NCBI RefSeq assembly: GCF_900250075.1
Contig: NZ_LT977072.1
Span: forward strand, 235,164-299,163
Direction: 5' to 3'
Source: Cupriavidus taiwanensis
GTDB lineage: Bacteria > Pseudomonadota > Gammaproteobacteria > Burkholderiales > Burkholderiaceae
DNA length: 64,000 bases
Numbering within the stretch: position 1 is the stretch's first letter; every line of letters begins with the position of its first letter. The position numbers and the translations under genes are program-made. The notes beneath the pieces are model-generated. The model did not search any database. It was not told where the DNA came from and saw only the letters and a list, made by a program, of their open reading frames with translations. Shown here piece after piece: positions 1-64,000 of the stretch.

Positions 1-991
1 AGCGCTGTCAGAACGCCTGCCGCCCCGATGACACCGACAAACCATGGGTCGAAGGTTTGCAGAGAAATCTTCAATAGTGCGAGATCGATGTCGCTTCCTT
101 TGAGCCCGGGAATCTGCAGAACTGCAGTAAATCCGACGAAGAAGATAACAGGAGCATCAACTGATAGATCGGCAGAACGTAGGCATTCTTGCGTAACACG
201 ACGTCGCTATTTGCTGTGTAGGTCGCCATGAACATGTGTGGCCACATGTAGAAGCCCAGCGCCGAAAGCAGAACGGTCGAAACCAGCCACACTGGGCTCT
301 CACCGGACTCGCGCAGGGCAAGAAAACCTGGCTTTGCTGCCTCGATGTCCGCAAACATCTGCCCCACGCCGCCGTGGTAGTGGAACGGCAGATAGAGGCC
401 GAGGAACACGGCGACAAACATGACCAGCATGTCCTTGACCACCGACGTCCACGCGGACCCGTGTACGCCGGAGATTGCCACGTACAAGGCCACCACAAAG
501 GCACCGATCCACATGCCGTGGCTGGAGTCGATGGCGCCATACGATGCAACGCTCACGATAATGCCAAGCCCCTTGAACTGCAACACCAGGTATGGCATCA
601 GTGCCACAATGCCGACAACGGCGATCAGGATGCCCAGCGGCCGGCTGTCATATTTCGACGCGAAGAAGTCGGATTGAGAGATCAGGTTCTTCGCTTTGGC
701 ATAGCGCCAGATCGGCGGTAACAGCCAGTACGACAGGACAAAGCAAAGGCTTCCATAGCCCAGCATGTAGTAGGCCGGGCCACCGTGGCCATACGCGTAT
801 CCACTCGCCCCAAGAAAGACGAACGTCGTGTAGATTTCGCCGGCCATCAACAGGAACACGATTGCCGTGCCGAAACCCCGGCCGCCCACCGCCCATTCCT
901 CCAGGCTCATGTTTTTTCCTCGCCTGGCCAGCAGACCGAGCGCGAGTGCCAGGGCAATGGCCCCAAAAATGAAGATCAGGGCGCTATTCAT
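1..991 (-). pseudogene. Sodium:solute symporter family permease, frameshifted, cut by window edge
   Basis: This is the N-terminal half of a multi-helix SSS-family permease, which would import a small organic substrate with Na+. The first 280 or so residues read well, with many hydrophobic helices and the family-typical GGRGFGT segment near residue 37. Near base 148 the frame breaks. One extra base after the codons for QLMLLL would restore a helix beginning IFFVGFTAVLQ that stays open to the window edge, so a single-base deletion (real or a sequencing error) disables it. The start ATG at 991 overlaps the TGA of the DUF3311 gene (ATGA), which is typical of DUF3311/SSS pairs. It is the last gene of the catabolic operon that begins at 4463. 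The substrate is unknown. Confidence 0.8.
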
Positions 992-1205
992 ACATGCTCC
1001 TCAGCCGCGGTCCCGCGATCGTCGTGTGCCATACTATCGCGGTGAAAGATGATTGCCATCACAACTGACGTGAGTACGAGATTGAGGGACAGCCAGCCCA
1101 GCAGAAAGGGCATACCGAGAATCTGGGGGTAACGCGGTTCAGAAAGAATGGGCCTGTCAGCACGCCTGCGGCGGGTAGCAAGGCTAGTAAATGGATGGGG
1201 CGCAT
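988..1205 (-). pseudogene. DUF3311 small membrane protein with a one-base frameshift
   Basis: A small two-helix protein that usually partners an SSS permease. The start ATG at 1205 has an AAGGAG ribosome site just upstream. The N-terminus (MRPIHLLALLPAAGV...PFFLNRV) is typical of the family. At the run of five C residues (plus-strand G 1125-1129) the frame is lost; a sixth C would restore the second helix, which then ends in EEHV and a TGA overlapping the symporter start. The break lies in a homopolymer, so either recent decay or a sequencing indel can explain it. Confidence 0.7.
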
Positions 1206-1299
1206 CTCCATCTCCTTTGGTGGCAATAAACTTCCTACCCCGCTCAAGTTGGTGACCGACGGTACCAACTTGAACGGACCGGATTGAGCGGGACGTTGT

Positions 1300-2373
1300 C
1301 GTGCTTTTTGGAGTTGGCGAGCTCCTTGATGGATCGCATCTTTCACCATCTCGTCAAGGCAGGCAAGTCGCCGCTCATTTGCGACAGGTCCGATATCGCT
1401 GCTCGGCTCCAGCGCATGCCCCACCCGTATTGGCACCGTACCGAGCGAATGCTTCGACAAACTTGTCGTAGTCCTTGCGATGAACGAAGATGCGCGTAGG
1501 AGCAACGCATATCTGGCCGGCGTTGTTCAATTTCCCCTTTACGCAGGCGAGGGCTGCCGAGTCGGGATCCACATCATCGCAAACGATGACCGGCGCGTGA
1601 CCGCCCAACTCCAGAATCGCCGGCTTCATGTGTTGGGCTGTCAGGCCGGCCAGGTGTTTGCCGACAGGCGTGGAGCCAGTAAACGTAACGGCACGGACGA
1701 CCTGGCTTGCGATCAGGTACGACGAGATCATTCCCGGATCTCCAAATACGAGGTTCAGCACACCATCAGGAAGTTTGGCATCGTGGTAGGCCTGGGCCAA
1801 CATCACGGCTCCCGCAGGCGTTTCCTCAGCGGCCTTGAGAATGATCGAACATCCGGCAGCGAGTGCACCACGCACCTTGCGTGAGGGAGAACTCATTGGG
1901 AAATTCCACGGCGTGAATGCAGCAATCACGCCGATGGGTTCGCGGATCACTGTATGCCGCATGGGCGGCTCTGCGGGGATCACACGTCCGTAGAGCCGCT
2001 TGCCTTCGTTCGCATCCCATGTCATCAAGTCACAACCACGCAGCACCTCGGCGCGCGCCTGCGCCAGGGTCTTGCCTTGCTCCAGGGCAATCGCGGTCGC
2101 AATGGTCTTCGACTTGTTCGCGAATCAAGGCAATCGCCTTCAGCATAATCTTTTTGGCGCGCCGTGCGTGCGACGTGCGACGTGCGACGTGCGAAGCCAG
2201 ATCTTCAGACCATCAGCCGCGGCCGATAAGGCATCGTCAAGGTCTGCAGTAGTAGCGCTTGGCACCGTGCCGATGGTGGTTTCGTGCGATGGGTTGATAA
2301 CGGGCCGACCAGGTGCGCTGCGCCACTTGTCGCCGATCAGCATTCGAATTTCCGGATAGGAAGTCATGTGCAT
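1300..2373 (-). pseudogene. Aldehyde dehydrogenase pseudogene
   Basis: Remnant of an NAD(P)+-dependent aldehyde dehydrogenase, about 480 residues when intact. The N-terminus starts at 2373 (MHMTSYPEIRMLIGDKW). The NAD-binding stretch TPWNFP, the ELGG motif and the catalytic-Cys region NNAGQICVAPTR are all present between 2046 and 1375. The frame is broken at about 2190 by a heptamer repeat, again at about 1400, and everything after the segment ERRLACLDEMV is missing, so roughly the last 130 residues are gone. It sits between flavin reductase and DUF3311/SSS genes and probably once oxidised an aldehyde released by the monooxygenase at 3099-4463. Almost certainly inactive. Confidence 0.85.
2168..2194. 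repeat. Tandem 7-bp repeat (GTGCGAC) inside the aldehyde dehydrogenase remnant
   Basis: Three perfect GTGCGAC units and a partial fourth lie in tandem exactly where the dehydrogenase frame is lost. Because 7 is not a multiple of 3, a change in copy number shifts the frame. Removing units brings the flanking codons (KIWLR and RRAKKIMLKA) back together. Confidence 0.85.
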
Positions 2374-2536
2374 TGCCTGCTGGAGATAAGGGAAAGATCG
2401 AAGTCATTCAGTCGCCTGCGATGGGTACCCCCGTGAAACCTGGAGCGCACACGGCGCATCGCGAGGGACGAGCGCGTCCGACACAGGCGCGTAGCGCCCA
2501 TGTGCGACCTGACGTCTCGGGGTTTTGGAGCTGGAC

Positions 2537-3046
2537 CTAGGCGGCTACGGCGACTTTCACAGCCGGCGCTTCGACACTATGGAAGTTGCGCCCAAAGTAG
2601 ATCAAGGCGTCGCGGTCATTGCGCGTCCGCACGGCTTTGATCTCGCAGAGAAACATGGTGTGCGTGCCAACGTCCATCATGGATGCGACTTCGCAGTCCA
2701 GAGCACTGACGGTGCCGGCAATCACGGGGGCACCGGTCACCAGCAGATCCCATTCCACATCGGCAAAACGCTCCTCGACTGAGACGCTCTTGCTCGAGAA
2801 CCGGATGGCCGCGTCTTGCTGATCCGCTGCGAGAACATTGACGCAAAGGCAGCCGTTCTCACGCACTACATCGTTGTTCTTGCTTCCACGATTGATACAG
2901 ACAAGCAGAGTCGGGGGCTCGTCCGTGACGCCGCACACTGCCGATACTGTGCAGCCGGCCAGTCCGCCTTCGCCGTTACTCGTGATGATGTTGACCGCAG
3001 CCCCCAGCCCGGCCATGGCTTCTCGGAACGATGTTTTGTCTACCAT
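2537..3046 (-). CDS. Flavin reductase (HpaC/RutF-like) for a two-component monooxygenase
   Basis: A 169-residue flavin reductase-like protein that would use NAD(P)H to reduce FMN or FAD and pass it to a partner oxygenase. The start ATG at 3046 has an AAGGGG ribosome site. The fold signature is seen in MAGLGAAVNIITS near the N-terminus, the TVSAVCGVTDEPPTLLVCINR flavin-binding region around residues 30-55 and a GTHTMFLCEI segment near the C-terminus. It lies 53 bp downstream of an LLM-type oxygenase gene on the same strand, and the two very probably form one enzyme system. It appears intact, unlike the genes downstream. Confidence 0.88.
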   Translation of the reverse strand: MVDKTSFREAMAGLGAAVNIITSNGEGGLAGCTVSAVCGVTDEPPTLLVCINRGSKNNDVVRENGCLCVNVLAADQQDAAIRFSSKSVSVEERFADVEWDLLVTGAPVIAGTVSALDCEVASMMDVGTHTMFLCEIKAVRTRNDRDALIYFGRNFHSVEAPAVKVAVAA

Positions 3047-3098
3047 AATGTTCCCCTTAGCTTGGGCCTCATAGTTTGTGAAGGACGTGCTGCGCGGA

Positions 3099-4463
3099 TT
3101 ACCGTACAGCGGCGCGTGCCTTGGCTGCGGCATGGGTAGCCGGCAGGCGCGCATGACCGAACAGCTTTTCGCGATACGTACCCTCGCGATAGGCGGTCTT
3201 GTATACGCCGCGCCCCTGCAGGATCGGTACCAGCAGATCGATGACGTCGTCGAGGCATTCCGGAGCCACCGTGCGCGACAGGTTGAAGCCTGCTACACCG
3301 GTTTCGGTGGCCCACTCGACCATCAGGTCTGCGATCTGTTCGGCAGAACCGACCCACGGTGCCTGGCGGCTGCCCAGCGGCATCTGTTCGAGCAGCTTGC
3401 GCAACGTCCATTGCGCCCCTGCGCTACGAGTCACGGCTTCCACGTTGGAAACGATCGCCTGGCTCTTGGTTACATCGATGGGCTCGTCGAGGTCGTGGCG
3501 CGAAAAATCGATGCCAAGCGAACTGGCTGCGTGTGCGAGTGCGCCTTCCGAACTGGCATATCGCTTGTATTCCTCGTACTTCTCCTGCGCTTCCTTTTCG
3601 GTGCGACCAATGATCACCGTCGCTCCCAGGAATGCCTTGACATCGTCCGCGCTGCGGCCAAAGGCCACAGCCTTCGCGCGGATGTCGTCGACGATAGATT
3701 TGACGCCCTCCTTCTTCTGGCCATTCACGAAGACACATTCGGCGTGCGTCGCTGCAAACTGCCTGCCGCGCGTCGAGGAGCCCGCCTGGTAGAGCACCGG
3801 TGTCCGTTGCGGCGACGGAGCGCACAGGTGCATTGCGTTCACCTTGTATTGACGACCGTGATGGTGGATCACGCGGACCTTTGACGGGTCCGCATAGATG
3901 TCTTTGGCCTTGTCGTTGATGACCGCGTCGTCGTCCCAGCTTCCTTCCCAGAGCTTGTACACCAACTCCAGGTACTCGTCGGCCAGGTCGTAACGGCCAT
4001 CGTGTGCTACCTGCCCGTCGAGGCCTATGGCTCGCGCCGCGCTGTCCAGATAACCAGTCACGATGTTCCAACCGATGCGCCCACCTGTCAGATGGTCAAG
4101 CGTCGACATGCGGCGAGCAAACAGGAATGGCTGCTCGTACGTGAGGTTGGCCGTTACGCCGAACCCGAGATTGCGGGTGACCGCGGCCATTGCCGGAATC
4201 ACCAACATCGGGTCGTTCACCGGCACCTGTACGGCATTTCGAACAGCCGCGTCCGGGTTACCACCAAACACGTCATAGACGCCAACAACATCGGCGAAGA
4301 AGATGCCATCGAACAGCCCACGCTCGAGTTTTTTCGCGTAGTCCACCCAGTATTGCACTTCGCTGTACCGGCTCGATTCATCGCGGGGATGGGTCCACAG
4401 TCCCTGCTGGATATGACCCACGCAGTTCATGTCAAATGCGTTCAGGCGGATTTCACGACTCAT
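3099..4463 (-). CDS. LLM-class flavin-dependent monooxygenase (NtaA/SnaA/DszA type)
   Basis: A 454-residue bacterial-luciferase-like monooxygenase that would use FMNH2 supplied by the neighbouring reductase. It starts at ATG 4463 (MSREIRLNAFDMNCVGH), which is the usual N-terminus of the NtaA/SnaA/SoxA/DszA group. The family stretches ESSRYSEVQYWVDYAKKLE, LFDGIFFADVVG, RNLGFGVTANLTYE and GRIGWNIVTGYLDSAARA are all present and length is normal. It is the promoter-proximal gene of the operon with reductase, aldehyde dehydrogenase and transporter, which suggests oxidative dealkylation or desulfonation of a small N- or S-containing compound. The substrate cannot be read from the sequence. Confidence 0.9.
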   Translation of the reverse strand: MSREIRLNAFDMNCVGHIQQGLWTHPRDESSRYSEVQYWVDYAKKLERGLFDGIFFADVVGVYDVFGGNPDAAVRNAVQVPVNDPMLVIPAMAAVTRNLGFGVTANLTYEQPFLFARRMSTLDHLTGGRIGWNIVTGYLDSAARAIGLDGQVAHDGRYDLADEYLELVYKLWEGSWDDDAVINDKAKDIYADPSKVRVIHHHGRQYKVNAMHLCAPSPQRTPVLYQAGSSTRGRQFAATHAECVFVNGQKKEGVKSIVDDIRAKAVAFGRSADDVKAFLGATVIIGRTEKEAQEKYEEYKRYASSEGALAHAASSLGIDFSRHDLDEPIDVTKSQAIVSNVEAVTRSAGAQWTLRKLLEQMPLGSRQAPWVGSAEQIADLMVEWATETGVAGFNLSRTVAPECLDDVIDLLVPILQGRGVYKTAYREGTYREKLFGHARLPATHAAAKARAAVR

Positions 4464-4725
4464 TTTTACTCCTAGTTGTCGAGAGAGGGTCCGAAGGAAG
4501 CTACCCATCCATTCTGTTTACTATAGTCGACAGATGAACACGAAAGAAGACCTTTTGGGTTGAGGTAAACCCCTAGATGGCTTGTGTAACCCTCGGTTCT
4601 AGCTTTGCGCGCAATGACGAGATTAGCTAGGTAGGCATATACCGTTTTGGTGCAAATGGTCACGAAGAATGCCGGATTTCTTTTGCTAGCCCCGGTGTGT
4701 GTCAAGATAGTTGTCGCGTCCGCCG

Positions 4726-5535
4726 TTATGCTGCTTTCCGGTGCTCGCTAGCTTCCTGCTCAGTTCGTTCGGGGTTCAAGAAGACCACTGGATCCAGCTT
4801 CCAATTGCGGATCCCTCGCGACCAGCGCTGCGGATGTCGGGCGCGAGCTGCCTGATATAGCATCGTGCGTCGCGCCAGTAGGGGCGGCGCTTCGCCGCTG
4901 TGCCGCTGGTGCGTGACGTACTTCAGGCCACTGTGGCGATGCTCCTCGTTGTACCAGCACACAAACCGGCACACCCAATCGCGCGCCTGCTGCAGCGTGT
5001 CGAACGGCCGATCCGGCCACAGCGGGCAGTATTCGGCTGTGCGGAACAGCGCTTCCGCGCAAGCGTTGTCATTGCTCACACGTGGACGACTGTATGAGGG
5101 CTGCACGCCCAGGTAACCCATCATCGCCAGCATCGTCCCTCCTTTCATGACGCTGCCGTTGTCCGAATGCAGCACCAGCACCAGCGGCCGGCCGGCGGTC
5201 CTCTCGCGCAAACAGCCCAGCGACAGCAGTTCGCTGGCATGGTTGGCCGATTCGCTCTCGTGCACCTCGTTGACTACCAGCTTGCGGCTGTAGATGTCCT
5301 GGATCATGTACCAGTAGAAGAACCGACCTTTCACCGTCGTGGGCATCCACGTGATATCCCAGCACCACACCTGGTTGGGGCCACGCGAGGGCCTGGCGCG
5401 CGCCGCTCTTTACCGCTTCATCGATCAACGCAATGGCTTCGCGCGATCCGAGACGTTGATCAGTCCTCCTCGTCCCTTCCCCAGATCGCCTCGGCTTCTT
5501 TTCTTAGCATCAGCAGCGCTGCAGTTTCCGCCAGC
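4726..5535 (-). mobile_element. IS3-family insertion sequence remnant (OrfA tail and OrfB C-terminal domain)
   Basis: The last 200 or so residues of an IS3-type OrfB integrase read from 5370 to 4726. They include the first catalytic Asp region (WCWDITWMP), the second (LVLHSDNGS) and the C-terminal WYNEEHRHSGLKYVT block. Upstream, the end of an OrfA (TAALLMLR...GRDEED, stop near 5460) and an OrfB start-region segment (ALIDEAVKSGARQA) are joined to the integrase core with the DNA-binding part deleted and a frameshift. The copy cannot be active. Confidence 0.75.
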
Positions 5536-5750
5536 GCGGCGTCCGGGGCACATTCAGCACCACTCGGTTCGAACAACGGAAGATCGCGCACGCGCCGCCC
5601 CGCGGTCTCATGGACCTGCCGGCACTTCAAGCCGCATTCCTCGCAGTACATGACCTCGTTAACCGGCTTCAGGTACAGCGCCAGCGTACGGCTTTCCCCT
5701 TCAGGCCAAACTTACCCGAACCAGCATCCTGCCCCTCATGTACCCTCTTA
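5536..5750 (-). mobile_element. ISL3-family transposase N-terminal fragment
   Basis: A short reading frame encodes a zinc-finger segment (VMYCEECGLKC) followed by RRVRDLPLFE, the N-terminal signature of ISL3 transposases. It runs directly into IS3 OrfA sequence at about 5535, so one element probably inserted into or recombined with the other. Confidence 0.55.
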
Positions 5751-5815
5751 ACGGCCATTAGGATACGGCATGTGGCAATTCAGCCCCCCGGAATTCTTCG
5801 AAGAACCCAAAGAAA

Positions 5816-5840
5816 AGCGCCCGACGAGACGTCGGGCGCT
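5816..5840 (-). terminator. Intrinsic terminator, minus strand
   Basis: A near-perfect stem of 11 bp (AGCGCCCGACG and its complement, 3-nt loop), followed on the minus strand by TTTTCTTT. It would stop minus-strand transcription entering the IS remnants from the right. No obvious gene feeds it now. Confidence 0.7.
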
Positions 5841-7904
5841 ATAAGGGACGCATTGTCGGAGGATACATACAACCGACTCGGGTGCACCAAACTAGGCGCA
5901 ACCCCGATGAACATACTAATCGCAGCCCACAAAAAGTATTATCAGATCTTCTCGAATTTCCCCTAAGGATTTTCTGATATGTCACGAGCCCGCAAGTCAA
6001 CAATATGAGTGCGAACCTATCTAGTCCATCCAGCTCTACTTGTCACAGGTGGAAACACATACCAGGCACCGTCGCAGTGCCGGAAGAACATGATCGACAG
6101 CGTACCAGTAGCGCGGTTGCACTCCACACAAACAAAACGGCTGCGGCAGTCTCGCAGGCGGCCCGTACCGATAACGCGGGGCGGGTCCCCTACGGACGGT
6201 GCAAGCCATTTGTCAACCATTGAACGTAACGACTTCTCTGCTCCCATGCTTCCTCCATTGACGGATAGTTGATGGAAATCTCGAACGCATTCTGTGCTTT
6301 CGTAACGCCACTACAGGCGAGAGCACGATCCAACCGCCGACCTTTGGAGCGATGAATTGCCCCAGGTTCGTCCGATTGCATTTAACGGACGTCCCTAATA
6401 TCCACGACGACATACTCCGACCGACATTTCCCACATGAATTAGGCAGCACACTGAGATCCATCGTGACAAACGGCAAAATTTCCGAGTTAACCTATTGAT
6501 GCATCCCATGGATTGAACGCATGACCTCAAGAGGCAAACGGGCACACAACCGTTTCCTAGTTCGGCGTTTGCAGAGAAATCACTCCGCGAAATCCACCCC
6601 ATTGCGCCACATGCGTTAACCTAGACATAAGGTCGCGCGTTAGCCGCGCCGCACTTTGCCATGATTTCTGTATAACCCGGGCAGCTACCGGTCGGACTAT
6701 TCATTTTCGAACTGCCAGCCCCAATAGAGACACATCAAGCCGATCAATATGAGAGCACCTCCGCCGGCCATGGGCGAGAATCGCGGACAGGAAAAACGCC
6801 CGACGTGAACCCCAGCCGCACCAAGCGAAGCGTTGGTGGGAAAAAAAACGATTTGGAGTGAATTGTGCGATCTCAATTAGCATAATATCCGCTACCCGCA
6901 GCCACAGGCATCAGAACTTATCGAATTTTAAGTAAGGATTTCCTTATATTCCATCCACTACAAGATGAAAATATTATCGATATTACGGTAATTTCCCAGG
7001 CAACCGAGCCGGCGGATCCCAGCTAAGGTCATTCACTCCCTCTAGTGGCGAGCACACCTAAACAACAGATGTGCATCAGGCGCCCAGTTGTTTGAGACGG
7101 AATCACGCATCAGATGGGTCCGGTGACTCGTGACACTGGATTAACAGCCCGGCATATCCGCGCCACGGACACGAGGGACAACTTTATCGCTGGTATGGTC
7201 TGATGGTGGATACTACGGATCGAAGCAGTCTCCGGGCACAATTCGTTGTCCCAAGGAAAATTTCATCGCTTTTGCGGACCGCGACTCAGCGTGATACTGA
7301 CCGTCTCGTCAAGCATTGATGATCGATGTCCCCATACACTCGCCGACCTCATCTTCAACGGACTGTAAGGAAAACCAAGTACCAAGCATCGCGCGCCTCA
7401 ATCTGTACCTGTACAGGTACTGCCGTCTTCAAAATCAACTCGACCGCCGCGAGAAGTTCACCCATACTGGCAACGCATACTACGTTGGACAAGCGAGGTC
7501 GTATCACTCACCCGACTGCTGCTAGTAAGACCCAAGACCTAAAGATACCGATGGTTGGCACTAACGCAGCCTTGCGCTCGAGCGATAAAACAAAGCGCTA
7601 CCGGGGCATTACGATACAACCCCTCTAGCTGATGCAGTCGCTGAAAGGCAATCGATGCCAGGGATAACCTGTCCTCCGCAGCAGCTCTCCGAATCGGCGC
7701 CCAGAAGCAACGCTGCGTCGGGTGGAGATACTCCCCCTCCGAATAGCCGTCCCTGTCCAAAGTTACAACCAAGTCCCCTCAGGAATATCGGCTTGCATTT
7801 GATTCTCCACCCCTTTCGCTACTACATCGACTCCGAGGCTTTTTCCCCACGCCGGCAATGGACGATACGAGTGAGGTTCCCTCTGTTTTCGCGTTCCATA
7901 GGTC
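5841..7904. other. Degenerate intergenic region without a convincing gene
   Basis: About 2 kb with locally lower GC and no reading frame of clear coding character. The best candidate is a minus-strand frame at 6017-6247 with a segment reading SRFVCVECNRATGTLSIMFFRHCDGAWYVFPP, which looks protein-like, preceded by frames containing further plausible pieces. This is most simply a decayed gene. I see no RNA gene, CRISPR array or complete insertion sequence. Confidence 0.4.
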
Positions 7905-8340
7905 ACGGGTTATGCAGCCGTATCTTTCGCCGGCTGAGCAGTGAGCCAGTCCTGCAGGAGCTGGGCCTGCGATTACGTAGCCGAGCGACGAATGACGACC
8001 ACTGCGGTTATAGAACACTTCGATGTATTCGAACAAGTCCGCAGCGGCCTCACGCTGCATCCGGTACCGCGTGGAATGAACTCGTTCGTTCTTCAAACGC
8101 TGGAATTCCTGGCTCGCGTACTGGCTGCCACGGTACCCGTGATACAGCGCGCCGGGAGCAGGCCTGCGGCGGAACCACGCCAACGCCAACGCATCCGTCA
8201 CAAGGTTCGCCGCCATGGGCGGCTTGATGGACCAGCCTACGACTTCCCGATTGAACAGATCCAGCACGACCGCCAGATACAGCCATCCCTCTTCGGTCCA
8301 GATGTAGTGATGTCCGAGCTGAACACCTGGTTCGGCGCGG
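7905..8340 (-). mobile_element. IS3-family OrfB remnant with internal deletion
   Basis: The minus strand encodes IS3 OrfB pieces: YIWTEEGWLYLAVVLDLFNR (first Asp region lost upstream), then WFRRRPAPGALYHGYRGSQYAS, directly joined to LKNERVHSTRY and DLFEYIEVFYNRSGRHSSLGY. In intact relatives about 40 residues carrying part of the DDE catalytic site lie between the last two blocks, so this copy has an internal deletion. It is inactive. Confidence 0.75.
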
Positions 8341-8437
8341 CCGGTGGCCGTGCAAACCTGTCCACCTCCAATACCTTCAGAAATAGCCACAGCTTCGCGA
8401 TGCAGGTACACCCCCAGTCCAGCGTCGAGGCCGAACA

Positions 8438-8719
8438 TCAATGGTCTCCACTCAGCGCTTCGATCATTGCCTTTACGAGCCCAACGTCTCGCTCGCTGCA
8501 TTCGAACTCGAGCGATTCACCGTTGGACAGCTTTACGCTCACATAGCGCCAGCGGTTGCGCTTGCTGCGGTGTCGGGATAGCCAGTCGTTGAGGCCGCTT
8601 TGTGGCAAGGCACCACAAGTGTCTGGATTGAACGGGAGTCCATAACCCGCTGGACAACCGGCACGAATGTCTACAACGGACCTTGCGGCTACGCTGAATC
8701 TCGGTACTCCCGAGTCCAT
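8438..8719 (-). other. Possible IS66 accessory-gene fragment
   Basis: A 93-residue frame whose C-terminal half (WLSRHRSKR, then VSVKLSNGESLEF...GLVKAMIEAL) resembles the end of IS66-type accessory TnpA proteins. The N-terminal half is not recognisable. It lies among other IS debris. This is a weak call based on pattern only. Confidence 0.3.
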
Positions 8720-9645
8720 TTGCGCAACTGGTTAGCGTTGATGCGGGCCCTTGAGCGCGGTGCCAGAAACTGATGCTCCCAATTAAAGACTAAACTCAAT
8801 TAGACGCCGCTTGGCCGCTGCCTCGTAGTCACGGGTCCCATTGGACCGCCCCCCTGCAGCGGAATTGGTCCATCTCCTCTTGGATCATGTTGCGTTCGCA
8901 ATATCTTTGCGGACGAAAGCCTGCCAACGTTCAAGCCTCAATACCAGATGTCGTCAATTGAGCGTTTACAAAATCTCTGACAGCGAGCGTGGCGGGTCTC
9001 GTTTTTCTACCGCGACCAGCATGCGGAAATCTTTTCGTGTAGTTCTTATGCCAAGAACCCTGCGCCTTGATTTCCATTCCTTGTGTTGTCCGCATTCTCA
9101 ACTGGCGCGCGTGGGCACGAATCGGTGCAAATCAACAGGGAATAGGTTGCCGTACTTTAGAGCCTCATGAATGAACGGTGTTGGGACAGCGCTTACAGAA
9201 GCCTCAGCTTCCGGCGGATGATCCAGCCGCTGCTTTTACGCAAGCGTATAGGGCCAAGTCGATCCTGATGGCTGACAGCTCTTGATTCCTATTCCGGACA
9301 AGCGGCGCAAGAGTTACGTGCTAAGCTAAGCAACGGTGGCCGCCTTGCCCCCCTTGTAGACCCGCCCAGCAGCGTATGACGACCTCTTGAAGCCAACACA
9401 GGGCGAGCCCTGAGTTTTAGCTTAGCGCAAGCGCTGACCCGAGCATCGCCGAGCAGTCGGACCTGATGACACCGCGCGTCGCAATACTAACGAGACGGCG
9501 GCGCGGCGAAAATCAGTAACCTTTGATGAATATCAATTCCTTTTTAACCTCGCCCGGTAATACTTGGCAACGCCGATTTTTCTTGATACTTTCCCGACAT
9601 ATATTTAACTTTTCGTGTGCTTTGTAATAACGAGAAGGATGCATT
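8720..9645. other. Intergenic region, nothing recognised
   Basis: No frame with coding character and no terminator, RNA gene or inverted repeat that I could support. The last 130 bases are noticeably AT-richer and form the upstream region of the lipoprotein gene at 9646. Confidence 0.4.
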
Positions 9646-11091
9646 ATGAGAAATTTCGCGTTGCTCATCTTTTCTTTTCTAATCGGGGGCTGCGCCACCG
9701 TTCCGAGCCTGCGCGTTTTCAGTGCGCCCGAACATGCCTGTAACAACGACCCCGCGCTATGTCGGATGGTAGTGACGGCGGAGCAGGTTTGCGCTCTGGG
9801 CGAGAACAACATGGATTCGCGCAAGCCGGATTCGATCGTAATGCGCTTCGACCTGACCGCGGACCCGGCGATGGACAATGCCGTGTCGTCGTGGTACCGG
9901 GGTACGGACAACTTCACTTATAAAACCGCATACGACATGACCCAAGCCCGGGGGCCGCTGGGCAGCCAGGGGCCGCTAGGAGCTTTTGGACCACTCAGTT
10001 ATATCGGACCATTGAGGCTGCGCGGACAAAGCACCCAACCAACCGCTCCTGACAAATCCTACTACAACAACTGGTGCCCTGTACCCGACTCCGAAGATGA
10101 CGACAAGTGCGTCTATGGTTCACATGGTCCCTTGGGTTCATCTTATTCCGCTGGCTTAGGTTGTCCCCTAGGATTTGGTTGCTCCATAGACTTAGATTTT
10201 CCGGCAGATGTGCGAGCACCACTAAACCCTACGGGATACTTCAAGGATATGTATCATCTTCAGGAAAAGAACACTTGGTGGGGCAACTATACGCACAACC
10301 TGGATTCGGCCGGCGTCTGGGGCATTCAAGGGCCACTCGGGCCCACGGGGGCACTCGGCGCCCTCGGGCCCTTGGGGCCGCTTGGCATCTCGGTACAAGC
10401 CGGCATGACCACGACCTCTGACGGCGTGTACAAAGTAGGTTCTGAAACCGTCCGGCAAACTCAGCCAGTGCGCTACAGCCATGACGCCACCGTCTTCAGG
10501 ACATACGAGCTGTTCGAGATGTATTCCAAATCGTATGCGCAGACTATGGGCACCAGCTGTCCCGTCTGCGAAGTTAATGACACCTCTTTTGGCGTTGACT
10601 CGAGCAAACAGGGGGTGGCGGTCAGCGGGGACGAGTATCTTTTTACCGCCAACCACGACCAGTTCGTGTCGATCAACGTTGTGCCGATCAACGCCTTTAA
10701 CGATTATGGTCTGGAGCTTTACCTGTTCAAGGACGGGGGCGAAAACTATACCTTGCTGGCAAGCTCGAAGTCAAACGGGGGTATCAATTTATCATTCTGG
10801 TGGCCATACTGGAAGATTGGCGATGGCCTGATGGACTTTATCGTGATGCGCGTCAAACCGGGGGAAATGTTCAGGATCAGGGTTATTCAGCAGCAATTGC
10901 AGGAGCCATCTTTCCCTGGTTACTATTTGTTCACGACCGGTTCCGGGCTGGCCGAGACAACCAACGGCTTGACCAACATGAACCCGGATATCTGGGGTCC
11001 AAGACTCCAACAGGATGGGACCAAGCGCTTCAACATCAGCGGCGCACATCAGCAGTGGGAGGCGTGGGAAGGTGTGGGAGAAGGCCGTTGA
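9646..11091 (+). CDS. Lipoprotein with collagen-like GPLG / Gly-X-Y repeats
   Basis: A 481-residue predicted lipoprotein. The N-terminus MRNFALLIFSFLIGGC is a type II signal peptide with the lipobox Cys at position 16. Two segments show a glycine every third residue: one at about residues 103-128 (GPLGSQGPLGAFGPL...) and one at about 226-251 (GPLGPTGALGALGPLGPLG), with shorter GPLGSS and CPLGFG pieces between. The rest is rich in aromatic and polar residues, and the C-terminal 200 residues look like a beta-rich domain. It stands alone in IS debris and appears intact. It is probably a surface-exposed or outer-membrane-anchored protein. No known family could be assigned; the repeats recall bacterial collagen-like proteins but are much shorter. 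Confidence 0.75.
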   Translation: MRNFALLIFSFLIGGCATVPSLRVFSAPEHACNNDPALCRMVVTAEQVCALGENNMDSRKPDSIVMRFDLTADPAMDNAVSSWYRGTDNFTYKTAYDMTQARGPLGSQGPLGAFGPLSYIGPLRLRGQSTQPTAPDKSYYNNWCPVPDSEDDDKCVYGSHGPLGSSYSAGLGCPLGFGCSIDLDFPADVRAPLNPTGYFKDMYHLQEKNTWWGNYTHNLDSAGVWGIQGPLGPTGALGALGPLGPLGISVQAGMTTTSDGVYKVGSETVRQTQPVRYSHDATVFRTYELFEMYSKSYAQTMGTSCPVCEVNDTSFGVDSSKQGVAVSGDEYLFTANHDQFVSINVVPINAFNDYGLELYLFKDGGENYTLLASSKSNGGINLSFWWPYWKIGDGLMDFIVMRVKPGEMFRIRVIQQQLQEPSFPGYYLFTTGSGLAETTNGLTNMNPDIWGPRLQQDGTKRFNISGAHQQWEAWEGVGEGR

Positions 11092-11273
11092 AGGAATGAC
11101 AGCAACCAGATCCCGCTGACGTCGCCAAATCCTTTCGCCGCCCGAGGAAAGGCGTAAAAACAGAAATCGTGAGACTGCATTGCGCTGACATGAAGGTCGG
11201 CGCGCGTTCCGCCATCGCCGGATCCGACAAAGCTACCAAGCCTGTCAGACATTTTTGTGTTTAGGGCATATCA

Positions 11274-12376
11274 TGCCACGCAAAACTAAGACGAGCCAAG
11301 CCGCAGACCGTGAGCCCCCGACCATCTCCGATGACCTGATTGCCCATTCGTCAAGGGTCCGATGACCGCCGAGGCGGTGCAGGACGCCTCCTCGGCGTTC
11401 AGGACGGCCCTGATCGATCGGGCCCCTCGGCGCCGAGCTCGGTCATCACCTGGGCTACCCAGCTGGTGCCGAGCGCCGGTGCATCTCGGCCAAGCAGCGC
11501 AAGGCAAGGGCGCCAAGACGGTTCTGACCGAAGATGGCCACTGCGGGTCGACATCCCACGCGACCGCGGACGCCAGCTTCGCTTCGCTCCGATCCTGATC
11601 CCCAAGCACGAGCGGCACTTCACCGGGTTCGACAACAAGATCATCGCCATATACGTCCGGGGCATGACAGTGCGCTAGATCCAGACGTTGCTGGCCGAGC
11701 AGTACGGCACCGAGGTCTCGCCCTAGTTCATCAACTCGGTGACCGATGCGGCCATGAAGGCATGTACCCGGTGGTGTTCTTCGACGCGCTGCGGGTAATG
11801 TCCGCACCGTTCGATGAGATGGGCGGCAAGCACAGCGTGAATCTCGTTCTTGAGCCGCGTCCGCTGCCGCACGGTGGCCTTAAGGGCATGAAACAGGCCT
11901 TGAATGCGGTGTTTCCGAATACGACGCTGCAGACCTGCATCGTGCATCTGGATCCGGAACAGCCTGGAGTACGCCGGCTGGAAGGAGCGCCGGGCCGTAG
12001 CAGCGGCTCAAGCCTGTGTACACCGCACCCACCGTCGAAGCCGCGCCCTTCGAGCAAGGGAAATGGGGTATGGACTATCCTCCGATCGCCGCGTCGTTGC
12101 GTCGCGCCTGAGATCAGGAGATCCCGTTCTTTACGTTCCCGTCGGCGATCCGCCGGATCATCTACACAACAAACGAAAGTATCCAACGCAGCGCAGTTGC
12201 GCAAGATCGTCAAGACACTGGGCCACTTCCCCAGCCATAACGCGGCCACCAAGCTGCTATGGCTGGCCCTGCGCAACATCATCAGGAAGTGCGGCAGTTC
12301 AACGCACGACTGGAAGGCTGCCATGAACCAGTCTGCGATCCTCTACGAAGAACGCTTCACTCATACGCATCGTTGA
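11274..12376 (+). pseudogene. IS256-family transposase pseudogene
   Basis: Mutator-type transposase fragments in several frames. They begin at 11274 (MPRKTKTSQAADREPPTISDDLI), continue with KGPMTAEAVQDASSAF, VLTEDG, DIPRDR, ILIPKHERHFTGFDNKIIA, MYPVVFFDALRV, HGGLKGMKQALNAVFPNTT, RRIIYTTNESIQ and end with ALRNIIRKC...DWKAAMNQSAILYEERFT. Several single-base shifts, an internal stop (at the TVR position near 11676) and deletions separate the blocks. The element is dead. I could not define its terminal repeats. Confidence 0.88.
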
Positions 12377-12676
12377 GATAATGCCGGCTCACCGGTCAAG
12401 CTGACGGTGAGCCTTTAACTGCCCTGCACATAAAACGACTGCCAGCCCCGAAGATCTCCCCTATCCGGTTCTCGGACAGACGATGGTGCGCCCGGAACGT
12501 GGATTGCTCACTTGACACCGCCCCGCTATGGGGGTCAAACATCGCCCATCGGAGAACCATAATATGGCGCTGGGACACCACGGCTCATCAAAAGTCATTC
12601 AGATTCAACCACTAGTGAACGCCGTGTCCCCTCATCTGAATATGCGAACTGCGCAGAGCAAAGATGCTGACACCCT

Positions 12677-12826
12677 TCAGGGATTCCCAAAGATTGAGCA
12701 GAAGACAGCACTAAACACGTCGAACGGTATGCACGCATGTTCCGACGGGGCGGCAGCATTTGCCACCACCCCGATTAGCATAGCTATCACCACACCGTTA
12801 CACAGTACCCACTTCATTTTGGACAT
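12677..12826 (-). CDS. Small secreted Cys-containing peptide
   Basis: A 49-codon gene. The start ATG at 12826 is preceded by AAAGGAGCGATA, a very strong ribosome site. Residues 1-26 form a good signal peptide: MSKMKW, a hydrophobic core (VVIAMLIGVV) and an ANAAA cleavage site. The mature part of about 23 residues (PSEHAC...SIFGNP) has two Cys and ends in a short hydrophobic stretch. No family is recognised. The strong ribosome site together with a complete signal peptide makes a chance frame unlikely. It has no same-strand partner gene, and function is unknown. Confidence 0.6.
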   Translation of the reverse strand: MSKMKWVLCNGVVIAMLIGVVANAAAPSEHACIPFDVFSAVFCSIFGNP

Positions 12827-13065
12827 TATCGCTCCTTTCCGAAAAGTTACCAGGTTTTAAGTCCTGCGACGCACTGCACAGTCGGCAGGCAAGCATGGAC
12901 CGCACGCTCTGTGCGCGACTTGTGTCCAAGCATCTACCAGGCCATGTGGGCCTCAACCGCTCTCCGCCCCAAAGGGCACAGGCAATAACGCATTAGCGGG
13001 AAATTGCATCGCGCACCTGCGTCAGCTATCCAACAATGAACGTTTGATTTCTTTCACTCTGACAA

Positions 13066-13314
13066 CATCGAAGCGCTCAAGGCCCCGCTGCTGGAGCGCG
13101 ATGCCCGCATCGGGCATCTGCAGTACATGGTCGAACCGCAGAAGGCAGCGACGGCAACGGACAAGGCGGAGATCGAGCATCTCAAGTTGCTGATTGCAAA
13201 GCTGCGCCGCATGCAGTTCAGCCGTCGCTCGGAGGAGCCGGACCGCCAGATTGAACAGCTCGAACTGCGCCTGGAAGAACTCAGGGCCGACGAAGGTTGC
13301 GCCAACGCTTTGTG
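13066..13314 (+). mobile_element. IS66-family transposase (TnpC) N-terminal fragment
   Basis: Reads ALKAPLLERDARIGHLQYMVE, then EIEHLKLLIAKLRRMQFSRRSE and DRQIEQLELRLEELRADEG, the characteristic N-terminal coiled coil of IS66 TnpC proteins. It stops at about 13314 and the zinc-finger and catalytic parts are missing. Bases 13315-13606 continue with an unassigned open stretch (for example GGPKPLRLLFLQRPRLLQHI), which I cannot place. Confidence 0.75.
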
Positions 13315-13685
13315 ACCGAATCGGCCAGCATCCCAACGGCACGCCCCTCTCGCAGTATGGCTGGATTGAAGCCGGCGCCACGGTCAGCGAGACTTACCGG
13401 GTCGCATCGAGATTGCCCGCAAGGCCCAGGGTGTGGCGCTCTGTGACGCACCGGGCGGACCAAAGCCTCTGCGCCTGCTATTTCTCCAGAGACCACGCCT
13501 TTTGCAGCATATTGCCGACATGCTCGACGGCAGCTATCCGCGGTACGCCCGGACCCGCGCAAGGCTCGCGGAACGGCGCAACCGATATGGCCGGGCACGG
13601 TACTGACCCCCGCCTGCTGGCAGTGTCCGCCTCAGTGAGGCGGCAGGGGTGTGGGTGATGCCAAATCCAGTATATAACAGCGAGC

Positions 13686-14612
13686 ATGGAACAAATGGAC
13701 TCACTCTGGCTCACGAATCCCACCTTGGCCTACCGAGACTGGCAAGCGCGGGAGGCCACCGGCGTGGATCGCCGGCCATTCTCGGCGCGCTCGATTGTCC
13801 AGCACCAGGCGATGTTCGAGCACTTTCGCAGGCACCTGTTGGCGCGCGGCGCCAGCATCCTCTCGTTCGGCGCCGATGATATCGACGCGTTCTGGCAAAC
13901 GACCGATGCGCGGTCCTACGCCCAGGCTACCCGGGTGCGGTACGTCAAGCTGCTGGACCGCCTGTGCCGGCATCTGGTCTTCTCCGGTGTCCGACACGAC
14001 AACCCGGCGGCCGCGCTGCTTGCTGCCGAGCGATGGCCCGATCGCGAGCCGACGCCGCAGTACCTGGACGCGGCCCAGGATGCGCGCCTGCAGGCCTTCC
14101 TGCAGGCGCCTGGCGTGGATCTAGCCAGTCAGCGCGGCCGCGCGATCGTAGCAATCTTCCTGGCCACCGGCATCACAGCGTCAGAAGCCCGTGCCGCACG
14201 ACTGGTAGATCTGCAACTCGACGCGAGCCCGCCCTATCTGTTCGTGCCGGCGCATGGACCTCGGGAGGCCCGCACCGTGCACCTGCAGGAATTCGCCGTG
14301 CCGCTCCTGCGCGTCTGGCTCGCCCGGCGTACGACACAGCCCATCGACAGCGACCTGCTTTTCACACTGACGCCGGAAGGCCGACCCATCACGGATATGA
14401 GCTTTGGGCGGATCGTGTCCGCTGCGCTGGAAGCAATCGGATTTGCTGGCGCTGAGCCGAGCCCGCGCACGCTGCGCAATACGTTCTGCCGGCGCCTGCT
14501 GCTCGCAGGCCTGCCGCGCGAGATCGTCAGTCGCATGCTGGGGCTGGCCAGCCACCGCACGTGCGACCGCATTGCGGCAACCATAGAATCCGAAGACGGA
14601 GACCAACCATGA
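13686..14612 (+). CDS. Tyrosine recombinase-like protein lacking most catalytic residues
   Basis: A 308-residue protein with the two-domain layout of tyrosine site-specific recombinases: an N-terminal SAM-like core-binding region (about residues 1-125) and a C-terminal catalytic fold. The first active-site box normally TGLRxSE reads TGITASEA, so the Arg is replaced. The second box normally HxLRH reads PRTLRNTF and keeps only one Arg. The third box GH is GL, and the nucleophilic Tyr position falls in a segment TCDRIAATIE with no Tyr. The fold is kept but catalysis is unlikely. The stop overlaps the start of the small gene at 14609 (ATGA), suggesting co-translation. It marks the left boundary of the coherent backbone. 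Confidence 0.75.
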   Translation: MEQMDSLWLTNPTLAYRDWQAREATGVDRRPFSARSIVQHQAMFEHFRRHLLARGASILSFGADDIDAFWQTTDARSYAQATRVRYVKLLDRLCRHLVFSGVRHDNPAAALLAAERWPDREPTPQYLDAAQDARLQAFLQAPGVDLASQRGRAIVAIFLATGITASEARAARLVDLQLDASPPYLFVPAHGPREARTVHLQEFAVPLLRVWLARRTTQPIDSDLLFTLTPEGRPITDMSFGRIVSAALEAIGFAGAEPSPRTLRNTFCRRLLLAGLPREIVSRMLGLASHRTCDRIAATIESEDGDQP

Positions 14613-14820
14613 CCATCCCGCTGGAAGCCGCTAAAGCCATCTATAGGCACGCAGTCGACCCCAGAGCCAGCGACGGCGAAGGGGAGGCGTGGTGGGTGCC
14701 GTCGCTGACGAGGCAAATCAGGTCGTCAGCGCCAAGGACGCCGCCACGGCAGCGGCCGTTATTGCCTGGTGGCATCACGATTGGAGCCAGGTGGCAGACA
14801 GCCCAAGGGCCCCTCGTTAG
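14609..14820 (+). pseudogene. Small hypothetical protein downstream of the recombinase, probable frameshift
   Basis: The start overlaps the recombinase stop. The first 25 residues (MTIPLEAAKAIYRHAVDPRA) read well. Near base 14685 a frame change gives the continuation GAVADEANQVV...AAVIAWWHHDWSQVADSP ending at a TAG at 14818-14820. The two halves together make a plausible protein of about 70 residues; in the straight frame the C-terminus is arginine/proline-rich and not protein-like. A one-base indel is the simplest explanation. Function unknown. Confidence 0.5.
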
Positions 14821-14874
14821 ACAGGGGCACGCCCCAATGGGGGCTGTGCCCCCATGGGTTGGTAGAAAAAACGA

Positions 14875-15075
14875 TTAGAGTTCGACGAGATGCGCCACGA
14901 AGCTGCAGTCCTCCTGCGACCCGGCAATGCGCTGCCCTTCCGGGCAAGTCGCAAAGTCCGCGACATGGGCCTCGATTTCGTCGGCGATCTGGCGAAGCCG
15001 GTGCGTCGCCACGGCCGGACCATGGGCACCGCGGAATTCCGGCGCCTGAAGCGAAATGCTAACGAGCATTTCCAT
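14875..15075 (-). CDS. Hypothetical protein, 66 residues
   Basis: Starts at ATG 15075, which has GGGAG five bases upstream and overlaps the end of the gene before it. This suggests translational coupling. The product (MEMLVSISLQAPEFRGAHG) ends in SQEDCSFVAHLVEL and has no recognisable motif. It is the last gene of the short operon that starts with the leader at 15736-15757. About 30 bp after its stop lies a GC-rich hairpin (14829-14856). Confidence 0.55.
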   Translation of the reverse strand: MEMLVSISLQAPEFRGAHGPAVATHRLRQIADEIEAHVADFATCPEGQRIAGSQEDCSFVAHLVEL

Positions 15076-15358
15076 TCGCACTCCCGGATATGGCCAGTTG
15101 CGGGCACTGCTTGCGCAATGCCTTCTGGTTGGTGTCGATATACGTGCGCACGCCGTCCATCATGATGGCCAACTGGTGGTTCAAACAGGCCGCGTCCTTT
15201 GACACCTCGACCTCTTTCGCAGACTCGAAGGCCGCCAGTACCTTCTCCCGCGCAACATCAGCGCCCATCCAGGCCATCACGCGGATAAACGTGTGCACCT
15301 TCTTGCCGCGCGGTAGCAACTTGGCGGCTTCGGCCGCCGGAATCATGATCTTTTCCAT
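15059..15358 (-). CDS. Hypothetical protein, 99 residues
   Basis: A soluble, helix-rich protein beginning MEKIMIPAAEAAKLLPRGKK. No domain recognised. A second possible start (ATG four codons in) has a better ribosome site (GGAAAAG). It lies 60 bp after the small membrane protein gene at 15419 and overlaps the next gene by 17 bp, so the three are probably one operon. Confidence 0.6.
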   Translation of the reverse strand: MEKIMIPAAEAAKLLPRGKKVHTFIRVMAWMGADVAREKVLAAFESAKEVEVSKDAACLNHQLAIMMDGVRTYIDTNQKALRKQCPQLAISGSANGNAR

Positions 15359-15418
15359 CGTCTGCTGAATTCCAAAAGAAATGCCCTCCGAAGAGGGCGA
15401 TGCATGGGGCGGTACCGC

Positions 15419-15649
15419 TCAGAGCCAGGCCGAACGGACGAGATTCATGACGCTGCGTGTCCTGCGAAGCTTGCGCACATGGGAGGCAAGCCACAGCATC
15501 GAGATCAGGGTAATCGCAAGACCACATCCAAGCAACTGCGGTCGCAGAAGACCGCTATCCGAAGCGGTGACGACAAAGAAGAGCGCGACGAACAACACGG
15601 CAACGATCGCGAGGACCGCACCGCCAGACGCGCGAGACTGAACAACCAT
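15419..15649 (-). CDS. Small two-helix membrane protein, paralogue of the 40759-40968 product
   Basis: A 76-residue protein. The start ATG at 15649 has AGGAG upstream. Two hydrophobic helices (GGAVLAIVAVLFVALFFVVT and LLGCGLAITLISMLWL) flank a short charged loop, followed by a basic tail (RKLRRTR). The first helix shares the pattern AVLAxVxxLFxALxFVVTxxD with the protein at 40759-40968, and both genes directly follow the same type of structured leader. Function unknown. Confidence 0.65.
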   Translation of the reverse strand: MVVQSRASGGAVLAIVAVLFVALFFVVTASDSGLLRPQLLGCGLAITLISMLWLASHVRKLRRTRSVMNLVRSAWL

Positions 15650-15678
15650 GGCAAGACTCCTGTTGAACGGAAGCCTTG

Positions 15679-15797
15679 CCCATAGGGACAAGGCCCCTAT
15701 GGGTGAAGAAAAAGCTGTGCCGGCAGAGCCGGCAAGGTCGATGCGTCAAAGACGCGGTAAGCACGGCAATTCTAGCGCCCAAACTCCCGCGCTTCAA
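15679..15797 (-). promoter_or_regulatory. Structured leader, copy 1, with promoter
   Basis: On the minus strand: -35 TTGAAG (15792-15797), 17 bp, -10 TAGAAT (15769-15774), then hairpin P1 (GCGTC-TTT-GACGC, 15736-15757 with the conserved ATCGACC), hairpin P2 (GCCGGC arms, 15719-15733), a short T-rich linker and hairpin P3 (CCCATAGGG arms, 15679-15703). The gene at 15649 follows. Confidence 0.8.
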
Positions 15798-15805
15798 AAG
15801 AAAAA

Positions 15806-15833
15806 TGCCCGCCCCCTTTTCGGGGAGCGGGCA
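15806..15833 (-). terminator. Intrinsic terminator after the SbcC-like gene
   Basis: Minus-strand stem TGCCCGCTCCCC with its complement and a 4-nt loop, followed by TTTTTCTTTT. The T-tract overlaps the -35 of the next leader promoter, so this terminator and promoter are packed together. Confidence 0.85.
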
Positions 15834-15859
15834 TAGGCAAAGATGGAACGTGGGCGCGA

Positions 15860-18184
15860 CTACTGGGCAGCCAGCGCAACGACATCGATGACACCATCTG
15901 CGTCGTCGACGAGGTCTGGCGTCTGGGAAATGAAGAACTCGCGCTCGTAACCCCCGACCCGCAGCACTTCGCGCTTCATCTTCATGAAGGCGCGCTTACG
16001 CTCCGGATCCAGCGGCCCGTCTGCCTCGTCGGTGAAAAGCGTCTGGAAGGCATGCTGCGCGTGCTGCGCCCGGTAAAGCGCAATACCCCGGGTCAGGCAT
16101 TCGTTGATCCACACCTTCTGCCCTCCACTGATCACGCCAAACTCCTTCGAGCTGTCGTTCTCAGCGTCGAGCACGGCGATGGAGAACCCCTCCCTGGCTT
16201 CGCCGCTGGCAAGCAGCGTCTGCGTCTGGATCGCGATGGTGAATCGCGGTCCGTAGCAGGCGAGCAGCAGATCGTTGACGATGCGGGTAATGGCTGGTCC
16301 GGCGTCATCGATCGACAGCGCGATCACGCCGTCGTTGCCAAGGCCCTTGCCGAGGAGCTTCCACAGCGCAATCTCGTCGGACAGGCGTTGAACCTGCGCT
16401 TCAAGATTGGGCAGACCAGCGAGCTCGCGCTCGATGCGGTCGCGATCGGTGGCCAGGGCACTCTGACGACGGATCAGTGTTTCGATCCTGCCGTCGGCTG
16501 CACTCACCGCCTCGCGAACACCCACGATGCGCCGATCCAAGTCAGCGATCAAGGCCGTCACGTCCGTGATAGCCAACGCATCCACCTCCCGCTGCACTGC
16601 GGCGAGTTGGGATTCAACATCCTGGATATCCCGGGCATGCCGGCTGCTCCGTTCAGTCTCCTCCCTCGTCACCGCGGCCAGATCGCAGCGGGCCTTCTCA
16701 AGAGCGGCCGTAGCACTGTCAAGCAAAGGGCGCTGAGCCGCCAGAGCGGTCAGGCGCTGCAGTTCCTGGTTGTCCCGCGTGATATCGCGCTGCAGCACCG
16801 CCACCGCTTCCCGTGCCGCCGGCAACCGCTGCAAGCTGACCTCCATCGGCTTCAGGGCTTCCTGCTTCTCCCTGTAGCTGGTGCGCAGCTTTGTCACGAC
16901 GACGGCCTGTTCCTCGTACTGTCCCTTGGCCTCGCGGGCCTGGGCCAGCAACGGGCATTGGCTGTGCATCGCATGGCCGGTGCAAGGAACCGTATCCATA
17001 ACATCGGTCTGGGCCTTGAGCGTTCGCGCCAGCTTCGCTGCCACCGAGCCTCGCTGTTCCATCTCGCGAAGCTCTGCTGCCAGTGTCGCATGCCGCGTCG
17101 CCACGGCTTCGACCTCGGCAAGCTCCCGCTGCCTGTCGGCAAGCTGTGCGTAGCGCTGGCCAAGGTCCAGCTGGACCGTATCACGTCGTGCAGCCGCTGC
17201 GGTGATCGCCTCGGATTGGGAAAGGGTTGCCTCACTGGCGGTGGCGGCCTGCTCAAGTTCCCGCCGGCGCGCGGCAGCCTTGGCCGCCGCCGCACGATCA
17301 TCCGCAGCCAGCTGCTGGCTACGTGCCCCGAGTTCCCGCTTGCGCTGATGCAACTCGCGCAACCGGGCCTCGGTACCGGCTGAGGCTGCCTGCTTGGCCG
17401 CCAGCGTGGCACGCTCCTGCTCCAGCTTACTGCCGCAGCTCAACTGCTCCGCGCGCAGCGCCCGGGCCGATTCGAGAGCCTGGTCAAGCTCGCGAACCTC
17501 AGCAGTCATCGACACTGCGGTGTCGCGCTTGCCGGACAGCACAAGCACGTCCCGCTGCAGGGTATCGAGCGACCGGCTCAACGCCTTCGCCACATCGCCC
17601 GCCTTCGCCGACAACTCGCGCAGGTGATCGATGCCGAGCAACTCCGCTAGCAACCGCTTGATCTCGGTCGGCTGGTAGCTCGCCAAAGGACGTCGGTTCT
17701 GTGGAGAAAAGACGCTGGTGAAGAAGGCTTCGGCGGAGCCGAGCACCGAGTCAAGGCACCGGCCGTAGGTGTCGGCCTTGCCGTCGGATACGGTTCCGTC
17801 TGGCAGCTGCACGGGATTCCAGGCGCCGACGGCATCCTTCTCGAACAAGTAGTACTCCGCCTTACGGCTCTTGCCCGGGTTGCGGAATGCAAACGCCGAC
17901 CGATAGACCTTGCCACCATGCTCCCACTCTAGATCCTTCTCAGCGCGGGGGGCGCAAAGGTGGTCCCAGTACGAGAATGCATCGGCCGACATCTTGCTGG
18001 CATGGCTTGGCATGATGGGATAGGGATGCAGGTTGTCCATGATCGTCGTCTTGCCGGCGCCGTTCGGGCCAACAATCGCGATCAGGCCGCCAGGCAGATC
18101 CGTCAGATCCACCGTCACGCTATCGCGATGCATGCCATCGCGGATGCCGTGAAAGCCCGCAAGGGTCAGTTTGAGTGGGCGCAT
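15860..18184 (-). CDS. SbcC/Rad50-like ATPase
   Basis: A 774-residue SMC-like ATPase, shorter than chromosomal SbcC (about 1,000). Walker A is GPNGAGKTT (residues 39-47), the ABC signature is SGGQK and Walker B/acidic residues lie in LFTDEADGPLD near the C-terminus. Between them are long Ala/Glu/Arg-rich coiled coils. The usual CxxC zinc hook is not obvious; the only central Cys pair is in PCTGHAMHSQCPL, spaced eight apart. The start ATG overlaps the gene at 18166-18687. The SbcD-like nuclease gene lies upstream (18848-20254). Together they would process DNA ends or hairpins during replication or repair of the element. Plasmid-borne SbcCD-like pairs are known. Confidence 0.85.
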   Translation of the reverse strand: MRPLKLTLAGFHGIRDGMHRDSVTVDLTDLPGGLIAIVGPNGAGKTTIMDNLHPYPIMPSHASKMSADAFSYWDHLCAPRAEKDLEWEHGGKVYRSAFAFRNPGKSRKAEYYLFEKDAVGAWNPVQLPDGTVSDGKADTYGRCLDSVLGSAEAFFTSVFSPQNRRPLASYQPTEIKRLLAELLGIDHLRELSAKAGDVAKALSRSLDTLQRDVLVLSGKRDTAVSMTAEVRELDQALESARALRAEQLSCGSKLEQERATLAAKQAASAGTEARLRELHQRKRELGARSQQLAADDRAAAAKAAARRRELEQAATASEATLSQSEAITAAAARRDTVQLDLGQRYAQLADRQRELAEVEAVATRHATLAAELREMEQRGSVAAKLARTLKAQTDVMDTVPCTGHAMHSQCPLLAQAREAKGQYEEQAVVVTKLRTSYREKQEALKPMEVSLQRLPAAREAVAVLQRDITRDNQELQRLTALAAQRPLLDSATAALEKARCDLAAVTREETERSSRHARDIQDVESQLAAVQREVDALAITDVTALIADLDRRIVGVREAVSAADGRIETLIRRQSALATDRDRIERELAGLPNLEAQVQRLSDEIALWKLLGKGLGNDGVIALSIDDAGPAITRIVNDLLLACYGPRFTIAIQTQTLLASGEAREGFSIAVLDAENDSSKEFGVISGGQKVWINECLTRGIALYRAQHAQHAFQTLFTDEADGPLDPERKRAFMKMKREVLRVGGYEREFFISQTPDLVDDADGVIDVVALAAQ

Positions 18185-18687
18185 TCGGCCACCTCCGCAC
18201 CAGTAAAGGAATGCAGGTAGTCGGCCGGCACTTCCATCGCTTCGCCCTCGAACACGGGCAGCTCAGGAACTTCCGGCATGTCCTGCTCCGGCTGGCCAGC
18301 AATGGCGCGTTCGACAGAACGCACCGCGGCAGAGAACTGGCTTGCGGCCATCTCGAGCAGCGCCTTCCAGTCATCCAGGCCGGTAATGGCCTTCAGCTCC
18401 AGGGCGCTCCACTGCCCGGCAAAGCCGTTCGAGAACGACCAGATCAGGTCCTGCATCTCCTTGGACGGTGCAACGGAAAACCAGGTGTTTCCACCATCGG
18501 TGGCAATCGCCATCACGAGCATGTGTCCGCGCTTGGCGATCACCGCTCCGCGATCGCGGCCAAAGGGCTCGTACAGCATGCACTGCGTGAAGCCGTGCTG
18601 GTCACACAGGCGTTTCGCCAGTTCGGTGCGTGCCAGGGCAGCCTCGGCGACATGGACCCACGAAGGGCCAGCGTGGTAAAGAATCAT
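18166..18687 (-). CDS. Hypothetical protein between SbcD-like and SbcC-like genes
   Basis: A 173-residue soluble protein starting MILYHAGPSWVHVAEAALAR. I chose ATG 18687 because the longer frame upstream contains the leader hairpins and is not protein-like. No known domain; the C-terminal 50 residues are acidic and proline-rich (PEQDMPEVPELPVFEGEAME). Its stop lies within the start of the SbcC-like gene, so the two are translationally coupled and may act together. Confidence 0.7.
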   Translation of the reverse strand: MILYHAGPSWVHVAEAALARTELAKRLCDQHGFTQCMLYEPFGRDRGAVIAKRGHMLVMAIATDGGNTWFSVAPSKEMQDLIWSFSNGFAGQWSALELKAITGLDDWKALLEMAASQFSAAVRSVERAIAGQPEQDMPEVPELPVFEGEAMEVPADYLHSFTGAEVAECAHSN

Positions 18688-18715
18688 CTTGCACTCCAGT
18701 GTGGGCGGAGCGCGC

Positions 18716-18785
18716 CCCTGACGGGTAGCACCCGCCAGGGTAAGAAGGAATTGGATACTGCTGGGTCGATGCGTCAATGACGCGG
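18716..18785 (-). promoter_or_regulatory. Structured leader, copy 2
   Basis: Minus-strand P1 hairpin GCGTC-ATT-GACGC with ATCGACC (18764-18785), no clear P2, and P3 with CCCTG.CGGGT arms (18716-18740), just upstream of the gene starting at 18687. No good -10 box is seen at the usual distance. Confidence 0.7.
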
Positions 18786-18847
18786 GTGAAACCGGGTTTC
18801 GACAGCCCATGCGGCTGTCGGAACATGGCTTGCGCATGCTCTAAGGG

Positions 18848-20254
18848 TTAGGCGGGTTGCCCCGCGAACAGGTCATCGGTAAGCCAATCCGTGCTGGGCG
18901 GCTCGGGCGACGGCGCCTGGGCGACCGGCGTCAGGCTGTCAGGCTCGCCGCGGTCGACAACGACAGGGGTCTCGAGGACGCCTTGCGTTGCCTCGGCCGG
19001 GACAGCCCGCAGCTGCGCCAGCACGCCGTCTGCGATCGCTTGCGCATCGAGCGTCTCCAGCATAGCCAGGCGGTCTGCCAACGGGCCCGTATCAATGCCG
19101 GTGAGCTCACCCCACCGGGCCAGCTTACCGGGCAGGCTCGCGGCGCGGCTGATGCCTTCGGCACGGCTGCGCACTGCCGGCAGTACCCGCGCCTCGACCT
19201 TGAGCTGAGCGCTTCGGGCAAAGAGTGCCTGGATAGCATCGCGGTCGACCAGCTGGCGATGCTCTTCGTTGACGGTCCAACGAACCCGCACGAACTTGTC
19301 AGCAGCTTGCGCAGCAACTTCGGCAAGCTTGGCCATGTCCGGCGGGCCGTCGAAGTCCACGCACAGCGTCTCGCGTGCCGGCGTGGCCACCAACGACGCG
19401 CTGGCGCGGCCCGGAGAGACCTGCCATTGCAGATAGCCCTTCTCACCGATCTCGCCATAGTGGAATCGCCCGATGGAGCCAGGATACGCCACTACCCTGC
19501 CCTCCCGCGCCCATTGCTGGGCACGGTGGATATGGCCGAGCATAAAAGCATCACATTCGGCGTCGAACAGCGCGCCGATGGTGAACTCGTGGTCAAAGCC
19601 GGCCATCGGCACGCCGTGCTCCGTCTGGCAGCCATTGACCGTGCCGTGCGACACACCGACCGTCGGCACGCCATGGGAGCGCCACTGTCGATTGACGGCG
19701 CCCGCGGCGGCCAGGTAGTCAGCCAGATAGTCACCAACCGCCGTCGCCGCACCGGCAACGCCCACCGCTGCAGCCAGGACCGCCTTGTTGACGGTCGGCA
19801 CGCAGGTGAACACCACGGCCGGCTTGCCATACTGCACCATGACCGCTTCAATCTCAGCGCCGTTAAAGACCGGGCCTTCCGACGGTACGAATTGGCCTGC
19901 GCAGAGCGCGACTTGATGAATGCGATCGGCAACATAGACCGGATGCTGCGCCCCAATCAGGCGGAACAGATCCAGCGTGCCTTGCGGTTCATGGCTGAAT
20001 GTGCCCTGGAGCATCAAGACCGGCATATGGGCCGAGAGATGATGGATCCGCCGCGCGAGAGCCGAGAGGGCCGGCGTATGCGCGTCCAGGCGGTGATCGG
20101 TAGAGTCTCCCGACACCACCCCCACCTGACAGCGCGATGCAATCGCATCGTCGACCGCAAAGCCGAAGCAGCGGTCCGCCTCGGCCAGGTGGCTGGGCGA
20201 GTAATGCAGATCTGAGAAGTGTCCCAGACGCAGGCAATCGCCTTCGTTGAGCAT
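18848..20254 (-). CDS. SbcD/Mre11-like metallophosphoesterase
   Basis: A 468-residue calcineurin-type nuclease subunit. The start ATG at 20254 has a perfect AGGAGG site. Metal-binding motifs: HFSDLHYSPSH near residue 14 (DxH), VVSGDSTDH (GD) and MLGHIHRAQQW (GHxH). The usual GNHD motif is replaced by QGTFSHE, a variation that may alter activity. The C-terminal 150 residues would cap the nuclease and bind SbcC. It lies 160 bp upstream of the leader for the next two genes, so the nuclease and ATPase subunits may be under separate leaders. Confidence 0.85.
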   Translation of the reverse strand: MLNEGDCLRLGHFSDLHYSPSHLAEADRCFGFAVDDAIASRCQVGVVSGDSTDHRLDAHTPALSALARRIHHLSAHMPVLMLQGTFSHEPQGTLDLFRLIGAQHPVYVADRIHQVALCAGQFVPSEGPVFNGAEIEAVMVQYGKPAVVFTCVPTVNKAVLAAAVGVAGAATAVGDYLADYLAAAGAVNRQWRSHGVPTVGVSHGTVNGCQTEHGVPMAGFDHEFTIGALFDAECDAFMLGHIHRAQQWAREGRVVAYPGSIGRFHYGEIGEKGYLQWQVSPGRASASLVATPARETLCVDFDGPPDMAKLAEVAAQAADKFVRVRWTVNEEHRQLVDRDAIQALFARSAQLKVEARVLPAVRSRAEGISRAASLPGKLARWGELTGIDTGPLADRLAMLETLDAQAIADGVLAQLRAVPAEATQGVLETPVVVDRGEPDSLTPVAQAPSPEPPSTDWLTDDLFAGQPA

Positions 20255-20312
20255 GCTACCTCCTGAGAGAATTGGCTGTGCCGGCAAGGCCTCAGCGCGT
20301 GGAAAAGAAAAA

Positions 20313-20331
20313 GGACGCCACAAGGGCGTCC
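20313..20331 (-). terminator. Intrinsic terminator after the gene at 20359
   Basis: Minus-strand stem GGACGCC with complement and a 5-nt loop, followed by TTTTTCTTTTCC. It separates the upstream hypothetical genes from the SbcD-like gene at 20254. Confidence 0.8.
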
Positions 20332-20358
20332 GTAAGGTGAGCCAGTCGGGGGGCTGGC

Positions 20359-21597
20359 TCAGGGGGCAATCTCAGCCGCAATGGCTTTAACCTGCTCTCG
20401 ATATGCAACCGGGTTGTTCTCCAGCGCAACGCGCATGTCGTGAATAACCTGCCGGACTGCGGCGGGCCGCTTGGTCCAGCCAACGCCAAAGCTCGCCTGC
20501 AGAAATTCGCGCAGGTCCTTGCGATCGGGTTCCTTATCGAAGCCCAACCGCGTGGCCAACTCGTTGAACGCTGCGGCCAGGTCCTCGGCATCCGATGTCT
20601 CGGCACCTTGCACCGGCTGCACGCCCGACAGCGATTTTTCGGCATCCAAAGGAGGGAAACCGGGCGACTGATCCAGCAGCGTCTGCGGCGTGTTCTCGAG
20701 CGCCGTGACCGCCTGCTGCGCGGCTTCGACGTGCGAGAGCCGCGGGCGATCCGAGCCGTCAAGGAGACCGGCCAGGTCCAGATCGGCATCGAGCGTGATG
20801 AGCCATTGCATCTGGCGCACCGGCTTGCCGAGCTCAGGATCGATCCGGCTGATCTCGACCTCCTGCTTGCTTACGAAGAACTCGACGCCGACCAGACGTC
20901 CGCGCGCCAGCGCAACCGTCTGCATGGCAGCGTGGGCCTTCTGGAGCACGTAAATTGAGGTGGTCGGCATCTGGATCAAACCAAGACCCCGGGTCGCCGG
21001 CACCGCAAAGTAGAACGCCGCGGACAGGTTGCAAACGCCCTGCTGATACTGTGGGCAGCTGTGCGGGTCGCAGCGCCCGTCGGGGATGGCATCGTCCTGC
21101 CGGAGAATGATCGGGCGGCCGCCCCACACGCGTTTCGCGCGGCTTGCGCGCGCCTCGCGCTGCACCGGCGCATACGTCTTGCAGTAGCGCAAACCGTCCG
21201 GGCCGTACTCCGAAAAGAACTGCTTGCCGCTGGCGGTGTAAGTCACCAGCTCGTTGGGCATGTTGCGCAGCCAGTCGTCGAAGGCGAACACCACCGGGAA
21301 GCGCCACAGCTTGCGGCCATTGCCGTCGCCGCGGTCTTCGCCGTAGCGCTGCAGGATGTCGTCGGCCACTGCCGGGTTGGTGAAGTCCGACCCACGGCAG
21401 GTAAACCACGGTACGTTCTTCGGCACAAGCGCATTGCGCAACTGGGTTCTGCGCTCGATCTCCAGCCCGATGGCTTCATAGGAGTGGCCCTGCGCCACCA
21501 TGGCGTCATGGATGCGCACGGCTTCGGGATTCTCCCGGGCCTTGCGGGTCAGGACCTTGATGCCCGGCCGGATCTTGCCGATGATCGGCGGGCGCAT
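20359..21597 (-). CDS. Gp3/recombination-directionality-factor-like protein with Cys cluster
   Basis: A 412-residue protein. I chose the start ATG 21597 (MRPPIIGKIRPGIKVLTRKA), 12 bp after the stop of the preceding gene; a longer frame to 21660 would overlap it. The N-terminal IGKIRPG stretch, a WFTCRGSDF segment, a LWRFPVVFAFDDW segment and a Cys/His cluster CDPHSCPQYQQGVC are seen in proteins annotated as hydrolase or metal-binding protein or Gp3-like recombination directionality factors. If that is right it could steer excision of an integrated element. The family placement is from memory of motifs and is only moderately sure. The C-terminal third is low in motif content. Confidence 0.6.
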   Translation of the reverse strand: MRPPIIGKIRPGIKVLTRKARENPEAVRIHDAMVAQGHSYEAIGLEIERRTQLRNALVPKNVPWFTCRGSDFTNPAVADDILQRYGEDRGDGNGRKLWRFPVVFAFDDWLRNMPNELVTYTASGKQFFSEYGPDGLRYCKTYAPVQREARASRAKRVWGGRPIILRQDDAIPDGRCDPHSCPQYQQGVCNLSAAFYFAVPATRGLGLIQMPTTSIYVLQKAHAAMQTVALARGRLVGVEFFVSKQEVEISRIDPELGKPVRQMQWLITLDADLDLAGLLDGSDRPRLSHVEAAQQAVTALENTPQTLLDQSPGFPPLDAEKSLSGVQPVQGAETSDAEDLAAAFNELATRLGFDKEPDRKDLREFLQASFGVGWTKRPAAVRQVIHDMRVALENNPVAYREQVKAIAAEIAP

Positions 21598-21608
21598 CGG
21601 CCGCTCTT

Positions 21609-21920
21609 CTAGCAGGCTTCTGGGTCCGTCGAAGCCACCGTAGGTGATGGGTGCATGCATACGTTCAATCTCCTTTCAGAGAGAAAGCGAACGACGCTCG
21701 CCCGGATGGACGCAGCATGCTCCCGAAGGCGCAAGGCTGTGTCTGCCCCGCGCTGGGTCGTTACGGTGTTGAGGAAGGCCGCTCGCGCGGCTTCCGGAAG
21801 ACTGGCGACATGTGCCGCCTCACAGAGGTTGCGCCAGGCCGCCGGCATGTCCTTGTACATCGGACGGCGGCGCTCCAGCGTCGCCGCGATCACGGCGCAA
21901 ATCTCGGAATCCTGATGCAT
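21609..21920 (-). CDS. Hypothetical protein, 103 residues
   Basis: Soluble, Arg/Ala-rich helical protein starting MHQDSEICAVIAATLERRRP. No domain recognised. It lies 12 bp before the Gp3-like gene, so the two are likely co-transcribed. A hairpin with GCCACGCCCC arms (22012-22036) lies upstream and resembles the P3 element of other leaders. Confidence 0.55.
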   Translation of the reverse strand: MHQDSEICAVIAATLERRRPMYKDMPAAWRNLCEAAHVASLPEAARAAFLNTVTTQRGADTALRLREHAASIRASVVRFLSERRLNVCMHPSPTVASTDPEAC

Positions 21921-22388
21921 GGCAGACTCTCCCGAAACGGTCTCTCACAAACGACAAAAGCCCGCGTCCCGGGTACGCCGGAAAGCGAGCTTTGCTAGAG
22001 AGACCTGGATGCCACGCCCCTTCCGGGGGCGTGGCACTCAGGGAGCAACGCACAAAGGCGCGCCGCTCATGCGGAGGACGTAAAGTCGTCCTCGTGCAGC
22101 ATGGTCACGCTGCACAACAACCCATTTCGCGAACCCACAGGTTCGGCCGCAGGTTCACGGATCGGCTCGACGTCAGCCGTTCTGCCTAGGAGGGGCCTGG
22201 AGAGAGACGCCACATGGTCCCAGGCTCGAACGGTGTCCAGCGTGCGCTCATGAAGAGGCACAGCCAAAGGCGCGTATTACGAGCTGATGAGGGAAGTGCT
22301 CGGCGAAAACACTTATCACAAGGAATATCCACACCGGTAGCCAACCGGTCGGCGCGTGCGCAAATTGCACGACTTGAAGCAGAAGATG
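21921..22388. other. Long leader region upstream of 21609-21920
   Basis: Contains a possible minus-strand stem around 21965-21997 ending in TTTTG, a P3-like hairpin at 22012-22036 and a weak minus-strand frame at 22067-22267 that has only non-ATG starts and no ribosome site. The frame is probably not a gene. This whole stretch lies downstream of leader copy 3, so it is probably untranslated RNA. Confidence 0.4.
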
Positions 22389-22444
22389 GACTCTCAGGGA
22401 GTCAGGGTCGATGCGTCAGTGACGCGAGGTGTGAGTGAATTGTG
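22389..22444 (-). promoter_or_regulatory. Structured leader, copy 3
   Basis: Minus strand: -10-like CACAAT (22439-22444), P1 hairpin GCGTC-ACT-GACGC with ATCGACC (22406-22427), P2 with GACTC/GAGTC arms (22389-22403). It points away from the plus-strand gene at 22563, toward the gene at 21920. Confidence 0.7.
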
Positions 22445-22562
22445 GCACATCACAGGCCGCGGTAAAGGTAGAAAGCTCGCGAATTTGGTGTCTCTTTCTC
22501 CGAGCGTGCCAAGCGCAATGTATCTCAAAATTCCAGCTGAGAGAGATTCCACAGCATGGACC

Positions 22563-23168
22563 ATGGCCGAACTTTTCCGTCCTCTTCCCGATGGCGACTC
22601 GCGACCCATACCGCCAGTTCCATCATTAGATCCGCCTCCAGACAGCGCGGCTTCGAACACAGGCCCAAAGCCAATTCGGCGCATGCTAAGCGAGGGACGC
22701 GTTGCAAAGATTGTTCCGCAAACGGACAGCGGCACGGAGGTGTCGTATTGCACCGACTTCGTGCGTAACTTCCTCCGCAGCGACTACAACTTTTGCACCG
22801 CCAAGTTCTCGGTGGCCAGCAAAGGAAAGATCCTCGCGCTCGACGACGCCTTTCGGCAGGCGCAGGAATGGATGGATGCGAGGCTGCAGTGGATCGAATC
22901 CAAGCCCCGGCGCCATCTCAGCTTGAAATTCCACCATCGGCAGATCGTTGTAACGCACTCCCTGGCAGGCCGGCTCATTCGCCTGCTGAACCAGCACGAC
23001 AGGCTCCTCCATCGCACGCTCGGCGCATACATCGCGCAATCCATCTCCGATGCGGAAAAAGATGCTGCAGTCGTCGGCGCGGCCAAGCACATTCGTGCGA
23101 TTCATCACCTCTGCATTCCTGACAACGATCAGTTCGGACCAGACGGCCGACTGATCGAGAAAGCCTGA
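22563..23168 (+). CDS. Hypothetical protein, first gene of bactofilin trio
   Basis: A 201-residue protein if started at ATG 22563 (MAELFRPLPDGDSRPIPPVP). An upstream extension would read through leader copy 3 and is rejected. The N-terminal 50 residues are Pro-rich and disordered. The rest is a soluble, helix-rich domain with many His/Arg (KPRRHLSLKFHHRQIVVTHSLAGRLIRLLNQHD). No family recognised. It is followed after 20 bp by a membrane protein and then a bactofilin, so the three may form a cell-envelope or cytoskeletal module. Confidence 0.6.
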   Translation: MAELFRPLPDGDSRPIPPVPSLDPPPDSAASNTGPKPIRRMLSEGRVAKIVPQTDSGTEVSYCTDFVRNFLRSDYNFCTAKFSVASKGKILALDDAFRQAQEWMDARLQWIESKPRRHLSLKFHHRQIVVTHSLAGRLIRLLNQHDRLLHRTLGAYIAQSISDAEKDAAVVGAAKHIRAIHHLCIPDNDQFGPDGRLIEKA

Positions 23169-23188
23169 AACCCGCTCCAGAGACCGAT

Positions 23189-23782
23189 ATGGACATCAAG
23201 GAAATCGAGCGTCTGCACGCACAGTACGCAGCCCCTCCCGTCACCATTGAGATGGAAGCCTCTGGGACAACCAGGCTTGACGCACTGTCTGCAGCGCAAC
23301 CGAGCCAGCCGCCGTCCCAAGGCGGTCACTCAATCGTGGCGCGCATCAGGCCCATCCACTGGCAATGTCTGGGGATTCTGGCCATTGCCGTGCTGGCATT
23401 CGGCGGAGGTCGCTGGCTCGCGTCCAATGAAGCGCACAAGGCTCCGGCGAAGACTGCCGCTGCACAACCAGAAGCCACCGGCTCGCCGCCCATGGACGGC
23501 GGCCACGAATGGCCCGCGTCACAGCCGTCCGTGTCGCAGCCACTGGTTGCGCTCGGGCCTGCAACGATTGCACCGCCCGCAGCGCCCGAGACCCACTCCG
23601 GCGCATCCGCGAGCACGCCAGCTCCGGCGCAGAGCCATGCCAAACCTCAATCGCCCAAGGTCCAGGCGCCGAAGCAGCCTGCCTCCGTCCCGACGCCCGC
23701 ACGTCAGCCGGTAGCCAGCCCCGCCCCCAGTAACCCGGCGCCGCCCGTGGCCGGCCGTGGCAACGAAATCAAACTGTTCTGA
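23189..23782 (+). CDS. Single-pass membrane protein with Pro/Ala-rich periplasmic tail
   Basis: A 197-residue type II membrane protein: cytoplasmic N-terminus of about 55 residues starting MDIKEIERLHAQYA, one helix (WQCLGILAIAVLAFGGGRWLA, about residues 58-78), then a long tail rich in Pro, Ala and Gln ending in GNEIKLF. This layout is seen in proteins that span the periplasm. It lies between the gene at 22563 and the bactofilin at 23790 with spacings of 20 and 7 bp, so an operon is very likely. Confidence 0.65.
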   Translation: MDIKEIERLHAQYAAPPVTIEMEASGTTRLDALSAAQPSQPPSQGGHSIVARIRPIHWQCLGILAIAVLAFGGGRWLASNEAHKAPAKTAAAQPEATGSPPMDGGHEWPASQPSVSQPLVALGPATIAPPAAPETHSGASASTPAPAQSHAKPQSPKVQAPKQPASVPTPARQPVASPAPSNPAPPVAGRGNEIKLF

Positions 23783-23789
23783 TCCCGTC

Positions 23790-24200
23790 ATGAATGCCCA
23801 GCGAAACTTCAGTTTGATCCAGGCTGGTCTCAGCATCCACGGACACGTCAGCTCCGATCACGGCGTCAGTTGTTTCGGTCTGGTCGATGGCGATCTCCGT
23901 TCGTCCCGAGGCCTCGTCCATATCGGCGCAGAAGGGTTGGTCCGCGGAACCGTCGAAGGCGACCATGTGCTCATCGACGGCACCGTAGAGGGCGACGTTG
24001 CTGCCCGGGTGTCGCTCCATATCAATGGCCGCGTGAAGGGCCGGATCGCCTATGCCGGCACGATCCGGCTTGGAAGCTCCGCGGCTCTGGAAGGCACAAT
24101 CGTGCGAATTCCCGCCCTCACCTTCGGCGACAGCACCGGACCGACGATCGAAGAGGCCGTCTCGCCGGCAACCGAAGGTGACACCACGGCGAAAGCGTGA
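23790..24200 (+). CDS. Bactofilin-family protein
   Basis: A 136-residue polymer-forming cytoskeletal protein (bactofilin, formerly DUF583). The start ATG 23790 follows the previous stop by 7 bp. The core (about residues 10-105) shows the repeating hydrophobic/Gly pattern of a right-handed beta-helix: FGLVDGDLRSSRGLVHIG, LVRGTVEGDHVLIDGTVEG, VSLHINGRVKGRIAY. It would assemble into non-nucleotide filaments at the membrane. Chromosomal bactofilins act in morphology, polarity or chromosome organisation; a plasmid-borne copy next to a single-pass membrane protein is unusual. Confidence 0.85.
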   Translation: MNAQRNFSLIQAGLSIHGHVSSDHGVSCFGLVDGDLRSSRGLVHIGAEGLVRGTVEGDHVLIDGTVEGDVAARVSLHINGRVKGRIAYAGTIRLGSSAALEGTIVRIPALTFGDSTGPTIEEAVSPATEGDTTAKA

Positions 24201-24270
24201 GCATGCTCAAGGCATTTTTCCGGAAAGCTAGCATATAGACATCGTCTTTCTGCCAAAGCAGAAGAAAAAA

Positions 24271-24300
24271 AGGGCCCGGCGCTGGATAGCGTCGGGCCCT
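24271..24300. terminator. Bidirectional terminator between convergent genes
   Basis: Long GC stem (GGGCCCGGCGC and near-complement) with a run of A on the left and TTTCTT on the right. It can end transcription of the bactofilin operon (+) and of the gene at 24304 (-). Confidence 0.88.
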
Positions 24301-24303
24301 TTC

Positions 24304-24828
24304 TTATGCCTGGTCTGGCGATTCTCGCATGCTCACCATCTCTTCTATGGTGAAAAGGTTTCTTACGGTAATCCACGCTCCACGGTAGCCACGCTCATCA
24401 ATGAAAGCGACGAGCGGCACGCGGCCATCGATGATGCACCGAAACTGCCTCGCTCCGCGCACGGCATCTTCGATCGAATATCTTCGACCGTGTCGCAGTT
24501 CAAGCTCGACATTGCCCTGCGACAACCGGATGCCCGGCGCAATGGCTGGTTCGGGCGATGCGACAATCGCAAGCCAGTCATCAAAGGACTGCTGCGTGTT
24601 CTCATTGCGGACATCAGCAAACCACTGGTCCACACGCTTCGCGATTCCCTGCCGCGGCAGGTGGTCGACGTCCATCACAAGAAGTTGGGGTTCCAAAGCT
24701 CGCTCCTCTGGAGCCCCATGCCGGCAGCACCTGCTCTGCCTCTGGCAACGGCCTGGCCAATGGCCATCCATTTCTGCCAAGTGAGTGATCCGGCGCATTG
24801 TTGCGGATCGAGCAAAGTTTTCTGACAT
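24304..24828 (-). CDS. Hypothetical protein, 174 residues
   Basis: Starts at ATG 24828 (MSENFARSATMRRITHLAEMDG). A longer frame to 24906 lacks a better site and would include the upstream terminator. The N-terminal part has several Cys and Arg (RCQRQSRCCRH); the C-terminal 110 residues look like a compact domain (FRCIIDGRVPLVAFIDERGY). No family recognised. It lies after the terminator that ends the MoxR/DUF3150/DUF2201 operon, so it probably needs read-through or its own promoter. Confidence 0.55.
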   Translation of the reverse strand: MSENFARSATMRRITHLAEMDGHWPGRCQRQSRCCRHGAPEERALEPQLLVMDVDHLPRQGIAKRVDQWFADVRNENTQQSFDDWLAIVASPEPAIAPGIRLSQGNVELELRHGRRYSIEDAVRGARQFRCIIDGRVPLVAFIDERGYRGAWITVRNLFTIEEMVSMRESPDQA

Positions 24829-24846
24829 GGGGATCCAAAAAGAAAA

Positions 24847-24867
24847 AGCCCCGGGCACGCCGGGGCT
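24847..24867 (-). terminator. Intrinsic terminator after the DUF2201 gene
   Basis: Minus-strand stem AGCCCCGG/CCGGGGCT followed by TTTTTCTTTTT. It lies about 135 bp downstream of the stop at 25003. Confidence 0.82.
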
Positions 24868-25002
24868 TGAGCCTGCTACGAGCACTTCAGCACCTACCAT
24901 CGGCACTTATATGGTTCGCTTGAGGCTAGATTTAGAAATGGACAGCGATTGACGGTCACAAGGCTGTCGGGAAAATGACGGAGGACGAAGTGAGCTGCCG
25001 AT

Positions 25003-26166
25003 CTAAGTAATCACCTCGACACACTCGCCGAACCGCGGTGGAGCAATGCGATCCAAGGGCGTGACCGATGCCCAAAGGACGGGATATGCCGGGGCCGCGA
25101 GCGGGAATTCGCCGTCAAGGTCCGTCAGGTAGACAAGGAATGCCGGTGCAATGCCTTCCTGCTCGAGCCATGCGAATGGCGGCCGGAAACTGGTGCCCCC
25201 GCCGCCCTTCAGCGGAGCAAGGTCGACCACATCGTCTCGATCAAACACCTGGACCTGGGTGACCCGGGTATCGCAGTCGATCACGATGAGCCGGGCCGGC
25301 TGCAGTTGCTGGTGCACCGCAGTAATTTCCGTCGCGAACTGCCGCTGCGTTTCGTCGAAGACGGAGCCGCTGGAGTCGCGCACGAACACCGCGTCTCCCA
25401 CCACCTCGGAATGCAAGGAGGGCAGGTAGAGGCCCAGGTGCGCATAGCGGCGATTGGGCACCTTCCAGGTGTAGTCAGCATGGGCAGCCTCGGCGGCGAA
25501 ACGGTGCAGCACAGCCCGCCAGTCCACCGACGGCCGCAGCGCGGCTTCCACCAGGTGCAGGAGATCGCCAGGCAAGGCGCCGCGCATCTTGGCCGCTTTC
25601 GCGGCCTGACTCACGGCGACCCGCCATTCGCTTTCGACGGCCGGCTTGTCGATGCCCGTGTACTGGCGGACCTCGCCGCATCCGTTCGGCTCTGGCGGCG
25701 ACGGCTCGCCGTCGGACGGCTGCGGCGCCGCGCCTGCTGCACCGCCGGCGGATGGCTCCGGCTGCTGCGAGGATTCCTCCTGTCGCAGCATCGCGTAGAT
25801 TTCCTCCGCCGACTTGCCAAGGTAGCGGCCATCGAGCAGGACCCCTTGTGGCAGTTTGAACTGCGCATTGAGGACCAGCGGATTGACCGCATAGTCGCAG
25901 GCCTGGTTCCACCGATGCTGCTCACGTGCACCCATGCGCCAGCAGTGCCCGTTGGCCACATGCAGTACCTCATGGGCCAGGACGCCGCGAAGCTCCAGGT
26001 CATCCAGCTTGTCGAGATATGCAGGGTTGTAGCCCAGGCTCACGCCGTCGACCCACATCGACTCGCAGGTCGGGTCTTCGACGATCGCCAAACGCAGGGC
26101 AAGCGCGCCGAAGAACGGCTGCGACAGCACCAGCGCCGCACGCTGCTTCACGATTCGATCATGCAT
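25003..26166 (-). CDS. DUF2201-type metallopeptidase with VWA-like C-terminal domain
   Basis: A 387-residue protein. The zinc site HEVLHVANGH is at residues 65-74 and is followed by CDYAVN, typical of the putative metallopeptidase domain DUF2201. After a Pro/Ser/Glu-rich linker (about 140-175) comes a VWA-like C-terminal domain with FVRDSSGS and IDCDTRV, where DxSxS and later Asp residues could bind a metal. It lies 7 bp downstream of the DUF3150 gene, which follows a MoxR ATPase. MoxR-VWA pairs act as chaperone-like or remodelling machines. The target is unknown. Confidence 0.82.
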   Translation of the reverse strand: MHDRIVKQRAALVLSQPFFGALALRLAIVEDPTCESMWVDGVSLGYNPAYLDKLDDLELRGVLAHEVLHVANGHCWRMGAREQHRWNQACDYAVNPLVLNAQFKLPQGVLLDGRYLGKSAEEIYAMLRQEESSQQPEPSAGGAAGAAPQPSDGEPSPPEPNGCGEVRQYTGIDKPAVESEWRVAVSQAAKAAKMRGALPGDLLHLVEAALRPSVDWRAVLHRFAAEAAHADYTWKVPNRRYAHLGLYLPSLHSEVVGDAVFVRDSSGSVFDETQRQFATEITAVHQQLQPARLIVIDCDTRVTQVQVFDRDDVVDLAPLKGGGGTSFRPPFAWLEQEGIAPAFLVYLTDLDGEFPLAAPAYPVLWASVTPLDRIAPPRFGECVEVIT

Positions 26167-26173
26167 GGCAACC

Positions 26174-27091
26174 TCAAGCGGCTAGCAGATGCAGCATCGG
26201 CATGTCGCCACCCTCGCGCGTCAGCGTGGGCGGCGGCCCGCCCATGAAAGCAGCCATCTGCGCCTCGATCTCCATCGCGCGCTCGGCCACGTTCAGGCGC
26301 AGCAGCGGGTCATCCTTGAGCTGCGCCCCGGTATAGCAGGCCAGCTGTTCCTGGGTCTTGGCGAGGATCTCCGTCAGGACCGGATCGTCGGAGAAGTTCA
26401 GTCGCGGCAATAGCGCACTGAGCTCGCGCACCTTGTCGGCAACGTCAAGCCGCACGTTGCCTTCCCCATACAGGCGGTTGGCAAAGTGCTGCACCGCTTC
26501 GTAAAGACGGCTGACCAGGTCGTTGTTCGCGGTTTTCACCGCACCCAAGACTTTGGCATCCATCTCTTCGCGAATGCCGTGCAGGACGTCCGGGGGCAAA
26601 TCTATGCCGAACTGACTGGCATCGGGGAACGGCAGCACGGAGAAGCGCACGCCGAACTTGCGGCGCAGCTCGGCCTCGGTCGGATAATCCGCCTCGTCAA
26701 AGAGCCCATTGAGCGCAACACGGGCTTCGTCCTTGAGCCGCGGATAGTCGGCAAGAAACTGAGCCGTCGCCGCGTCGAACTGATCGCCCAGGGCCCGCAG
26801 CTTCTCGGCGACGTCCATGTAGACGGCCGTGGGAAGCAGGCGCACGCCGAGCTGATCATAATCCAGCGAATGGCTATCGAAGAGCGCGCGGGCGCGGTTG
26901 CCGATGGCGCATACTTCCTTGTACGACGTCGCGCCATCGGTCAGCAGCCGCTTGTTGAAGCGGCCAATGTCCTTGGCTTCGTGCTTGGCCTCGACCTCTT
27001 GCGTTGCACGGGTGTCGAACCGGCGCGCGCGCCAGACCGAGATATTGAGCGTCGCGAGCATGACGCGGGACGTCAGGTTGGTAATGTTCAT
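26174..27091 (-). CDS. DUF3150 protein
   Basis: A 305-residue protein starting at ATG 27091 (MNITNLTSRVMLATLNISVWRA), with GAGGAAT upstream. DUF3150 members are mostly helical and occur between MoxR-type ATPases and VWA/metallopeptidase genes on phages and plasmids, exactly as here. No catalytic motif is evident. Probably an adaptor or substrate of the ATPase. Confidence 0.78.
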   Translation of the reverse strand: MNITNLTSRVMLATLNISVWRARRFDTRATQEVEAKHEAKDIGRFNKRLLTDGATSYKEVCAIGNRARALFDSHSLDYDQLGVRLLPTAVYMDVAEKLRALGDQFDAATAQFLADYPRLKDEARVALNGLFDEADYPTEAELRRKFGVRFSVLPFPDASQFGIDLPPDVLHGIREEMDAKVLGAVKTANNDLVSRLYEAVQHFANRLYGEGNVRLDVADKVRELSALLPRLNFSDDPVLTEILAKTQEQLACYTGAQLKDDPLLRLNVAERAMEIEAQMAAFMGGPPPTLTREGGDMPMLHLLAA

Positions 27092-27142
27092 GATGGATTC
27101 CTCAGAGGGAGTCACCGCGCGAAGGCGGCAGGAAATGAAAAC

Positions 27143-27171
27143 GGCCGGCCCGGGGGAACCCGGGGCCGGCC
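27143..27171 (-). promoter_or_regulatory. Perfect GC hairpin in the MoxR-DUF3150 intergenic region
   Basis: GGCCGGCCCCGGG/complement, a 13-bp stem with a 3-nt loop. No T-tract follows on either strand, so it is not a standard terminator. Its position about 50 bp before the next start matches the P3 hairpins of the leaders; it may stabilise or regulate the downstream message. Confidence 0.55.
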
Positions 27172-27199
27172 AGCAGATGTGTTGAAGCAGGAAAGCGAC

Positions 27200-28225
27200 C
27201 TACTGGCCGCGGATGTGGGCGCCAATGGGGCCGCCCTGCGCCACGATGAACGCTGGGGTACTGGCGATCGATGCATCGCGCTCCACGGCGTCACGGACCA
27301 GCAGCACGGCAAATTCACCGAGCCCGGCTTCGTGCAGCCGATTCGCGTAAACCATCACGCGATCGAAATTGTTGGCATTGGCCAGGCGCGCCAGCGCCGT
27401 GACAATGCCATATTGCACAGCCACGTCCGTCGGAATCGGCGCCGTTGACGGCGCAGCGAGGACGCCGTCTGGCGAAGGCATCTGGCGAAAGAGACGCTTG
27501 AACGCCACAAACTCTGTCGCAGCGCCCTGCCCCACCGCGCCGGCGAAGGTGACGTGCTCCAGTTCGGCGGGCACCACCTGCGACAGCTTGCCCACCATTC
27601 CCCAGGACCGCGGGCTCGGCAGGTTCTCAATCTCGCGGGTGCGATTCGCCGACAGCAGCAAGTCCGGCCGGAAGCGCAGGAATGCAATCAGCTCCGGCGG
27701 CTGGCCCGTCGCAACGGCCCAGCGCGTCCAGTCCTCGATCGACGTGGTCAGCTCCACGATGGTCGCGAAGCGGGACTTCAGCGGATCGAGAATGTTGGAG
27801 ACGCCCGCGTTGTCGATGCGGCGATTGGTCGCGGCAACGAAGGTGACATGTGGCGGCAGCACGTGCTCACCGATTTTCCGGGCGAGCAGCAGCTGCATCT
27901 TGGCGGCCTGGACCGCGGGTGTGGCCTGGCCCAGGTCGTCGATGAACCAGACCAATGGGCGGCGAGCGCTGAGCGCGCGTTCGAGATCGCCGAAAGGCAG
28001 AAAGCGTGCATGCGCACCGTCGGCCGACGGAAAGGGCAAGCCTTTCGAATCGGTCGGGTCTTCGACCACCGGGTGCGAAATCAGGAGGTCGGATCCGGCG
28101 TCCGAAGCAGCCCGGGCGACGATGTCGCTCTTGCCGATGCCGGGCGCTCCCGCCACAAGGACCGGCAGCATGGCCGGGATGCAGGCGGCGAGCAGTTTTT
28201 GCAGTTGGGAGGGGTTTAGTTCCAT
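27200..28225 (-). CDS. MoxR-family AAA+ ATPase
   Basis: A 341-residue AAA+ protein starting at ATG 28225 (MELNPSQLQKLLAAC). Walker A GAPGIGKSD (about residues 24-32), Walker B VWFIDDLGQA, sensor-1-like VAATNRRID. The fold matches the MoxR/CobS-like group. First gene of the three-gene operon with DUF3150 and DUF2201, headed by leader copy 4. It would use ATP to remodel a target together with the VWA protein. Confidence 0.88.
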   Translation of the reverse strand: MELNPSQLQKLLAACIPAMLPVLVAGAPGIGKSDIVARAASDAGSDLLISHPVVEDPTDSKGLPFPSADGAHARFLPFGDLERALSARRPLVWFIDDLGQATPAVQAAKMQLLLARKIGEHVLPPHVTFVAATNRRIDNAGVSNILDPLKSRFATIVELTTSIEDWTRWAVATGQPPELIAFLRFRPDLLLSANRTREIENLPSPRSWGMVGKLSQVVPAELEHVTFAGAVGQGAATEFVAFKRLFRQMPSPDGVLAAPSTAPIPTDVAVQYGIVTALARLANANNFDRVMVYANRLHEAGLGEFAVLLVRDAVERDASIASTPAFIVAQGGPIGAHIRGQ

Positions 28226-28257
28226 GGGATTCCTCAGGGGAAGTCCCACAGGCCGTC

Positions 28258-28354
28258 CCCACAGGGAGCGGTCCCTGTGGGAAGGTTCAAGAGATGGCCT
28301 GCTTGCCGGCGTTGGGGTCGATGCGTCAACGACGCTGGTAAAACTGTGTTTGGA
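28258..28354 (-). promoter_or_regulatory. Structured leader, copy 4
   Basis: Minus strand: P1 GCGTC-GTT-GACGC with ATCGACC (28316-28337), an imperfect P2 (28298-28311) and P3 with CCCACAGGG arms (28258-28281), ending 33 bp before the MoxR start. The predicted -10 position is poor (TCCAAA). Confidence 0.75.
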
Positions 28355-28492
28355 CTGATCCGTACCAGTGCAAACACCGCTTTGATGACGAAAGGCTAAC
28401 GCTTCCGGCCTCTGCCGGTAACGACGAAAGCTCAGGCAAACAGTACGTGATTCAAGGAAGCTTCCCCGGCCCGGAAGGGCCAGGGAAGTGCA

Positions 28493-30064
28493 TCAAGCCG
28501 CGATGGCAGCGGGAACGGCTGCTTGCGCGAGCCGGGCCCGTGCATAGGAAAGGGTCCCATCCTTGGCGCGCAGCGGTCGCGACATGCCGCGTCGCGGATT
28601 GCAGATGCGATAGGCGCGCGCGCGGCCGCGTGGCATGTCGATGATTTCCGAGAAGCCCTCGGCAATACAGAAATCGACGTACTCGCGACCGTTCAGCACC
28701 TTGCCGCCTTCCAGGCGCCAATTGGAAGCCTCCGCGCGCTTGCGGGCGTCCTCGAACTCGCGCGCGGCCGCACGGTCGGCTTTCGCTGCTGCCGCCTCGG
28801 TCTCCCAACGCTCCTGCTCCGCTGGCGAGAACCCACACAGCTCAAAAATCCGCCGGCGGCGCAGCGCCGCGGTGCACTGCAGGAGATCGACACCGGTCAC
28901 TTCACGCAAGGCGCGCTTGCTATCGGTGTTCCAGTCCTTGGGGCTATCGAAGACCTCCAGCACCGCGGCAACGTCACGCTGCAGGACCGCCAGCGCAACC
29001 ATGTTGGCCCAGTCGTAGCCAGCGCAGGTGCGATCGGCAACGGCGCGCCGCGCGAGATCATCGAAGTGCCGCTGGCTGATTTCCAGGGCTTCGCGCTGGG
29101 CCTTGGCGCGCTCCATCGTGGCGTCGAATCGCCGCTGTGTGGTGAGCGCGTGGATGCGTTGCGCCAGCGGCGACACCGGTGTCGCGGCCGGCCCTTTCGG
29201 CCCTTTCGCAGCGTCAAGAGCCACAGCCGTACGCGGCTGCAGCATGCCAGCTGAGAACAAGGCGTCGTCGACCTGCACGACCCCACAGCCCACTGGCAGC
29301 CTTCGCACGATGGCGAGCAGCTTCCCCGCGTTGTCCGCTGTGATCTTCAGCCCATCGTGCCGCATGACGTGGCAGAGGCCCTGCAACTGCGCAGGCGATA
29401 GCGCGCCACGCAGTGCCGGCACCTCGATCAGCGGCCGCAACCAGGTCAGGTCGTGCTTGCCGATCTCAGGATCGTCGCGGTAGGCGCTCAGTACGCATTC
29501 GCGCACCTTCTCGCCGCGCAGCAAGACATAGGCAACATGCAGCTCGTGGCGCGCGTTTGGGCTCGCGCCTGGTGCGTATGCGGGGCCCTGCCGACCGTAG
29601 CCGAAGCGGCGACGGAACTCATTGTCGACGAAGGCCGCGATGTCAAAAGGCCCCTCGGCTTCAAACAAATCCCGGGTGTGAAGCAGCGGCCCGGTTTCGG
29701 CGGCAGCCAGATCGATCGCCTCTTCAGGGAAGAACGCCAGGCGGCCCGCGGCAACGACCGCGCCCCAAGAGGCGCGGCTCATCTCATGCGGGCGCAGGAC
29801 CTTGCCGTCCACCCGGACAATGTACCGCTCAACCTCATCGAGGATCTGGACCAGGATTGAACGAGCCGTACCGCGCGGGCACACTGCCATCCGGCCCGAC
29901 TTCAGTTGATGCACGGCGATATCACCGCGCTCGACATGGCGCACGGTGACGTCTGCCGGCCGCGGTGCGGCCATGCCTCGTCGGTCCTGGTTGAGGTATT
30001 CCAGCACGCCGGCGAGCGTCGTGCGCATTTCGGATCGGGCCGATCCTATGGAAATTACGTACAT
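28493..30064 (-). CDS. Large hypothetical protein, 523 residues
   Basis: Starts at ATG 30064 (MYVISIGSARSEMRTTLAGV), preceded by GGAG. The N-terminal 100 residues look beta-rich; later parts are helical with a basic region (RRRRIFELCGF) and an Arg/Ala-rich coiled segment (about residues 430-470). No motif recognised. It has a P3-like hairpin (CCCTCTCGGGG arms, 30090-30114) between it and the DUF4313 gene. Likely a plasmid-backbone protein of unknown role. Confidence 0.65.
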   Translation of the reverse strand: MYVISIGSARSEMRTTLAGVLEYLNQDRRGMAAPRPADVTVRHVERGDIAVHQLKSGRMAVCPRGTARSILVQILDEVERYIVRVDGKVLRPHEMSRASWGAVVAAGRLAFFPEEAIDLAAAETGPLLHTRDLFEAEGPFDIAAFVDNEFRRRFGYGRQGPAYAPGASPNARHELHVAYVLLRGEKVRECVLSAYRDDPEIGKHDLTWLRPLIEVPALRGALSPAQLQGLCHVMRHDGLKITADNAGKLLAIVRRLPVGCGVVQVDDALFSAGMLQPRTAVALDAAKGPKGPAATPVSPLAQRIHALTTQRRFDATMERAKAQREALEISQRHFDDLARRAVADRTCAGYDWANMVALAVLQRDVAAVLEVFDSPKDWNTDSKRALREVTGVDLLQCTAALRRRRIFELCGFSPAEQERWETEAAAAKADRAAAREFEDARKRAEASNWRLEGGKVLNGREYVDFCIAEGFSEIIDMPRGRARAYRICNPRRGMSRPLRAKDGTLSYARARLAQAAVPAAIAA

Positions 30065-30132
30065 GATGTGCTCCGGAGACGGAACACGCCCTCTCGGGGC
30101 GTGCCCCGAGAGGGTTGGAAAATGCCGTGGTG

Positions 30133-30522
30133 CTACACCAGGGCGGCAATGCGATGCGCAGGCGTGCGACAGGCGACCACCCGAGCCGCGGCGAACTGCG
30201 ACAGCAGTTCGGGACAATCGATGCGCCAGATTGCGCCGCCTTGAATGGGCCCAGGCGACACGCGGCCCGCGTCCGTGAACTTGCCGCTGGCCAGCAGCGC
30301 CGCTTTGAGATCCGCCGGAAGGTTCCAGTCGGCGGCCACGCAGAATTCACCGTCGAGCAATGGCGTGCCCGGCAAGTTGACGCTGAGCGAGGCATACGGC
30401 ATGCCGTCGTCTGCGCAGATCAGCTGGATGGCCGGGCGCAGGTTGGCGTCGTAGAGACCGACGCGCAGCTGCACGCCGGCGGGATAGCTGGCCACGCCAG
30501 CGCCAAAAACAATTGCGTCCAT
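30133..30522 (-). CDS. DUF4313-like protein
   Basis: A 129-residue protein starting at ATG 30522. The stretch NLRPAIQLICADDGMPYASLSVNLPG matches the DUF4313 pattern of a hydrophobic strand, then D-G-x-P-Y and a VNL motif. These small proteins are common on conjugative plasmids, and their role is unknown. A P3-like hairpin (30550-30577) precedes the start. Confidence 0.65.
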   Translation of the reverse strand: MDAIVFGAGVASYPAGVQLRVGLYDANLRPAIQLICADDGMPYASLSVNLPGTPLLDGEFCVAADWNLPADLKAALLASGKFTDAGRVSPGPIQGGAIWRIDCPELLSQFAAARVVACRTPAHRIAALV

Positions 30523-30590
30523 CGAGGGGTTTCCCGAGATTAGGGAGCCGCCCCGACGGGACGACGCCCGTGTGGGGTGAGAAAGAAAAA

Positions 30591-30610
30591 GCGCTTCCAG
30601 AGGGAAGCGC
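30591..30610 (-). terminator. Intrinsic terminator after 30664-30777
   Basis: Minus-strand stem GCGCTTCC with its complement and a 4-nt loop, then TTTTTCTTTC. Genes at 30522 and 30064 lie beyond it without an evident promoter of their own, so some read-through is likely. Confidence 0.78.
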
Positions 30611-30663
30611 TTGGGGACTTGCTGATCGCCGACGCATGCGCGCCAGCGTCACGGCGAGTTGGC

Positions 30664-30777
30664 CTAGTCGTTGCGGTCAAGATGCTCGCGCATGCGCTCG
30701 CGATCCGCGTTGCGCAATACCCAGAGCCCAAAGCCGGCGATGCACAGAGTGAGGCCGAGAACAAATGGACCAAACAT
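30664..30777 (-). CDS. 37-residue single-helix membrane protein
   Basis: The start ATG overlaps the stop of the upstream gene (TGATG), with AAGGAGATAAG before it. The product begins MFGPFVLGLTLCIAGFG, is one transmembrane helix, and ends in a charged tail (RERMREHLDRND). Translational coupling and a strong ribosome site support a real gene. Perhaps an accessory subunit of the membrane protein encoded just upstream. Confidence 0.55.
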   Translation of the reverse strand: MFGPFVLGLTLCIAGFGLWVLRNADRERMREHLDRND

Positions 30778-31244
30778 CACTTATCTCCTTTTGCGAGAAC
30801 AGCGCCTATGGCAAATAGTACCGCAGCGCCGGCCAGCAAGCATGCTGCGTTGATAGCGGTCGCTACCGTCCAGGCTTGAATTCCGGCCGCATAACCCACG
30901 AAGCCGACAGCGCAGGCTGCCGAAAGCGTGTGGTAGTAGCGGCCATAGGCCTGCATCTGGTCTTTGCTCGGTTTGCGAAACGCGTCAATCAGCCGGGTCA
31001 GCCAGGCGTCGCTCGTGGCGTGCCTGACATCCAGCTTATAGCGCGCATCTTCGAGTAGAAGCAGCGGGATTGCATATCCCCCCTGATGAGCGACGATGGC
31101 ATAGCCTTCACCCGCTTCCAGCGCTGCGCGCACGCGCAGCAGCATGCGCTTGGGTAATTCAACAACATCGTTGGCGTGCAACGATGCAAAGCCCGTCGTT
31201 TCCTCGCCTGACGTTGCTGTGAACGTGACTTTGATGAGCCTCAT
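30777..31244 (-). CDS. Membrane protein with cytoplasmic N-domain and two C-terminal helices
   Basis: A 155-residue protein from ATG 31244 (MRLIKVTFTATSGEETTGFA). About 105 residues of soluble domain precede two helices (YHTLSAACAVGFVGYAAGIQ and the Ala-rich NAACLLAGAAVLFAIGAVLA). It follows the gene ending at 31255 by 10 bp and overlaps the 37-residue gene. No family known. Confidence 0.6.
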   Translation of the reverse strand: MRLIKVTFTATSGEETTGFASLHANDVVELPKRMLLRVRAALEAGEGYAIVAHQGGYAIPLLLLEDARYKLDVRHATSDAWLTRLIDAFRKPSKDQMQAYGRYYHTLSAACAVGFVGYAAGIQAWTVATAINAACLLAGAAVLFAIGAVLAKGDK

Positions 31245-31254
31245 GCCGTGGCCC

Positions 31255-31632
31255 TCAACCGCGCCGCCCGGCCACCACGCGAAGCGTGGAAACCAGTTCG
31301 GCATAGCCACGTTGCGTAGCCAGCGACTCCACGCTGACTGTATTGTCGCGGCCACCGGCCATGTCATTGCGACCGCGGCACGTCCGATAGGACATGCGAA
31401 TGCCCTCGGCGCCAGGCGGATGCTGAATTTCTACCAGCAACGAGTCGGTCTGCAACGCAAACACGTTGACGTCGCGCCGGCGCTGGCGATGCTCGCGGAT
31501 CGTGTAATCGCGCGGGCGCAAAGCCATGTCGCCAGCAAATCGACGCAGCACGCGGCATGCGTCACGGCGCAGGTCCTGGCATGCCGCCGGATTGTCTGGA
31601 AAAGGTGCGAAGAAGGACTTGGGAAGTTTCAT
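31255..31632 (-). CDS. Hypothetical protein, 125 residues
   Basis: Starts at ATG 31632 (MKLPKSFFAPFPDNPAACQD) with AGAGGAT upstream. Arg-rich soluble protein, no domain recognised. First gene of the operon headed by leader copy 5. Confidence 0.55.
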   Translation of the reverse strand: MKLPKSFFAPFPDNPAACQDLRRDACRVLRRFAGDMALRPRDYTIREHRQRRRDVNVFALQTDSLLVEIQHPPGAEGIRMSYRTCRGRNDMAGGRDNTVSVESLATQRGYAELVSTLRVVAGRRG

Positions 31633-31665
31633 GGATATCCTCTGAATAGCTGGGGACATCCCTTC

Positions 31666-31738
31666 CCTGCCGGGACGAGTGTCCCGCAAGGGTTGGCCCG
31701 GCGATGCCGGACATTGGGTCGATGCGTCTATGACGCGG
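31666..31738 (-). promoter_or_regulatory. Structured leader, copy 5
   Basis: P1 GCGTC-ATA-GACGC with ATCGACC (31717-31738), P2 with CCGGC/GCCGG arms (31701-31713) and P3 (31666-31691). No -10 box at the usual place, so this copy may lie within a longer transcript. Confidence 0.72.
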
Positions 31739-31809
31739 GTAAAAGCGGCTTGCCGAACCCCGAAGGGTTGGGCAAGCCCTCTCGGGCTTGCGAATGGGAT
31801 GAGCTGGAC

Positions 31810-32214
31810 TCAGGCGACATCGAACATCTTGCTGATCGCACGAACGCTGTCCCAAGCTTGACGCTCGGTCAACGACTTGCCGACCAACAGCTTCTGCGCG
31901 GTGGTGGACACGCCCGCTGCATCACCCTGAAGGCCGATGCGATCGACGTGGATGGCCCAGCCTTCGGACCAGCCGCGATGCACGGAGATGGCGATGCGTT
32001 CACGAGCGCCAAACTGGGGCCACTGGCGTGACGACTTCGGGCCGTACAGCGCCTCGTTGTCGTCATCCATAAAGTTGCTCGCGTTGAGCCATTCCGGATC
32101 GAGTCCGGCGCTGCGCAACTGACGACGGATGTCGTCGGCGACTTCAAAAATGTATCTCCCCTTCGTTTCGATGGGGGCGATGGAGATGGGGGTTGCTTCT
32201 GCGACGTCGAACAT
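31810..32214 (-). CDS. Hypothetical protein with MFDVA at both ends
   Basis: A 134-residue protein from ATG 32214 (MFDVAEATPISIAPIETKG). Contains a segment RIAISVHRGWSEGWAIHVDRIG. The peptide MFDVA occurs at the very start and again at the C-terminus (KMFDVA). No domain known. A P3-like hairpin (CCCCCGCGCGGG, 32231-32256) lies just before the start. Probably co-transcribed with the upstream lipoprotein gene. Confidence 0.55.
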   Translation of the reverse strand: MFDVAEATPISIAPIETKGRYIFEVADDIRRQLRSAGLDPEWLNASNFMDDDNEALYGPKSSRQWPQFGARERIAISVHRGWSEGWAIHVDRIGLQGDAAGVSTTAQKLLVGKSLTERQAWDSVRAISKMFDVA

Positions 32215-32301
32215 GTGAATTGCTCCTGTTCGCGACAGAGCCCCCACGCGGGAGGCCCGCGCGGGGGAAAGAGAAGGGATGGGGCTCCGACTGGAGCCAG
32301 G

Positions 32302-32775
32302 TCAGCGAGTGAGGCGGGAACCGCCAGCACCCGAGACGAGGTACAGCCGCTCGCCAGTGACGAACTGCTGATCCGCGTCTTGCGTGACAACAATCTGGCG
32401 GCCGCTGTCCGTACGGACAATGACCTCCACGCCGCTGCGACGGCTCAGGTGATTGGCGGCCGTCTGAGCGATGACCGCAGAAACGGTGCCCGAGAGCGCG
32501 CCGGCTAGGTAACGGCCATTGCCGTTGCCGATGACGCGCGCACCCAGTACCGCGCCAACAACAGCACCCAGAACACCCGGCACGCCGGTGTTCGCAGACA
32601 TCAAGCCGTCGGTATCAGCAATCGTTACTGGGCGGACCCGGACGACTGTGACAGCTTCAGCGGTACCTGGCCTCAGCGCTTCGGAACCCCGATAGGTATT
32701 CGGCGAAGTCGGCTGGGCGGCGCAGCCAGCAAAGACGGCGCAGCAAAGGAAAAGCAGGAAGAAACGCTTGATCAT
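32302..32775 (-). CDS. SlyB/glycine-zipper outer-membrane lipoprotein
   Basis: A 157-residue lipoprotein. Signal peptide MIKRFFLLFLCCAVFAGC with lipobox Cys18. The central part GVPGVLGAVVGAVLGARVIGNGNGRYLAGALSG is a glycine-zipper double helix as in SlyB/Pcp-type lipoproteins, and the C-terminal beta region (EVIVRTDSGRQIVVTQ) is family-typical. Likely anchored in the outer membrane, where such proteins stabilise the envelope. Headed by leader copy 6. Confidence 0.85.
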   Translation of the reverse strand: MIKRFFLLFLCCAVFAGCAAQPTSPNTYRGSEALRPGTAEAVTVVRVRPVTIADTDGLMSANTGVPGVLGAVVGAVLGARVIGNGNGRYLAGALSGTVSAVIAQTAANHLSRRSGVEVIVRTDSGRQIVVTQDADQQFVTGERLYLVSGAGGSRLTR

Positions 32776-32805
32776 GTTGGCCTCAATGAAGAACGGGCCA
32801 ACATG

Positions 32806-32923
32806 CCCACGGGCATGAGGCCCGTAGGGGGAAGGGAGATGTCCGGCTATACAACCGGAAGGGTCGATGCGTCTGAGACGCGGTAGGTGCAGCAATGTTA
32901 GCAGGGTCAGCCGCGATTGTGGA
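32806..32923 (-). promoter_or_regulatory. Structured leader, copy 6, with -10 box
   Basis: Minus strand: -10 TAACAT (32895-32900) with a poor -35, P1 GCGTC-TCA-GACGC with ATCGACC (32862-32883), P2 with TCCGG/CCGGA arms (32842-32859) and P3 (CCCTACGGGC arms, 32806-32829), 31 bp before the lipoprotein start. Confidence 0.8.
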
Positions 32924-33299
32924 GAGGGCTGATGGGGTAGCCACCTGCTACCACCGTGGCGCGGGCCGGTGCATCCACGAGTTGCCAGCACCAGCTTTCG
33001 CCAAGCGAATAGAGCTGCAAATGTTCGCCGTCCACGATTTGCGGTCCCGCATGGAACCATTCTGCCTCGCCGTTCTCGTCGAACAGGAAGGCATGGCGCG
33101 CCTCAACGTACACGAGGCCTGGCATCACTCCACAGAGACTGATCACGTCCTGGCGGGTAAACAGCGGGACGGCAAAGCCGTTCCACATTGAGCCGTTCCA
33201 GTACGCCCACACGAAGGCATTGTCTGGCAGCCAGCTGCCCGTCACGCGAACGCGGCGCCATGCACGGCTCGTACCGCTTTGATTGGGGGAGTCGTTCAT
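32907..33299 (-). CDS. Hypothetical protein, 130 residues
   Basis: Starts at ATG 33299 (MNDSPNQSGTSRAWRRVRVT). Trp-rich (WLPDNAFVWAYWNGSMWNGFA), soluble, no domain recognised. A single-gene unit between leader copies 7 and 6. Confidence 0.55.
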   Translation of the reverse strand: MNDSPNQSGTSRAWRRVRVTGSWLPDNAFVWAYWNGSMWNGFAVPLFTRQDVISLCGVMPGLVYVEARHAFLFDENGEAEWFHAGPQIVDGEHLQLYSLGESWCWQLVDAPARATVVAGGYPISPLHNRG

Positions 33300-33328
33300 G
33301 ATGTGCTCCGAAGAAGGAAAGGAGCACA

Positions 33329-33445
33329 CCGCCAGGGCAGGTGCCCCAACGGGTTGAAAATTCAAAGTGGCGAAGTGCCACGAGGTCGATGCGTCCTGGA
33401 CGCGAGGTGTGACGCGATCCTAGCAGCGCGGGACGAGCTCATCAA
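33329..33445 (-). promoter_or_regulatory. Structured leader, copy 7, with promoter
   Basis: Minus strand: -35 TTGATG (33440-33445), 17 bp, -10 TAGGAT (33417-33422), P1 GCGTC-CAG-GACGC with ATCGACC (33384-33405), P2 with GTGGC/GCCAC arms (33367-33381) and P3 (33329-33352). The clearest promoter of the set. Confidence 0.85.
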
Positions 33446-33468
33446 GTCGGCTGCCACAAAAGAAAAAA

Positions 33469-33493
33469 GCCATCCCCAAACGTCGGGGATGGC
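33469..33493 (-). terminator. Intrinsic terminator of the PRTRC operon
   Basis: Minus-strand stem GCCATCCCC with its complement, followed by TTTTTTCTTTT. It lies directly after the ThiF stop and directly before the promoter of leader copy 7. Confidence 0.9.
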
Positions 33494-33497
33494 GGGC

Positions 33498-34295
33498 TCA
33501 GTCGGCTTGGCGAGGCGCGCGCGTCGCGCGCTTCGGCTCAGGTAGGTGATACCCGAATCTCGCCCAAGCCTGGGGGTCGATCGGCAGCGGGTTGGTGCGA
33601 CCGGCTGCCAGATTCACAAACGCGCCGCAGTACTGCAGGGTGCCCGTGCGGAACAGCGTCCACAGCAAATTGTACGCCTGCACCGCGATCGCCTGGTTGA
33701 TCACCAGCGATTGCCTGCTGAGCGCATCGGCCATCGAACAGGACGGCGCGGTGTCCTTCTTGTCCCCTTTCGGGTCCAGCAGTTCAGGGAACAAGTCGCC
33801 CACATGGGGCAGCCGTTCCGCCGCCTTGCCGCGGACCTGCCCAAGAATGATCTGGCCGCTGTCCGACTCGTTGCCGCAGTCGAGGTAATAGCCGCCACCG
33901 CCACGCGTCATCGCGCCCAGGATCGCCTTGCGCGCGCGACGCGTATCGACGCAGCCGATCACCATGTCACAGCGAAAGCGGTCGCGACTGTCAACGCGAC
34001 TGACCCGCGCTTCCCAGCGCGTGCCCATTAGGTTGTTCAGGCGATTCACCAGCAAAGTTGCCTTCGGCTGGCCAACATCGACCGGATAGAATCCCTGTCG
34101 GCCAACATTGGTCTCGCTGACGAGGTCATCATCGTAGACGGTGCAGGCGATACCGCCGGGGTGGCCCAATTCCAGCATCGCGTGGTGCAAACGTGCCAGA
34201 TTGGGAAGCAGCGCACTACCCGTACCGCCGGCACCGACCACGATGACGTTCCAGGCGCGCCTGGTCATGGCCGTAGGAATGCGATGCTCAATCAT
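33498..34295 (-). CDS. PRTRC system ThiF family protein (E1-like)
   Basis: A 265-residue adenylating-enzyme-fold protein. The nucleotide loop is GAGGTGS (residues 21-27), the acidic end of the next strand is DDD (55-57), followed by NVGRQGF, whose Arg is the usual adenylation residue; Cys186 (APSCSMADA) sits where E1/ThiF enzymes have their catalytic Cys. The start overlaps the stop of protein A by 4 bp. In PRTRC (ParB-Related, ThiF-Related Cassette) loci it is the last gene, as here. By family knowledge it may activate a ubiquitin-like protein (protein C is the candidate). The biochemistry is unproven. Confidence 0.92.
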   Translation of the reverse strand: MIEHRIPTAMTRRAWNVIVVGAGGTGSALLPNLARLHHAMLELGHPGGIACTVYDDDLVSETNVGRQGFYPVDVGQPKATLLVNRLNNLMGTRWEARVSRVDSRDRFRCDMVIGCVDTRRARKAILGAMTRGGGGYYLDCGNESDSGQIILGQVRGKAAERLPHVGDLFPELLDPKGDKKDTAPSCSMADALSRQSLVINQAIAVQAYNLLWTLFRTGTLQYCGAFVNLAAGRTNPLPIDPQAWARFGYHLPEPKRATRAPRQAD

Positions 34296-34936
34296 GCCAT
34301 CGCCTCCTCACAGGCGGCATACCACTCCGCCGGCACCTTTTCCACCTTCTCGAAAATGCCCTTGGCACACAGCCGCAGCGCCATGGAAGGCACCGCGGAT
34401 GCGCAATTGCCAATCACGAACGCGAACTTCACGTCGTGCCGGTCGTCACCATCGTCGGTGGCGGAGAAAAACGCCGGTGAACGGCCATGAGAATGGCAAT
34501 CGACCACCAGCACATCGTCTGTGCCGAGCTCGGGCCGCTGATACTTCAGGTGGCCAGCGCTGTGCTCGAGGATGCCAACCGGGACGAGACGGAACGCCGC
34601 GGTCGTGGCGTTCCAAACGATCCAGGCACCCGTTTCCTTCGGATGGGCCTCGCGCGCCATGGCGGCGAACTCTCCGATCAGCTTCGCCGGGATGCGGCCG
34701 CAGACCAGGTCCGTTTCCTCCCGGGCGTCGCCGTACGGTACAGCGGTGCGATGCTGAAACTGCCCGAGGCAGCGCACCAGCCGGATCCAGGGGCGTGAAA
34801 CTTCGAGAAATACACCGTTCGCGGCAATGAGAAGCCGCTCGCCGGCCCGGGACATGGGTTCGAGCTTGGAGAAGCGCGGCACCATGACCGACGGGAACGA
34901 CTGTTGCAGGGTGACATCAGCAGGATGCATGATCAT
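34292..34936 (-). CDS. PRTRC system protein A (JAB/MPN metalloprotease-like)
   Basis: A 214-residue protein with a complete JAMM motif: Glu101 (KETGAW), His148 and His150 (CHSHG), Ser158 and Asp161. This predicts a zinc peptidase that would cleave a ubiquitin-like tail or isopeptide bond. The start overlaps the stop of protein B (ATGA). The neighbours are the E2-like protein B and E1-like ThiF. Function is inferred from fold and context. Confidence 0.9.
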   Translation of the reverse strand: MIMHPADVTLQQSFPSVMVPRFSKLEPMSRAGERLLIAANGVFLEVSRPWIRLVRCLGQFQHRTAVPYGDAREETDLVCGRIPAKLIGEFAAMAREAHPKETGAWIVWNATTAAFRLVPVGILEHSAGHLKYQRPELGTDDVLVVDCHSHGRSPAFFSATDDGDDRHDVKFAFVIGNCASAVPSMALRLCAKGIFEKVEKVPAEWYAACEEAMA

Positions 34937-35655
34937 TTATCCAGTTTGCCGGCGATCAGATCGGCCAGCGTGCGTTTCATGGGGATGAGGACTTGCTTCG
35001 GGTAGTCGGTGAACCGGCCGTCGAGCATGTCCTTCCAAAAGGCATAGGGACCGCGCTCGAAGTTGACGCGCGGATTCCCATGGTTGGGATGGGTGAAGGC
35101 CGAATCGAAGAACCCCGATTCCCAGCCGGCAATCGAGACGACGTCGATCTGCTTGGGCACATGTGCGCTGCCAATGCAGATCTTCCCGTTGTCCCAGGTG
35201 TTGAAGTACGGCGGCTCGTGCAGCAGCGCGGCCGGTATCGGCCGGTCCTCGCCAGACAGCGCGAACACGCGGAATCCCGCGTGCGAGGCTTGGAAGACCA
35301 AGCCCGGATGCGGCACCACTGCGCTGCGTTCTCCAAATTCGTTGCACTGGAAGAACACGCGGCGTTGGCATGGCGGGCACCACCACGTCACCGCGGTCGG
35401 ACTGATTGACAGGACATTCGGCGTGAGGAACTCGCCTTTTGGCAGCGATGCTTCTGCAACCTGGCGCACGGCCTGAATCAGCGCCTGTCGATTGAGCGGC
35501 GTGCCGGCCCCGATGACGGGACGGCCAGTGCTTGCGTCAGGTTCGATCCGATGCGCGGTGGCATACGAGAACTCGGCGACAGAGCGGCCGTACAGCAAAA
35601 TGGCGCCTTGCAGCGCCACGTCATGCGACCGCGTGGCGGTCAGGATCTCGGCCAT
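34933..35655 (-). CDS. PRTRC system protein B (E2-like)
   Basis: A 240-residue protein. The segment HEPPYFNTWDNGKICIG (residues 146-162) closely resembles the active site of ubiquitin-conjugating E2 enzymes, where a Pro/Asn-rich loop precedes GxICL; Cys160 is the predicted catalytic residue. A WWCPPC motif (91-96) could bind a metal. It sits between protein F (9 bp upstream) and protein A (4-bp overlap). PRTRC B proteins have been proposed to be E2-like from structure-based comparisons. Confidence 0.9.
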   Translation of the reverse strand: MAEILTATRSHDVALQGAILLYGRSVAEFSYATAHRIEPDASTGRPVIGAGTPLNRQALIQAVRQVAEASLPKGEFLTPNVLSISPTAVTWWCPPCQRRVFFQCNEFGERSAVVPHPGLVFQASHAGFRVFALSGEDRPIPAALLHEPPYFNTWDNGKICIGSAHVPKQIDVVSIAGWESGFFDSAFTHPNHGNPRVNFERGPYAFWKDMLDGRFTDYPKQVLIPMKRTLADLIAGKLDK

Positions 35656-35664
35656 GAGGCTCTC

Positions 35665-36807
35665 CTATGAAGAGATGAAAGTCAAGACACGGTCTAGCGC
35701 ACCGATGATCTGCAGCATGCTGGCCAGATCACCGAACTGCTGGCGGATAGCCTGGCGCTGCGTCGCGATGGGAATGAAGCACTGGAACATCGTGGCCTCG
35801 CCACTGTTGCTCGCGCACTCGAAATGGTTGTCGAGCACTTCCGATACGTAGTTGCTCTCGCAATACGCGATCGTGGCTGCGGAGTAGGCTGGCTCAGCCC
35901 ATTGGGCGCCGGCGATTGCTGATCGATCGCGCGCTCTCGCCAACGTCAGCCGCAGATCGGCCAAAGCCGCGCAGGTTTCACCCAGCCACGCATCGTCCGA
36001 GCGTGCCAAAGCACGCAAGGTGCGTTGCGAAAGGACCCTAAGGCTGGACGAGCCGGCCTGGACATGCGAATGCCGTGGCAGGGTGTCATCGGGCGCAAGC
36101 TCCGGCCGTACGACCGAAGGCAGATAGCGCTCGATGTCCGCGTCATCTCCGCCCCAGTTTTCCTTCAGGAATTCCCGCGCACTGTCGTCATCCGCCAAGG
36201 TCGCGTCGTAGTCCCAATGCCACCGGGCAAATTCGTCCAGCAACACATCGGGCGTTCGCACGAAGAGTGACCTCGAGCAGGCGGCGTCGACGAGACTCAT
36301 GGCTGTGAAAAGCAACGAGGGGTCCGCCGCGCGCAGCGCCTGTGCCCTGGCAGTGCCGATTGAAAACACTTGCTCCCCGGGCAGCTCAATCGCCAGGTAA
36401 AGCGGCGAATTGAGCGCGTCTTCCCAACCGAACTGGGTCAGCTGGTCCGCCGCGGCGGCCTGGTCGATCAACGCGAAGCCAAACTGCAGGCGCTGACAGT
36501 GCGGGATGCGCGGGTTCAACCACGCGAACATCGCTTGCGCGAAGGCGTCGCCGGCCCCGGTGGGATCGGACACGTCGCTCGCTCGCAGCACACCTGCGTC
36601 GAACTGGGCGATCACCAGGTCGGTGATCTCGACCTCATCGCAGAAGGTCACGCGCGCCGCGGCTGGCACTGAGCGAGCGACCGCTGGCAGTGTCAGAAAA
36701 CCATGGGCAGGTCCACGTCCGGCAGCGGGATGCTGTCGGTGAGACGTCCATGCGGGTTGGTGTCCTGCAGGGAAATCAGGAACAGTCGACCGAGGATCGA
36801 ACAGCAT
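35665..36807 (-). CDS. PRTRC system protein F, with a scrambled segment
   Basis: A 380-residue protein typical of PRTRC F from about residue 38 on (LTLPAVARSVPAAARVTF). Residues 11-37 are out of character. In the next frame the same DNA encodes ISLQDTNPHGRLTDSIPLPD followed by VDLPMVF, which fits naturally between MLFDPRSTVP and LTLPAVA. So an extra base near 36780 and a missing base near 36702 cancel out, leaving an open frame with a wrong middle. Either sequencing indels or real compensating mutations. Its role is unknown. A terminator-like hairpin (36836-36852) lies just upstream. Confidence 0.85.
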   Translation of the reverse strand: MLFDPRSTVPDFPAGHQPAWTSHRQHPAAGRGPAHGFLTLPAVARSVPAAARVTFCDEVEITDLVIAQFDAGVLRASDVSDPTGAGDAFAQAMFAWLNPRIPHCQRLQFGFALIDQAAAADQLTQFGWEDALNSPLYLAIELPGEQVFSIGTARAQALRAADPSLLFTAMSLVDAACSRSLFVRTPDVLLDEFARWHWDYDATLADDDSAREFLKENWGGDDADIERYLPSVVRPELAPDDTLPRHSHVQAGSSSLRVLSQRTLRALARSDDAWLGETCAALADLRLTLARARDRSAIAGAQWAEPAYSAATIAYCESNYVSEVLDNHFECASNSGEATMFQCFIPIATQRQAIRQQFGDLASMLQIIGALDRVLTFISS

Positions 36808-36835
36808 TGTTGGGTCTCCTCAGAATGAAAAAAAA

Positions 36836-36852
36836 CCGCCCTTTCGGGCGGC
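36836..36852 (-). terminator. Terminator-like hairpin inside the PRTRC operon
   Basis: Minus-strand stem CCGCCC/GGGCGG with a 4-nt loop and eight T residues, between protein C (stop 36901) and protein F (start 36807). It would reduce expression of F, B, A and ThiF relative to ParB, E and C, or be overcome by antitermination. Confidence 0.85.
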
Positions 36853-36900
36853 TCCTGTTTGATGGCGGCAAACTGCCCGGTGGACAGTGCCTTCATGAGG

Positions 36901-37125
36901 TCAGACTTGCGCATCAGCGCCCTTCGCGCCGGCGGCGCGCACGAACGTGTAGCGAGCGACTTCGCCCTTGTGCTCCGGGCCATCCACCGCGGCGGTGGTG
37001 AGCTCCGGATACTGAGCCGCATAGACGTCCTTGACCTGTTCCGGCGTGAACTGCTGACCAGGGTCCATCAACGTCATGCCGTTGTAGGCAAACTCGCGCG
37101 TGAGCTTCGTGACTTCGATTGCCAT
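36901..37125 (-). CDS. PRTRC system protein C (ubiquitin-like candidate)
   Basis: A 74-residue protein (MAIEVTKLTREFAYNGMTLM, then DPGQQFTPEQVKDVYAAQYP). Length and the strand-turn-strand-helix pattern fit a beta-grasp fold, and PRTRC C proteins have been suggested to be ubiquitin-like. The C-terminus is GAKGADAQV; a Gly-Gly end is not exposed, so processing by the JAB protein A might be needed, or it does not conjugate. Starts 11 bp after protein E. Confidence 0.85.
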   Translation of the reverse strand: MAIEVTKLTREFAYNGMTLMDPGQQFTPEQVKDVYAAQYPELTTAAVDGPEHKGEVARYTFVRAAGAKGADAQV

Positions 37126-37136
37126 GTCAGCCTCCT

Positions 37137-37586
37137 TCAGAGCAACGATGCTAGATCCGTACCGCCCGAGGTGGCAGCGCTGCCTTCGGCTTTCGCCGAG
37201 GCATCGCCGCCAGCAGCCTCTTGCGGCTTGCTATCGCCTTCCTCGGCATCGGACGAGTCTGACGCATCCGACGGTGCCGCAGCCTTGACCAGTGCCTTGG
37301 TGGCCTTGCTCGACTGCGAGGACTTGGCCGCTTCGAGAATGGATTTGGTGGCCTCGGCCTGCTCTGCGAGCGACTGGCGGGCTGCGGTGACGCTGGCCAG
37401 GGCCTGCGCGAAGCCTTCGTCCAGTTCGGCGGGCGTGGCCGACAGCGCCAGCGGCGTGGTCAGCGCAGCATCCGCCGCATTCTTGATGACGGGAACAACG
37501 ACAACAGACATCAGGTCGCCCTGCATGGTGAGCGTGACGACCACTTTCTCACTCGCGCGCACGAGCGCAGCCAGTTCAGTGAACAT
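37137..37586 (-). CDS. PRTRC system protein E
   Basis: A 149-residue protein from ATG 37586 (MFTELAALVRASEKVVVTLT). The N-terminal 80 residues are ordered and typical of PRTRC E; the C-terminal half is low-complexity and acidic (SDSSDAEEGDS, then Ala/Gly/Ser). Lies between ParB (68 bp upstream) and protein C. Role unknown. Confidence 0.88.
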   Translation of the reverse strand: MFTELAALVRASEKVVVTLTMQGDLMSVVVVPVIKNAADAALTTPLALSATPAELDEGFAQALASVTAARQSLAEQAEATKSILEAAKSSQSSKATKALVKAAAPSDASDSSDAEEGDSKPQEAAGGDASAKAEGSAATSGGTDLASLL

Positions 37587-37654
37587 AGGTGAATCCTTTT
37601 GGGGAAAATGGAATGACGGGCAGCGCGCCGGTAGCGCGCCCCCCAGTGAATGAA

Positions 37655-39325
37655 TCAATAGCCGAGGACCTTGGGGACCTTGCCGTTGTAGTCGAAGCCA
37701 TTGACGGCCAGGAGGCCAGCAACCACTTCTGCTTTCGATTTGCCGAACAGCTTGGCAAAGCCATCGCCCAGCACCTTGCGGATGCCGAGCTCGTCTGCCA
37801 GAACCTTCATTTCGGACTTGGTCAGCATCTCAAGGAAGTCCTGCGATTTCTGCAGGTTCCAGTGATGGCGCAGATCAAGCTTGTGGTACCGGCACAACTC
37901 ACGGAGGTTGCTCACCTCCATGCCGTCGATGGCCGCTACCGTCATGCCGATCGTCAGCTGCTGGCGCCGTCCGACGCCCATGCCGTGGACCGCCGTGAGG
38001 CAGCCCTGCAGGGTCGAGGATGGTTTCTGTTCGGTGAGCTTCTCAAAGAACTTGCCCATCACGTCGCCGCTGATGTTGCGCGACAGCCCGTGCATGGCGA
38101 TTGACAGGAGATAGGCATTGGCCTGCTCGGCGTTCTGCGCGACCTCCTTGCGCAGGGCCTTGCGCCAGAGTTCGGTGCGGTACTGCTTCACCTTCTCCGA
38201 CTCGCTGATCACCGTGACAGGCTTCTCTGCGGCCGCGGAGGATTTATCGCCCTTCGTTGCCGCCGCCGGCTTGCCAGCGCCCTGCTTCCCAGCAGGTGCC
38301 TTGGCGGCGTCACGTTCTGCCTTGATTCGGGCTGCCACCTTCTGCTGGTTGCAGGCCGTATCGAAGCATTGACCGCTGAACACCTTGCCCATGGAATCCG
38401 GCAGGCCGCTCACCGCGGCACCGAAATTCTGGCAGGCATGGCACGCCTTGGCTTGTTCCTCGCCTACGCCGGTCGGGCCATCCACTTTCAGCTGAATGCG
38501 GGTATGGTTGTCGCCGGTGCGAACGATGCGCACGATCGGGAACTCTTCCTTGAGCCCGTAGGCAATGCCTTCGAGCTTGCGGTCGTTCTTTTCGTTGTAG
38601 CAGGCCCTGTTGGTGCAGTTGCCGGTGGCGATTGCCTCACCGAACATCTCCGTCTGCAACGAGGAGTTATGCGGGCAGGCGGCACAGTCGGACTTGTCGA
38701 AGATGGCCGATTCCAGGCTGCACGCGGCCGCCTCGATAGTCTTCTTCAACTCCACCACCGACTTCTTTTCGCTGACGATGACCGGCAGGAGCTTGTCCTG
38801 CTTGTCCTTGGCAAGCGTAGCCAGCAGTTCGGCATGGCCGAGCTGGATGACACGCGTGTTCAGTGCCTCCAGGACGGATTCGCTGCAATTCAGCAGCGCA
38901 AGGCGCTTGTCGAGCGTTGAGCGCGACCAGCCAAGGACGCGGGCCGCCTCGTCACGGTTTCCCTTCAACAGGCCAACGATGTGCGACGCCGCCACGGCCT
39001 CCTCGGAGGGCGCCATGTCGGCACGCTGCACGTTCTCGATCAACGCCAGGCGGTCTGCATCGGCGTCAGTCAGCACCTTCAGGGTGACGGGGATCTGGTA
39101 TTCCTCGCCATGGGCTGCCAGTGCGGCGCGGTAGCGGCGTTCACCTGCCACCACTTCGTACTCATGCCCATTCTCATCGTCCTCAATGGGACGGATCAGA
39201 ATCGGCTGGACGACACCATCCAGGCGGATGGATTCGGTCAGCTCAGCCATCTGGACAGGATCGAAGTACTTGCGCGGATTACGGCCAGGACGGATCTTGC
39301 CAATGACAACAGTGGGGTTTTGCAT
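37655..39325 (-). CDS. PRTRC system ParB family protein
   Basis: A 556-residue protein starting at ATG 39325 (MQNPTVVIGKIRPGRNPRKY). Residues 1-120 form a ParB/Srx nuclease-like domain with VVAGERRYRAALAA (the CTP-binding GERR box) and ENVQRADM; an HTH region follows (EAARVLGWSRSTLDKRL). The next 200 residues have several Cys pairs (SDCAACPH, GNCTNRACYN, ACHACQ, CFDTACN), likely zinc sites, unlike chromosomal ParB. It heads the PRTRC operon, preceded by leader copy 8. Likely binds DNA as a clamp; partner ParA is not in the window. Confidence 0.92.
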   Translation of the reverse strand: MQNPTVVIGKIRPGRNPRKYFDPVQMAELTESIRLDGVVQPILIRPIEDDENGHEYEVVAGERRYRAALAAHGEEYQIPVTLKVLTDADADRLALIENVQRADMAPSEEAVAASHIVGLLKGNRDEAARVLGWSRSTLDKRLALLNCSESVLEALNTRVIQLGHAELLATLAKDKQDKLLPVIVSEKKSVVELKKTIEAAACSLESAIFDKSDCAACPHNSSLQTEMFGEAIATGNCTNRACYNEKNDRKLEGIAYGLKEEFPIVRIVRTGDNHTRIQLKVDGPTGVGEEQAKACHACQNFGAAVSGLPDSMGKVFSGQCFDTACNQQKVAARIKAERDAAKAPAGKQGAGKPAAATKGDKSSAAAEKPVTVISESEKVKQYRTELWRKALRKEVAQNAEQANAYLLSIAMHGLSRNISGDVMGKFFEKLTEQKPSSTLQGCLTAVHGMGVGRRQQLTIGMTVAAIDGMEVSNLRELCRYHKLDLRHHWNLQKSQDFLEMLTKSEMKVLADELGIRKVLGDGFAKLFGKSKAEVVAGLLAVNGFDYNGKVPKVLGY

Positions 39326-39365
39326 CTTTTGGGTTCTCCGGGACGGAATGGGGAACCCGTTGCCG

Positions 39366-39523
39366 CACCGGGAACAGGTTCCCGGTGGGATGGAAAGGTG
39401 GGCTGGCCCGGCAAAGCGGGAGGCCACCAAACTGCAGAAGCTGGCCCCAAAAGGGGCGAAGGTCGATGCGTCTTGGACGCGGAAAGCGTTGAAAGGATAG
39501 CCGAACTCACCCTCCCCGATCAA
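39366..39523 (-). promoter_or_regulatory. Structured leader, copy 8, with promoter, ahead of PRTRC ParB
   Basis: Minus strand: -35 TTGATC (39518-39523), 18 bp, -10 TATCCT (39494-39499), P1 GCGTC-CAA-GACGC with ATCGACC (39461-39482), P2 with GCCCC/GGGGC arms (39444-39457) and P3 with CACCGGG arms (39366-39387). Confidence 0.85.
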
Positions 39524-39571
39524 TAGCCGCGCGCCGGCCCGCCGTTCTGGCGTTGGGACAGGCAAAAAAAA

Positions 39572-39590
39572 AAGCCCTCACGTGGAGGGC
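39572..39590 (-). terminator. Intrinsic terminator after the methylase-like gene
   Basis: Minus-strand stem AGCCCTCCAC region (AGCCCTC/GAGGGCT) followed by ten T residues. Lies 107 bp after the stop at 39697. Confidence 0.88.
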
Positions 39591-39696
39591 TGAGTGCATC
39601 TGAGAGGGTTTCCGTAGCGGGGGCTACGGAAACCATCATAAGGGCCATGCCGTACCGGCTGACACCCAAAAGCTCGCCAATTTCGACGTGCTTTCT

Positions 39697-40623
39697 TCAG
39701 AACAGCGCAAGCTGATCGTCAGGAACGAAGATTCGCGGGACGGACCTGGCCGCTGCCCGTTGCATCAGAGATGCGTCGAGTTCCAGCGCCCCTGACTCAA
39801 CATCCTGCGATTGGGACTTGCTCAATGCTTCAGAGGAGTTTTCATGATCCCGTTCGGGCATGGTCGAGACCTCCGCCCGCGCCTGGGATGCCCGCTTTCG
39901 ACGTAGCTTCGCGCCCCATCCCCCGAGGATGTGGGCTGGCGTAAACCAGCTCGACCACGCTTCCACGCTCAGCGCATTGCCATGGATGACAATGGCCGGG
40001 ATGTGGAGCAGCGACAGCTGCAGATACGTCATGTGAACGCACCGTGCATCGATATCGATGCACGTAGCATGCATCGTTTGCTGGTAATTGCGGCCGGCGT
40101 CATGCAGCGCATCAGCACAGGCAATGACCATGCCGCCGGCACCGCATGCCGGCTCCTCGATCGTGACAAATCCGTCTCGATCGACGTACGGGTTGCCGTC
40201 GCGAACGTTGATACCCGCCATCAGCCGCGAAACGGTGTATGGCGTGAAGAACTGGCCCGCGCGCTCATTGCCAAGGTCGAGCATCATGTAGGTCTGCCCG
40301 AGGATATCGGCTAAGCCATCCCCGTTCGGAACCAGGCGCTGAACCCGATCCTCAAACGTCATGGTGAGCGCACCTAGCATCTCGGAAAACTTGCTCAGTT
40401 CGGCGCGATCGTACTTCTTCGCGATCTCAAGATAGCGCTTCTCACGCGGGTCATAGTGGTGTCGGTCAACAGCGTTGCTAATCGCCAGGGCCGACATCTC
40501 CACAAAATCTGAGAAGACATCGTTGGTGCTATGCCGATAGCCGAACGACTTGATGAGCGATAACAGCTCTTGATGAGGATCGGTCGCGTTGACCTCGAAC
40601 TTGCGTTTGGCGGCGCGACTCAT
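39697..40623 (-). CDS. N6-adenine methylase-fold protein without NPPY motif
   Basis: A 308-residue protein with the SAM-binding part of a type I HsdM-like methylase: RAGQFFTPYTVSRLMAGI then EEPACGAGGMVIA (motif I), and DIDARCVHMTYLQLSLLHIP. Motif IV, normally NPPY/F, is not found after the GNAL segment; instead it reads VEAWSSWFTPAHILGGWGAK. This arrangement is typical of plasmid methylase-like proteins that may not methylate, or use a variant site. The C-terminal 80 residues are polar and end PDDQLALF. No restriction gene is nearby, so it is not a usual restriction-modification system. Confidence 0.82.
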   Translation of the reverse strand: MSRAAKRKFEVNATDPHQELLSLIKSFGYRHSTNDVFSDFVEMSALAISNAVDRHHYDPREKRYLEIAKKYDRAELSKFSEMLGALTMTFEDRVQRLVPNGDGLADILGQTYMMLDLGNERAGQFFTPYTVSRLMAGINVRDGNPYVDRDGFVTIEEPACGAGGMVIACADALHDAGRNYQQTMHATCIDIDARCVHMTYLQLSLLHIPAIVIHGNALSVEAWSSWFTPAHILGGWGAKLRRKRASQARAEVSTMPERDHENSSEALSKSQSQDVESGALELDASLMQRAAARSVPRIFVPDDQLALF

Positions 40624-40758
40624 CCCTGCACCTCACGCAGAAATGGGTACGCAGAGCGATTCGATCTACTGGGTTGGGGAGGCAGGTGGGGAAACATGTT
40701 CCGAAAGGCCGGGAAAGTACTTCCCGGCGGGTAGGAGCTGGCCGGTGACCTGGTAAGG

Positions 40759-40968
40759 TCAGGCGGCGGTGGCAGGCTTGGGATCCAGATTCAGCAGCTT
40801 CGCGAGAAGCCAGCTGATCAGAACCAGAAACTCGATTTCGGCAACGATGTGCAATTGCATTGCGGCAAGACGATCGTCACCAGTGGTCACAACGAAATAC
40901 AGCGCCGCGAACAGGTTCAGAACCGTCGCGAGGACGGCCAGCGTGCTGGTACGGGAGGAGATAAGCAT
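40759..40968 (-). CDS. Small two-helix membrane protein, paralogue of the 15419-15649 product
   Basis: A 69-residue protein (MLISSRTSTLAVLATVLNLF) with two helices separated by TTGDDRLAAMQL. The first helix matches the paralogue's pattern AVLAxVxxLFxALxFVVT. Preceded by leader copy 9. Function unknown; gene size and paired occurrence suggest an accessory role in the membrane. Confidence 0.65.
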   Translation of the reverse strand: MLISSRTSTLAVLATVLNLFAALYFVVTTGDDRLAAMQLHIVAEIEFLVLISWLLAKLLNLDPKPATAA

Positions 40969-40994
40969 GGACAGGCTCCGGAAATGGAGCCTTC

Positions 40995-41112
40995 CCCATT
41001 GGGAAAAGCCCCAATGGGTGGAAAAGCAGATGGCCGGTACGCCGGCAAGGTCGATGCGCTGAAAGCGCGGAGAATCGGGCGGATATTACAGCGAATTGAC
41101 GCCGATGGACAA
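40995..41112 (-). promoter_or_regulatory. Structured leader, copy 9, with promoter and compensatory P1
   Basis: Minus strand: -35 TTGTCC (41107-41112), 18 bp, -10 TAATAT (41083-41088), P1 with changed but still paired arms (GCGCT-TTC-AGCGC) and ATCGACC (41049-41070), P2 GCCGG/CCGGC (41033-41046), P3 CCCATTGGG arms (40995-41018). The paired change in P1 argues for RNA structure. Confidence 0.85.
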
Positions 41113-41126
41113 GACCCGGGGCGCGG

Positions 41127-41639
41127 TCAACCTTCAGCGCGCCGCCGTCGGCTCGCTTCTCGCAGGCGATTGATGACATCCCAGCGGCGCAGGTCAACCT
41201 CTTCCGGGTTCTCCAGGTTCGAGTGATCCAGTATCGGACCGTCATCGCCAAACGGCGTGTAGTCTTCGGGCAGTTTGCCCTCCTCCTTCAGCCGCGCGGC
41301 CTGCAGTTTTGACAGCCCGTGGCTGGTTTCGCTGATCGCAACGTAGTCCCAGCGCTGCGGCACCGCGGCTTCGGAGAACCAGTCGTCGCCCTCCCCCGTC
41401 GCAACGAGAGCGACGACGTCATAGACACTGCCTGTCGACGAGGGCAGCGCCCTGACCTCGAAGCGAACGACCTCCGGCCGTGGATGCCAGAACACCCGAT
41501 CCAGATAGCGTTTGAACGTGAAGGCATCCAGGCGCGCGATCTCCCCGTATTGCGGGTCCCCCGGAGGGATGAACTCGCGCTCGCCGGCAGGCCGGGTGCC
41601 GAGGGACACTTCGCGAAAGCTGGTGGTGGGGGACGCCAT
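41127..41639 (-). CDS. Hypothetical protein, 170 residues
   Basis: Starts at ATG 41639 (MASPTTSFREVSLGTRPAGE). Soluble, mixed alpha/beta, with acidic and basic stretches, ending RLREASRRRRAEG. No family recognised. Transcribed divergently from the plus-strand operon at 41801; its stop lies 15 bp from the -35 of leader copy 9. Confidence 0.55.
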   Translation of the reverse strand: MASPTTSFREVSLGTRPAGEREFIPPGDPQYGEIARLDAFTFKRYLDRVFWHPRPEVVRFEVRALPSSTGSVYDVVALVATGEGDDWFSEAAVPQRWDYVAISETSHGLSKLQAARLKEEGKLPEDYTPFGDDGPILDHSNLENPEEVDLRRWDVINRLREASRRRRAEG

Positions 41640-41800
41640 GACGTTTTCCGTAAAAGATGGCCCCAATTCTATAGCTTTCACCGACAACTACTGCCGGCCG
41701 GGCCGGGAGAATAGCGTTTGGCAAACCTCGTCCGTCGGGCGCCTTGACTTCGGTGCGGGGCCGGTATCTTGGTCTTAGACCATCCAACTTCTTGCCGCCC

Positions 41801-42244
41801 ATGCGATTCACCCGACTCGGACGCCACGACCCCATCGACTTTAACGCCCGCCGCGTGGCCGCCTTCGCGCGCAAACAGCAGCGCGAGCGCGACCGATACC
41901 CGCTCTTCACGGAACACGTGGCCGCCGAACAGCACTCCGCCGACGAGGAACTGGCCCGCCGCCAACGGCGCTCCGACAGGCTCGAAACGGCGATGCGCAC
42001 ACTACACGCCCGCGTCTGGCGCGAGAAGCGCGCTGTCTACTTCTCGCTGACGGCCGAGCAGCGGACGGATATTCGCACCAAGTGGCTGGCGTGGACCGGC
42101 CCCACCACCGCCCTCTACTTCGCCTACATCGTGGACACCGTCAGTGGCGAGGCTGCGCAACGCGCCGCAGCCTCCCGCGAACACGCGCTGACCATCAGGC
42201 GACGGGTCCTTGCGAGCCTGCCAGAACAACTGGAGATGGCATGA
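41801..42244 (+). CDS. Hypothetical protein at the head of the helicase operon
   Basis: A 147-residue basic, helical protein from ATG 41801 (MRFTRLGRHDPIDFNARRVA). Arg/Glu-rich; predicted coiled coil over residues 20-75. The stop overlaps the start of the helicase gene (ATGA). Upstream, TTGACT (41744-41749) and TATCTT (41765-41770) may form a promoter with short spacing. Function unknown. Confidence 0.6.
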   Translation: MRFTRLGRHDPIDFNARRVAAFARKQQRERDRYPLFTEHVAAEQHSADEELARRQRRSDRLETAMRTLHARVWREKRAVYFSLTAEQRTDIRTKWLAWTGPTTALYFAYIVDTVSGEAAQRAAASREHALTIRRRVLASLPEQLEMA

Positions 42245-43701
42245 CGCCTACCGACGAACAAGAGCGTGTCGTCGAGGCGGTACGCGCCGGTGGTGCCCTC
42301 AAGGTAAAGGCGTACGCCGGCGCCGGCAAGACTTCCACGTTGCGCATGGCCGCAGAGGCTCGCGGCCGCGCCCGGGGCCTCTATCTCGCATTCAACAAGG
42401 ACATTGCGACCGAAGCCGCCAGCAAGTTCCCGTCCAACACCCGCTGCCGGACCGTACATTCGATCGCCTACGGTGCCACCCGTCCCGAAATCACCCGCAA
42501 GCTCAAGAATCCGGTCGAGCCACCCCATCAGCTGGCCTTGCGCTACAGCCTGGGCCCGATTCGCCTGCCCACCACCATCGGCAAGGATCTGGAGCTGAGC
42601 GCCAGCAAGGTCGCTCGGATGGTGATGGACGGCGCGGCGCGCTTCTGCCGCTCCGCGCAGGGCGAGCCGCTCGCCTGGCATATCCCCGTCGAGCCCATCA
42701 TCCGGGAAGAGGAAGCCGAGCACCTGCGCGAATCCCTGCTCCCGCACGTCCATCGGCTGTGGCAGGAATACTGCGATCCCGCGACGCCATCGGCCATCAC
42801 CCACGACGTGTATGTGAAGCTTTGGGAGCGAAGCCGCCCGACGATTGGTGCGGACTTCATCCTGTTCGACGAGGCGCAGGATGCCGACGGCCTGATACTG
42901 TCGGTGCTGCGCGCCCAGCAGGCGCAAGTGGTCTATGTGGGGGACCCCTACCAACAGATCTATGAGTGGCGCGGCGCAGTCAATGCGATGGACCACATTC
43001 GGGCGCCCGAGCGTTCGCTCACCGAATCTTTCCGGTTTGGACCGGCGATCGCCCAGCTGGCAAGCCGGGTGCTCAAGCTGATGGACGAAGACGTGCCGGT
43101 CCGGGGCCAGGATCACATCGAGTCCCGGATTCTGCAGGACTCCACGCCGGGACATGACCGCTTCGACGCCATCCTGTGCCGCAAGAACGCCACGGTGCTG
43201 ACCCACCTCGCCCAAGGTATTGCCCGCGGCGACAAAGTCGCCGTGCGCGCCAATGTCGAGGAACTCAAGGCCTTCGCCGACGGCGCCGAATTGCTGATGC
43301 GCGGCCAGCGCATTGGTTACCCCGCCACGCTGGCACTCTTCGAGTCCTGGGAGGAGGTCCAGGAGCACGCCGAATCGTTCGCCGGGCGGGACCTGCAGCC
43401 GCTGGTGAAGCTGATCGACAACGAGGGAGTGGACTACCTGCGCCTGATCCTCACTCGGGTGTTCCCCGAAGCCGACGCCGACTACATCGTCAGCACCGTG
43501 CACCGGGCCAAGGGCCTGGAGTGGGATCGGGTTCACCTCGCCGGCGACTTCAAGTTCAAGAGCAACGACGAAGGCGACTTGAGCATGTCGCCGGAAGAAA
43601 TGCGGCTGCTGTATGTCGCGATGACCCGGGCCAAGCAGCTGCTGGACATCAGCGAGATTCGCCGCGACCTGTACACCATGTTCCGTGACGCCGGAGTTTA
43701 G
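42241..43701 (+). CDS. UvrD/Rep-like superfamily I DNA helicase
   Basis: A 486-residue helicase from ATG 42241 (MTPTDEQERVVEAVRAGG). Walker A AYAGAGKTST (about 24-33), motif Ia/Ib region, Walker B LFDEAQDADG, motif III VGDPYQQIYEWRGA, motif IV ESFRFG, and C-terminal VSTVHRAKGLEWD and LLYVAMTRAK. It is short for the family (UvrD is about 720), similar to plasmid and phage SF1 helicases. Together with the primase and SSB elsewhere in the window it would serve replication or repair. Confidence 0.9.
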   Translation: MTPTDEQERVVEAVRAGGALKVKAYAGAGKTSTLRMAAEARGRARGLYLAFNKDIATEAASKFPSNTRCRTVHSIAYGATRPEITRKLKNPVEPPHQLALRYSLGPIRLPTTIGKDLELSASKVARMVMDGAARFCRSAQGEPLAWHIPVEPIIREEEAEHLRESLLPHVHRLWQEYCDPATPSAITHDVYVKLWERSRPTIGADFILFDEAQDADGLILSVLRAQQAQVVYVGDPYQQIYEWRGAVNAMDHIRAPERSLTESFRFGPAIAQLASRVLKLMDEDVPVRGQDHIESRILQDSTPGHDRFDAILCRKNATVLTHLAQGIARGDKVAVRANVEELKAFADGAELLMRGQRIGYPATLALFESWEEVQEHAESFAGRDLQPLVKLIDNEGVDYLRLILTRVFPEADADYIVSTVHRAKGLEWDRVHLAGDFKFKSNDEGDLSMSPEEMRLLYVAMTRAKQLLDISEIRRDLYTMFRDAGV

Positions 43702-43710
43702 GAGGAGCCC

Positions 43711-44925
43711 ATGATCACCGTGCGGGTTGGCAACAGCGAGTTGCCACTTGAAGATGTGTTGGAAAACCCCGGTCGGCATTCCCGCCTGCTGGAACGCGCG
43801 AAGACCACACAAGGCTTTGCCGAGTGCGGTTGCACGGCCGGGCGCCCACGACCCAAGCTGGTCATCCGGCGCCACCGCGAGATCTTCCTGCTCGCGCGCT
43901 GGCCCGAACAGGCTCAGCTGCACGGCGATAGCTGCCCCTTCCAACGCCGCAACACCGGCAAAGGCGGTACCGGCACCGAACTGGACCCATTCCCCTTCCG
44001 CAACGGCGCGCTGGATATCCGCCTTGAAGCGAGTCAGCGGATCAGCAGCCGCACGCCGGCGAAACCGGTGCAATCCAACCCCGAGGGCGAATCGAGGAAG
44101 CCGCAGCGGCGCACCGCAGGCCTGCTTGCCTTCCTTGAGTTCGCGTGGGAGCAGGCCGGGCTGAACCTCTGGCCCGGCACGGGCGGACGGGGGTGGAGCG
44201 CTTGCTGGTCCCACCTGAGCGCCGAGCTGGCGGATTGCCGCATCAATAGCCAGCCCGCCGACAAGACGCTCCATATCCTCGAGCGCTGGGACCCCGCGCG
44301 CAAAGCAGAGATCCTGGCGGAACTGGATGCGTGGCTGGCCAGGCTCACACCATCCGCCTCTGGTAGCCGGCGAGGCCTGCTGATCGCCGAGGTTGCGTCG
44401 CACGAGCCGTCGCAGTTCGGAGCAAAGTTCGTTCTCCGGCAAACGCAGCTGCGGTGCTTCATGAGCAGCGCGCTGTACGAGCGCCTGCAGCGCTCTTACG
44501 GACCGGCGTTGGCCGGGGCTGGCCAGCCGAATCTGCGATGTGTAGCCGTGTTCCTGGTCGAAAAGCCGGTTGACAGGAACTATCTCACGATCGTGGACGG
44601 CGCCGCGTTGCTGACGAACGCGCAATTCCTGCCCTGCGACTCCACCTACGAAGTGGCGATGGCCGATCACCTGATCGGGCTACGCCGCGCTTTCCGCAAG
44701 CCGCTGCGCCACCTCGGCAACGCGCCCGTCCACCCGGATTTTGTCCTCACCGATACGGCTGCCGAGGTCATCATCGAAGTCCTTGGGCTCACCGGCAACC
44801 CGGAGTACGACGCCAGAACGGCGTCCAAGCGTGAGCACTACCGAAGCGCCGGCATGTCCGTGGTCGAATGGGAGGCGCCCACGCAGGCGCTGGATTCGGT
44901 CCAGCTGCCGCCGGCGGCGAAGTGA
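43711..44925 (+). CDS. DUF1173-family protein
   Basis: A 404-residue protein (MITVRVGNSELPLEDVLENP). N-terminal AECGCTAGRPRPKLVIRRHREIF and HGDSCPF carry Cys/His that suggest a zinc site; the C-terminus has PDFVLTDTAAEVIIEVLGLTG followed by ASKREHY, resembling a PD-(D/E)XK nuclease site. DUF1173 genes are frequent on Burkholderiales plasmids and integrative elements. Role unproven. It lies 9 bp after the helicase gene. Confidence 0.72.
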   Translation: MITVRVGNSELPLEDVLENPGRHSRLLERAKTTQGFAECGCTAGRPRPKLVIRRHREIFLLARWPEQAQLHGDSCPFQRRNTGKGGTGTELDPFPFRNGALDIRLEASQRISSRTPAKPVQSNPEGESRKPQRRTAGLLAFLEFAWEQAGLNLWPGTGGRGWSACWSHLSAELADCRINSQPADKTLHILERWDPARKAEILAELDAWLARLTPSASGSRRGLLIAEVASHEPSQFGAKFVLRQTQLRCFMSSALYERLQRSYGPALAGAGQPNLRCVAVFLVEKPVDRNYLTIVDGAALLTNAQFLPCDSTYEVAMADHLIGLRRAFRKPLRHLGNAPVHPDFVLTDTAAEVIIEVLGLTGNPEYDARTASKREHYRSAGMSVVEWEAPTQALDSVQLPPAAK

Positions 44926-44938
44926 TCGGGGGCAGCCC

Positions 44939-45373
44939 ATGAAGCGTGACGACGCATCCCTCAACGACGAGTTGTTCCACCAGGCCGTCGAGCTGGTCCA
45001 CCAGCACCGCGCGGCGTCGACTGCGCTCATCCAGCGCCATCTGCGGGTCGGCTGGCGAGCTGCAGAAGCACTGCTGCAACGTATGGCCACCGAGACGATG
45101 GCCGTGCGCAAGATGCAGAACGGCCTGTACCTCTACATCCACGGCCCCATTGGCGAGGAACTGGCGCGACTCACCGGCTTCGCCCAGGAGGTGTTGAGCG
45201 CGCTGACCACGGATCGGATCGACGCGGACCAACTGCGCGCGGCCGCGCTCCGGCACGGGCTTGCTGAAGAGGCGACAGTCTCCGCGCGTTGTGGCGACGG
45301 GTGCGCTTGCGCGACGCTGTTCGAGTTCCCCGTCGTGTGCTTCCGGCCCAGTGCTGACCTGGCCGGGCGCTGA
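44939..45373 (+). CDS. FtsK-gamma-like winged-helix protein
   Basis: A 144-residue protein from ATG 44939. The segment DDELFHQAVELVHQHRAAS followed by LIQRHLRVGWRAAEALLQRM matches the FtsK gamma winged helix, which recognises DNA orientation sequences. Here it stands alone without a motor domain. The C-terminal part has a CGDGCAC cluster. It may guide DNA binding of a partner in the operon. Confidence 0.68.
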   Translation: MKRDDASLNDELFHQAVELVHQHRAASTALIQRHLRVGWRAAEALLQRMATETMAVRKMQNGLYLYIHGPIGEELARLTGFAQEVLSALTTDRIDADQLRAAALRHGLAEEATVSARCGDGCACATLFEFPVVCFRPSADLAGR

Positions 45374-45509
45374 GGGACCACCGGGATGGCGAGCCGGTAT
45401 CCCTTTCCTTGACTTGCCTGTACGCGCTACGCTGGATCGCATCCAGTTCAAGCAACCCAACCGCGCCTTCCCCGTCCATGAAGGCATTGCGAGGCGAGGA
45501 GATTCGATA

Positions 45510-45809
45510 ATGCCCCTCTTCAACATAGAACTTGTTTACCGCGCCGTCATCCAAGGCGACGACGCCGAGGCAGCGTTGGCGACCGCCAGGCGCGAGCGCC
45601 GGGACATCGAGGGCGATTGCGCCGAGCCGCGCTACGACCTGGCGGGCCAAGTGCGCGCGCCTGCCGACCTCAAGGACGGCTGGACCGAATCCGATACCCC
45701 GTACGGCGGCGACGGAGCGACTTCCATCGGCCACCTGTTGCTCGCCGCGGAGTGGCAACCAGACCGCGACACCCGTACGATCGACATGTTCGAGGGCATG
45801 CCGGCATGA
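45510..45809 (+). CDS. Hypothetical protein, 99 residues
   Basis: Starts at ATG 45510 (MPLFNIELVYRAVIQGDDAE) with GAGGAG upstream. Small alpha/beta protein, with no domain recognised. The stop overlaps the start of the radical SAM gene (ATGA), so the two are coupled. A TTGACT element at 45409-45414 lies upstream. Confidence 0.6.
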   Translation: MPLFNIELVYRAVIQGDDAEAALATARRERRDIEGDCAEPRYDLAGQVRAPADLKDGWTESDTPYGGDGATSIGHLLLAAEWQPDRDTRTIDMFEGMPA

Positions 45810-46834
45810 GCGATTACACCCGCATCGAGTGGGCAGACCACACATGGAATCCGTGGGAAGGCTGCCAGAAGGTCGGCCCGGGCTGCGACCACTGCTATGC
45901 CGAGGCCCGCAACGCCAGGTTTGCCGGAGGCATCGCCATCAACTGGGGCCCGGGCGCGCCGCGCCGGCGCACCTCGGCAGCCAACTGGCGCAAGCCGCTG
46001 CTTTGGGATGCCCGACATGCGGCGTTTGCCGCCGTCCATGGCCGCCGGCAACGCGTCTTCTGTGCGAGCCTGGCGGACATGTTCGACAACGCGGTGCCGC
46101 TGGAATGGTTCATTGACGTGCTGGAAGTCTGGCGCCGAACCCCGAACCTCGACAAGCTGGTCCTGTCGAAGCGGATTGGTAACGCTACGCGTCGGCTCGA
46201 GGCAGCCCTGGAGCACCTCCTGGCAAGGGGCGACAGCGGCTCGACGGCGCAGTGGCTGGACAGCTGGCTGGAAGGTAACGCTCCCGCCGATATCTGGCTC
46301 GGCGCCACGGTGGTCAATCAGTGCGAGGCCGACCGGGATATCCCGAAGCTGATGCGCGTCCCGGCCAGCATGCGGTTCCTATCGATGGAGCCGTTGCTGG
46401 GCCACGTCGATGTCTTCTCCGTCGCCGGCGCGCCGACCATGATCGACTGGGTCATTGCTGGGGGCGAGAGCGGTCCTGGTGCACGGCCGATGCATCCGGA
46501 CTGGCCCCGCTCGTTGCGCGACCAGTGCGCCGCAGCTGGCGTTCCGTTCCTGTTCAAGCAGCATGGCGAATGGGCACCAGGGTCGGGCGATTTTGGGGCA
46601 GGTCGTTACGAGACTGCGGCGGTGGCGCGCGACGGGCGCGCGGTGCATGGTGGATTTGAAGCCGCCGGCTACCCTGCCGGCGCGTCCAGCGCTGATGGCT
46701 GGTCCATGGTCCACCGCGCAGGAAAGCGCCATGCCGGCCGTCTGCTCGATGGCGAACAACACGACGAATTTCCGATCAGCAGTGCGGATATCGCACAAGC
46801 CTGTCGCCAAGCCCTCTACAAGGAGACCGCCTGA
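45806..46834 (+). CDS. Phage Gp37/Gp68-like (DUF5131) radical SAM-type protein
   Basis: A 342-residue protein (MSDYTRIEWADHTWNPWEGC). The N-terminus has Cys20 and then CDHCYAE, a CxxC spacing resembling an iron-sulfur site, and WGPGAPRRRTS. Internal hallmarks: ADMFDN, WLGATVVNQ, MRFLSMEPLLGH and WVIAGGESGPGARP, all usual in DUF5131/Gp37Gp68. C-terminal HGEWAP and GKRHAGRLLDG are also family-typical. The reaction is unknown, but the Cys pattern suggests radical chemistry. In the helicase operon. Confidence 0.88.
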   Translation: MSDYTRIEWADHTWNPWEGCQKVGPGCDHCYAEARNARFAGGIAINWGPGAPRRRTSAANWRKPLLWDARHAAFAAVHGRRQRVFCASLADMFDNAVPLEWFIDVLEVWRRTPNLDKLVLSKRIGNATRRLEAALEHLLARGDSGSTAQWLDSWLEGNAPADIWLGATVVNQCEADRDIPKLMRVPASMRFLSMEPLLGHVDVFSVAGAPTMIDWVIAGGESGPGARPMHPDWPRSLRDQCAAAGVPFLFKQHGEWAPGSGDFGAGRYETAAVARDGRAVHGGFEAAGYPAGASSADGWSMVHRAGKRHAGRLLDGEQHDEFPISSADIAQACRQALYKETA

Positions 46835-46876
46835 CGTGGCGGGCTCGAAGAATCAGTGCACTCAACCAAGGAAGCA

Positions 46877-47149
46877 ATGCAGCATTTTGACAACGACCCA
46901 TCCGAGTATCCCGAGCCCGAGACCGTTCTCGCGATCCGCGGCGCGATCGCCACCGGCAGGATGGGGGGACCTATGGGCGAGCCGGGTCACTGGCTCAATG
47001 AATTCTGGCAAATCGGCCGGGCCCTTCGCGAGCACAGCGAAATGCTCCAGGGTTTCCAGGGCACGGCCCGCCGCGGCTTGCTCAGCACCTCAACACGCTA
47101 CCTGGCCATCAACGAGCCGATGTTCGAACAGCCCGACGACCAATCCTGA
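46877..47149 (+). CDS. Hypothetical protein, 90 residues
   Basis: ATG 46877 with an AAGGAAG site (MQHFDNDPSEYPEPETVLAI). Small soluble protein with a Gly-rich centre (GRMGGPMGEPGHW). No domain recognised. Confidence 0.55.
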   Translation: MQHFDNDPSEYPEPETVLAIRGAIATGRMGGPMGEPGHWLNEFWQIGRALREHSEMLQGFQGTARRGLLSTSTRYLAINEPMFEQPDDQS

Positions 47150-47204
47150 TTGCCGGCCGGCGGCGCAGGGCATAATTCCGGCTTTCTCCATCCCGGATCC
47201 CGCC

Positions 47205-47795
47205 ATGCCAACCGGCCTGCTAAACTGCGCCCACTGCGATGGCGCCCCCCTATTCATCGCCGGCCGTCTCCAGGCCGTCGTTGTCTGCGAGGAATGCGGT
47301 GTCTCGACGCCACCGGTCCGCCTCGAATCCACCGACAGCGACACGGCCTTCGCACAACTGCAGGCCATCTGGAACACGCGGGTGGAACACCGGCCAGCCG
47401 ATGAGCAGACGATCTCCATGCTTGCCCGGCGGGAACTGACCGCCTCCGATATTCCCTATTTCCTGAACCTGCTCGCCTCCACCGCGGGAGACTGGACCTC
47501 GAACGGCCCAAAATTCGCGGCCATGGCCGCGGCGCTGGCACGGCCAGGCGTCGACTTCAGGGACGTCTCCCCGCCCGAAACGGTGCTCGAGGATGCGGGA
47601 CGGTACCGCAAGCTGGTGCGCCGCTCCAAGGTCATCTATATAGATGGCGCTCCCATGGTCAGGTTCGACCACGTCCCGGCCATGGCTGCGGCGATCGCCG
47701 AGGAAGCCAAGGAAGACGATCCATGGCCATTCCCGATCCTCGAGGAGTTTGTCGCGCGCGCCGTGGACAGTCTGCCGGATAGCGCCCAGCCTTGA
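47205..47795 (+). CDS. Lar-like zinc-ribbon protein
   Basis: A 196-residue protein from ATG 47205. N-terminal CAHCDGAPLF followed by VVCEECG and FAQLQAIWNTR matches the Lar (restriction alleviation) zinc-ribbon type, where two CxxC pairs bind zinc. The C-terminal 120 residues are not part of Lar and are acidic. It could relieve restriction or simply be a plasmid zinc-ribbon protein. Preceded by CATAAT (47171-47176), a possible -10. Confidence 0.62.
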   Translation: MPTGLLNCAHCDGAPLFIAGRLQAVVVCEECGVSTPPVRLESTDSDTAFAQLQAIWNTRVEHRPADEQTISMLARRELTASDIPYFLNLLASTAGDWTSNGPKFAAMAAALARPGVDFRDVSPPETVLEDAGRYRKLVRRSKVIYIDGAPMVRFDHVPAMAAAIAEEAKEDDPWPFPILEEFVARAVDSLPDSAQP

Positions 47796-47846
47796 CTTCC
47801 CGCCGGCCGCGGCAAGCTGGAAGCTCTACCTGCTTGAGAACATTCC

Positions 47847-48759
47847 ATGCTGCGCACCATAGCCGCTTCCACCCTTGCTTTCGTCCTGTGCTTCTCAGCC
47901 GGCGAGGCGAGCGCCAGGGACTCACTGCAATCCGCATGCCCCCAGGTCTTCGCCGATGGCCGGCCACCTGCCATCGGCAGGCATGCCGAGAACCGTCTCC
48001 TCTGCTTTCGTGCCTATGCGCTCATGCATTCCGCGCGAACGCGCACGGCTGTCTGGTCGGCCGAGCATTTGACACGCGCGGCGGTCGACGCAGCCCGTGA
48101 CCTGCCGCGCGACAGCGACTTCTACGAGGAACCGAGGCTCGCGCGCAACGAGCGGGCCAGCCTGAACGACTACGGGCGCGGCGCCGGGTTCGACCGGGGG
48201 CACCTGGCGCCCAGCGCGATTTTGGCGACAAGGCATCCCAGGCGGAGAGCTTCAGCCTGGCGAACGTCATCCCACAGCACCCGTTCTCCAACCGGCGCAC
48301 ATGGAGCCACCTCGAGACATCGACCCGGCGCCTGGTGCGCAAGGTCGGCACCGCCTACGTGGTCACCGGCCCTGCGTTTATCCGGGACGCCGGCACGCTG
48401 CGAGGCCGTATTCAGATCCCGGACTTCGTGTGGAAGGCCATCTACGTGCCCGGGATGGGCGCCGCGGCCTACATCGCGCGCAATGACGCGACCCCGGCTT
48501 ACAGCGTCGCGAGCATCGCGGAGCTGGCTCACTTCGTCGGCGTGGACCCGTTTCCGTCGCTGCCGGCGCCCATGCGCATGACAGCGTTGGATTTGCCGCC
48601 GCCTACGCCGCACCCGGGCGAGCGTGAGCCAGGAAGGTCTCATTCGCGTGGCTGGTCGGCGCCGAGTCTGCCACAGCTGTGCCGGCGGCAGATCCGCTGC
48701 ACAAGCTTGCTCGCACGGCGAGCACCATGCTGGCGCTCGCGGCGGCTTACGCACGATAG
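47847..48759 (+). pseudogene. DNA/RNA non-specific endonuclease (NucA type), two frameshifts
   Basis: Signal peptide MLRTIAASTLAFVLCFSAGEASA, then a nuclease core with the DRGHLAPSA motif containing the catalytic His. Directly after this motif, near 48218, a missing G shifts the frame; restoring it gives DFGDKASQAESFSLANVIPQ, the expected continuation with the Asn of the active site, and further conserved parts (GTAYVVTGP). A second shift near 48625 separates the C-terminal tail (PLHKLARTASTMLALAAAYA, stop 48757-48759). As it stands the protein would be truncated. A secreted or periplasmic nuclease if repaired. Confidence 0.82.
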
Positions 48760-48815
48760 CCTCTCCACGCCCGCACGCGAAGCATCGGTTCGCTGGGCTG
48801 GCATGCAAGGCACAA

Positions 48816-49094
48816 TCAGGAATTCAACGCCTCCTTGAACTTCTGGCCCGCCTTGAACTTCACGGTCTTGGCAGCCCCGACTTCGATTTCCTCACCTGTA
48901 CGCGGATTGCGCGCGATGCGCTCGCCACGCTCGCCCTTGCTGAAAGAGCCGAAGCCAACAAGGCTCAGCGTATCGCCCCGGGCCACTGCTTCCATGATCG
49001 AGTTCAGTGTCACGTTCAGGGCCTGCTCGGCTTTGGTCTTCGTGAGGCCTTCCACGCCCGCCGCGATCGCGTCGATCAGTTCAGATTTCGTCAT
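48816..49094 (-). CDS. HU-family DNA-binding protein
   Basis: A 92-residue HU/IHF protein (MTKSELIDAIAAGVEGLTKT). The beta-arm region is present with ARNPRTGEEIEV, and the C-terminal AAKTVKFKAGQKFKEALN is typical. It would bend and compact the element's DNA. A plasmid-borne paralogue of the chromosomal protein. Leading ribosome site AGGAGAAGTGC. Confidence 0.95.
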   Translation of the reverse strand: MTKSELIDAIAAGVEGLTKTKAEQALNVTLNSIMEAVARGDTLSLVGFGSFSKGERGERIARNPRTGEEIEVGAAKTVKFKAGQKFKEALNS

Positions 49095-49218
49095 GCACTT
49101 CTCCTAAGGATGCGTTACGTTGGATTGAAGGGGCAACTTATCATCTTGCGACATGCAGTTTCCCGGCAAGAGTGTCGCAAATGCAGCAAGCTTTTGGGAA
49201 AACTGAGTTGAGCTCCTC

Positions 49219-50370
49219 TCAACCTAGGCTGGCAAGTAGCCGATAGAGCTTCGCACGCGAGATCCCGAGACGCCGTGCTGCCATCGCCTTGTTGCCATCT
49301 GCCGCGACAATCGCGGCTTTGATCTCGTCCAGCGTCGGGTCCTTCTGGCCCAAGTTCAACTGTGTCGAGTAGGTTGAGAGGTAGGCATTCGCCTTTGTCG
49401 CCCGACTATGGCCTGCTGCCTCAACGACCTTTTGCATCGCTTCCCTGTGAGCCGCCACATCGACTACCCGACCGCCGCCCTTCACAGCGGCCGCCTGGCC
49501 ACTTTCTCGCTCGTACATCTGTTGCAGGAATTGGTGGCGCAGGCCATGTGCCGTCACACCAGCACCGCTCTTGGTGACGCCATGCTTCTCCAGAACGGTA
49601 TAGAAGCGCCTGCGCCAGCGATTCTGCGTAAACGACGCTGGGATCAGCGTGCCCCGCTCCGGGTTGGTCGCATGAGCCAGCGTTGCGGCCTGGCCCAGGA
49701 CTTCATACTGCCAACCAAACTCGATCGGAACACGCCGCGGCCTACCGCCCTTTGTGCCGTCATGGACATGCAGGGTCCCTGTGGGCAGTACATCGTGAGC
49801 CGGGCGCAGGCGCCAGCTTTCCTTGGCTCGGAGCCCGAAGGCGGCTTCCAGCTTGAGTTGCAAAGCGACATGCGCATCAGTCCGCGCGATATCCGCGATC
49901 AGTGCCGCCGCGTCGATTCCCTTCCCCTCCCAAGACCGGTCTTCCGTTGCCACGTAGCCGCGCACGTAACCGTCGGGCCTGACGATGTAATCGTCGATCC
50001 TGCCAACCATACCAGCCTTGCCCATCCAGGATGCGAAGGCCCGCAGATGAGTCAGGCGCAGTTCCACGGTCCCCACGTTCAGCTTGCGCGCCTCGACCCA
50101 ATGCCGCACGAGCCAGGCGATGTGCTTCTGCCTGATGCTGTAGGGCGATGTGACGGCCATGCCGCCGACCCGTCGCAATTCCACAAACATGGCCAGGAGC
50201 GACTGAATCCGCTGGCGCTGCGACATCTGCGACAGGAACCGTCCGCTCACGCGCGTACCGCTGTGCGGCAAATGGAGATTGTCCGCGGCAAGAACGGCGA
50301 ACTCGTCCTTGAACCGCTCCGGTAGCTCGTATTGGCTAATGACAGCGCGGAGGTTGATCGTCTTTCTCAT
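49219..50370 (-). CDS. Tyrosine recombinase with C-terminal Fis-type HTH
   Basis: A 383-residue protein from ATG 50370 (MRKTINLRAVISQYELPERF). Catalytic boxes are present: AAFGLRAKES (Arg I), TAHGLRHQF (His-x-x-Arg), EAAGHSR (third His) and a Tyr in NAYLSTY. After residue 345 comes a Fis-like helix-turn-helix (IKAAIVAADGNKAMAARRLG, ending SRAKLYRLL), an uncommon fusion. It probably acts as integrase or resolvase of the element and may also regulate its own gene. No att site identified nearby. Confidence 0.85.
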   Translation of the reverse strand: MRKTINLRAVISQYELPERFKDEFAVLAADNLHLPHSGTRVSGRFLSQMSQRQRIQSLLAMFVELRRVGGMAVTSPYSIRQKHIAWLVRHWVEARKLNVGTVELRLTHLRAFASWMGKAGMVGRIDDYIVRPDGYVRGYVATEDRSWEGKGIDAAALIADIARTDAHVALQLKLEAAFGLRAKESWRLRPAHDVLPTGTLHVHDGTKGGRPRRVPIEFGWQYEVLGQAATLAHATNPERGTLIPASFTQNRWRRRFYTVLEKHGVTKSGAGVTAHGLRHQFLQQMYERESGQAAAVKGGGRVVDVAAHREAMQKVVEAAGHSRATKANAYLSTYSTQLNLGQKDPTLDEIKAAIVAADGNKAMAARRLGISRAKLYRLLASLG

Positions 50371-51030
50371 TCTGAGCCCCAAGGCGCCACACAGTGCACG
50401 GCGCAGTTTCCCGGGCAATCACCGACCCCGATTCGGACATGCCCCTCGAGTGCGCCGGGATACCACCCCCGGCTTTCCGGCCCACCCTGGCCGGCCTTAC
50501 CCACCACCTTCCTGTCCTTTAGCGATGCCAAACCGATCAGCCCTGAGCATGGAAGCAATGCGTCGTGACTGTCCGCTGCACGAAGCGCGTCGGCTTTCGC
50601 CCACACGCCGCTGCGCGGCCACCCTATCCGGATGCATCTCTCGATGCAGGGCCCTGCCGCGCCAGGATTGCGTCCTGATGCTGGCGGGCCCGCCGTGATG
50701 GGTGATTACCTGATGCGCTGTTCTGGTTCCGGTAGCGCCCTCCGGTTCGAAATTGCTCAGAAGCCTGCTATCCACCTTCTTGCGGTGCGCACATGGCTCC
50801 CCGCCCCAAAGCCAGATCATCCCCGCCGCAGTGTGTCGGGCTTCGTGATCCGCACCCAGCCAAGCGGCTGAACGGGCGTCGTGCATTCGCGTCGATTCCA
50901 CAGAGCACCTGTCCGGTGTCCGGCTTCGGAATTGTCCGCACTACGGTCTATTTTCACGAACAGACCGCCAATCGGCTTGGTATCGCGGTGTCCGGTGTCC
51001 TCACTATCCGACACGGTCCACTTGATTTGA
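50371..51030. other. Non-coding region between recombinase and small-RNA candidate
   Basis: No convincing gene. Frames on either strand are short and lack ribosome sites. A minus-strand frame at 50817-51080 would have to begin inside the terminator-linked RNA described next. It could hold recombination sites for the adjacent integrase, but I see no clear repeat. Confidence 0.4.
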
Positions 51031-51032
51031 TT

Positions 51033-51194
51033 GAAAAAAATGCCGGGAAAATTTCCGGCTTGGTCAACTGGTGTCCGCAAGCCCTCGCCAAGGAGGTTTT
51101 GGGACTTTCATTGCCGCGCAACTGGCGGCGAGGTCGATGCGTCGGGGACGCGGTAGGTGCTCGAAGCATAAACCAGCGACCCACAGCGTTGCAA
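51033..51194 (-). ncRNA. Leader copy 10 ending in a terminator: candidate small RNA of about 125 nt
   Basis: Minus strand: -35 TTGCAA (51189-51194), 18 bp, -10 TATGCT (51165-51170), P1 GCGTC-CCC-GACGC with ATCGACC (51132-51153), P2 with GCCGC/GCGGC arms (51113-51129), then after about 50 nt a stem GCCGG/CCGGC (51042-51059) followed by T-rich sequence (51033-51041). No gene follows closely. A 15-codon frame from an ATG at about 51110 lacks a ribosome site. It could be a free regulatory RNA or an attenuated leader. Confidence 0.6.
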
Positions 51195-51262
51195 TGTTTG
51201 AGGGTCAAATTCGGGAGATTTTGGCGACTTGACTTTGACTTGGCCAAGGTAGAGTCAGCTAT

Positions 51263-51410
51263 GTCGATGTGCCACGACGTCCGACTGAGTTGACCCGGGA
51301 CCGAGTAAGTGCCACCAAGTGCCAAATGATTCCAGCGCCTTGCAGCGAGTCATTGGCACATGGCGCGCCCAAGACCGACTGTCTCCCAGAATCAGGTACC
51401 AAGTGCCACT
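51263..51410 (+). repeat. GTGCCA repeats upstream of parM-like gene: candidate partition site/operator
   Basis: AAGTGCCA occurs at 51307-51314, 51317-51324 and 51401-51408, a shorter GTGCCAC near 51269, and an inverted TTGGCAC at about 51353-51359. They lie between a possible promoter (TTGACT 51229-51234, TAGAGT 51250-51255) and the ParM-like start. ParM-ParR systems have such direct repeats as centromere and operator, bound by ParR. Confidence 0.5.
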
Positions 51411-51477
51411 TACTGGGACATTGGACGTCGCAGCACATCGTAGCCACCCATCACCCATTTCCTCTAGGAGAAGAGCA

Positions 51478-52479
51478 ATGAAGATCTCGACCGTCGCTAT
51501 CGACGTTGGCTATGGCAACACGAAGTCCGCCTTCCCCCTCGGTTCGGAGATCGCAACCAATATGTTTCCCTCGCTGGCTCCGGTTGCGGCCACGTCCTCT
51601 CTCACCGCGCACGCCGGCGGCATGTTTCGGGCGCGCAATGTCGTCAACGTCGAGATCGACGGCGCGCGGTACGAGGTCGGCCCCGATGTTTCGCTAAGCG
51701 CCGCGCACGTCAATACTGGTCGCTCGCTGTCCGAAGACTATGTGACGACGCCCAACTATGCCGCCCTGCTCGCCGGCTCGCTGCATTACGCCAACGCCTC
51801 CGAAGTGGACCGCCTTGTCCTCGGCCTGCCGGTGCACAACACGCACAAGTACGCTGCGTTCCTCAAGGACCGCTTCACGGGCACTCACAATTTTGGTTGG
51901 GGGAACGTTCAGATCAACAGCGTGCTGCCGCTGCCGCAGCCGCTGGGCACGCTGATCACCTACATCCAGCAAAGCGGCAACAAGTACGATCCGGACAACG
52001 CCTACCTGGTCATCGATGTCGGCTACTTTACGACCGACTGGGTGGTGGCCCGCGGGTACACCATGGACGACACCCGCAGCGGCGGCGCGCCTGGCGGTGC
52101 GGCCCGCATTTACCAGCAGGTGGCCAGCCTGATCTCTGCCGACCGTGGCCAGCCCACGGACAGCATCGAACGCATCGACAAGGCCATCCGGGACGCAAAG
52201 CCGATGGTGTTCTATGGCCAGGATCTCGACGTGTCGCCCTATCTCGCGGAGGCGATGGCCGTCACCCATCAGCCGGTCAAGGAAATCCAGGCGCGCGTCG
52301 GCCGCACCGAGGATATCCGGGCCATCATCCTGACTGGTGGTGGTGCCCAGCTCCACGCACCGACAATCCGCGCTGCATTCCCGCTGAATGTCATCCACAT
52401 CATGGACGCCCCTTGCTTCGCCAACGTCCGCGGCTTCTTCTCCATCGGTTCCGCCAAGCAAGTTGCCAAGGCGGCCTGA
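51478..52479 (+). CDS. ParM/StbA-like actin-family plasmid segregation protein
   Basis: A 333-residue actin-like ATPase from ATG 51478 (MKISTVAIDVGYGNTKSAFP), with AGGAGAAGAGC upstream. Phosphate-binding loops: AIDVGYGNTK (phosphate 1), VIDVGYFTTDWV (phosphate 2) and IILTGGGAQL (adenosine). ParM filaments push plasmid copies apart. The following gene has the features of the partner adaptor. Together with PRTRC ParB the element carries two different partition-related systems. Confidence 0.88.
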   Translation: MKISTVAIDVGYGNTKSAFPLGSEIATNMFPSLAPVAATSSLTAHAGGMFRARNVVNVEIDGARYEVGPDVSLSAAHVNTGRSLSEDYVTTPNYAALLAGSLHYANASEVDRLVLGLPVHNTHKYAAFLKDRFTGTHNFGWGNVQINSVLPLPQPLGTLITYIQQSGNKYDPDNAYLVIDVGYFTTDWVVARGYTMDDTRSGGAPGGAARIYQQVASLISADRGQPTDSIERIDKAIRDAKPMVFYGQDLDVSPYLAEAMAVTHQPVKEIQARVGRTEDIRAIILTGGGAQLHAPTIRAAFPLNVIHIMDAPCFANVRGFFSIGSAKQVAKAA

Positions 52480-52490
52480 GGACAGCGGCC

Positions 52491-52958
52491 ATGGACAAGC
52501 TACAGATGACCGTGACGCTGTCCGCCGACTCAGCACCGGATCTGCTTGCATACCTGCGGCAGTACACGGGAGCGAGGGAGCGGTCGTTCATGCTCAGGCT
52601 GCTCGCACAACGAGGACTGCAGCAGGTGCTCAGCGCTGGCCCGGATGCGCTGCTGCGTCCGCTATCGCCAGCGCCCGCGTCTACCGGTACTCCGGCCGCG
52701 CCGCCGGGCGGCTGGAGACCGGATCAACCTGACCGGGTGCCGGCGACTCGGATGGAGACGCCGCCGGAAAGGCCTATTGGGTTGCGAGCCCCTGTGGGAG
52801 CGCCAGCTGCTGAACCGCCACCGCCGGCGCCCGCATCACTGGCACCTGCGGTGGGATCGGTGGCCGCGCCCGTGGCGGCCCCCACAACGGGTAGCCCGGA
52901 TCCGCTTGCGGGTCTCGATCTTGGCGCCCTCAATGAGGCTATGGCACGATTCGAGTAA
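52491..52958 (+). CDS. ParR-like adaptor candidate
   Basis: A 155-residue protein from ATG 52491 (MDKLQMTVTLSADSAPDLLA), 11 bp after ParM. Residues 15-50 (DLLAYLRQYTGARERSFMLRLLAQ) look like a ribbon-helix-helix DNA-binding domain; the rest is Pro/Ala-rich and ends in LGALNEAMARFE, a short helix that could contact ParM. Position and layout fit ParR. No direct sequence match claimed. Confidence 0.6.
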   Translation: MDKLQMTVTLSADSAPDLLAYLRQYTGARERSFMLRLLAQRGLQQVLSAGPDALLRPLSPAPASTGTPAAPPGGWRPDQPDRVPATRMETPPERPIGLRAPVGAPAAEPPPPAPASLAPAVGSVAAPVAAPTTGSPDPLAGLDLGALNEAMARFE

Positions 52959-53043
52959 TCGATATCCCCTTTGCGCAAGCTTGACAAGCGTCCTTCCGAT
53001 GGCAAGCTTGTCTCGTCGGCAACAACAACTGAGGAACCGAACC

Positions 53044-53169
53044 ATGTTCGAATACCTTTCCACCAATCACGATATCAACCGCTTCGTCTTCACGGTCCTC
53101 ATCGGCTGGTGCGTGTGGGAAGCCCTTCTGGTGGTCTTCAAGGGCGTCAAGTCCCGCAAGCGAGGTTGA
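53044..53169 (+). CDS. 41-residue single-helix membrane protein
   Basis: ATG 53044 preceded by GAGGAACC (MFEYLSTNHDINRFVFTVLI). One hydrophobic helix of about 19 residues, then a basic tail (KGVKSRKRG). Last gene of the partition operon, 85 bp after the ParR-like gene. Function unknown. Confidence 0.5.
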   Translation: MFEYLSTNHDINRFVFTVLIGWCVWEALLVVFKGVKSRKRG

Positions 53170-53198
53170 CTCGCTGATCCACGCGGACAAAAAAAAAA

Positions 53199-53216
53199 GC
53201 CCAGCAATCGCTGGGC
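53199..53216. repeat. Left target-site duplication: an 18-bp terminator palindrome
   Basis: GCCCAGCAATCGCTGGGC, identical to 54818-54835, on either side of the IS. On the minus strand it is followed by ten T residues, so this copy is the working half of the original terminator. Confidence 0.9.
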
Positions 53217-53233
53217 TTCAGCTTGCTGACAAA

Positions 53234-53254
53234 GCCTCCCACTTTGCGGGAGGC
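53234..53254 (+). terminator. Terminator-like hairpin inside the left IS end
   Basis: Stem GCCTCCC/GGGAGGC followed by TTTGTTC. It would block transcription from the parM operon into the transposase gene. Confidence 0.75.
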
Positions 53255-53269
53255 TTTGTTCATAATGGC

Positions 53270-54751
53270 GTGATGCTCAAGACGCCTGCTCCTTACCAGC
53301 ACGAGCTGGAGATGGTGACGCTGGAATCGTTAGTGCCAGCCGATCACCTGCTTCGCAAGATCGATGCTGCGGTCGATTTCGAGTTCATCCGGGCCAAGGT
53401 CGCGCACCTGTACTGCGCCGATAACGGTCGCCCGGCGCTCGATCCGGTGGTGATGTTCAAGCTGCTGTTCATTGGCTACCTGTTCGGGGTGCGCAGTGAG
53501 CGGCAACTGATGCGCGAAGTGCAGGTCAACGTCGCCTATCGCTGGTTTGCCGGCTTCCGGCTGACCGACAAGGTGCCGGACGCGTCGACCTTCTCGCAGA
53601 ACCGCCGCCGGCGTTATACCGACACCACGGTGTATCAGGAGATCTTCGACGAGGTCGTGCGTCAGGCGATGGGGCACGGCATGGTTGATGGCCGGGTGCT
53701 GTACACCGACAGCACCCATTTGAAGGCCAGCGCCAACAAGAACAAGTTTGACGTGGTGCAGGTCGAGCAGACGCCGTCTGCCTACCTGGCAGAACTGGAT
53801 GCTGCGGTCGATGCGGACCGTGCCGCGCATGGTAAGAAGCCGCTCAAGCGCGATAACGATGGTGATGGGCAAGCCGGCGGCAAGCCCCACACCAAGGAGA
53901 CCAAGGTCAGCCGCACCGACCCGGACAGCGGCTACATGGTGCGCGACGACAAGCCCACGGGCTTCTTCTATCTGGACCACCGCACGGTCGACGCCAAGCA
54001 CGCCATCATCACCGACACCCACGTCACGCCGGCCTCGGTGCACGACAGTCAGCCATATCTGGCGCGGCTGGACCGGCAGCGCGAACGCTTCGGCTTTGAT
54101 GTGCGGGCCGTTGGCCTGGATGCCGGCTACTTCACGCCGATGGTGTGTCACGGCCTGGAGAGCCGCCGCATTGACGGGGTGATGGGCTACCGCACACCGA
54201 ACCACAAGCCCGGCACCTTCTACAAGCGGGAGTACGAGTACGACCGCTATCGCGATGTCTACGTCTGCCCGCGCGGGCAGGAACTGCCCTACAGCACGAC
54301 CAACCGGGTGGGCTACCGGGAGTACAAATCAGACCCGAAGCAGTGCCGGCAGTGCGAGGTGCGCCCGCAATGCACGAACAGCCAAAACGCGATCAAGGTG
54401 GTGGTGCGCCACGTGTGGGAGCGCGACAAGGAGCGGGTCGATGCGCGGCGCCACACCGCCTGGGGCAAGAAAATCTATGCCCGGCGCAAGGAGACGGTCG
54501 AGCGCAGCTTCGCCGATGCCAAGCAGTTGCACGGGCACCGCTATGCGCGCATGCGCGGCTTGCGCAAGGTGGCCGAGCAATGCCTGCTGGCCGCGGCGGC
54601 GCAGAACATCAAGAAGATCGCGCTGGTGCTGGCGCGCCTTTTTATGCGTCTTTGGTGGCTGATGCCGACCCAATCCGAGCTTCACAGTTCGTTCGGGGGC
54701 CGATTCCGGATCATTCCGCAACGCCGGCCGATGCTGCGGCGGGCTGTCTGA
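53270..54751 (+). CDS. IS1182-family transposase
   Basis: A 493-residue DDE transposase if begun at GTG 53270, or one residue shorter from ATG 53273 (MLKTPAPYQHELEMV). N-terminal DUF772-type part (DPVVMFKLLFIGYLFGVRSERQLMREV...RWFAGFRL), catalytic Asp in LYTDSTHLKA, a second in VGLDAGYFTP, and YRTPNHKP; Cys pairs CRQCEVRPQC sit in the insertion domain and the Glu is in RRKETVERSFADAKQ. Full length and undamaged. Confidence 0.93.
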   Translation: MMLKTPAPYQHELEMVTLESLVPADHLLRKIDAAVDFEFIRAKVAHLYCADNGRPALDPVVMFKLLFIGYLFGVRSERQLMREVQVNVAYRWFAGFRLTDKVPDASTFSQNRRRRYTDTTVYQEIFDEVVRQAMGHGMVDGRVLYTDSTHLKASANKNKFDVVQVEQTPSAYLAELDAAVDADRAAHGKKPLKRDNDGDGQAGGKPHTKETKVSRTDPDSGYMVRDDKPTGFFYLDHRTVDAKHAIITDTHVTPASVHDSQPYLARLDRQRERFGFDVRAVGLDAGYFTPMVCHGLESRRIDGVMGYRTPNHKPGTFYKREYEYDRYRDVYVCPRGQELPYSTTNRVGYREYKSDPKQCRQCEVRPQCTNSQNAIKVVVRHVWERDKERVDARRHTAWGKKIYARRKETVERSFADAKQLHGHRYARMRGLRKVAEQCLLAAAAQNIKKIALVLARLFMRLWWLMPTQSELHSSFGGRFRIIPQRRPMLRRAV

Positions 54752-54776
54752 GCGGACCTGGCCACCAAAAACAAAA

Positions 54777-54800
54777 CCCCACACTCCGAAAAATGTGGGG
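54777..54800 (-). terminator. Terminator inside the right IS end
   Basis: Minus-strand stem CCCCACA/TGTGGGG followed by TTTTGTTTTT. It would stop transcripts coming from the primase operon on the right. Confidence 0.75.
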
Positions 54801-54817
54801 TTCGTCAGCAATCTGAA

Positions 54818-54835
54818 GCCCAGCAATCGCTGGGC
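54818..54835. repeat. Right target-site duplication: an 18-bp terminator palindrome
   Basis: Second copy of GCCCAGCAATCGCTGGGC. On the plus strand it is followed by TTCTTGTT, the other half of the original bidirectional terminator between the parM operon and the primase operon. Confidence 0.9.
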
Positions 54836-54857
54836 TTCTTGTTAAGGGTTGGCGCGC

Positions 54858-55067
54858 TCAATGCAGCGTCGGCGCAAGGCAGTAGTCGAGGGCGGAATCG
54901 AAAGACAGCAGCCGATCGAGGAACGTCATGCTTCCCGACGGATCACGGCGATACACATCAAAGAACTGCGCTTCCGACTGGCCGGCCGTGACGTCAGTCG
55001 CGGCCGAGCTGCGCATCGCGTGGATATGCAGCTTGTTGACGATGGCGGTGAATCCCTTCTGTGGCAT
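54858..55067 (-). CDS. Hypothetical protein, 69 residues
   Basis: Starts at ATG 55067 with AGGAGATTGACA (MPQKGFTAIVNKLHIHAMRS). Small soluble protein containing DVYRRDPSGSM. No family recognised. A P3-like hairpin (CCCTGTGGG region, 55091-55128) lies between it and the primase gene. Confidence 0.6.
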   Translation of the reverse strand: MPQKGFTAIVNKLHIHAMRSSAATDVTAGQSEAQFFDVYRRDPSGSMTFLDRLLSFDSALDYCLAPTLH

Positions 55068-55167
55068 TGTCAATCTCCTGAGAGAGCCTGCCACGGGGGT
55101 GCTCCCCCTGTGGGAAGGACCCACAGGGCAGAGGTTAAGTACGGCGCCACGAGAGGTGGCGATTAAG

Positions 55168-56241
55168 TCAGGCTGCGATCGCCTGGCAAGACATACGGCG
55201 CAACTGGTATTCGGTGCGCCATTGATCGCAGAAGTCAGTGCCCCGGACTTTGGGGCGATGCATTACGGTACGCAGCCCGGCAGCGCGCAAGCGCTTGTCC
55301 AGCTTCAATGCGTCAGCCATGCCTGGCGATTTTCCAGTCGCTGGGTCAATCTGGTCGAAATCCGCAAAGATGTGGACCGTGTGAATGCCCAGGCCTGGGG
55401 GTATCTCGAACTGGCTAAGCAACACGCGATTCAGACAATTCCAGGTCGGCACGCCAAAAAGCATGTAGGCTGCATATGCATTCTCCAGACCTTCGGCCAC
55501 GCCCACTTCGCCGGCGCGTGGCGACATTAGCCGCACCGCACCACCGGAAACCGGCAAGGCCGACACATCGTTGCGCTTGGAAGGCAGGATTTCTCCATCC
55601 TCCGCGACAATCAATGCCTTGGCAGGGGCCGAAGGGTCCAACGAGGTACGATGCACCGTTGCCATGCGCCCATCCGGTAGCGTGAACTTCGCAAGGATTG
55701 TTGGATAGCGGCCGATGATCTGACCGTCATGCCAGTAATCCTGCATCGCAAGACGCAGCGCGCTTGGCTTTGGTGCCCGCAGGCCTGGCACGCGTGCAGC
55801 GAGATACCGCATGGCGTGATCCCCAGGCGACAGCTCCGTTGCGGCGTTCCACTTCCTGGCGATGCGGCGCAGCTTTGCTGCCGAGTCATTGATCTTGTGA
55901 CGAGGCGCTGGACCTCGCATTGCGCTAGCCTCGATCGGAAGGGCTGGCCCACCATTCAGTTCCAGCAGCAGCTGTCGATACGACAAGCCGGTGAAGCAGC
56001 GTACGAGCTCCAGGCCGTCGCCAGCTTTCGGACTTCCTGCATTGCACTTGCGGCACACCCAGTCGCCGCGGCCGCGCTTGTTGTCATACGTGAAACGGTC
56101 GTGGCCACCGCAGAGGGGGCAGGGACCGGGGCGGCCCTGCCAGAAGCTGTCCGTCAGGACTTCCGCTGGCAGATAACGCCTGAGCAGACCTTCCCATTGA
56201 GCGGGCGTCCAGCTTCCAACAATGTCACTCAGATATTTCAT
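55168..56241 (-). CDS. Primase-type zinc finger/Toprim protein
   Basis: A 357-residue protein from ATG 56241 (MKYLSDIVGSWTPAQWEGLL). The N-terminal zinc ribbon has CPLCGGHDRFTYDNKRGRGD and VCRKCNAG (phage P4-alpha/DnaG type). A Toprim domain follows with EGLENAYAA (metal Glu) and HIFADFDQ (acidic pair). It has no fused helicase. It probably primes replication of the element or conjugative DNA. Preceded by leader copy 11. Confidence 0.88.
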   Translation of the reverse strand: MKYLSDIVGSWTPAQWEGLLRRYLPAEVLTDSFWQGRPGPCPLCGGHDRFTYDNKRGRGDWVCRKCNAGSPKAGDGLELVRCFTGLSYRQLLLELNGGPALPIEASAMRGPAPRHKINDSAAKLRRIARKWNAATELSPGDHAMRYLAARVPGLRAPKPSALRLAMQDYWHDGQIIGRYPTILAKFTLPDGRMATVHRTSLDPSAPAKALIVAEDGEILPSKRNDVSALPVSGGAVRLMSPRAGEVGVAEGLENAYAAYMLFGVPTWNCLNRVLLSQFEIPPGLGIHTVHIFADFDQIDPATGKSPGMADALKLDKRLRAAGLRTVMHRPKVRGTDFCDQWRTEYQLRRMSCQAIAA

Positions 56242-56266
56242 GGGATGGCTCCGTAATGGGAGGATG

Positions 56267-56288
56267 GGTCGATGCCTGAGACAGGCGT
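56267..56288 (-). promoter_or_regulatory. Structured leader, copy 11, with fully changed P1 arms
   Basis: P1 reads GCCTG-TCT-CAGGC, both arms changed together relative to GCGTC/GACGC, followed by the same ATCGACC. P2 and P3 are absent; the primase ribosome site follows within 15 bp. Confidence 0.7.
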
Positions 56289-56496
56289 GAAGACGCTTGC
56301 TCAAAGGACATCCCGGCGTTGGCCAGAAGGTCGTTTCAGCATGGCGAGGGGAGAATGTCGGCGGGATCGCCGCGGAAGGAGAACTGCGACCGCCGAAGCG
56401 ATCGCAGTTGTGAAGGCAGAGTTCAGCTGGCTGATGCGGGTAGGAGATCAGCAGCCGTTACACCAGAACGGGATGCCGTCCAGTGCTTACTCAAGA

Positions 56497-57024
56497 TTAG
56501 AACGGAATATCGTCGTCCATATCCTCGAAGCCGTTCGACGCCGGCTGCTGCGGACGGCGCGCGGCGCCACCCTGCTGGCCGCCACCGCCCTGCGCGCCAC
56601 GGCCGCTGCCATAGCCGCCGCCCGAAGATTCACGCTGATAACCGCCGCCCCCGTGGCCGCCTTCATCGCCGCCGCTGTCGCCGCCGCCCTGGCGCGAACC
56701 CAGCATCTGCATCTGGTCGGCGACGATCTCGGTGGAGTACTTGTCCTGGCCGGACTGATCCTGCCACTTTCGGGTGCGGATGCGGCCTTCGATATAGACC
56801 GATGAGCCCTTGCGCAGGTACTGGGCGGCGATCTCGGCCACCTTGCCGAACATCGCTACACGATGCCACTCGGTGGCTTCCTTCATCTCGCCGGACGGCT
56901 TGTCCTTGTAGCGATCAGTGGTGGCAATGCGAATGTTGGTGACCGCATCGCCGCTGGGCATGTATCGGGTTTCCGGGTCTGCACCCAGGTTGCCCACGAG
57001 GATGACCTTGTTTACGGATGCCAT
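56497..57024 (-). CDS. ssb: Single-stranded DNA-binding protein
   Basis: A 175-residue SSB ([20 protein letters not shown]). N-terminal OB fold to about residue 110, then a Gly-rich linker ([20 protein letters not shown]) and the acidic tip DDDIPF that recruits partner proteins. A plasmid-borne SSB, likely used during replication or transfer. Last gene of the operon from 58662. Confidence 0.97.
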
Positions 57025-57036
57025 GATCCTTCCAAT

Positions 57037-57828
57037 TCAATGTACGAGGTTAATTGACCAGACCCAACGATCCCAGAGCTTTTGCACTCCGGTCGCGCGG
57101 TCCATGATGGGTGCACCGCTCTTCTTGTCGAAGGCAGGCACTTTTTCCCGATGCAGTCTCCTGACGGCAATCCGGTCCCCCAGCTTGCAACGAGCGTCGG
57201 CCAGCGCATCCTTAAGGCCTTCGCCTTGAAGGATCTTCTCGCCGGTGGCCGTTGAAAGCTTCAGCGCGAACGACGTGTAGGAACGAGGCCCGCCCGCCTT
57301 TCGGTTAGGGAATGTCATTTCGCCCCACTCGAGCAGCTCACCCACGGTGTAGGTTTGAGAGGAGGCCTGCGCCGGCGCAGCACTTCCGGAGCCGCTGCTG
57401 GCCACCTCCTGTCGACCACCACCCTCCGCACTCGGCGCGGAACGAGTCGGCCGCTCGCGGAGGCGGAGCTCCGGCTCCACAGCAGCTTGCGAAGGCCCCT
57501 GGGAATCAGGCGGGTTGCCGTCCTGAATGACGCTCGCAGCAACGTGTTCCAGCGACATGTCCACATGCTCGCTGACCTTTTTCCACCGGGGGAAGACTTC
57601 AGGCAGCAGCTTATCGCCATACGGGGTGCGTTGGAGCCGGTGTTCGAACACACCAACGAAGTGAACCACGCGATCACATTCCTTCCGAAGCAGATGCGGG
57701 ACACCGTGAACATAGAACTGCCGTTCGTTCGGGTCCCCTCTCCCAACGGGAATCGGATCGGTGCTGTCCCCTCGTTGCTCAGGGTTCAGGACTGCGGCAA
57801 CGCGCTTGATGAGGTTGAGCCAGGACAT
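57037..57828 (-). CDS. Hypothetical protein, 263 residues
   Basis: Starts at ATG 57828 (MSWLNLIKRVAAVLNPEQRG). N-terminal domain of about 110 residues, a Pro/Ser/Ala-rich linker (about 115-160) and a C-terminal domain (YTVGELLEWGEMTFPN, GDRIAVRRLHREKVPA, LWDRWVWSIN) resembling the small domains fused to relaxases and Kfr-type plasmid proteins. Not firmly assigned. 12 bp upstream of ssb. Confidence 0.6.
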   Translation of the reverse strand: MSWLNLIKRVAAVLNPEQRGDSTDPIPVGRGDPNERQFYVHGVPHLLRKECDRVVHFVGVFEHRLQRTPYGDKLLPEVFPRWKKVSEHVDMSLEHVAASVIQDGNPPDSQGPSQAAVEPELRLRERPTRSAPSAEGGGRQEVASSGSGSAAPAQASSQTYTVGELLEWGEMTFPNRKAGGPRSYTSFALKLSTATGEKILQGEGLKDALADARCKLGDRIAVRRLHREKVPAFDKKSGAPIMDRATGVQKLWDRWVWSINLVH

Positions 57829-57830
57829 GA

Positions 57831-58259
57831 TCAGAGAAGTGAGCCGCAGCACAAGCGACGGACCGCTTCAAGGTCCTCGCGCAGGCGGCGGTGGTTCAGA
57901 ATCACGTCTTGCAGCGTCTCGGGGTCGACCCCCGATACCGCGCAGACGTACGTGTAGGGCAGTGCGCCGTTCCAGTATCCAAAGATCCAGCCCAGCGTCA
58001 TGGAGTACTCCTCCCGGTCGAGCGTGCGATTGCGCATGCGGGCACGCAGCATCTCGGCGCAATCGATCAGGGACTCGGGCATGTTGTCGCCGCGCCTGCT
58101 GTCGCAGGCCAGGCTGATCAGGGCGTCGACCATTTTCTCCCGCACCGACTCGCTCCAGAGGGACGGGTCAGGCAAGGGGTCGAGCTTGGGGGGCGGCACC
58201 TCGATAGCGGCTGCTTCACCGAAGAAGTCCAGCTGCCATCCGGCGGTTGTGGTTTCCAT
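57831..58259 (-). CDS. Hypothetical protein, 142 residues
   Basis: Starts at ATG 58259 (METTTAGWQLDFFGEAAAIE). Soluble and helix-rich, with YSMTLGWIFGYWNGALPYTYV near the middle and a Cys pair near the C-terminus. Stop lies 3 bp before the next start. No family recognised. Confidence 0.6.
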   Translation of the reverse strand: METTTAGWQLDFFGEAAAIEVPPPKLDPLPDPSLWSESVREKMVDALISLACDSRRGDNMPESLIDCAEMLRARMRNRTLDREEYSMTLGWIFGYWNGALPYTYVCAVSGVDPETLQDVILNHRRLREDLEAVRRLCCGSLL

Positions 58260-58356
58260 GATGGTCTCCGGGTAGGCACCCGACAGACCCACCTGGCGGC
58301 GGGTATCGGATACCCGCGACAGGTGAAAAGCGCCGCCCAGAGGGGCGGCATGGGAA

Positions 58357-58662
58357 TTAGGAGCGGTCGTGCGTTCCTGTCCGGCGAATAGGCGTTACCA
58401 CAGCCGAGCGCTCGTACTGGCGCTCGGGCTCCGGCATCTCCTCAGCTTCGGGCTTCAACTTGGACAGGTTGTCCGGCATCGAAACCTTCGGTGCAGCGGG
58501 AATTGCTTTGGACCAGGCCACACCCCTGTGATACAGGAACGAGAGCCCGACGACGGTCACAAAAGCACCGACGATGAACGACTGCGAGGCCACATACAGC
58601 ACCATGCAGAACATAAAGAGTTGGAACGGACGCTTGATGAGGTTCGTGACAAAGGATTCCAC
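58357..58662 (-). CDS. Small membrane protein, GTG start
   Basis: A 101-residue protein. GTG 58662 is chosen because GGAGAG lies just upstream and no ATG exists in the conserved part. One or two helices (FQLFMFCMVLYVASQSFIVG and FVTVVGLSFLYH) are followed by a polar tail. First gene of the ssb operon, about 200 bp after leader copy 12. Confidence 0.6.
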   Translation of the reverse strand: MESFVTNLIKRPFQLFMFCMVLYVASQSFIVGAFVTVVGLSFLYHRGVAWSKAIPAAPKVSMPDNLSKLKPEAEEMPEPERQYERSAVVTPIRRTGTHDRS

Positions 58663-58858
58663 GGTTTCTCTCCAGAAACAAAAAAAGGGAATTCCTGGCG
58701 GATGCCAGGCGATTATTCGATGCTCGGGCGAGCAAGGAATCTCTGGAGGGAAGCTGCAGCGCTTCAACGTACTTGCGTCATGCGGTAGTGCATGGCGAAA
58801 GCACGCTGGCGGGGATGAGGGGCTGCTGCAATGGAGCGCTAGGTAACCCTAGGCTCAT

Positions 58859-58917
58859 GTCGATGCGTGGTGAACGCTGAAGTCCATCCGATCCTAATTG
58901 GACTCTGCTGTCGACAA
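58859..58917 (-). promoter_or_regulatory. Structured leader, copy 12
   Basis: P1 with shortened arms (GCGT/ACGC) and ATCGAC (58859-58879), -10 TAGGAT (58891-58896), a poorly spaced -35 TTGTCG (58912-58917). No P2/P3 in the usual form; a hairpin CCTGGC/GCCAGG with a T-run 7 nt after it (58682-58710) lies in the 200-nt leader. Confidence 0.6.
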
Positions 58918-59308
58918 GCGGCAGAAAGCTCACCAAAAACACCCCGCTTTCCGAAAACTTGGCCTGAGCATGCTCATCGTTCGACCTGGCCACCGTACCC
59001 GGCGCTCCAGAACCAGCGCGACACAAACGCACCATGAGGCACCGATATTCGTCTCTTTTATCTCTGATGTAAGCGTTGTTTAATTCGACCCCTCACCTTA
59101 GGGGTAAACCTCTACATTTGATCGCCGGCGACGCCGATATGGGCTGCATAAGCAACCAGCTTTCTGCCATCACCGACGAAAGCCACCCCTAAAAGAAGCG
59201 CTTTCTCCGGACAACGCGGCTGTCTCGTTTCGTAAGCTCCTCGAGTTCACTTGACAACGTTTTTGGGTCGTTACGCTGGTTGTCAGGGTCCATTTCCGAG
59301 AGCAAAGA

Positions 59309-60517
59309 ATGCCGCAAAGCCAAGACAAGCCCAAAGAGAATCCGGCCGTACAGGCAGACATCGTCAATTTCCCGTTGCAACCCGAAGCTTCACGTGCCGA
59401 GTTCGCACTGCGTAGAGCGCTTGGTGGCGTAGCGGTGAACGAGGATTCGTTCAGCCGGCTACTCCAATGCGTGCGAAACCTGCAGCGGACGAGGGACAAG
59501 ATTGAGCGGCTACTGCAAGACCAGGGGGCCGATCTCCAAGTCATGCACGACCATACGACCGAAATTGCAGTCGGTCTGTATGGCGACACCAGAGCCGCAC
59601 ACACACGTGCATGGGAGATGTTCTATACGATCGCCGAGGAGGTCTTGGGCCTGACACGCAGCCAGGCCCATTTACAGCTGAACCTGTACAGGCGCTTTCT
59701 GCAACACAACGGCGCGCTCACGAAACTGAACATCGGTGAGCTGATGATTCTTCGCCGTAGTGACTACACCGCGGAGGAAATCGACGCCGTGATCGAATTC
59801 AAAGAGAACGATCCGGCGTATCGACGTAAGGATATTCGCGAGTTCGTTGAGCGACTGCGCCGCAAACAGGAGGAAGTCCTCGATGTGCAGTCCAAGCTCG
59901 ACGTCGCCACAGCCGAACTGGCGACCACGATCTCGGAGAATGCCGACAAGGACCACGAAATCCGACGTCTCAACACCGAGCTGTCCCGCTTGACGGCCGA
60001 GCGCGACACCGACCGTCTGACGCTTACCCAATTGCGGGAGGAGATGACCAGACAAAACTCCAGTTACAGTGCGCTCGGAATGCAGGTCGCAGACCTGGAG
60101 CGGGAGAAGCGCGAGCTTCAGGAGCGCATCGCATTTGCGAAGGGAAACGTCCGCCCTGAATCAATCGAAGTGCCCATCGTTCCCCCAGGCTATGCCACGT
60201 TGGAAGATGCATTGGCAGCCAAGAACGACGAGCTTACGACCGCCAAGGCCGAGCTGAACAACGTCATTGCTCACCGGCACAGGATTGAAGAAGAGCTAGC
60301 CGAACGGACCGCGGTCCTGGACAAGCGAGCCCGAGCCCATGACGAGCTGGCAAAGCTAGTGGATGCGTTCCGGCAGGCGGTCTCGAGCTTTGCGTCGGCC
60401 CAGTTGACGGTGCAGATGGCCGGCGACATCTCCGAATTCCGCCCGACCCTGACAGTCCTCGACGGCATCGTCGGACGTCTTCAATCCGAGATTCGCTCTG
60501 CGATCAAAGCAAAATAG
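59309..60517 (+). CDS. DUF3102/Kfr-like HTH plus long coiled coil protein
   Basis: A 402-residue protein (MPQSQDKPKENPAVQADIVN). Residues 85-170 look like a helical DNA-binding region: EEVLGLTRSQAHLQLNLYRRF, NIGELMILRRSDYTAEEID and KDIREFVERLRRK. From about residue 175 to 310 it is a coiled coil rich in Leu/Glu/Arg, then a short conserved part and a C-terminal helix. This layout resembles plasmid KfrA-like or DUF3102 proteins. It is followed after 12 bp by an FlhC-like gene. Could organise DNA or regulate transcription. Confidence 0.55.
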   Translation: MPQSQDKPKENPAVQADIVNFPLQPEASRAEFALRRALGGVAVNEDSFSRLLQCVRNLQRTRDKIERLLQDQGADLQVMHDHTTEIAVGLYGDTRAAHTRAWEMFYTIAEEVLGLTRSQAHLQLNLYRRFLQHNGALTKLNIGELMILRRSDYTAEEIDAVIEFKENDPAYRRKDIREFVERLRRKQEEVLDVQSKLDVATAELATTISENADKDHEIRRLNTELSRLTAERDTDRLTLTQLREEMTRQNSSYSALGMQVADLEREKRELQERIAFAKGNVRPESIEVPIVPPGYATLEDALAAKNDELTTAKAELNNVIAHRHRIEEELAERTAVLDKRARAHDELAKLVDAFRQAVSSFASAQLTVQMAGDISEFRPTLTVLDGIVGRLQSEIRSAIKAK

Positions 60518-60529
60518 GAGCAACGACCC

Positions 60530-61705
60530 ATGCAATCGCTTTCCCCAACCGCTGAGTTCGAGCGCCTGCAACTTACCCGGATGACGTGTGATCGTATTCG
60601 CTCGGCTAACTATCACCTCACCGACCACCTGGCCGAACTTCTGGGGGCACATCCCGAGCTTGAGCAACCCCTGCACATCAGCAAAGCCGCCGTCGATCGG
60701 GTGCGCAAAGCTGAGGCGACACAGCGAGACTTGATGGGCACGCCGTTCCTCGTTGTCGTGCCCACGCTGTCCGAAGTACAGGATTGGCGGTGCCTGGCCG
60801 AAAATACTACAACGACCCTGGCCGTCGACGCATTGCGCTCGCAGATGCCCATCTGGAGCAACGACGACAAGCTCCGGTTGTTCTACAACAATCGCCATTA
60901 CATCTGGCTGATCGTTGAACTGCTGCACGTCAGCATTCTGGCCGCGCCGCTTCTCGGAATCACCAAGGAGCTGGCAGATTACCTGCGATCTCTCCCGCAG
61001 CATGTGCTCGACATGGCCATCGCACGGGTCGACTTTCCGATCTTCCGCTGGCGCTTGCATAGCAAGACCTTCTGGGTCGACTTCGACTCGAAACGGCTGG
61101 GACCGGATTCCAATGGCCATCACTTCCTCGCCTCTACGCCGATGCGCGCCGACCGTATGGCAACGAAGCATAGCTGGACCAATCTCAGGTTGGAGCCGTT
61201 TCAAAAGAAGGTGTACAGCGAGATGATGGTTCGTAGTCACTGCCGAGCTTCCACAATCACGTCCCTGCTGGGGATTACCTCCACGCGCACGCGAACGCTC
61301 TTTCAACAGATCCATGGGAGGTCCTCGCCATCGGGGCAGCTGCCTACCTCGACCGCATGGTACTTCGAGCATCCGACGCATCGGCTCCAGGCGACCATCA
61401 TGGTTTCGCTATACCGCATCGCATTGGCCTTCGGAGCCAACGTCCCCGAGGCCTTCATCTCAGCCTATAACCTCTTCGACAAGTTCTTCGGAACTACCTC
61501 GAAAATCTCAGCGGACCGTGCGTGCCACATTTGCCGGACCATGTCCACCGACGCACAGCTGGAACTCGCACCCTGCAGGGTCTGCAGGACCCCCTATCTC
61601 ATTGCGAATACTGCGCCGCGCATTGAACTAAGCCATGCGTTCTCCTGCCCAGGCTGTAGCGGAACGTTGGGTGGTCACGGTGGATCTCTTCGTCGTCGCA
61701 AGTAA
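60530..61705 (+). CDS. FlhC-like transcription regulator, enlarged
   Basis: A 391-residue protein from ATG 60530 (MQSLSPTAEFERLQLTRMTC). The C-terminus has CHICRTM, then CRVCRTPYLI, a four-Cys zinc site like FlhC; preceding it is LYRIALAFGANVPEAFISAY, also FlhC-like. Real FlhC is about 190 residues; here a helical N-terminal half is doubled or added, with an ITSLLGITSTRTRTLFQQIH HTH-like segment. Such proteins are annotated as FlhC-family on Burkholderiales plasmids. The true flagellar role is unlikely. Confidence 0.6.
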   Translation: MQSLSPTAEFERLQLTRMTCDRIRSANYHLTDHLAELLGAHPELEQPLHISKAAVDRVRKAEATQRDLMGTPFLVVVPTLSEVQDWRCLAENTTTTLAVDALRSQMPIWSNDDKLRLFYNNRHYIWLIVELLHVSILAAPLLGITKELADYLRSLPQHVLDMAIARVDFPIFRWRLHSKTFWVDFDSKRLGPDSNGHHFLASTPMRADRMATKHSWTNLRLEPFQKKVYSEMMVRSHCRASTITSLLGITSTRTRTLFQQIHGRSSPSGQLPTSTAWYFEHPTHRLQATIMVSLYRIALAFGANVPEAFISAYNLFDKFFGTTSKISADRACHICRTMSTDAQLELAPCRVCRTPYLIANTAPRIELSHAFSCPGCSGTLGGHGGSLRRRK

Positions 61706-61721
61706 GCGAAGGAAATTTGGA

Positions 61722-62057
61722 ATGCACACCTTCATCCTTTTCGTCTTGCTCTTTGTGGTACCCCCGATTCTGGCCTACCGACTGGCTCGTCGTTGGGGCA
61801 GGAGCGGCTTCAAATGGGCGGTGATTTGCTTTTGCACGCACTACTTCGGCCTGCTCCTACTCATTCTTCTGCCGTCAAAGGCGACGCCGACGCTTCAGAA
61901 CTATCGGCTTGCAAATCCTCAATGCGCAACGAAGCACGGGATGTGCTGCAACTCATGCGGTTCCCGCAGCATTCGCATCTGGCGCAAGCAATGGATGCTT
62001 ACGGTGAAGCAGTACCACGTCTGCAATCACTGCGGTCAGACGCTCTACACCACCTGA
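61722..62057 (+). CDS. Membrane protein with C-terminal zinc ribbon
   Basis: A 111-residue protein from ATG 61722 (MHTFILFVLLFVVPPILAYR). Two helices in the first 55 residues, then a cysteine-rich part (CATKHGMCCNSCGSR, then CNHCGQT). No family recognised. 16 bp after the FlhC-like gene, so possibly the same operon. A hairpin of CCCCCC/GGGGGG (62065-62081) follows. Confidence 0.6.
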   Translation: MHTFILFVLLFVVPPILAYRLARRWGRSGFKWAVICFCTHYFGLLLLILLPSKATPTLQNYRLANPQCATKHGMCCNSCGSRSIRIWRKQWMLTVKQYHVCNHCGQTLYTT

Positions 62058-62236
62058 TCAGATACCCCCCAACCAGGGGGGTCAAGTTCTCGCTAAGCTT
62101 GCCGTCCTATCTCCTGTCCGATCGTGTATTCTCACGCCCGGCTGGGGATTGGCGGCACTTGACTTCTTGCGCAGGCCGGTAAGCTAAGAGTAACGGTCGA
62201 TCCCCGGCCGGTCCAAAGTCAGAGGAAGAAAAGAAC

Positions 62237-63253
62237 ATGCAACAATCCAAACTCGCTCTCTCGGCCCTGGTCACGGCCATGACGCTCGCTCTCGCCGCGT
62301 GTGGCGGTGGTGGCGGAGGTGATGACGGCGGTTCCAAGCAAGAGCCTAGCACCCCGACCGCGCCGACGACGCCGCAAGGCCCGACTTCGGTGCCGCCTTC
62401 GACCACCGTCACTCCACCGACGTATGCAACGACTGACGCGCGGTTGGCAACCTTTAACGAAGTGAACGACTACCGCCTCAAGATGGGTGTAGGCGCGTTA
62501 CGTCAAGATGACGCATTGGATAAGGCAGCAGACAGCCATCTTTCTTACCAGAAGGTGAATTCAGATTTCGGGCACGACGAGATTGCTGGAAAGCCGGGAT
62601 ACACAGGGGTCACTCCTTACGACCAGGCAGTTGCTGCTGGAGCTATGTCGAACCAGTGGATTGCGCAGGTATCTGATCGGTCCGCCTTCTGCGTTGATAG
62701 CTTCAAGAATTCGATCTATCACTTGCAAGCTCTCACCAGCAATCAGGAGACTATCGGTATTGCGAACCGCGATAGCCTCTGTGTCATTAATTTCGGTGTA
62801 GTCACCGGAGCCAACGGAAGCGGTTATGGGCTTCCCACATGGGGCGGTCAACAATTGACCGAGACGGCCTTCGCTTATTCCCCTATCGATGGGGAGAATG
62901 TTTGGGGATCGTTTATTCCTGCGGCAGAGTCGCCGAATCCTGCGCCGGACCTCTCCACCGCAGGTCATCCCATCATGTTCAGGGTCCCGTCTGCGAAGGC
63001 GTCCGATGTGCTGACCGTATCCAGCTTCTCGCTCGCGGGTCCCGGTGGAGTCGCTATTCCGGTGCGCATCCTGGTTCCGACGAACGCGAAACCCGGCTCC
63101 GTAAGTAGCGCCATCGAAGACGCCCGTCTCTATTCGGGTGTCGCATTCATGCTCCCGACGCAGCCGCTTCCGGCTGGAACCTATACTGCTACCTTTAGCG
63201 GCGCTCGAAACGGCGTAGCCGTCAGCAAGACTTGGAGCTTTACAGCGTTCTAG
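62237..63253 (+). CDS. CAP/SCP-domain lipoprotein
   Basis: A 338-residue predicted lipoprotein. Signal peptide with lipobox LALAAC (Cys22), then a Gly/Pro/Thr-rich linker of 45 residues. The CAP domain starts near residue 70: FNEVNDYRLKMGVGALRQDD, HLSYQKVNSDFGHD, then Cys residues SAFCVDSF and DSLCVINFG. A beta-rich C-terminal domain (GGVAIPVRILVPTNAKPG and AGTYTATFSG) follows. Probably surface-exposed. Role unknown, as for most bacterial CAP proteins. Confidence 0.85.
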   Translation: MQQSKLALSALVTAMTLALAACGGGGGGDDGGSKQEPSTPTAPTTPQGPTSVPPSTTVTPPTYATTDARLATFNEVNDYRLKMGVGALRQDDALDKAADSHLSYQKVNSDFGHDEIAGKPGYTGVTPYDQAVAAGAMSNQWIAQVSDRSAFCVDSFKNSIYHLQALTSNQETIGIANRDSLCVINFGVVTGANGSGYGLPTWGGQQLTETAFAYSPIDGENVWGSFIPAAESPNPAPDLSTAGHPIMFRVPSAKASDVLTVSSFSLAGPGGVAIPVRILVPTNAKPGSVSSAIEDARLYSGVAFMLPTQPLPAGTYTATFSGARNGVAVSKTWSFTAF

Positions 63254-63294
63254 GCTGACAACCACTGAGAACAGACTAAGCGTCTGCAAGACAC

Positions 63295-63314
63295 GAGCCC
63301 GCGATTGCGGGCTC
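63295..63314 (+). terminator. Intrinsic terminator after the CAP lipoprotein gene
   Basis: Stem GAGCCCGC/GCGGGCTC with a 4-nt loop followed by TTTCACG; 42 bp downstream of the stop. Confidence 0.78.
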
Positions 63315-63340
63315 TTTCACGTGGTGCGGTCCCTCGGGTG

Positions 63341-63826
63341 TTAGTTGCAGACTTCGTAGAACGCAGTATCGCCGTAGTTTCCGTTGCCGAGCTCCGACCT
63401 CTTCCAGGCACCCAAGCGGTATTGGGTCGCTGCAAGAGCGGCCATCGCCTTATTGTAAAGATCCTGTTGATCGGCGATTTCCCAGTGCGACCAAATTCTG
63501 GACCACACCGGTGTATAGCCCCCATCGTAGACGGCAATTCCCTGGCCAGCGCAGCCACCATCGGCCGAGCAGTCTCCCATAGACCCGATCGCGATAGCGA
63601 CTGTTGGGTGCTGAAACCGGCACGCTGGAGGGGGAGGAGGCGGAGGGGGCGGCGTCGGCGCGGGTTCTGGTACGCCACAGTATGGCAAACCGTTTCCCCG
63701 CCGCAACCACTGCTGACCGGGCAGACAATCGGCAACGGTCATTGGCGGTGCGGGGAACGAATACAGTTGCGCGCTCGTTCCGGGAATACATGCGATGAGA
63801 CTGCACGCCAGGATGAAGCGTTTCAT
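63341..63826 (-). CDS. Secreted protein with poly-Pro linker
   Basis: A 161-residue protein from ATG 63826. Signal peptide MKRFILACSLIACIPGTSAQ, then a short Cys-containing domain, a nine-Pro linker (residues 59-67) and a C-terminal domain (VAIAIGSMGDCSADGGCAGQ, then YDGGYTPVWSRIWSHW). Three or more Cys pairs are likely disulfide-bonded. No family recognised. The preceding partial gene at 63840 encodes a similar kind of small Cys-containing product. Confidence 0.6.
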   Translation of the reverse strand: MKRFILACSLIACIPGTSAQLYSFPAPPMTVADCLPGQQWLRRGNGLPYCGVPEPAPTPPPPPPPPPACRFQHPTVAIAIGSMGDCSADGGCAGQGIAVYDGGYTPVWSRIWSHWEIADQQDLYNKAMAALAATQYRLGAWKRSELGNGNYGDTAFYEVCN

Positions 63827-63839
63827 TAGTTTTTCCTTG

Positions 63840-64000
63840 CTAGTACATGCAGCCAGTCGTAACGGTTCCTACCAACTGCCCACCCAGCGCGCCGACATCG
63901 TTCCCGCTATACCAAGCCGCCGGCGAGATTGCATTCGCCTGCGCATACCAATAGGTGCCATAGTCGTTCATCGAGAAGTACGTGCCTTGAATCGGGGGCA
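63840..64000 (-). CDS. C-terminal end of a secreted/pilin-like protein, cut by window edge
   Basis: The last 52 codons read PIQGTYFSMNDYGTYWYAQA, then AWYSGNDVGALGG and VGTVTTGCMY, stop at 63840-63842. The composition (Gly, Tyr, Thr, one terminal Cys) is typical of exported surface proteins such as minor pilins. Upstream part is outside the window. Confidence 0.5.
   Translation of the reverse strand, partial: PPIQGTYFSMNDYGTYWYAQANAISPAAWYSGNDVGALGGQLVGTVTTGCMY

Follow-up and report, generated by a model that had tools for sequence, protein, structure and literature searches.

A hairpin-linked AUCGAC tag in the leaders of a Cupriavidus plasmid element as a candidate mark for shared control of translation

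Introduction

Several described systems act on RNA through a short structured site. CsrA recognizes a GGA placed in a loop, while CsrB works as a decoy RNA for CsrA, and CsrB-type sponges offer more than one site per RNA. Put RNA, RfaH and LoaP work through short structured elements with which the transcripts of several operons begin, and the leader of IncI-type repZ is governed by a pseudoknot and Inc RNA. As for elements acting as DNA, Frpo-type conjugation promoters have their promoter boxes within a structure folded by the transferred strand and are located next to oriT in the leading region, and primase, methylase and partition genes are typical of such regions. Plasmids can themselves bring in a regulator of the Csr/Rsm type, as reported for plasmid-borne RsmQ (PMC9928087), and the sbcD RNA (RF01757) was described by Weinberg et al. 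2010 (PMC2864571). Here we describe a short tag repeated along a 64-kb stretch of Cupriavidus DNA, hereafter the window, and compare it with these systems.

Results

The tag, P1-ATCGACC, consists of a 5-bp hairpin (P1) followed by ATCGACC, and 11 supported copies are present in the window, at 15736, 18764, 22406, 28316, 31717, 32862, 33384, 39461, 41049, 51132 and 56267. All are intergenic, lie on the minus strand and are contained within 41 kb; ten of them precede genes that are mostly unrelated, and the remaining one opens a predicted small RNA (sRNA). An earlier note on this DNA had listed twelve minus-strand intergenic copies of a hairpin with ATCGACC; 11 of them were recovered at exactly its positions and score 35-48 bits, while the twelfth (58859..58897, minus strand, CATCGACATG) lacks the hairpin and scores 9.6 bits (E 1.2), so that it was rejected and the proposed link to the ssb operon falls with it. 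The gene contexts given there for the other copies agree with plasmid NZ_LT984809.1, which is 100% identical to the window over 31000-41500, except that the copy at 51132 precedes a terminator and not a gene.

The heptamer ATCGACC occurs 21 times in the window against a mean of 8.5 in shuffles, and ten of these occurrences have no Watson-Crick P1 stem (the one at 54436 could form a G-U-rich stem and scores 8.9 bits), so that ATCGACC without the hairpin does not make up the signal and was rejected as the unit. In a covariance-model search of the whole 6.8-Mb genome, in which 150 of 3505 first-look candidates were scored, just these 11 copies reached 35-48 bits, the runner-up scoring 24. The combination of hairpin and heptamer is far beyond chance.

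The structure of P1 is maintained through changes in its letters, GCGUC/GACGC becoming GCGCU/AGCGC, GCGCC/GGCGC or GCCUG/CAGGC. Since the initial genome scan, which yielded at least 118 stretches, used a fixed stem pattern, stem variation was counted on hits of a model built from 55 of 94 kept copies picked for diversity. Exact-pattern matches outside Burkholderiaceae (Sphingomonas, Mesorhizobium, Novosphingobium, Chromatium, viral contigs and others), whose flanking context was absent by eye, were kept out of the model. Among its 157 hits (159 minus the two weakest), the stem is GCGTC/GACGC in 123, GCGC/GCGC in 9, GCCTG/CAGGC in 7, GCGCT/AGCGC and GCGCC/GGCGC in 6 each, and another in 6. Across 132 distinct rows, which had already been fitted to the covariance model when the pairs were counted, 99.8% of P1 cells pair and 34 are changed on both sides, neither value being reached in any of 500 shuffles. 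The fixity of AUCGA is partly a product of selection, as the model was seeded on copies found through ATCGACC and its hits were read with GCATCGA as anchor.

Seven window copies (class A) have a -10-like element with a predicted start seven bases before P1, three (class B) sit behind another hairpin, and the primase copy differs. All leaders run on the minus strand. That of a small membrane protein (15650..15762; tag at 15736-15755, ATG at 15649) shows a -10-like TAGAAT upstream, P1 in the form GCGTC/GACGC and then P2, P3 and P4, the last over the Shine-Dalgarno site. The leader 40969..41075 (ATG 40968), with compensated P1 GCGCT/AGCGC, belongs to a 69-aa membrane protein related to the former. 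Further leaders precede a glycine-zipper lipoprotein (32776..32888; ATG 32775; -10-like TAACAT at 32895-32900), a 130-aa gene downstream of PRTRC ThiF (33300..33410; ATG 33299) and PRTRC ParB (39326..39487; ATG 39325), the last with extra structure between P2 and P3. Class B comprises the leaders of the SbcC-partner gene (18688..18789; ATG 18687), where a hairpin and AAACnnnGTTTYACCC take the place of the -10 element, of an ATP-binding protein (28226..28341; ATG 28225) and of a 125-aa protein starting MKLPKS (31633..31742; ATG 31632). The names 'SbcC partner' and, for the ATP-binding protein, 'MoxR' come from the earlier note; the annotation of NZ_LT984809.1 has, respectively, a hypothetical gene adjacent to that of an SMC family ATPase, and an ATP-binding protein. 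The short primase leader (56242..56293; ATG 56241) joins compensated P1 GCCTG/CAGGC and ATCGACC to a small CUCC/GGAG hairpin, P2 and P3 being absent. The predicted leader of the DUF7696 gene is long (21921..22432, about 510 nt; P1 and ATCGACC at 22406-22425) and encloses the sbcD RNA (22001..22153; 144.4 bits). At the seven loci that were checked for both and contain sbcD RNA, a distance of 248-250 nt separates it from one tag copy upstream, and the two are probably in one transcript; the sbcD covariance model (RF01757) matches just this separate downstream segment and not P1-AUCGAC.

Among 70 distinct class A copies, the promoter letters are T at -19 (74%), A at -18 (86%), T at -14 (87%) and A at -7 (77%). 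A two-hexamer sigma-70 scan finds no promoter in 28250-33600, the region holding the class A copies 32862 and 33384; a -35 element is absent, which weighs against the class A reading given next. Class A transcription would start at the purine seven bases before P1, which would make the tag the 5' end of the RNA. On pMOL28 (NC_007972.2, minus strand) the model hits predict such starts, to within a base or two, at 90669 for the parB leader, 83384 for the lipoprotein leader and 130858 for the sRNA, whose end is predicted near 130732. In class B the tag may be reached via read-through or processing; a terminator followed by a restart was rejected for class B, since the terminator scan flags neither the hairpin before 28316 nor that before 31717. 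The fixed distance from promoter to P1 in class A fits a 5'-end stabilizer, or the fixed start of a copied promoter cassette, that raises RNA lifetime or promoter escape with no dedicated factor, and a general 5' element of this kind would be expected on mRNAs and sRNA alike, as is found. We nevertheless judge this explanation unlikely, as class B and primase copies retain P1-AUCGAC in the absence of a -10 element, a stabilizing hairpin needs no conserved adjoining letters, and strong matches are not seen outside elements of this kind, even though a stabilizer could serve any gene.

Downstream of the tag, the Shine-Dalgarno sequence of most leaders lies in a conserved predicted hairpin. Pairing was assessed on 82 distinct leaders drawn from the 157 model hits, covering seven gene groups with the start codon at a typical distance and omitting sbcD-type and primase leaders, small groups, single hits, distance outliers, duplicates and four without a start codon. 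By folding prediction, at least three quarters of the Shine-Dalgarno motif is paired in 79 of the 81 tagged leaders that have it and in 39 of 55 control genes, these controls from the same GC-rich plasmids thus also pairing it often, which weakens the translation-block reading. A hairpin is predicted at the site in 75/82 leaders against 43/83 controls. The median unpaired probability is 0.03 in 16 leaders from the window and pMOL28 versus 0.24 (p 7e-4), and in a second set of leaders, mostly from other genera, the site is paired in 23/25. Opening P4 is predicted by folding to cost 5-12 kcal/mol.

P3 fits the 5' arm of its own P4 better than that of other leaders (mean -12.66 versus -8.56 kcal/mol when permuted; 1 of 20000 permutations as strong), on segments chosen by eye with the switch idea already in mind; with automatic segments, none of 2000 derangements was as strong. 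This complementarity speaks for leaders controlled by base pairing, either with an antisense or small RNA or on their own through an alternative P3-P4 fold, an explanation that we consider improbable. Folding does not favor the internal switch, the alternative pairing being used by the best open fold in 1 of 8 leaders; the predicted sRNA has the same sequence as the tag and not its complement; and within the window the minus strand has the complement of ATCGACC at three sites, of which one (48319) falls in a 244-aa open frame that lacks annotation and the others fall inside PRTRC genes. No conserved leader peptide was seen by eye in tagged leaders.

Of 60 Cupriavidus genomes, 33 match the tag; 5-20 copies are present in 32 of these and just one copy in the other, which leaves 27 genomes without any, C. 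metallidurans and C. necator being among the organisms that bear it, and tagged leaders are present in 36 of 249 Burkholderiaceae genomes and 6 of 25 genera. In an order-level sample, 2 of 300 genomes match, both Cupriavidus. Within Cupriavidus, leaders are present in 29 of the 30 genomes with PRTRC ParB (G049 has ParB and zero copies), and three genomes (G002, G028 and G051) carry 5-6 copies each with no PRTRC ParB over the cut-off. Across 42 stretches of related elements (region L210 was left out as belonging to the same plasmid as L133), only 1 of 159 matches is on the opposite strand (15.2 bits, E 0.45), and the idea of a leader put forward in the earlier note thus survives this strand comparison.

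The use of one strand across 41 kb despite plus-strand genes, the inverted repeat adjoining a promoter-like element, and the location of copies ahead of genes for primase, methylase and partition would also suit a tag that acts as DNA, as the operator of a plasmid regulator or as a single-strand promoter on the strand entering in conjugation. We hold this to be quite improbable, as the letters of the inverted repeat vary with pairing kept, a freedom hard to reconcile with recognition of a DNA sequence, and a hairpin over the ribosome-binding site follows.

The copy at 51132 has no gene directly downstream, and instead starts a predicted RNA of about 125 nt (51034..51158, minus strand) made of P1, ATCGACC, P2, a variable stem and an intrinsic terminator. 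The earlier note, in which every copy headed a gene, had overlooked it. At full length (at least 98 bits) it is found in 30 of 32 leader-rich Cupriavidus genomes, G007 and G050 being the exceptions, and in 0 of 28 others, the next match scoring 45 bits. It carries one tag copy, in the same sense as the leaders and in the most constant form of the tag, and its terminator is conserved. An antitermination element, Put-like or dependent on a NusG paralogue, that lets RNA polymerase pass downstream hairpins would match the predicted position at the transcript 5' end and the multi-hairpin leaders, two of which the terminator scan finds terminator-like (32810 and 33381), but it is very unlikely given that the tagged sRNA still ends in this conserved terminator less than 100 nt behind the tag and that the only NusG of the genome is chromosomal.

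The earlier statement that no described motif matches was not contradicted: no family of Rfam 15 reaches its gathering score on any tag copy, the sole match in the window being the sbcD RNA; a sub-threshold search with the 32862 copy gave a best E of 0.11. In open-access literature on PRTRC, sbcD RNA, pMOL28 starts, plasmid leaders, pHG1 sRNAs and repZ, we recognized no description of the motif, and no pMOL28 locus numbers were found in the text of PMC9045368.

Candidates for a trans-acting factor were searched for among proteins. The CsrA family (PF02599) has 0 matches in the genome at E 0.001, in a search positive in 3 of 14 control genomes, E. coli among them. One NusG-family protein, on chromosomal contig C1, and no second was found, and FinO/ProQ is missing from the plasmid, the single ProQ-family match being on contig C2 and the window on C3. 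CsrA, a NusG paralogue and a plasmid ProQ were therefore rejected as the factor, and the lack of a CsrA match together with the single NusG argues against two known mechanisms. Pfam searches of 20 plasmid proteins and ten more open reading frames returned no RNA-binding family. The shared gene DUF1173 was rejected, as it is missing from leader-rich genomes G002, G004, G007, G018, G024 and G052, and PRTRC ParB is unlikely to be the factor because of the three genomes that have 5-6 copies without it.

Discussion

In view of the sequence features described above, the tag copies probably serve jointly to control translation across the plasmid. The earlier note had left the choice between post-transcriptional and promoter-linked control; the sequence points to both, through the spacing of the -10-like element and the hairpin over the ribosome-binding site, and it is from these that we infer a working control. 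In particular, the tag may mark RNAs for one shared putative trans-acting factor controlling translation, with the sRNA as partner or decoy, a reading to which we give slightly less than an even chance. A closed P4 would block the ribosome-binding site, and binding of the factor, which could be plasmid- or host-encoded, at P1-AUCGAC would alter this block, while the predicted sRNA would compete for the factor as CsrB-type RNAs do for CsrA.

In its widest form, which we offer tentatively and regard as possible though the less probable outcome, this joint control would be an RNA-level operating system of a large family of conjugative plasmids: many backbone mRNAs from a single strand would bear P1-AUCGAC, a new RNA-binding factor would recognize it and so open or close the hairpin at each ribosome-binding site, and a dedicated sRNA with the same tag would provide the tuning. 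If so, the genes for partition, SbcCD-like repair, primase, MoxR-like and membrane proteins would be switched together without a transcription factor, for example at transfer or upon a change in copy number. They would form a translational regulon that extends over the replicon, based on a tag absent from Rfam and provided with a partner sRNA, in bacteria much used in the laboratory. The coordination of a large plasmid backbone, whose genes are mostly uncharacterized, would then be accounted for, the unexplained PRTRC cassette would become approachable, the orphan sbcD RNA would gain a longer context and a new RNA-binding factor would be indicated. Specific predictions follow, namely the positions of the starts and an RNA about 125 nt long, some of which can be compared with published start-site tables of C. 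metallidurans CH34 (PMC7563307 and PMC9045368).

Compared with known systems, the tag is like the elements of Put, RfaH and LoaP in being short, structured and shared by several operons at their 5' ends, but differs in the conserved terminator that the sRNA holds close behind it and in the single NusG of the genome. The repZ leader of IncI-type plasmids is similar in that a hairpin blocks the ribosome-binding site, an upstream loop complements the blocking arm and a small RNA is involved; in that system, however, one gene is served by a leader peptide and an antisense RNA, whereas here there are ten leaders and a same-sense sRNA. The sbcD RNA shares the plasmid element with the tag, but is a distinct 155-nt structure placed behind one leader only. 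As to Csr/Rsm, AUCGAC stands beside the stem in place of a GGA in the loop, a CsrA-family protein has no match in this genome, and the predicted sRNA has just one tag, unlike CsrB-type sponges; the likeness lies in the arrangement, in which many unrelated mRNAs carry a short hairpin-linked site in their 5' leader and an sRNA bears the same site.

Copies of the tag and the element that carries them

The tag, a minus-strand hairpin (P1) followed by ATCGACC, is present at 11 of the twelve places claimed by the earlier note (15736, 18764, 22406, 28316, 31717, 32862, 33384, 39461, 41049, 51132 and 56267), each copy having a five-pair stem, a three-base loop and then ATCGACC. The stem is GCGTC/GACGC in nine of them, GCGCT/AGCGC at 41049 and GCCTG/CAGGC at 56267. 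A covariance model of 44 positions (R1), built from 55 diverse copies that could be aligned without a gap, returned the identical 11 copies in the window at 35-48 bits, while the claimed twelfth, at 58859, reached only 9.6 bits and was removed. Across the entire genome (6.8 Mb) R1 gave 11 strong matches, all inside the window and in the single orientation already described, with a runner-up of 24 bits. The RNA element is not listed in Rfam. Two matches beyond the window, G000:C3:192778-192824 (minus strand, 24.1 bits) and G000:C14:3353-3396 (plus strand, 23.9 bits), are possibly degenerate extra copies or chance.

The window lies on contig C3, and its positions 31000-41500 match, at 100% identity, plasmid I of Cupriavidus taiwanensis STM 8555 (NZ_LT984809.1), which is typed as conjugative. 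The core of the element is a PRTRC cassette (ParB, ThiF, A, B, C, E, F), accompanied by genes for an SMC-family ATPase, a metallophosphatase, an ATP-binding protein (labelled MoxR in the earlier note), primase and ssb. The PRTRC part is also carried by pMOL28 of C. metallidurans, by the 452-kb plasmid pHG1 of C. necator H16 and by many Burkholderia-group plasmids. An IS1182-family transposase at about 53270-54900 of the window is absent from NZ_LT984809.1, where coordinates are offset by about 1.6 kb.

Among 60 Cupriavidus genomes, searched with the stricter filters applied at that number, R1 matched 33, of which 32 hold 5-20 copies (leader-rich genomes) and one a single weak copy. PRTRC ParB passed the cut-off in 30 of the 60, and 29 of these 30 have at least five tag copies; G049 has PRTRC ParB and zero copies, and G002, G028 and G051 have 5-6 copies without PRTRC ParB over the cut-off. 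This link was counted within Cupriavidus; beyond the genus, PRTRC and leaders are both present on the one Paraburkholderia plasmid inspected. Family-wide, R1 was found in 36/249 genomes and 6/25 genera, and in a sample of the order in 2/300 genomes, both Cupriavidus. Group II introns were matched in L192 and L194, two leader-bearing elements from genomes without PRTRC ParB over the cut-off.

Conservation of the tag as RNA structure

An R1 search of 42 stretches of related elements gave 159 matches at E <=0.5, of which 157 were analysed after the two weakest had been dropped. The exact consensus occurs in 91 and the other 66 deviate, the stems being GCGTC/GACGC (123), GCGC/GCGC (9), GCCTG/CAGGC (7), GCGCT/AGCGC (6), GCGCC/GGCGC (6) and others (six). 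ATCGAC directly follows the stem in 143/157 matches, and this fixity of GC-AUCGA comes partly from selection, because the seeds of R1 were found with ATCGACC fixed and the stem types were read from an anchor on GCATCGA. On 132 distinct rows, which were fitted to R1 and whose cells count sequences rather than events, P1 is paired in 99.8% of cells and changed on both sides in 34. Each of these two values was reached by 0/500 shuffles, the number of P1 pairs with a double change was matched by 59/500, and the signal is lost when the partner strand is slid. Judged from this variation, the tag appears to be conserved as RNA structure plus unpaired letters, rather than as DNA letters.

Upstream context

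The 157 matches were sorted by a rough upstream pattern into three classes, with class A, the default, taking 91 (70 without near-duplicates), class B 56 and class C, mostly primase, 10; the window copies comprise seven A, three B and one C. Counted back from the stem, class A has TAnnnT at -19 to -14, with G at -21 (73%) and A at -7 (77%), which is the spacing of an extended -10 element and a start site seven bases 5' of the hairpin. In the window, all seven class A copies have a purine at -7 (five A, two G), and at 41049 the -10 element is displaced by one base. Class A has no prominent -35 element, and scanning 28250-33600 for two-hexamer promoters returned none. For C. metallidurans, two published studies describe a -10 element whose constant letters are the second A and last T (PMC9045368), and a TAnAAT consensus at start sites on pMOL30 and not on pMOL28 (PMC7563307); its lack on pMOL28 would fit a looser -10 element.

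Class B lacks a -10 element and has a hairpin and then an AAACnnnGTTT-like sequence. The MoxR-like gene has a class B leader in Cupriavidus and a class A leader in other genera. Thus the tag persists where the promoter does not, although class B may have an unrecognised promoter. The hairpin and AAACnnnGTTT-like inverted repeat precede 18764, 28316 and 31717; the repeat also stands before the SbcC-partner gene in other genera, and a terminator scan did not flag the upstream hairpins at 28316 and 31717.

An Rfam match to sbcD RNA (RF01757) lies at 22001-22153 on the minus strand. It recurs in 6/7 other searched loci, the exception, L192, being without a leader of that kind. Since sbcD RNA always lies 248-250 nt past the end of one R1 match (7/7 loci bearing it), it probably forms part of a longer leader or noncoding RNA, about 500 nt in length, that has a promoter and begins with the tag. 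Weinberg et al. (PMC2864571) list sbcD RNA for Burkholderiales.

Leader anatomy and the Shine-Dalgarno hairpin

Grouping the 157 matches by downstream protein gave seven main groups, in which the distance from tag to start codon is nearly constant: six groups have about 70-95 nt, apart from nine outliers, and the ParB group mostly has 120-136 nt. The leader runs P1, AUCGAC, P2 (a variable stem), a U-rich stretch, P3 (a strong stem) and P4, a stem that includes the Shine-Dalgarno site and extends to AUG or to just 5' of it; the primase leader is without P2 and P3 and has a small CUCC/GGAG hairpin. P4 and the hairpin before it were recognised by an automatic rule in 73/82 distinct leaders. In the two leader groups tested, double changes preserve part of the pairs in P2, P3 and P4, and other pairs are broken in a few sequences.

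When the last 88 nt alone were folded, a Shine-Dalgarno-side hairpin was present in 75/82 leaders against 43/83 control genes, and at least three of the four Shine-Dalgarno bases were paired in 79/81 against 39/55, an excess for which high GC accounts in part. The median unpaired probability of the site was 0.03 in 16 leaders and 0.24 in 55 controls (p 7e-4). In a second set of 38 loci, at least 28 of them titled Paraburkholderia, Caballeronia or Burkholderia, 25/47 copies have a start codon and Shine-Dalgarno motif within 160 nt downstream, and the site is paired in 23 of these 25. Tandem ParB leaders occur in L185 (5778-5821 and 6671-6714) and L196 (18723-18766 and 19616-19659), one of the two preceding a short 70-aa ParB-like frame; they are apparently a leader duplication with a gene remnant.

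The 5' half and loop of P3 show greater complementarity to the P4 5' arm of their own leader than to that of other leaders. With the Shine-Dalgarno site forced open, substantial P3-P4 pairing formed in one of eight window leaders (32862), and opening the site cost 5.3-11.9 kcal/mol in the eight; for these reasons the mechanism is not built on a P3/P4 switch.

A predicted small RNA and a proposed common factor

Downstream of the 51132 copy there is no gene; P2 is followed there by a variable stem and then by a GC hairpin with seven T. Measured from -7 to the T run, 15 variants of this predicted small RNA, that of the window included, are 123-127 nt long (for the L196 variant, whose terminator stem contains a mismatch, the 3' end was placed by hand), and P2 and the terminator contain paired changes. 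A model of it (R2) found full-length matches (at least 98 bits) in 30/32 leader-rich Cupriavidus genomes, G007 and G050 being the exceptions, against 0/28 others; the next-best match, at 45 bits, is a leader. PRTRC ParB over the cut-off was present in 29/32 against 1/28 and DUF1173 in 26/32 against 3/28, and thus, among the components checked in the 60 genomes, the small RNA follows the leaders most closely. The minus-strand stretch 50960-51040, ending GACACCGGACACCGCGATACC, lies directly 3' of the terminator, has no annotated gene, is largely kept in 14 aligned relatives and could be a site of replication or recombination.

The tag would be a binding site for one common factor acting on translation, and the small RNA a competitor or partner. 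The features are those to be expected of such a site: the tag stands on ten leaders and the small RNA, its structure and unpaired letters are conserved, it belongs to one kind of element and the ribosome-binding sites downstream are predicted to be blocked. As the factor, CsrA is unlikely, there being none in the genome, as is a NusG paralogue, given a single NusG, and a plasmid ProQ, the one match being on contig C2. All in all, the finding of the earlier note is real; it has lost one copy and gained the small RNA, and it is stronger than the note described. Translational leaders that share a site and are accompanied by a small RNA are, as a general kind, already known.
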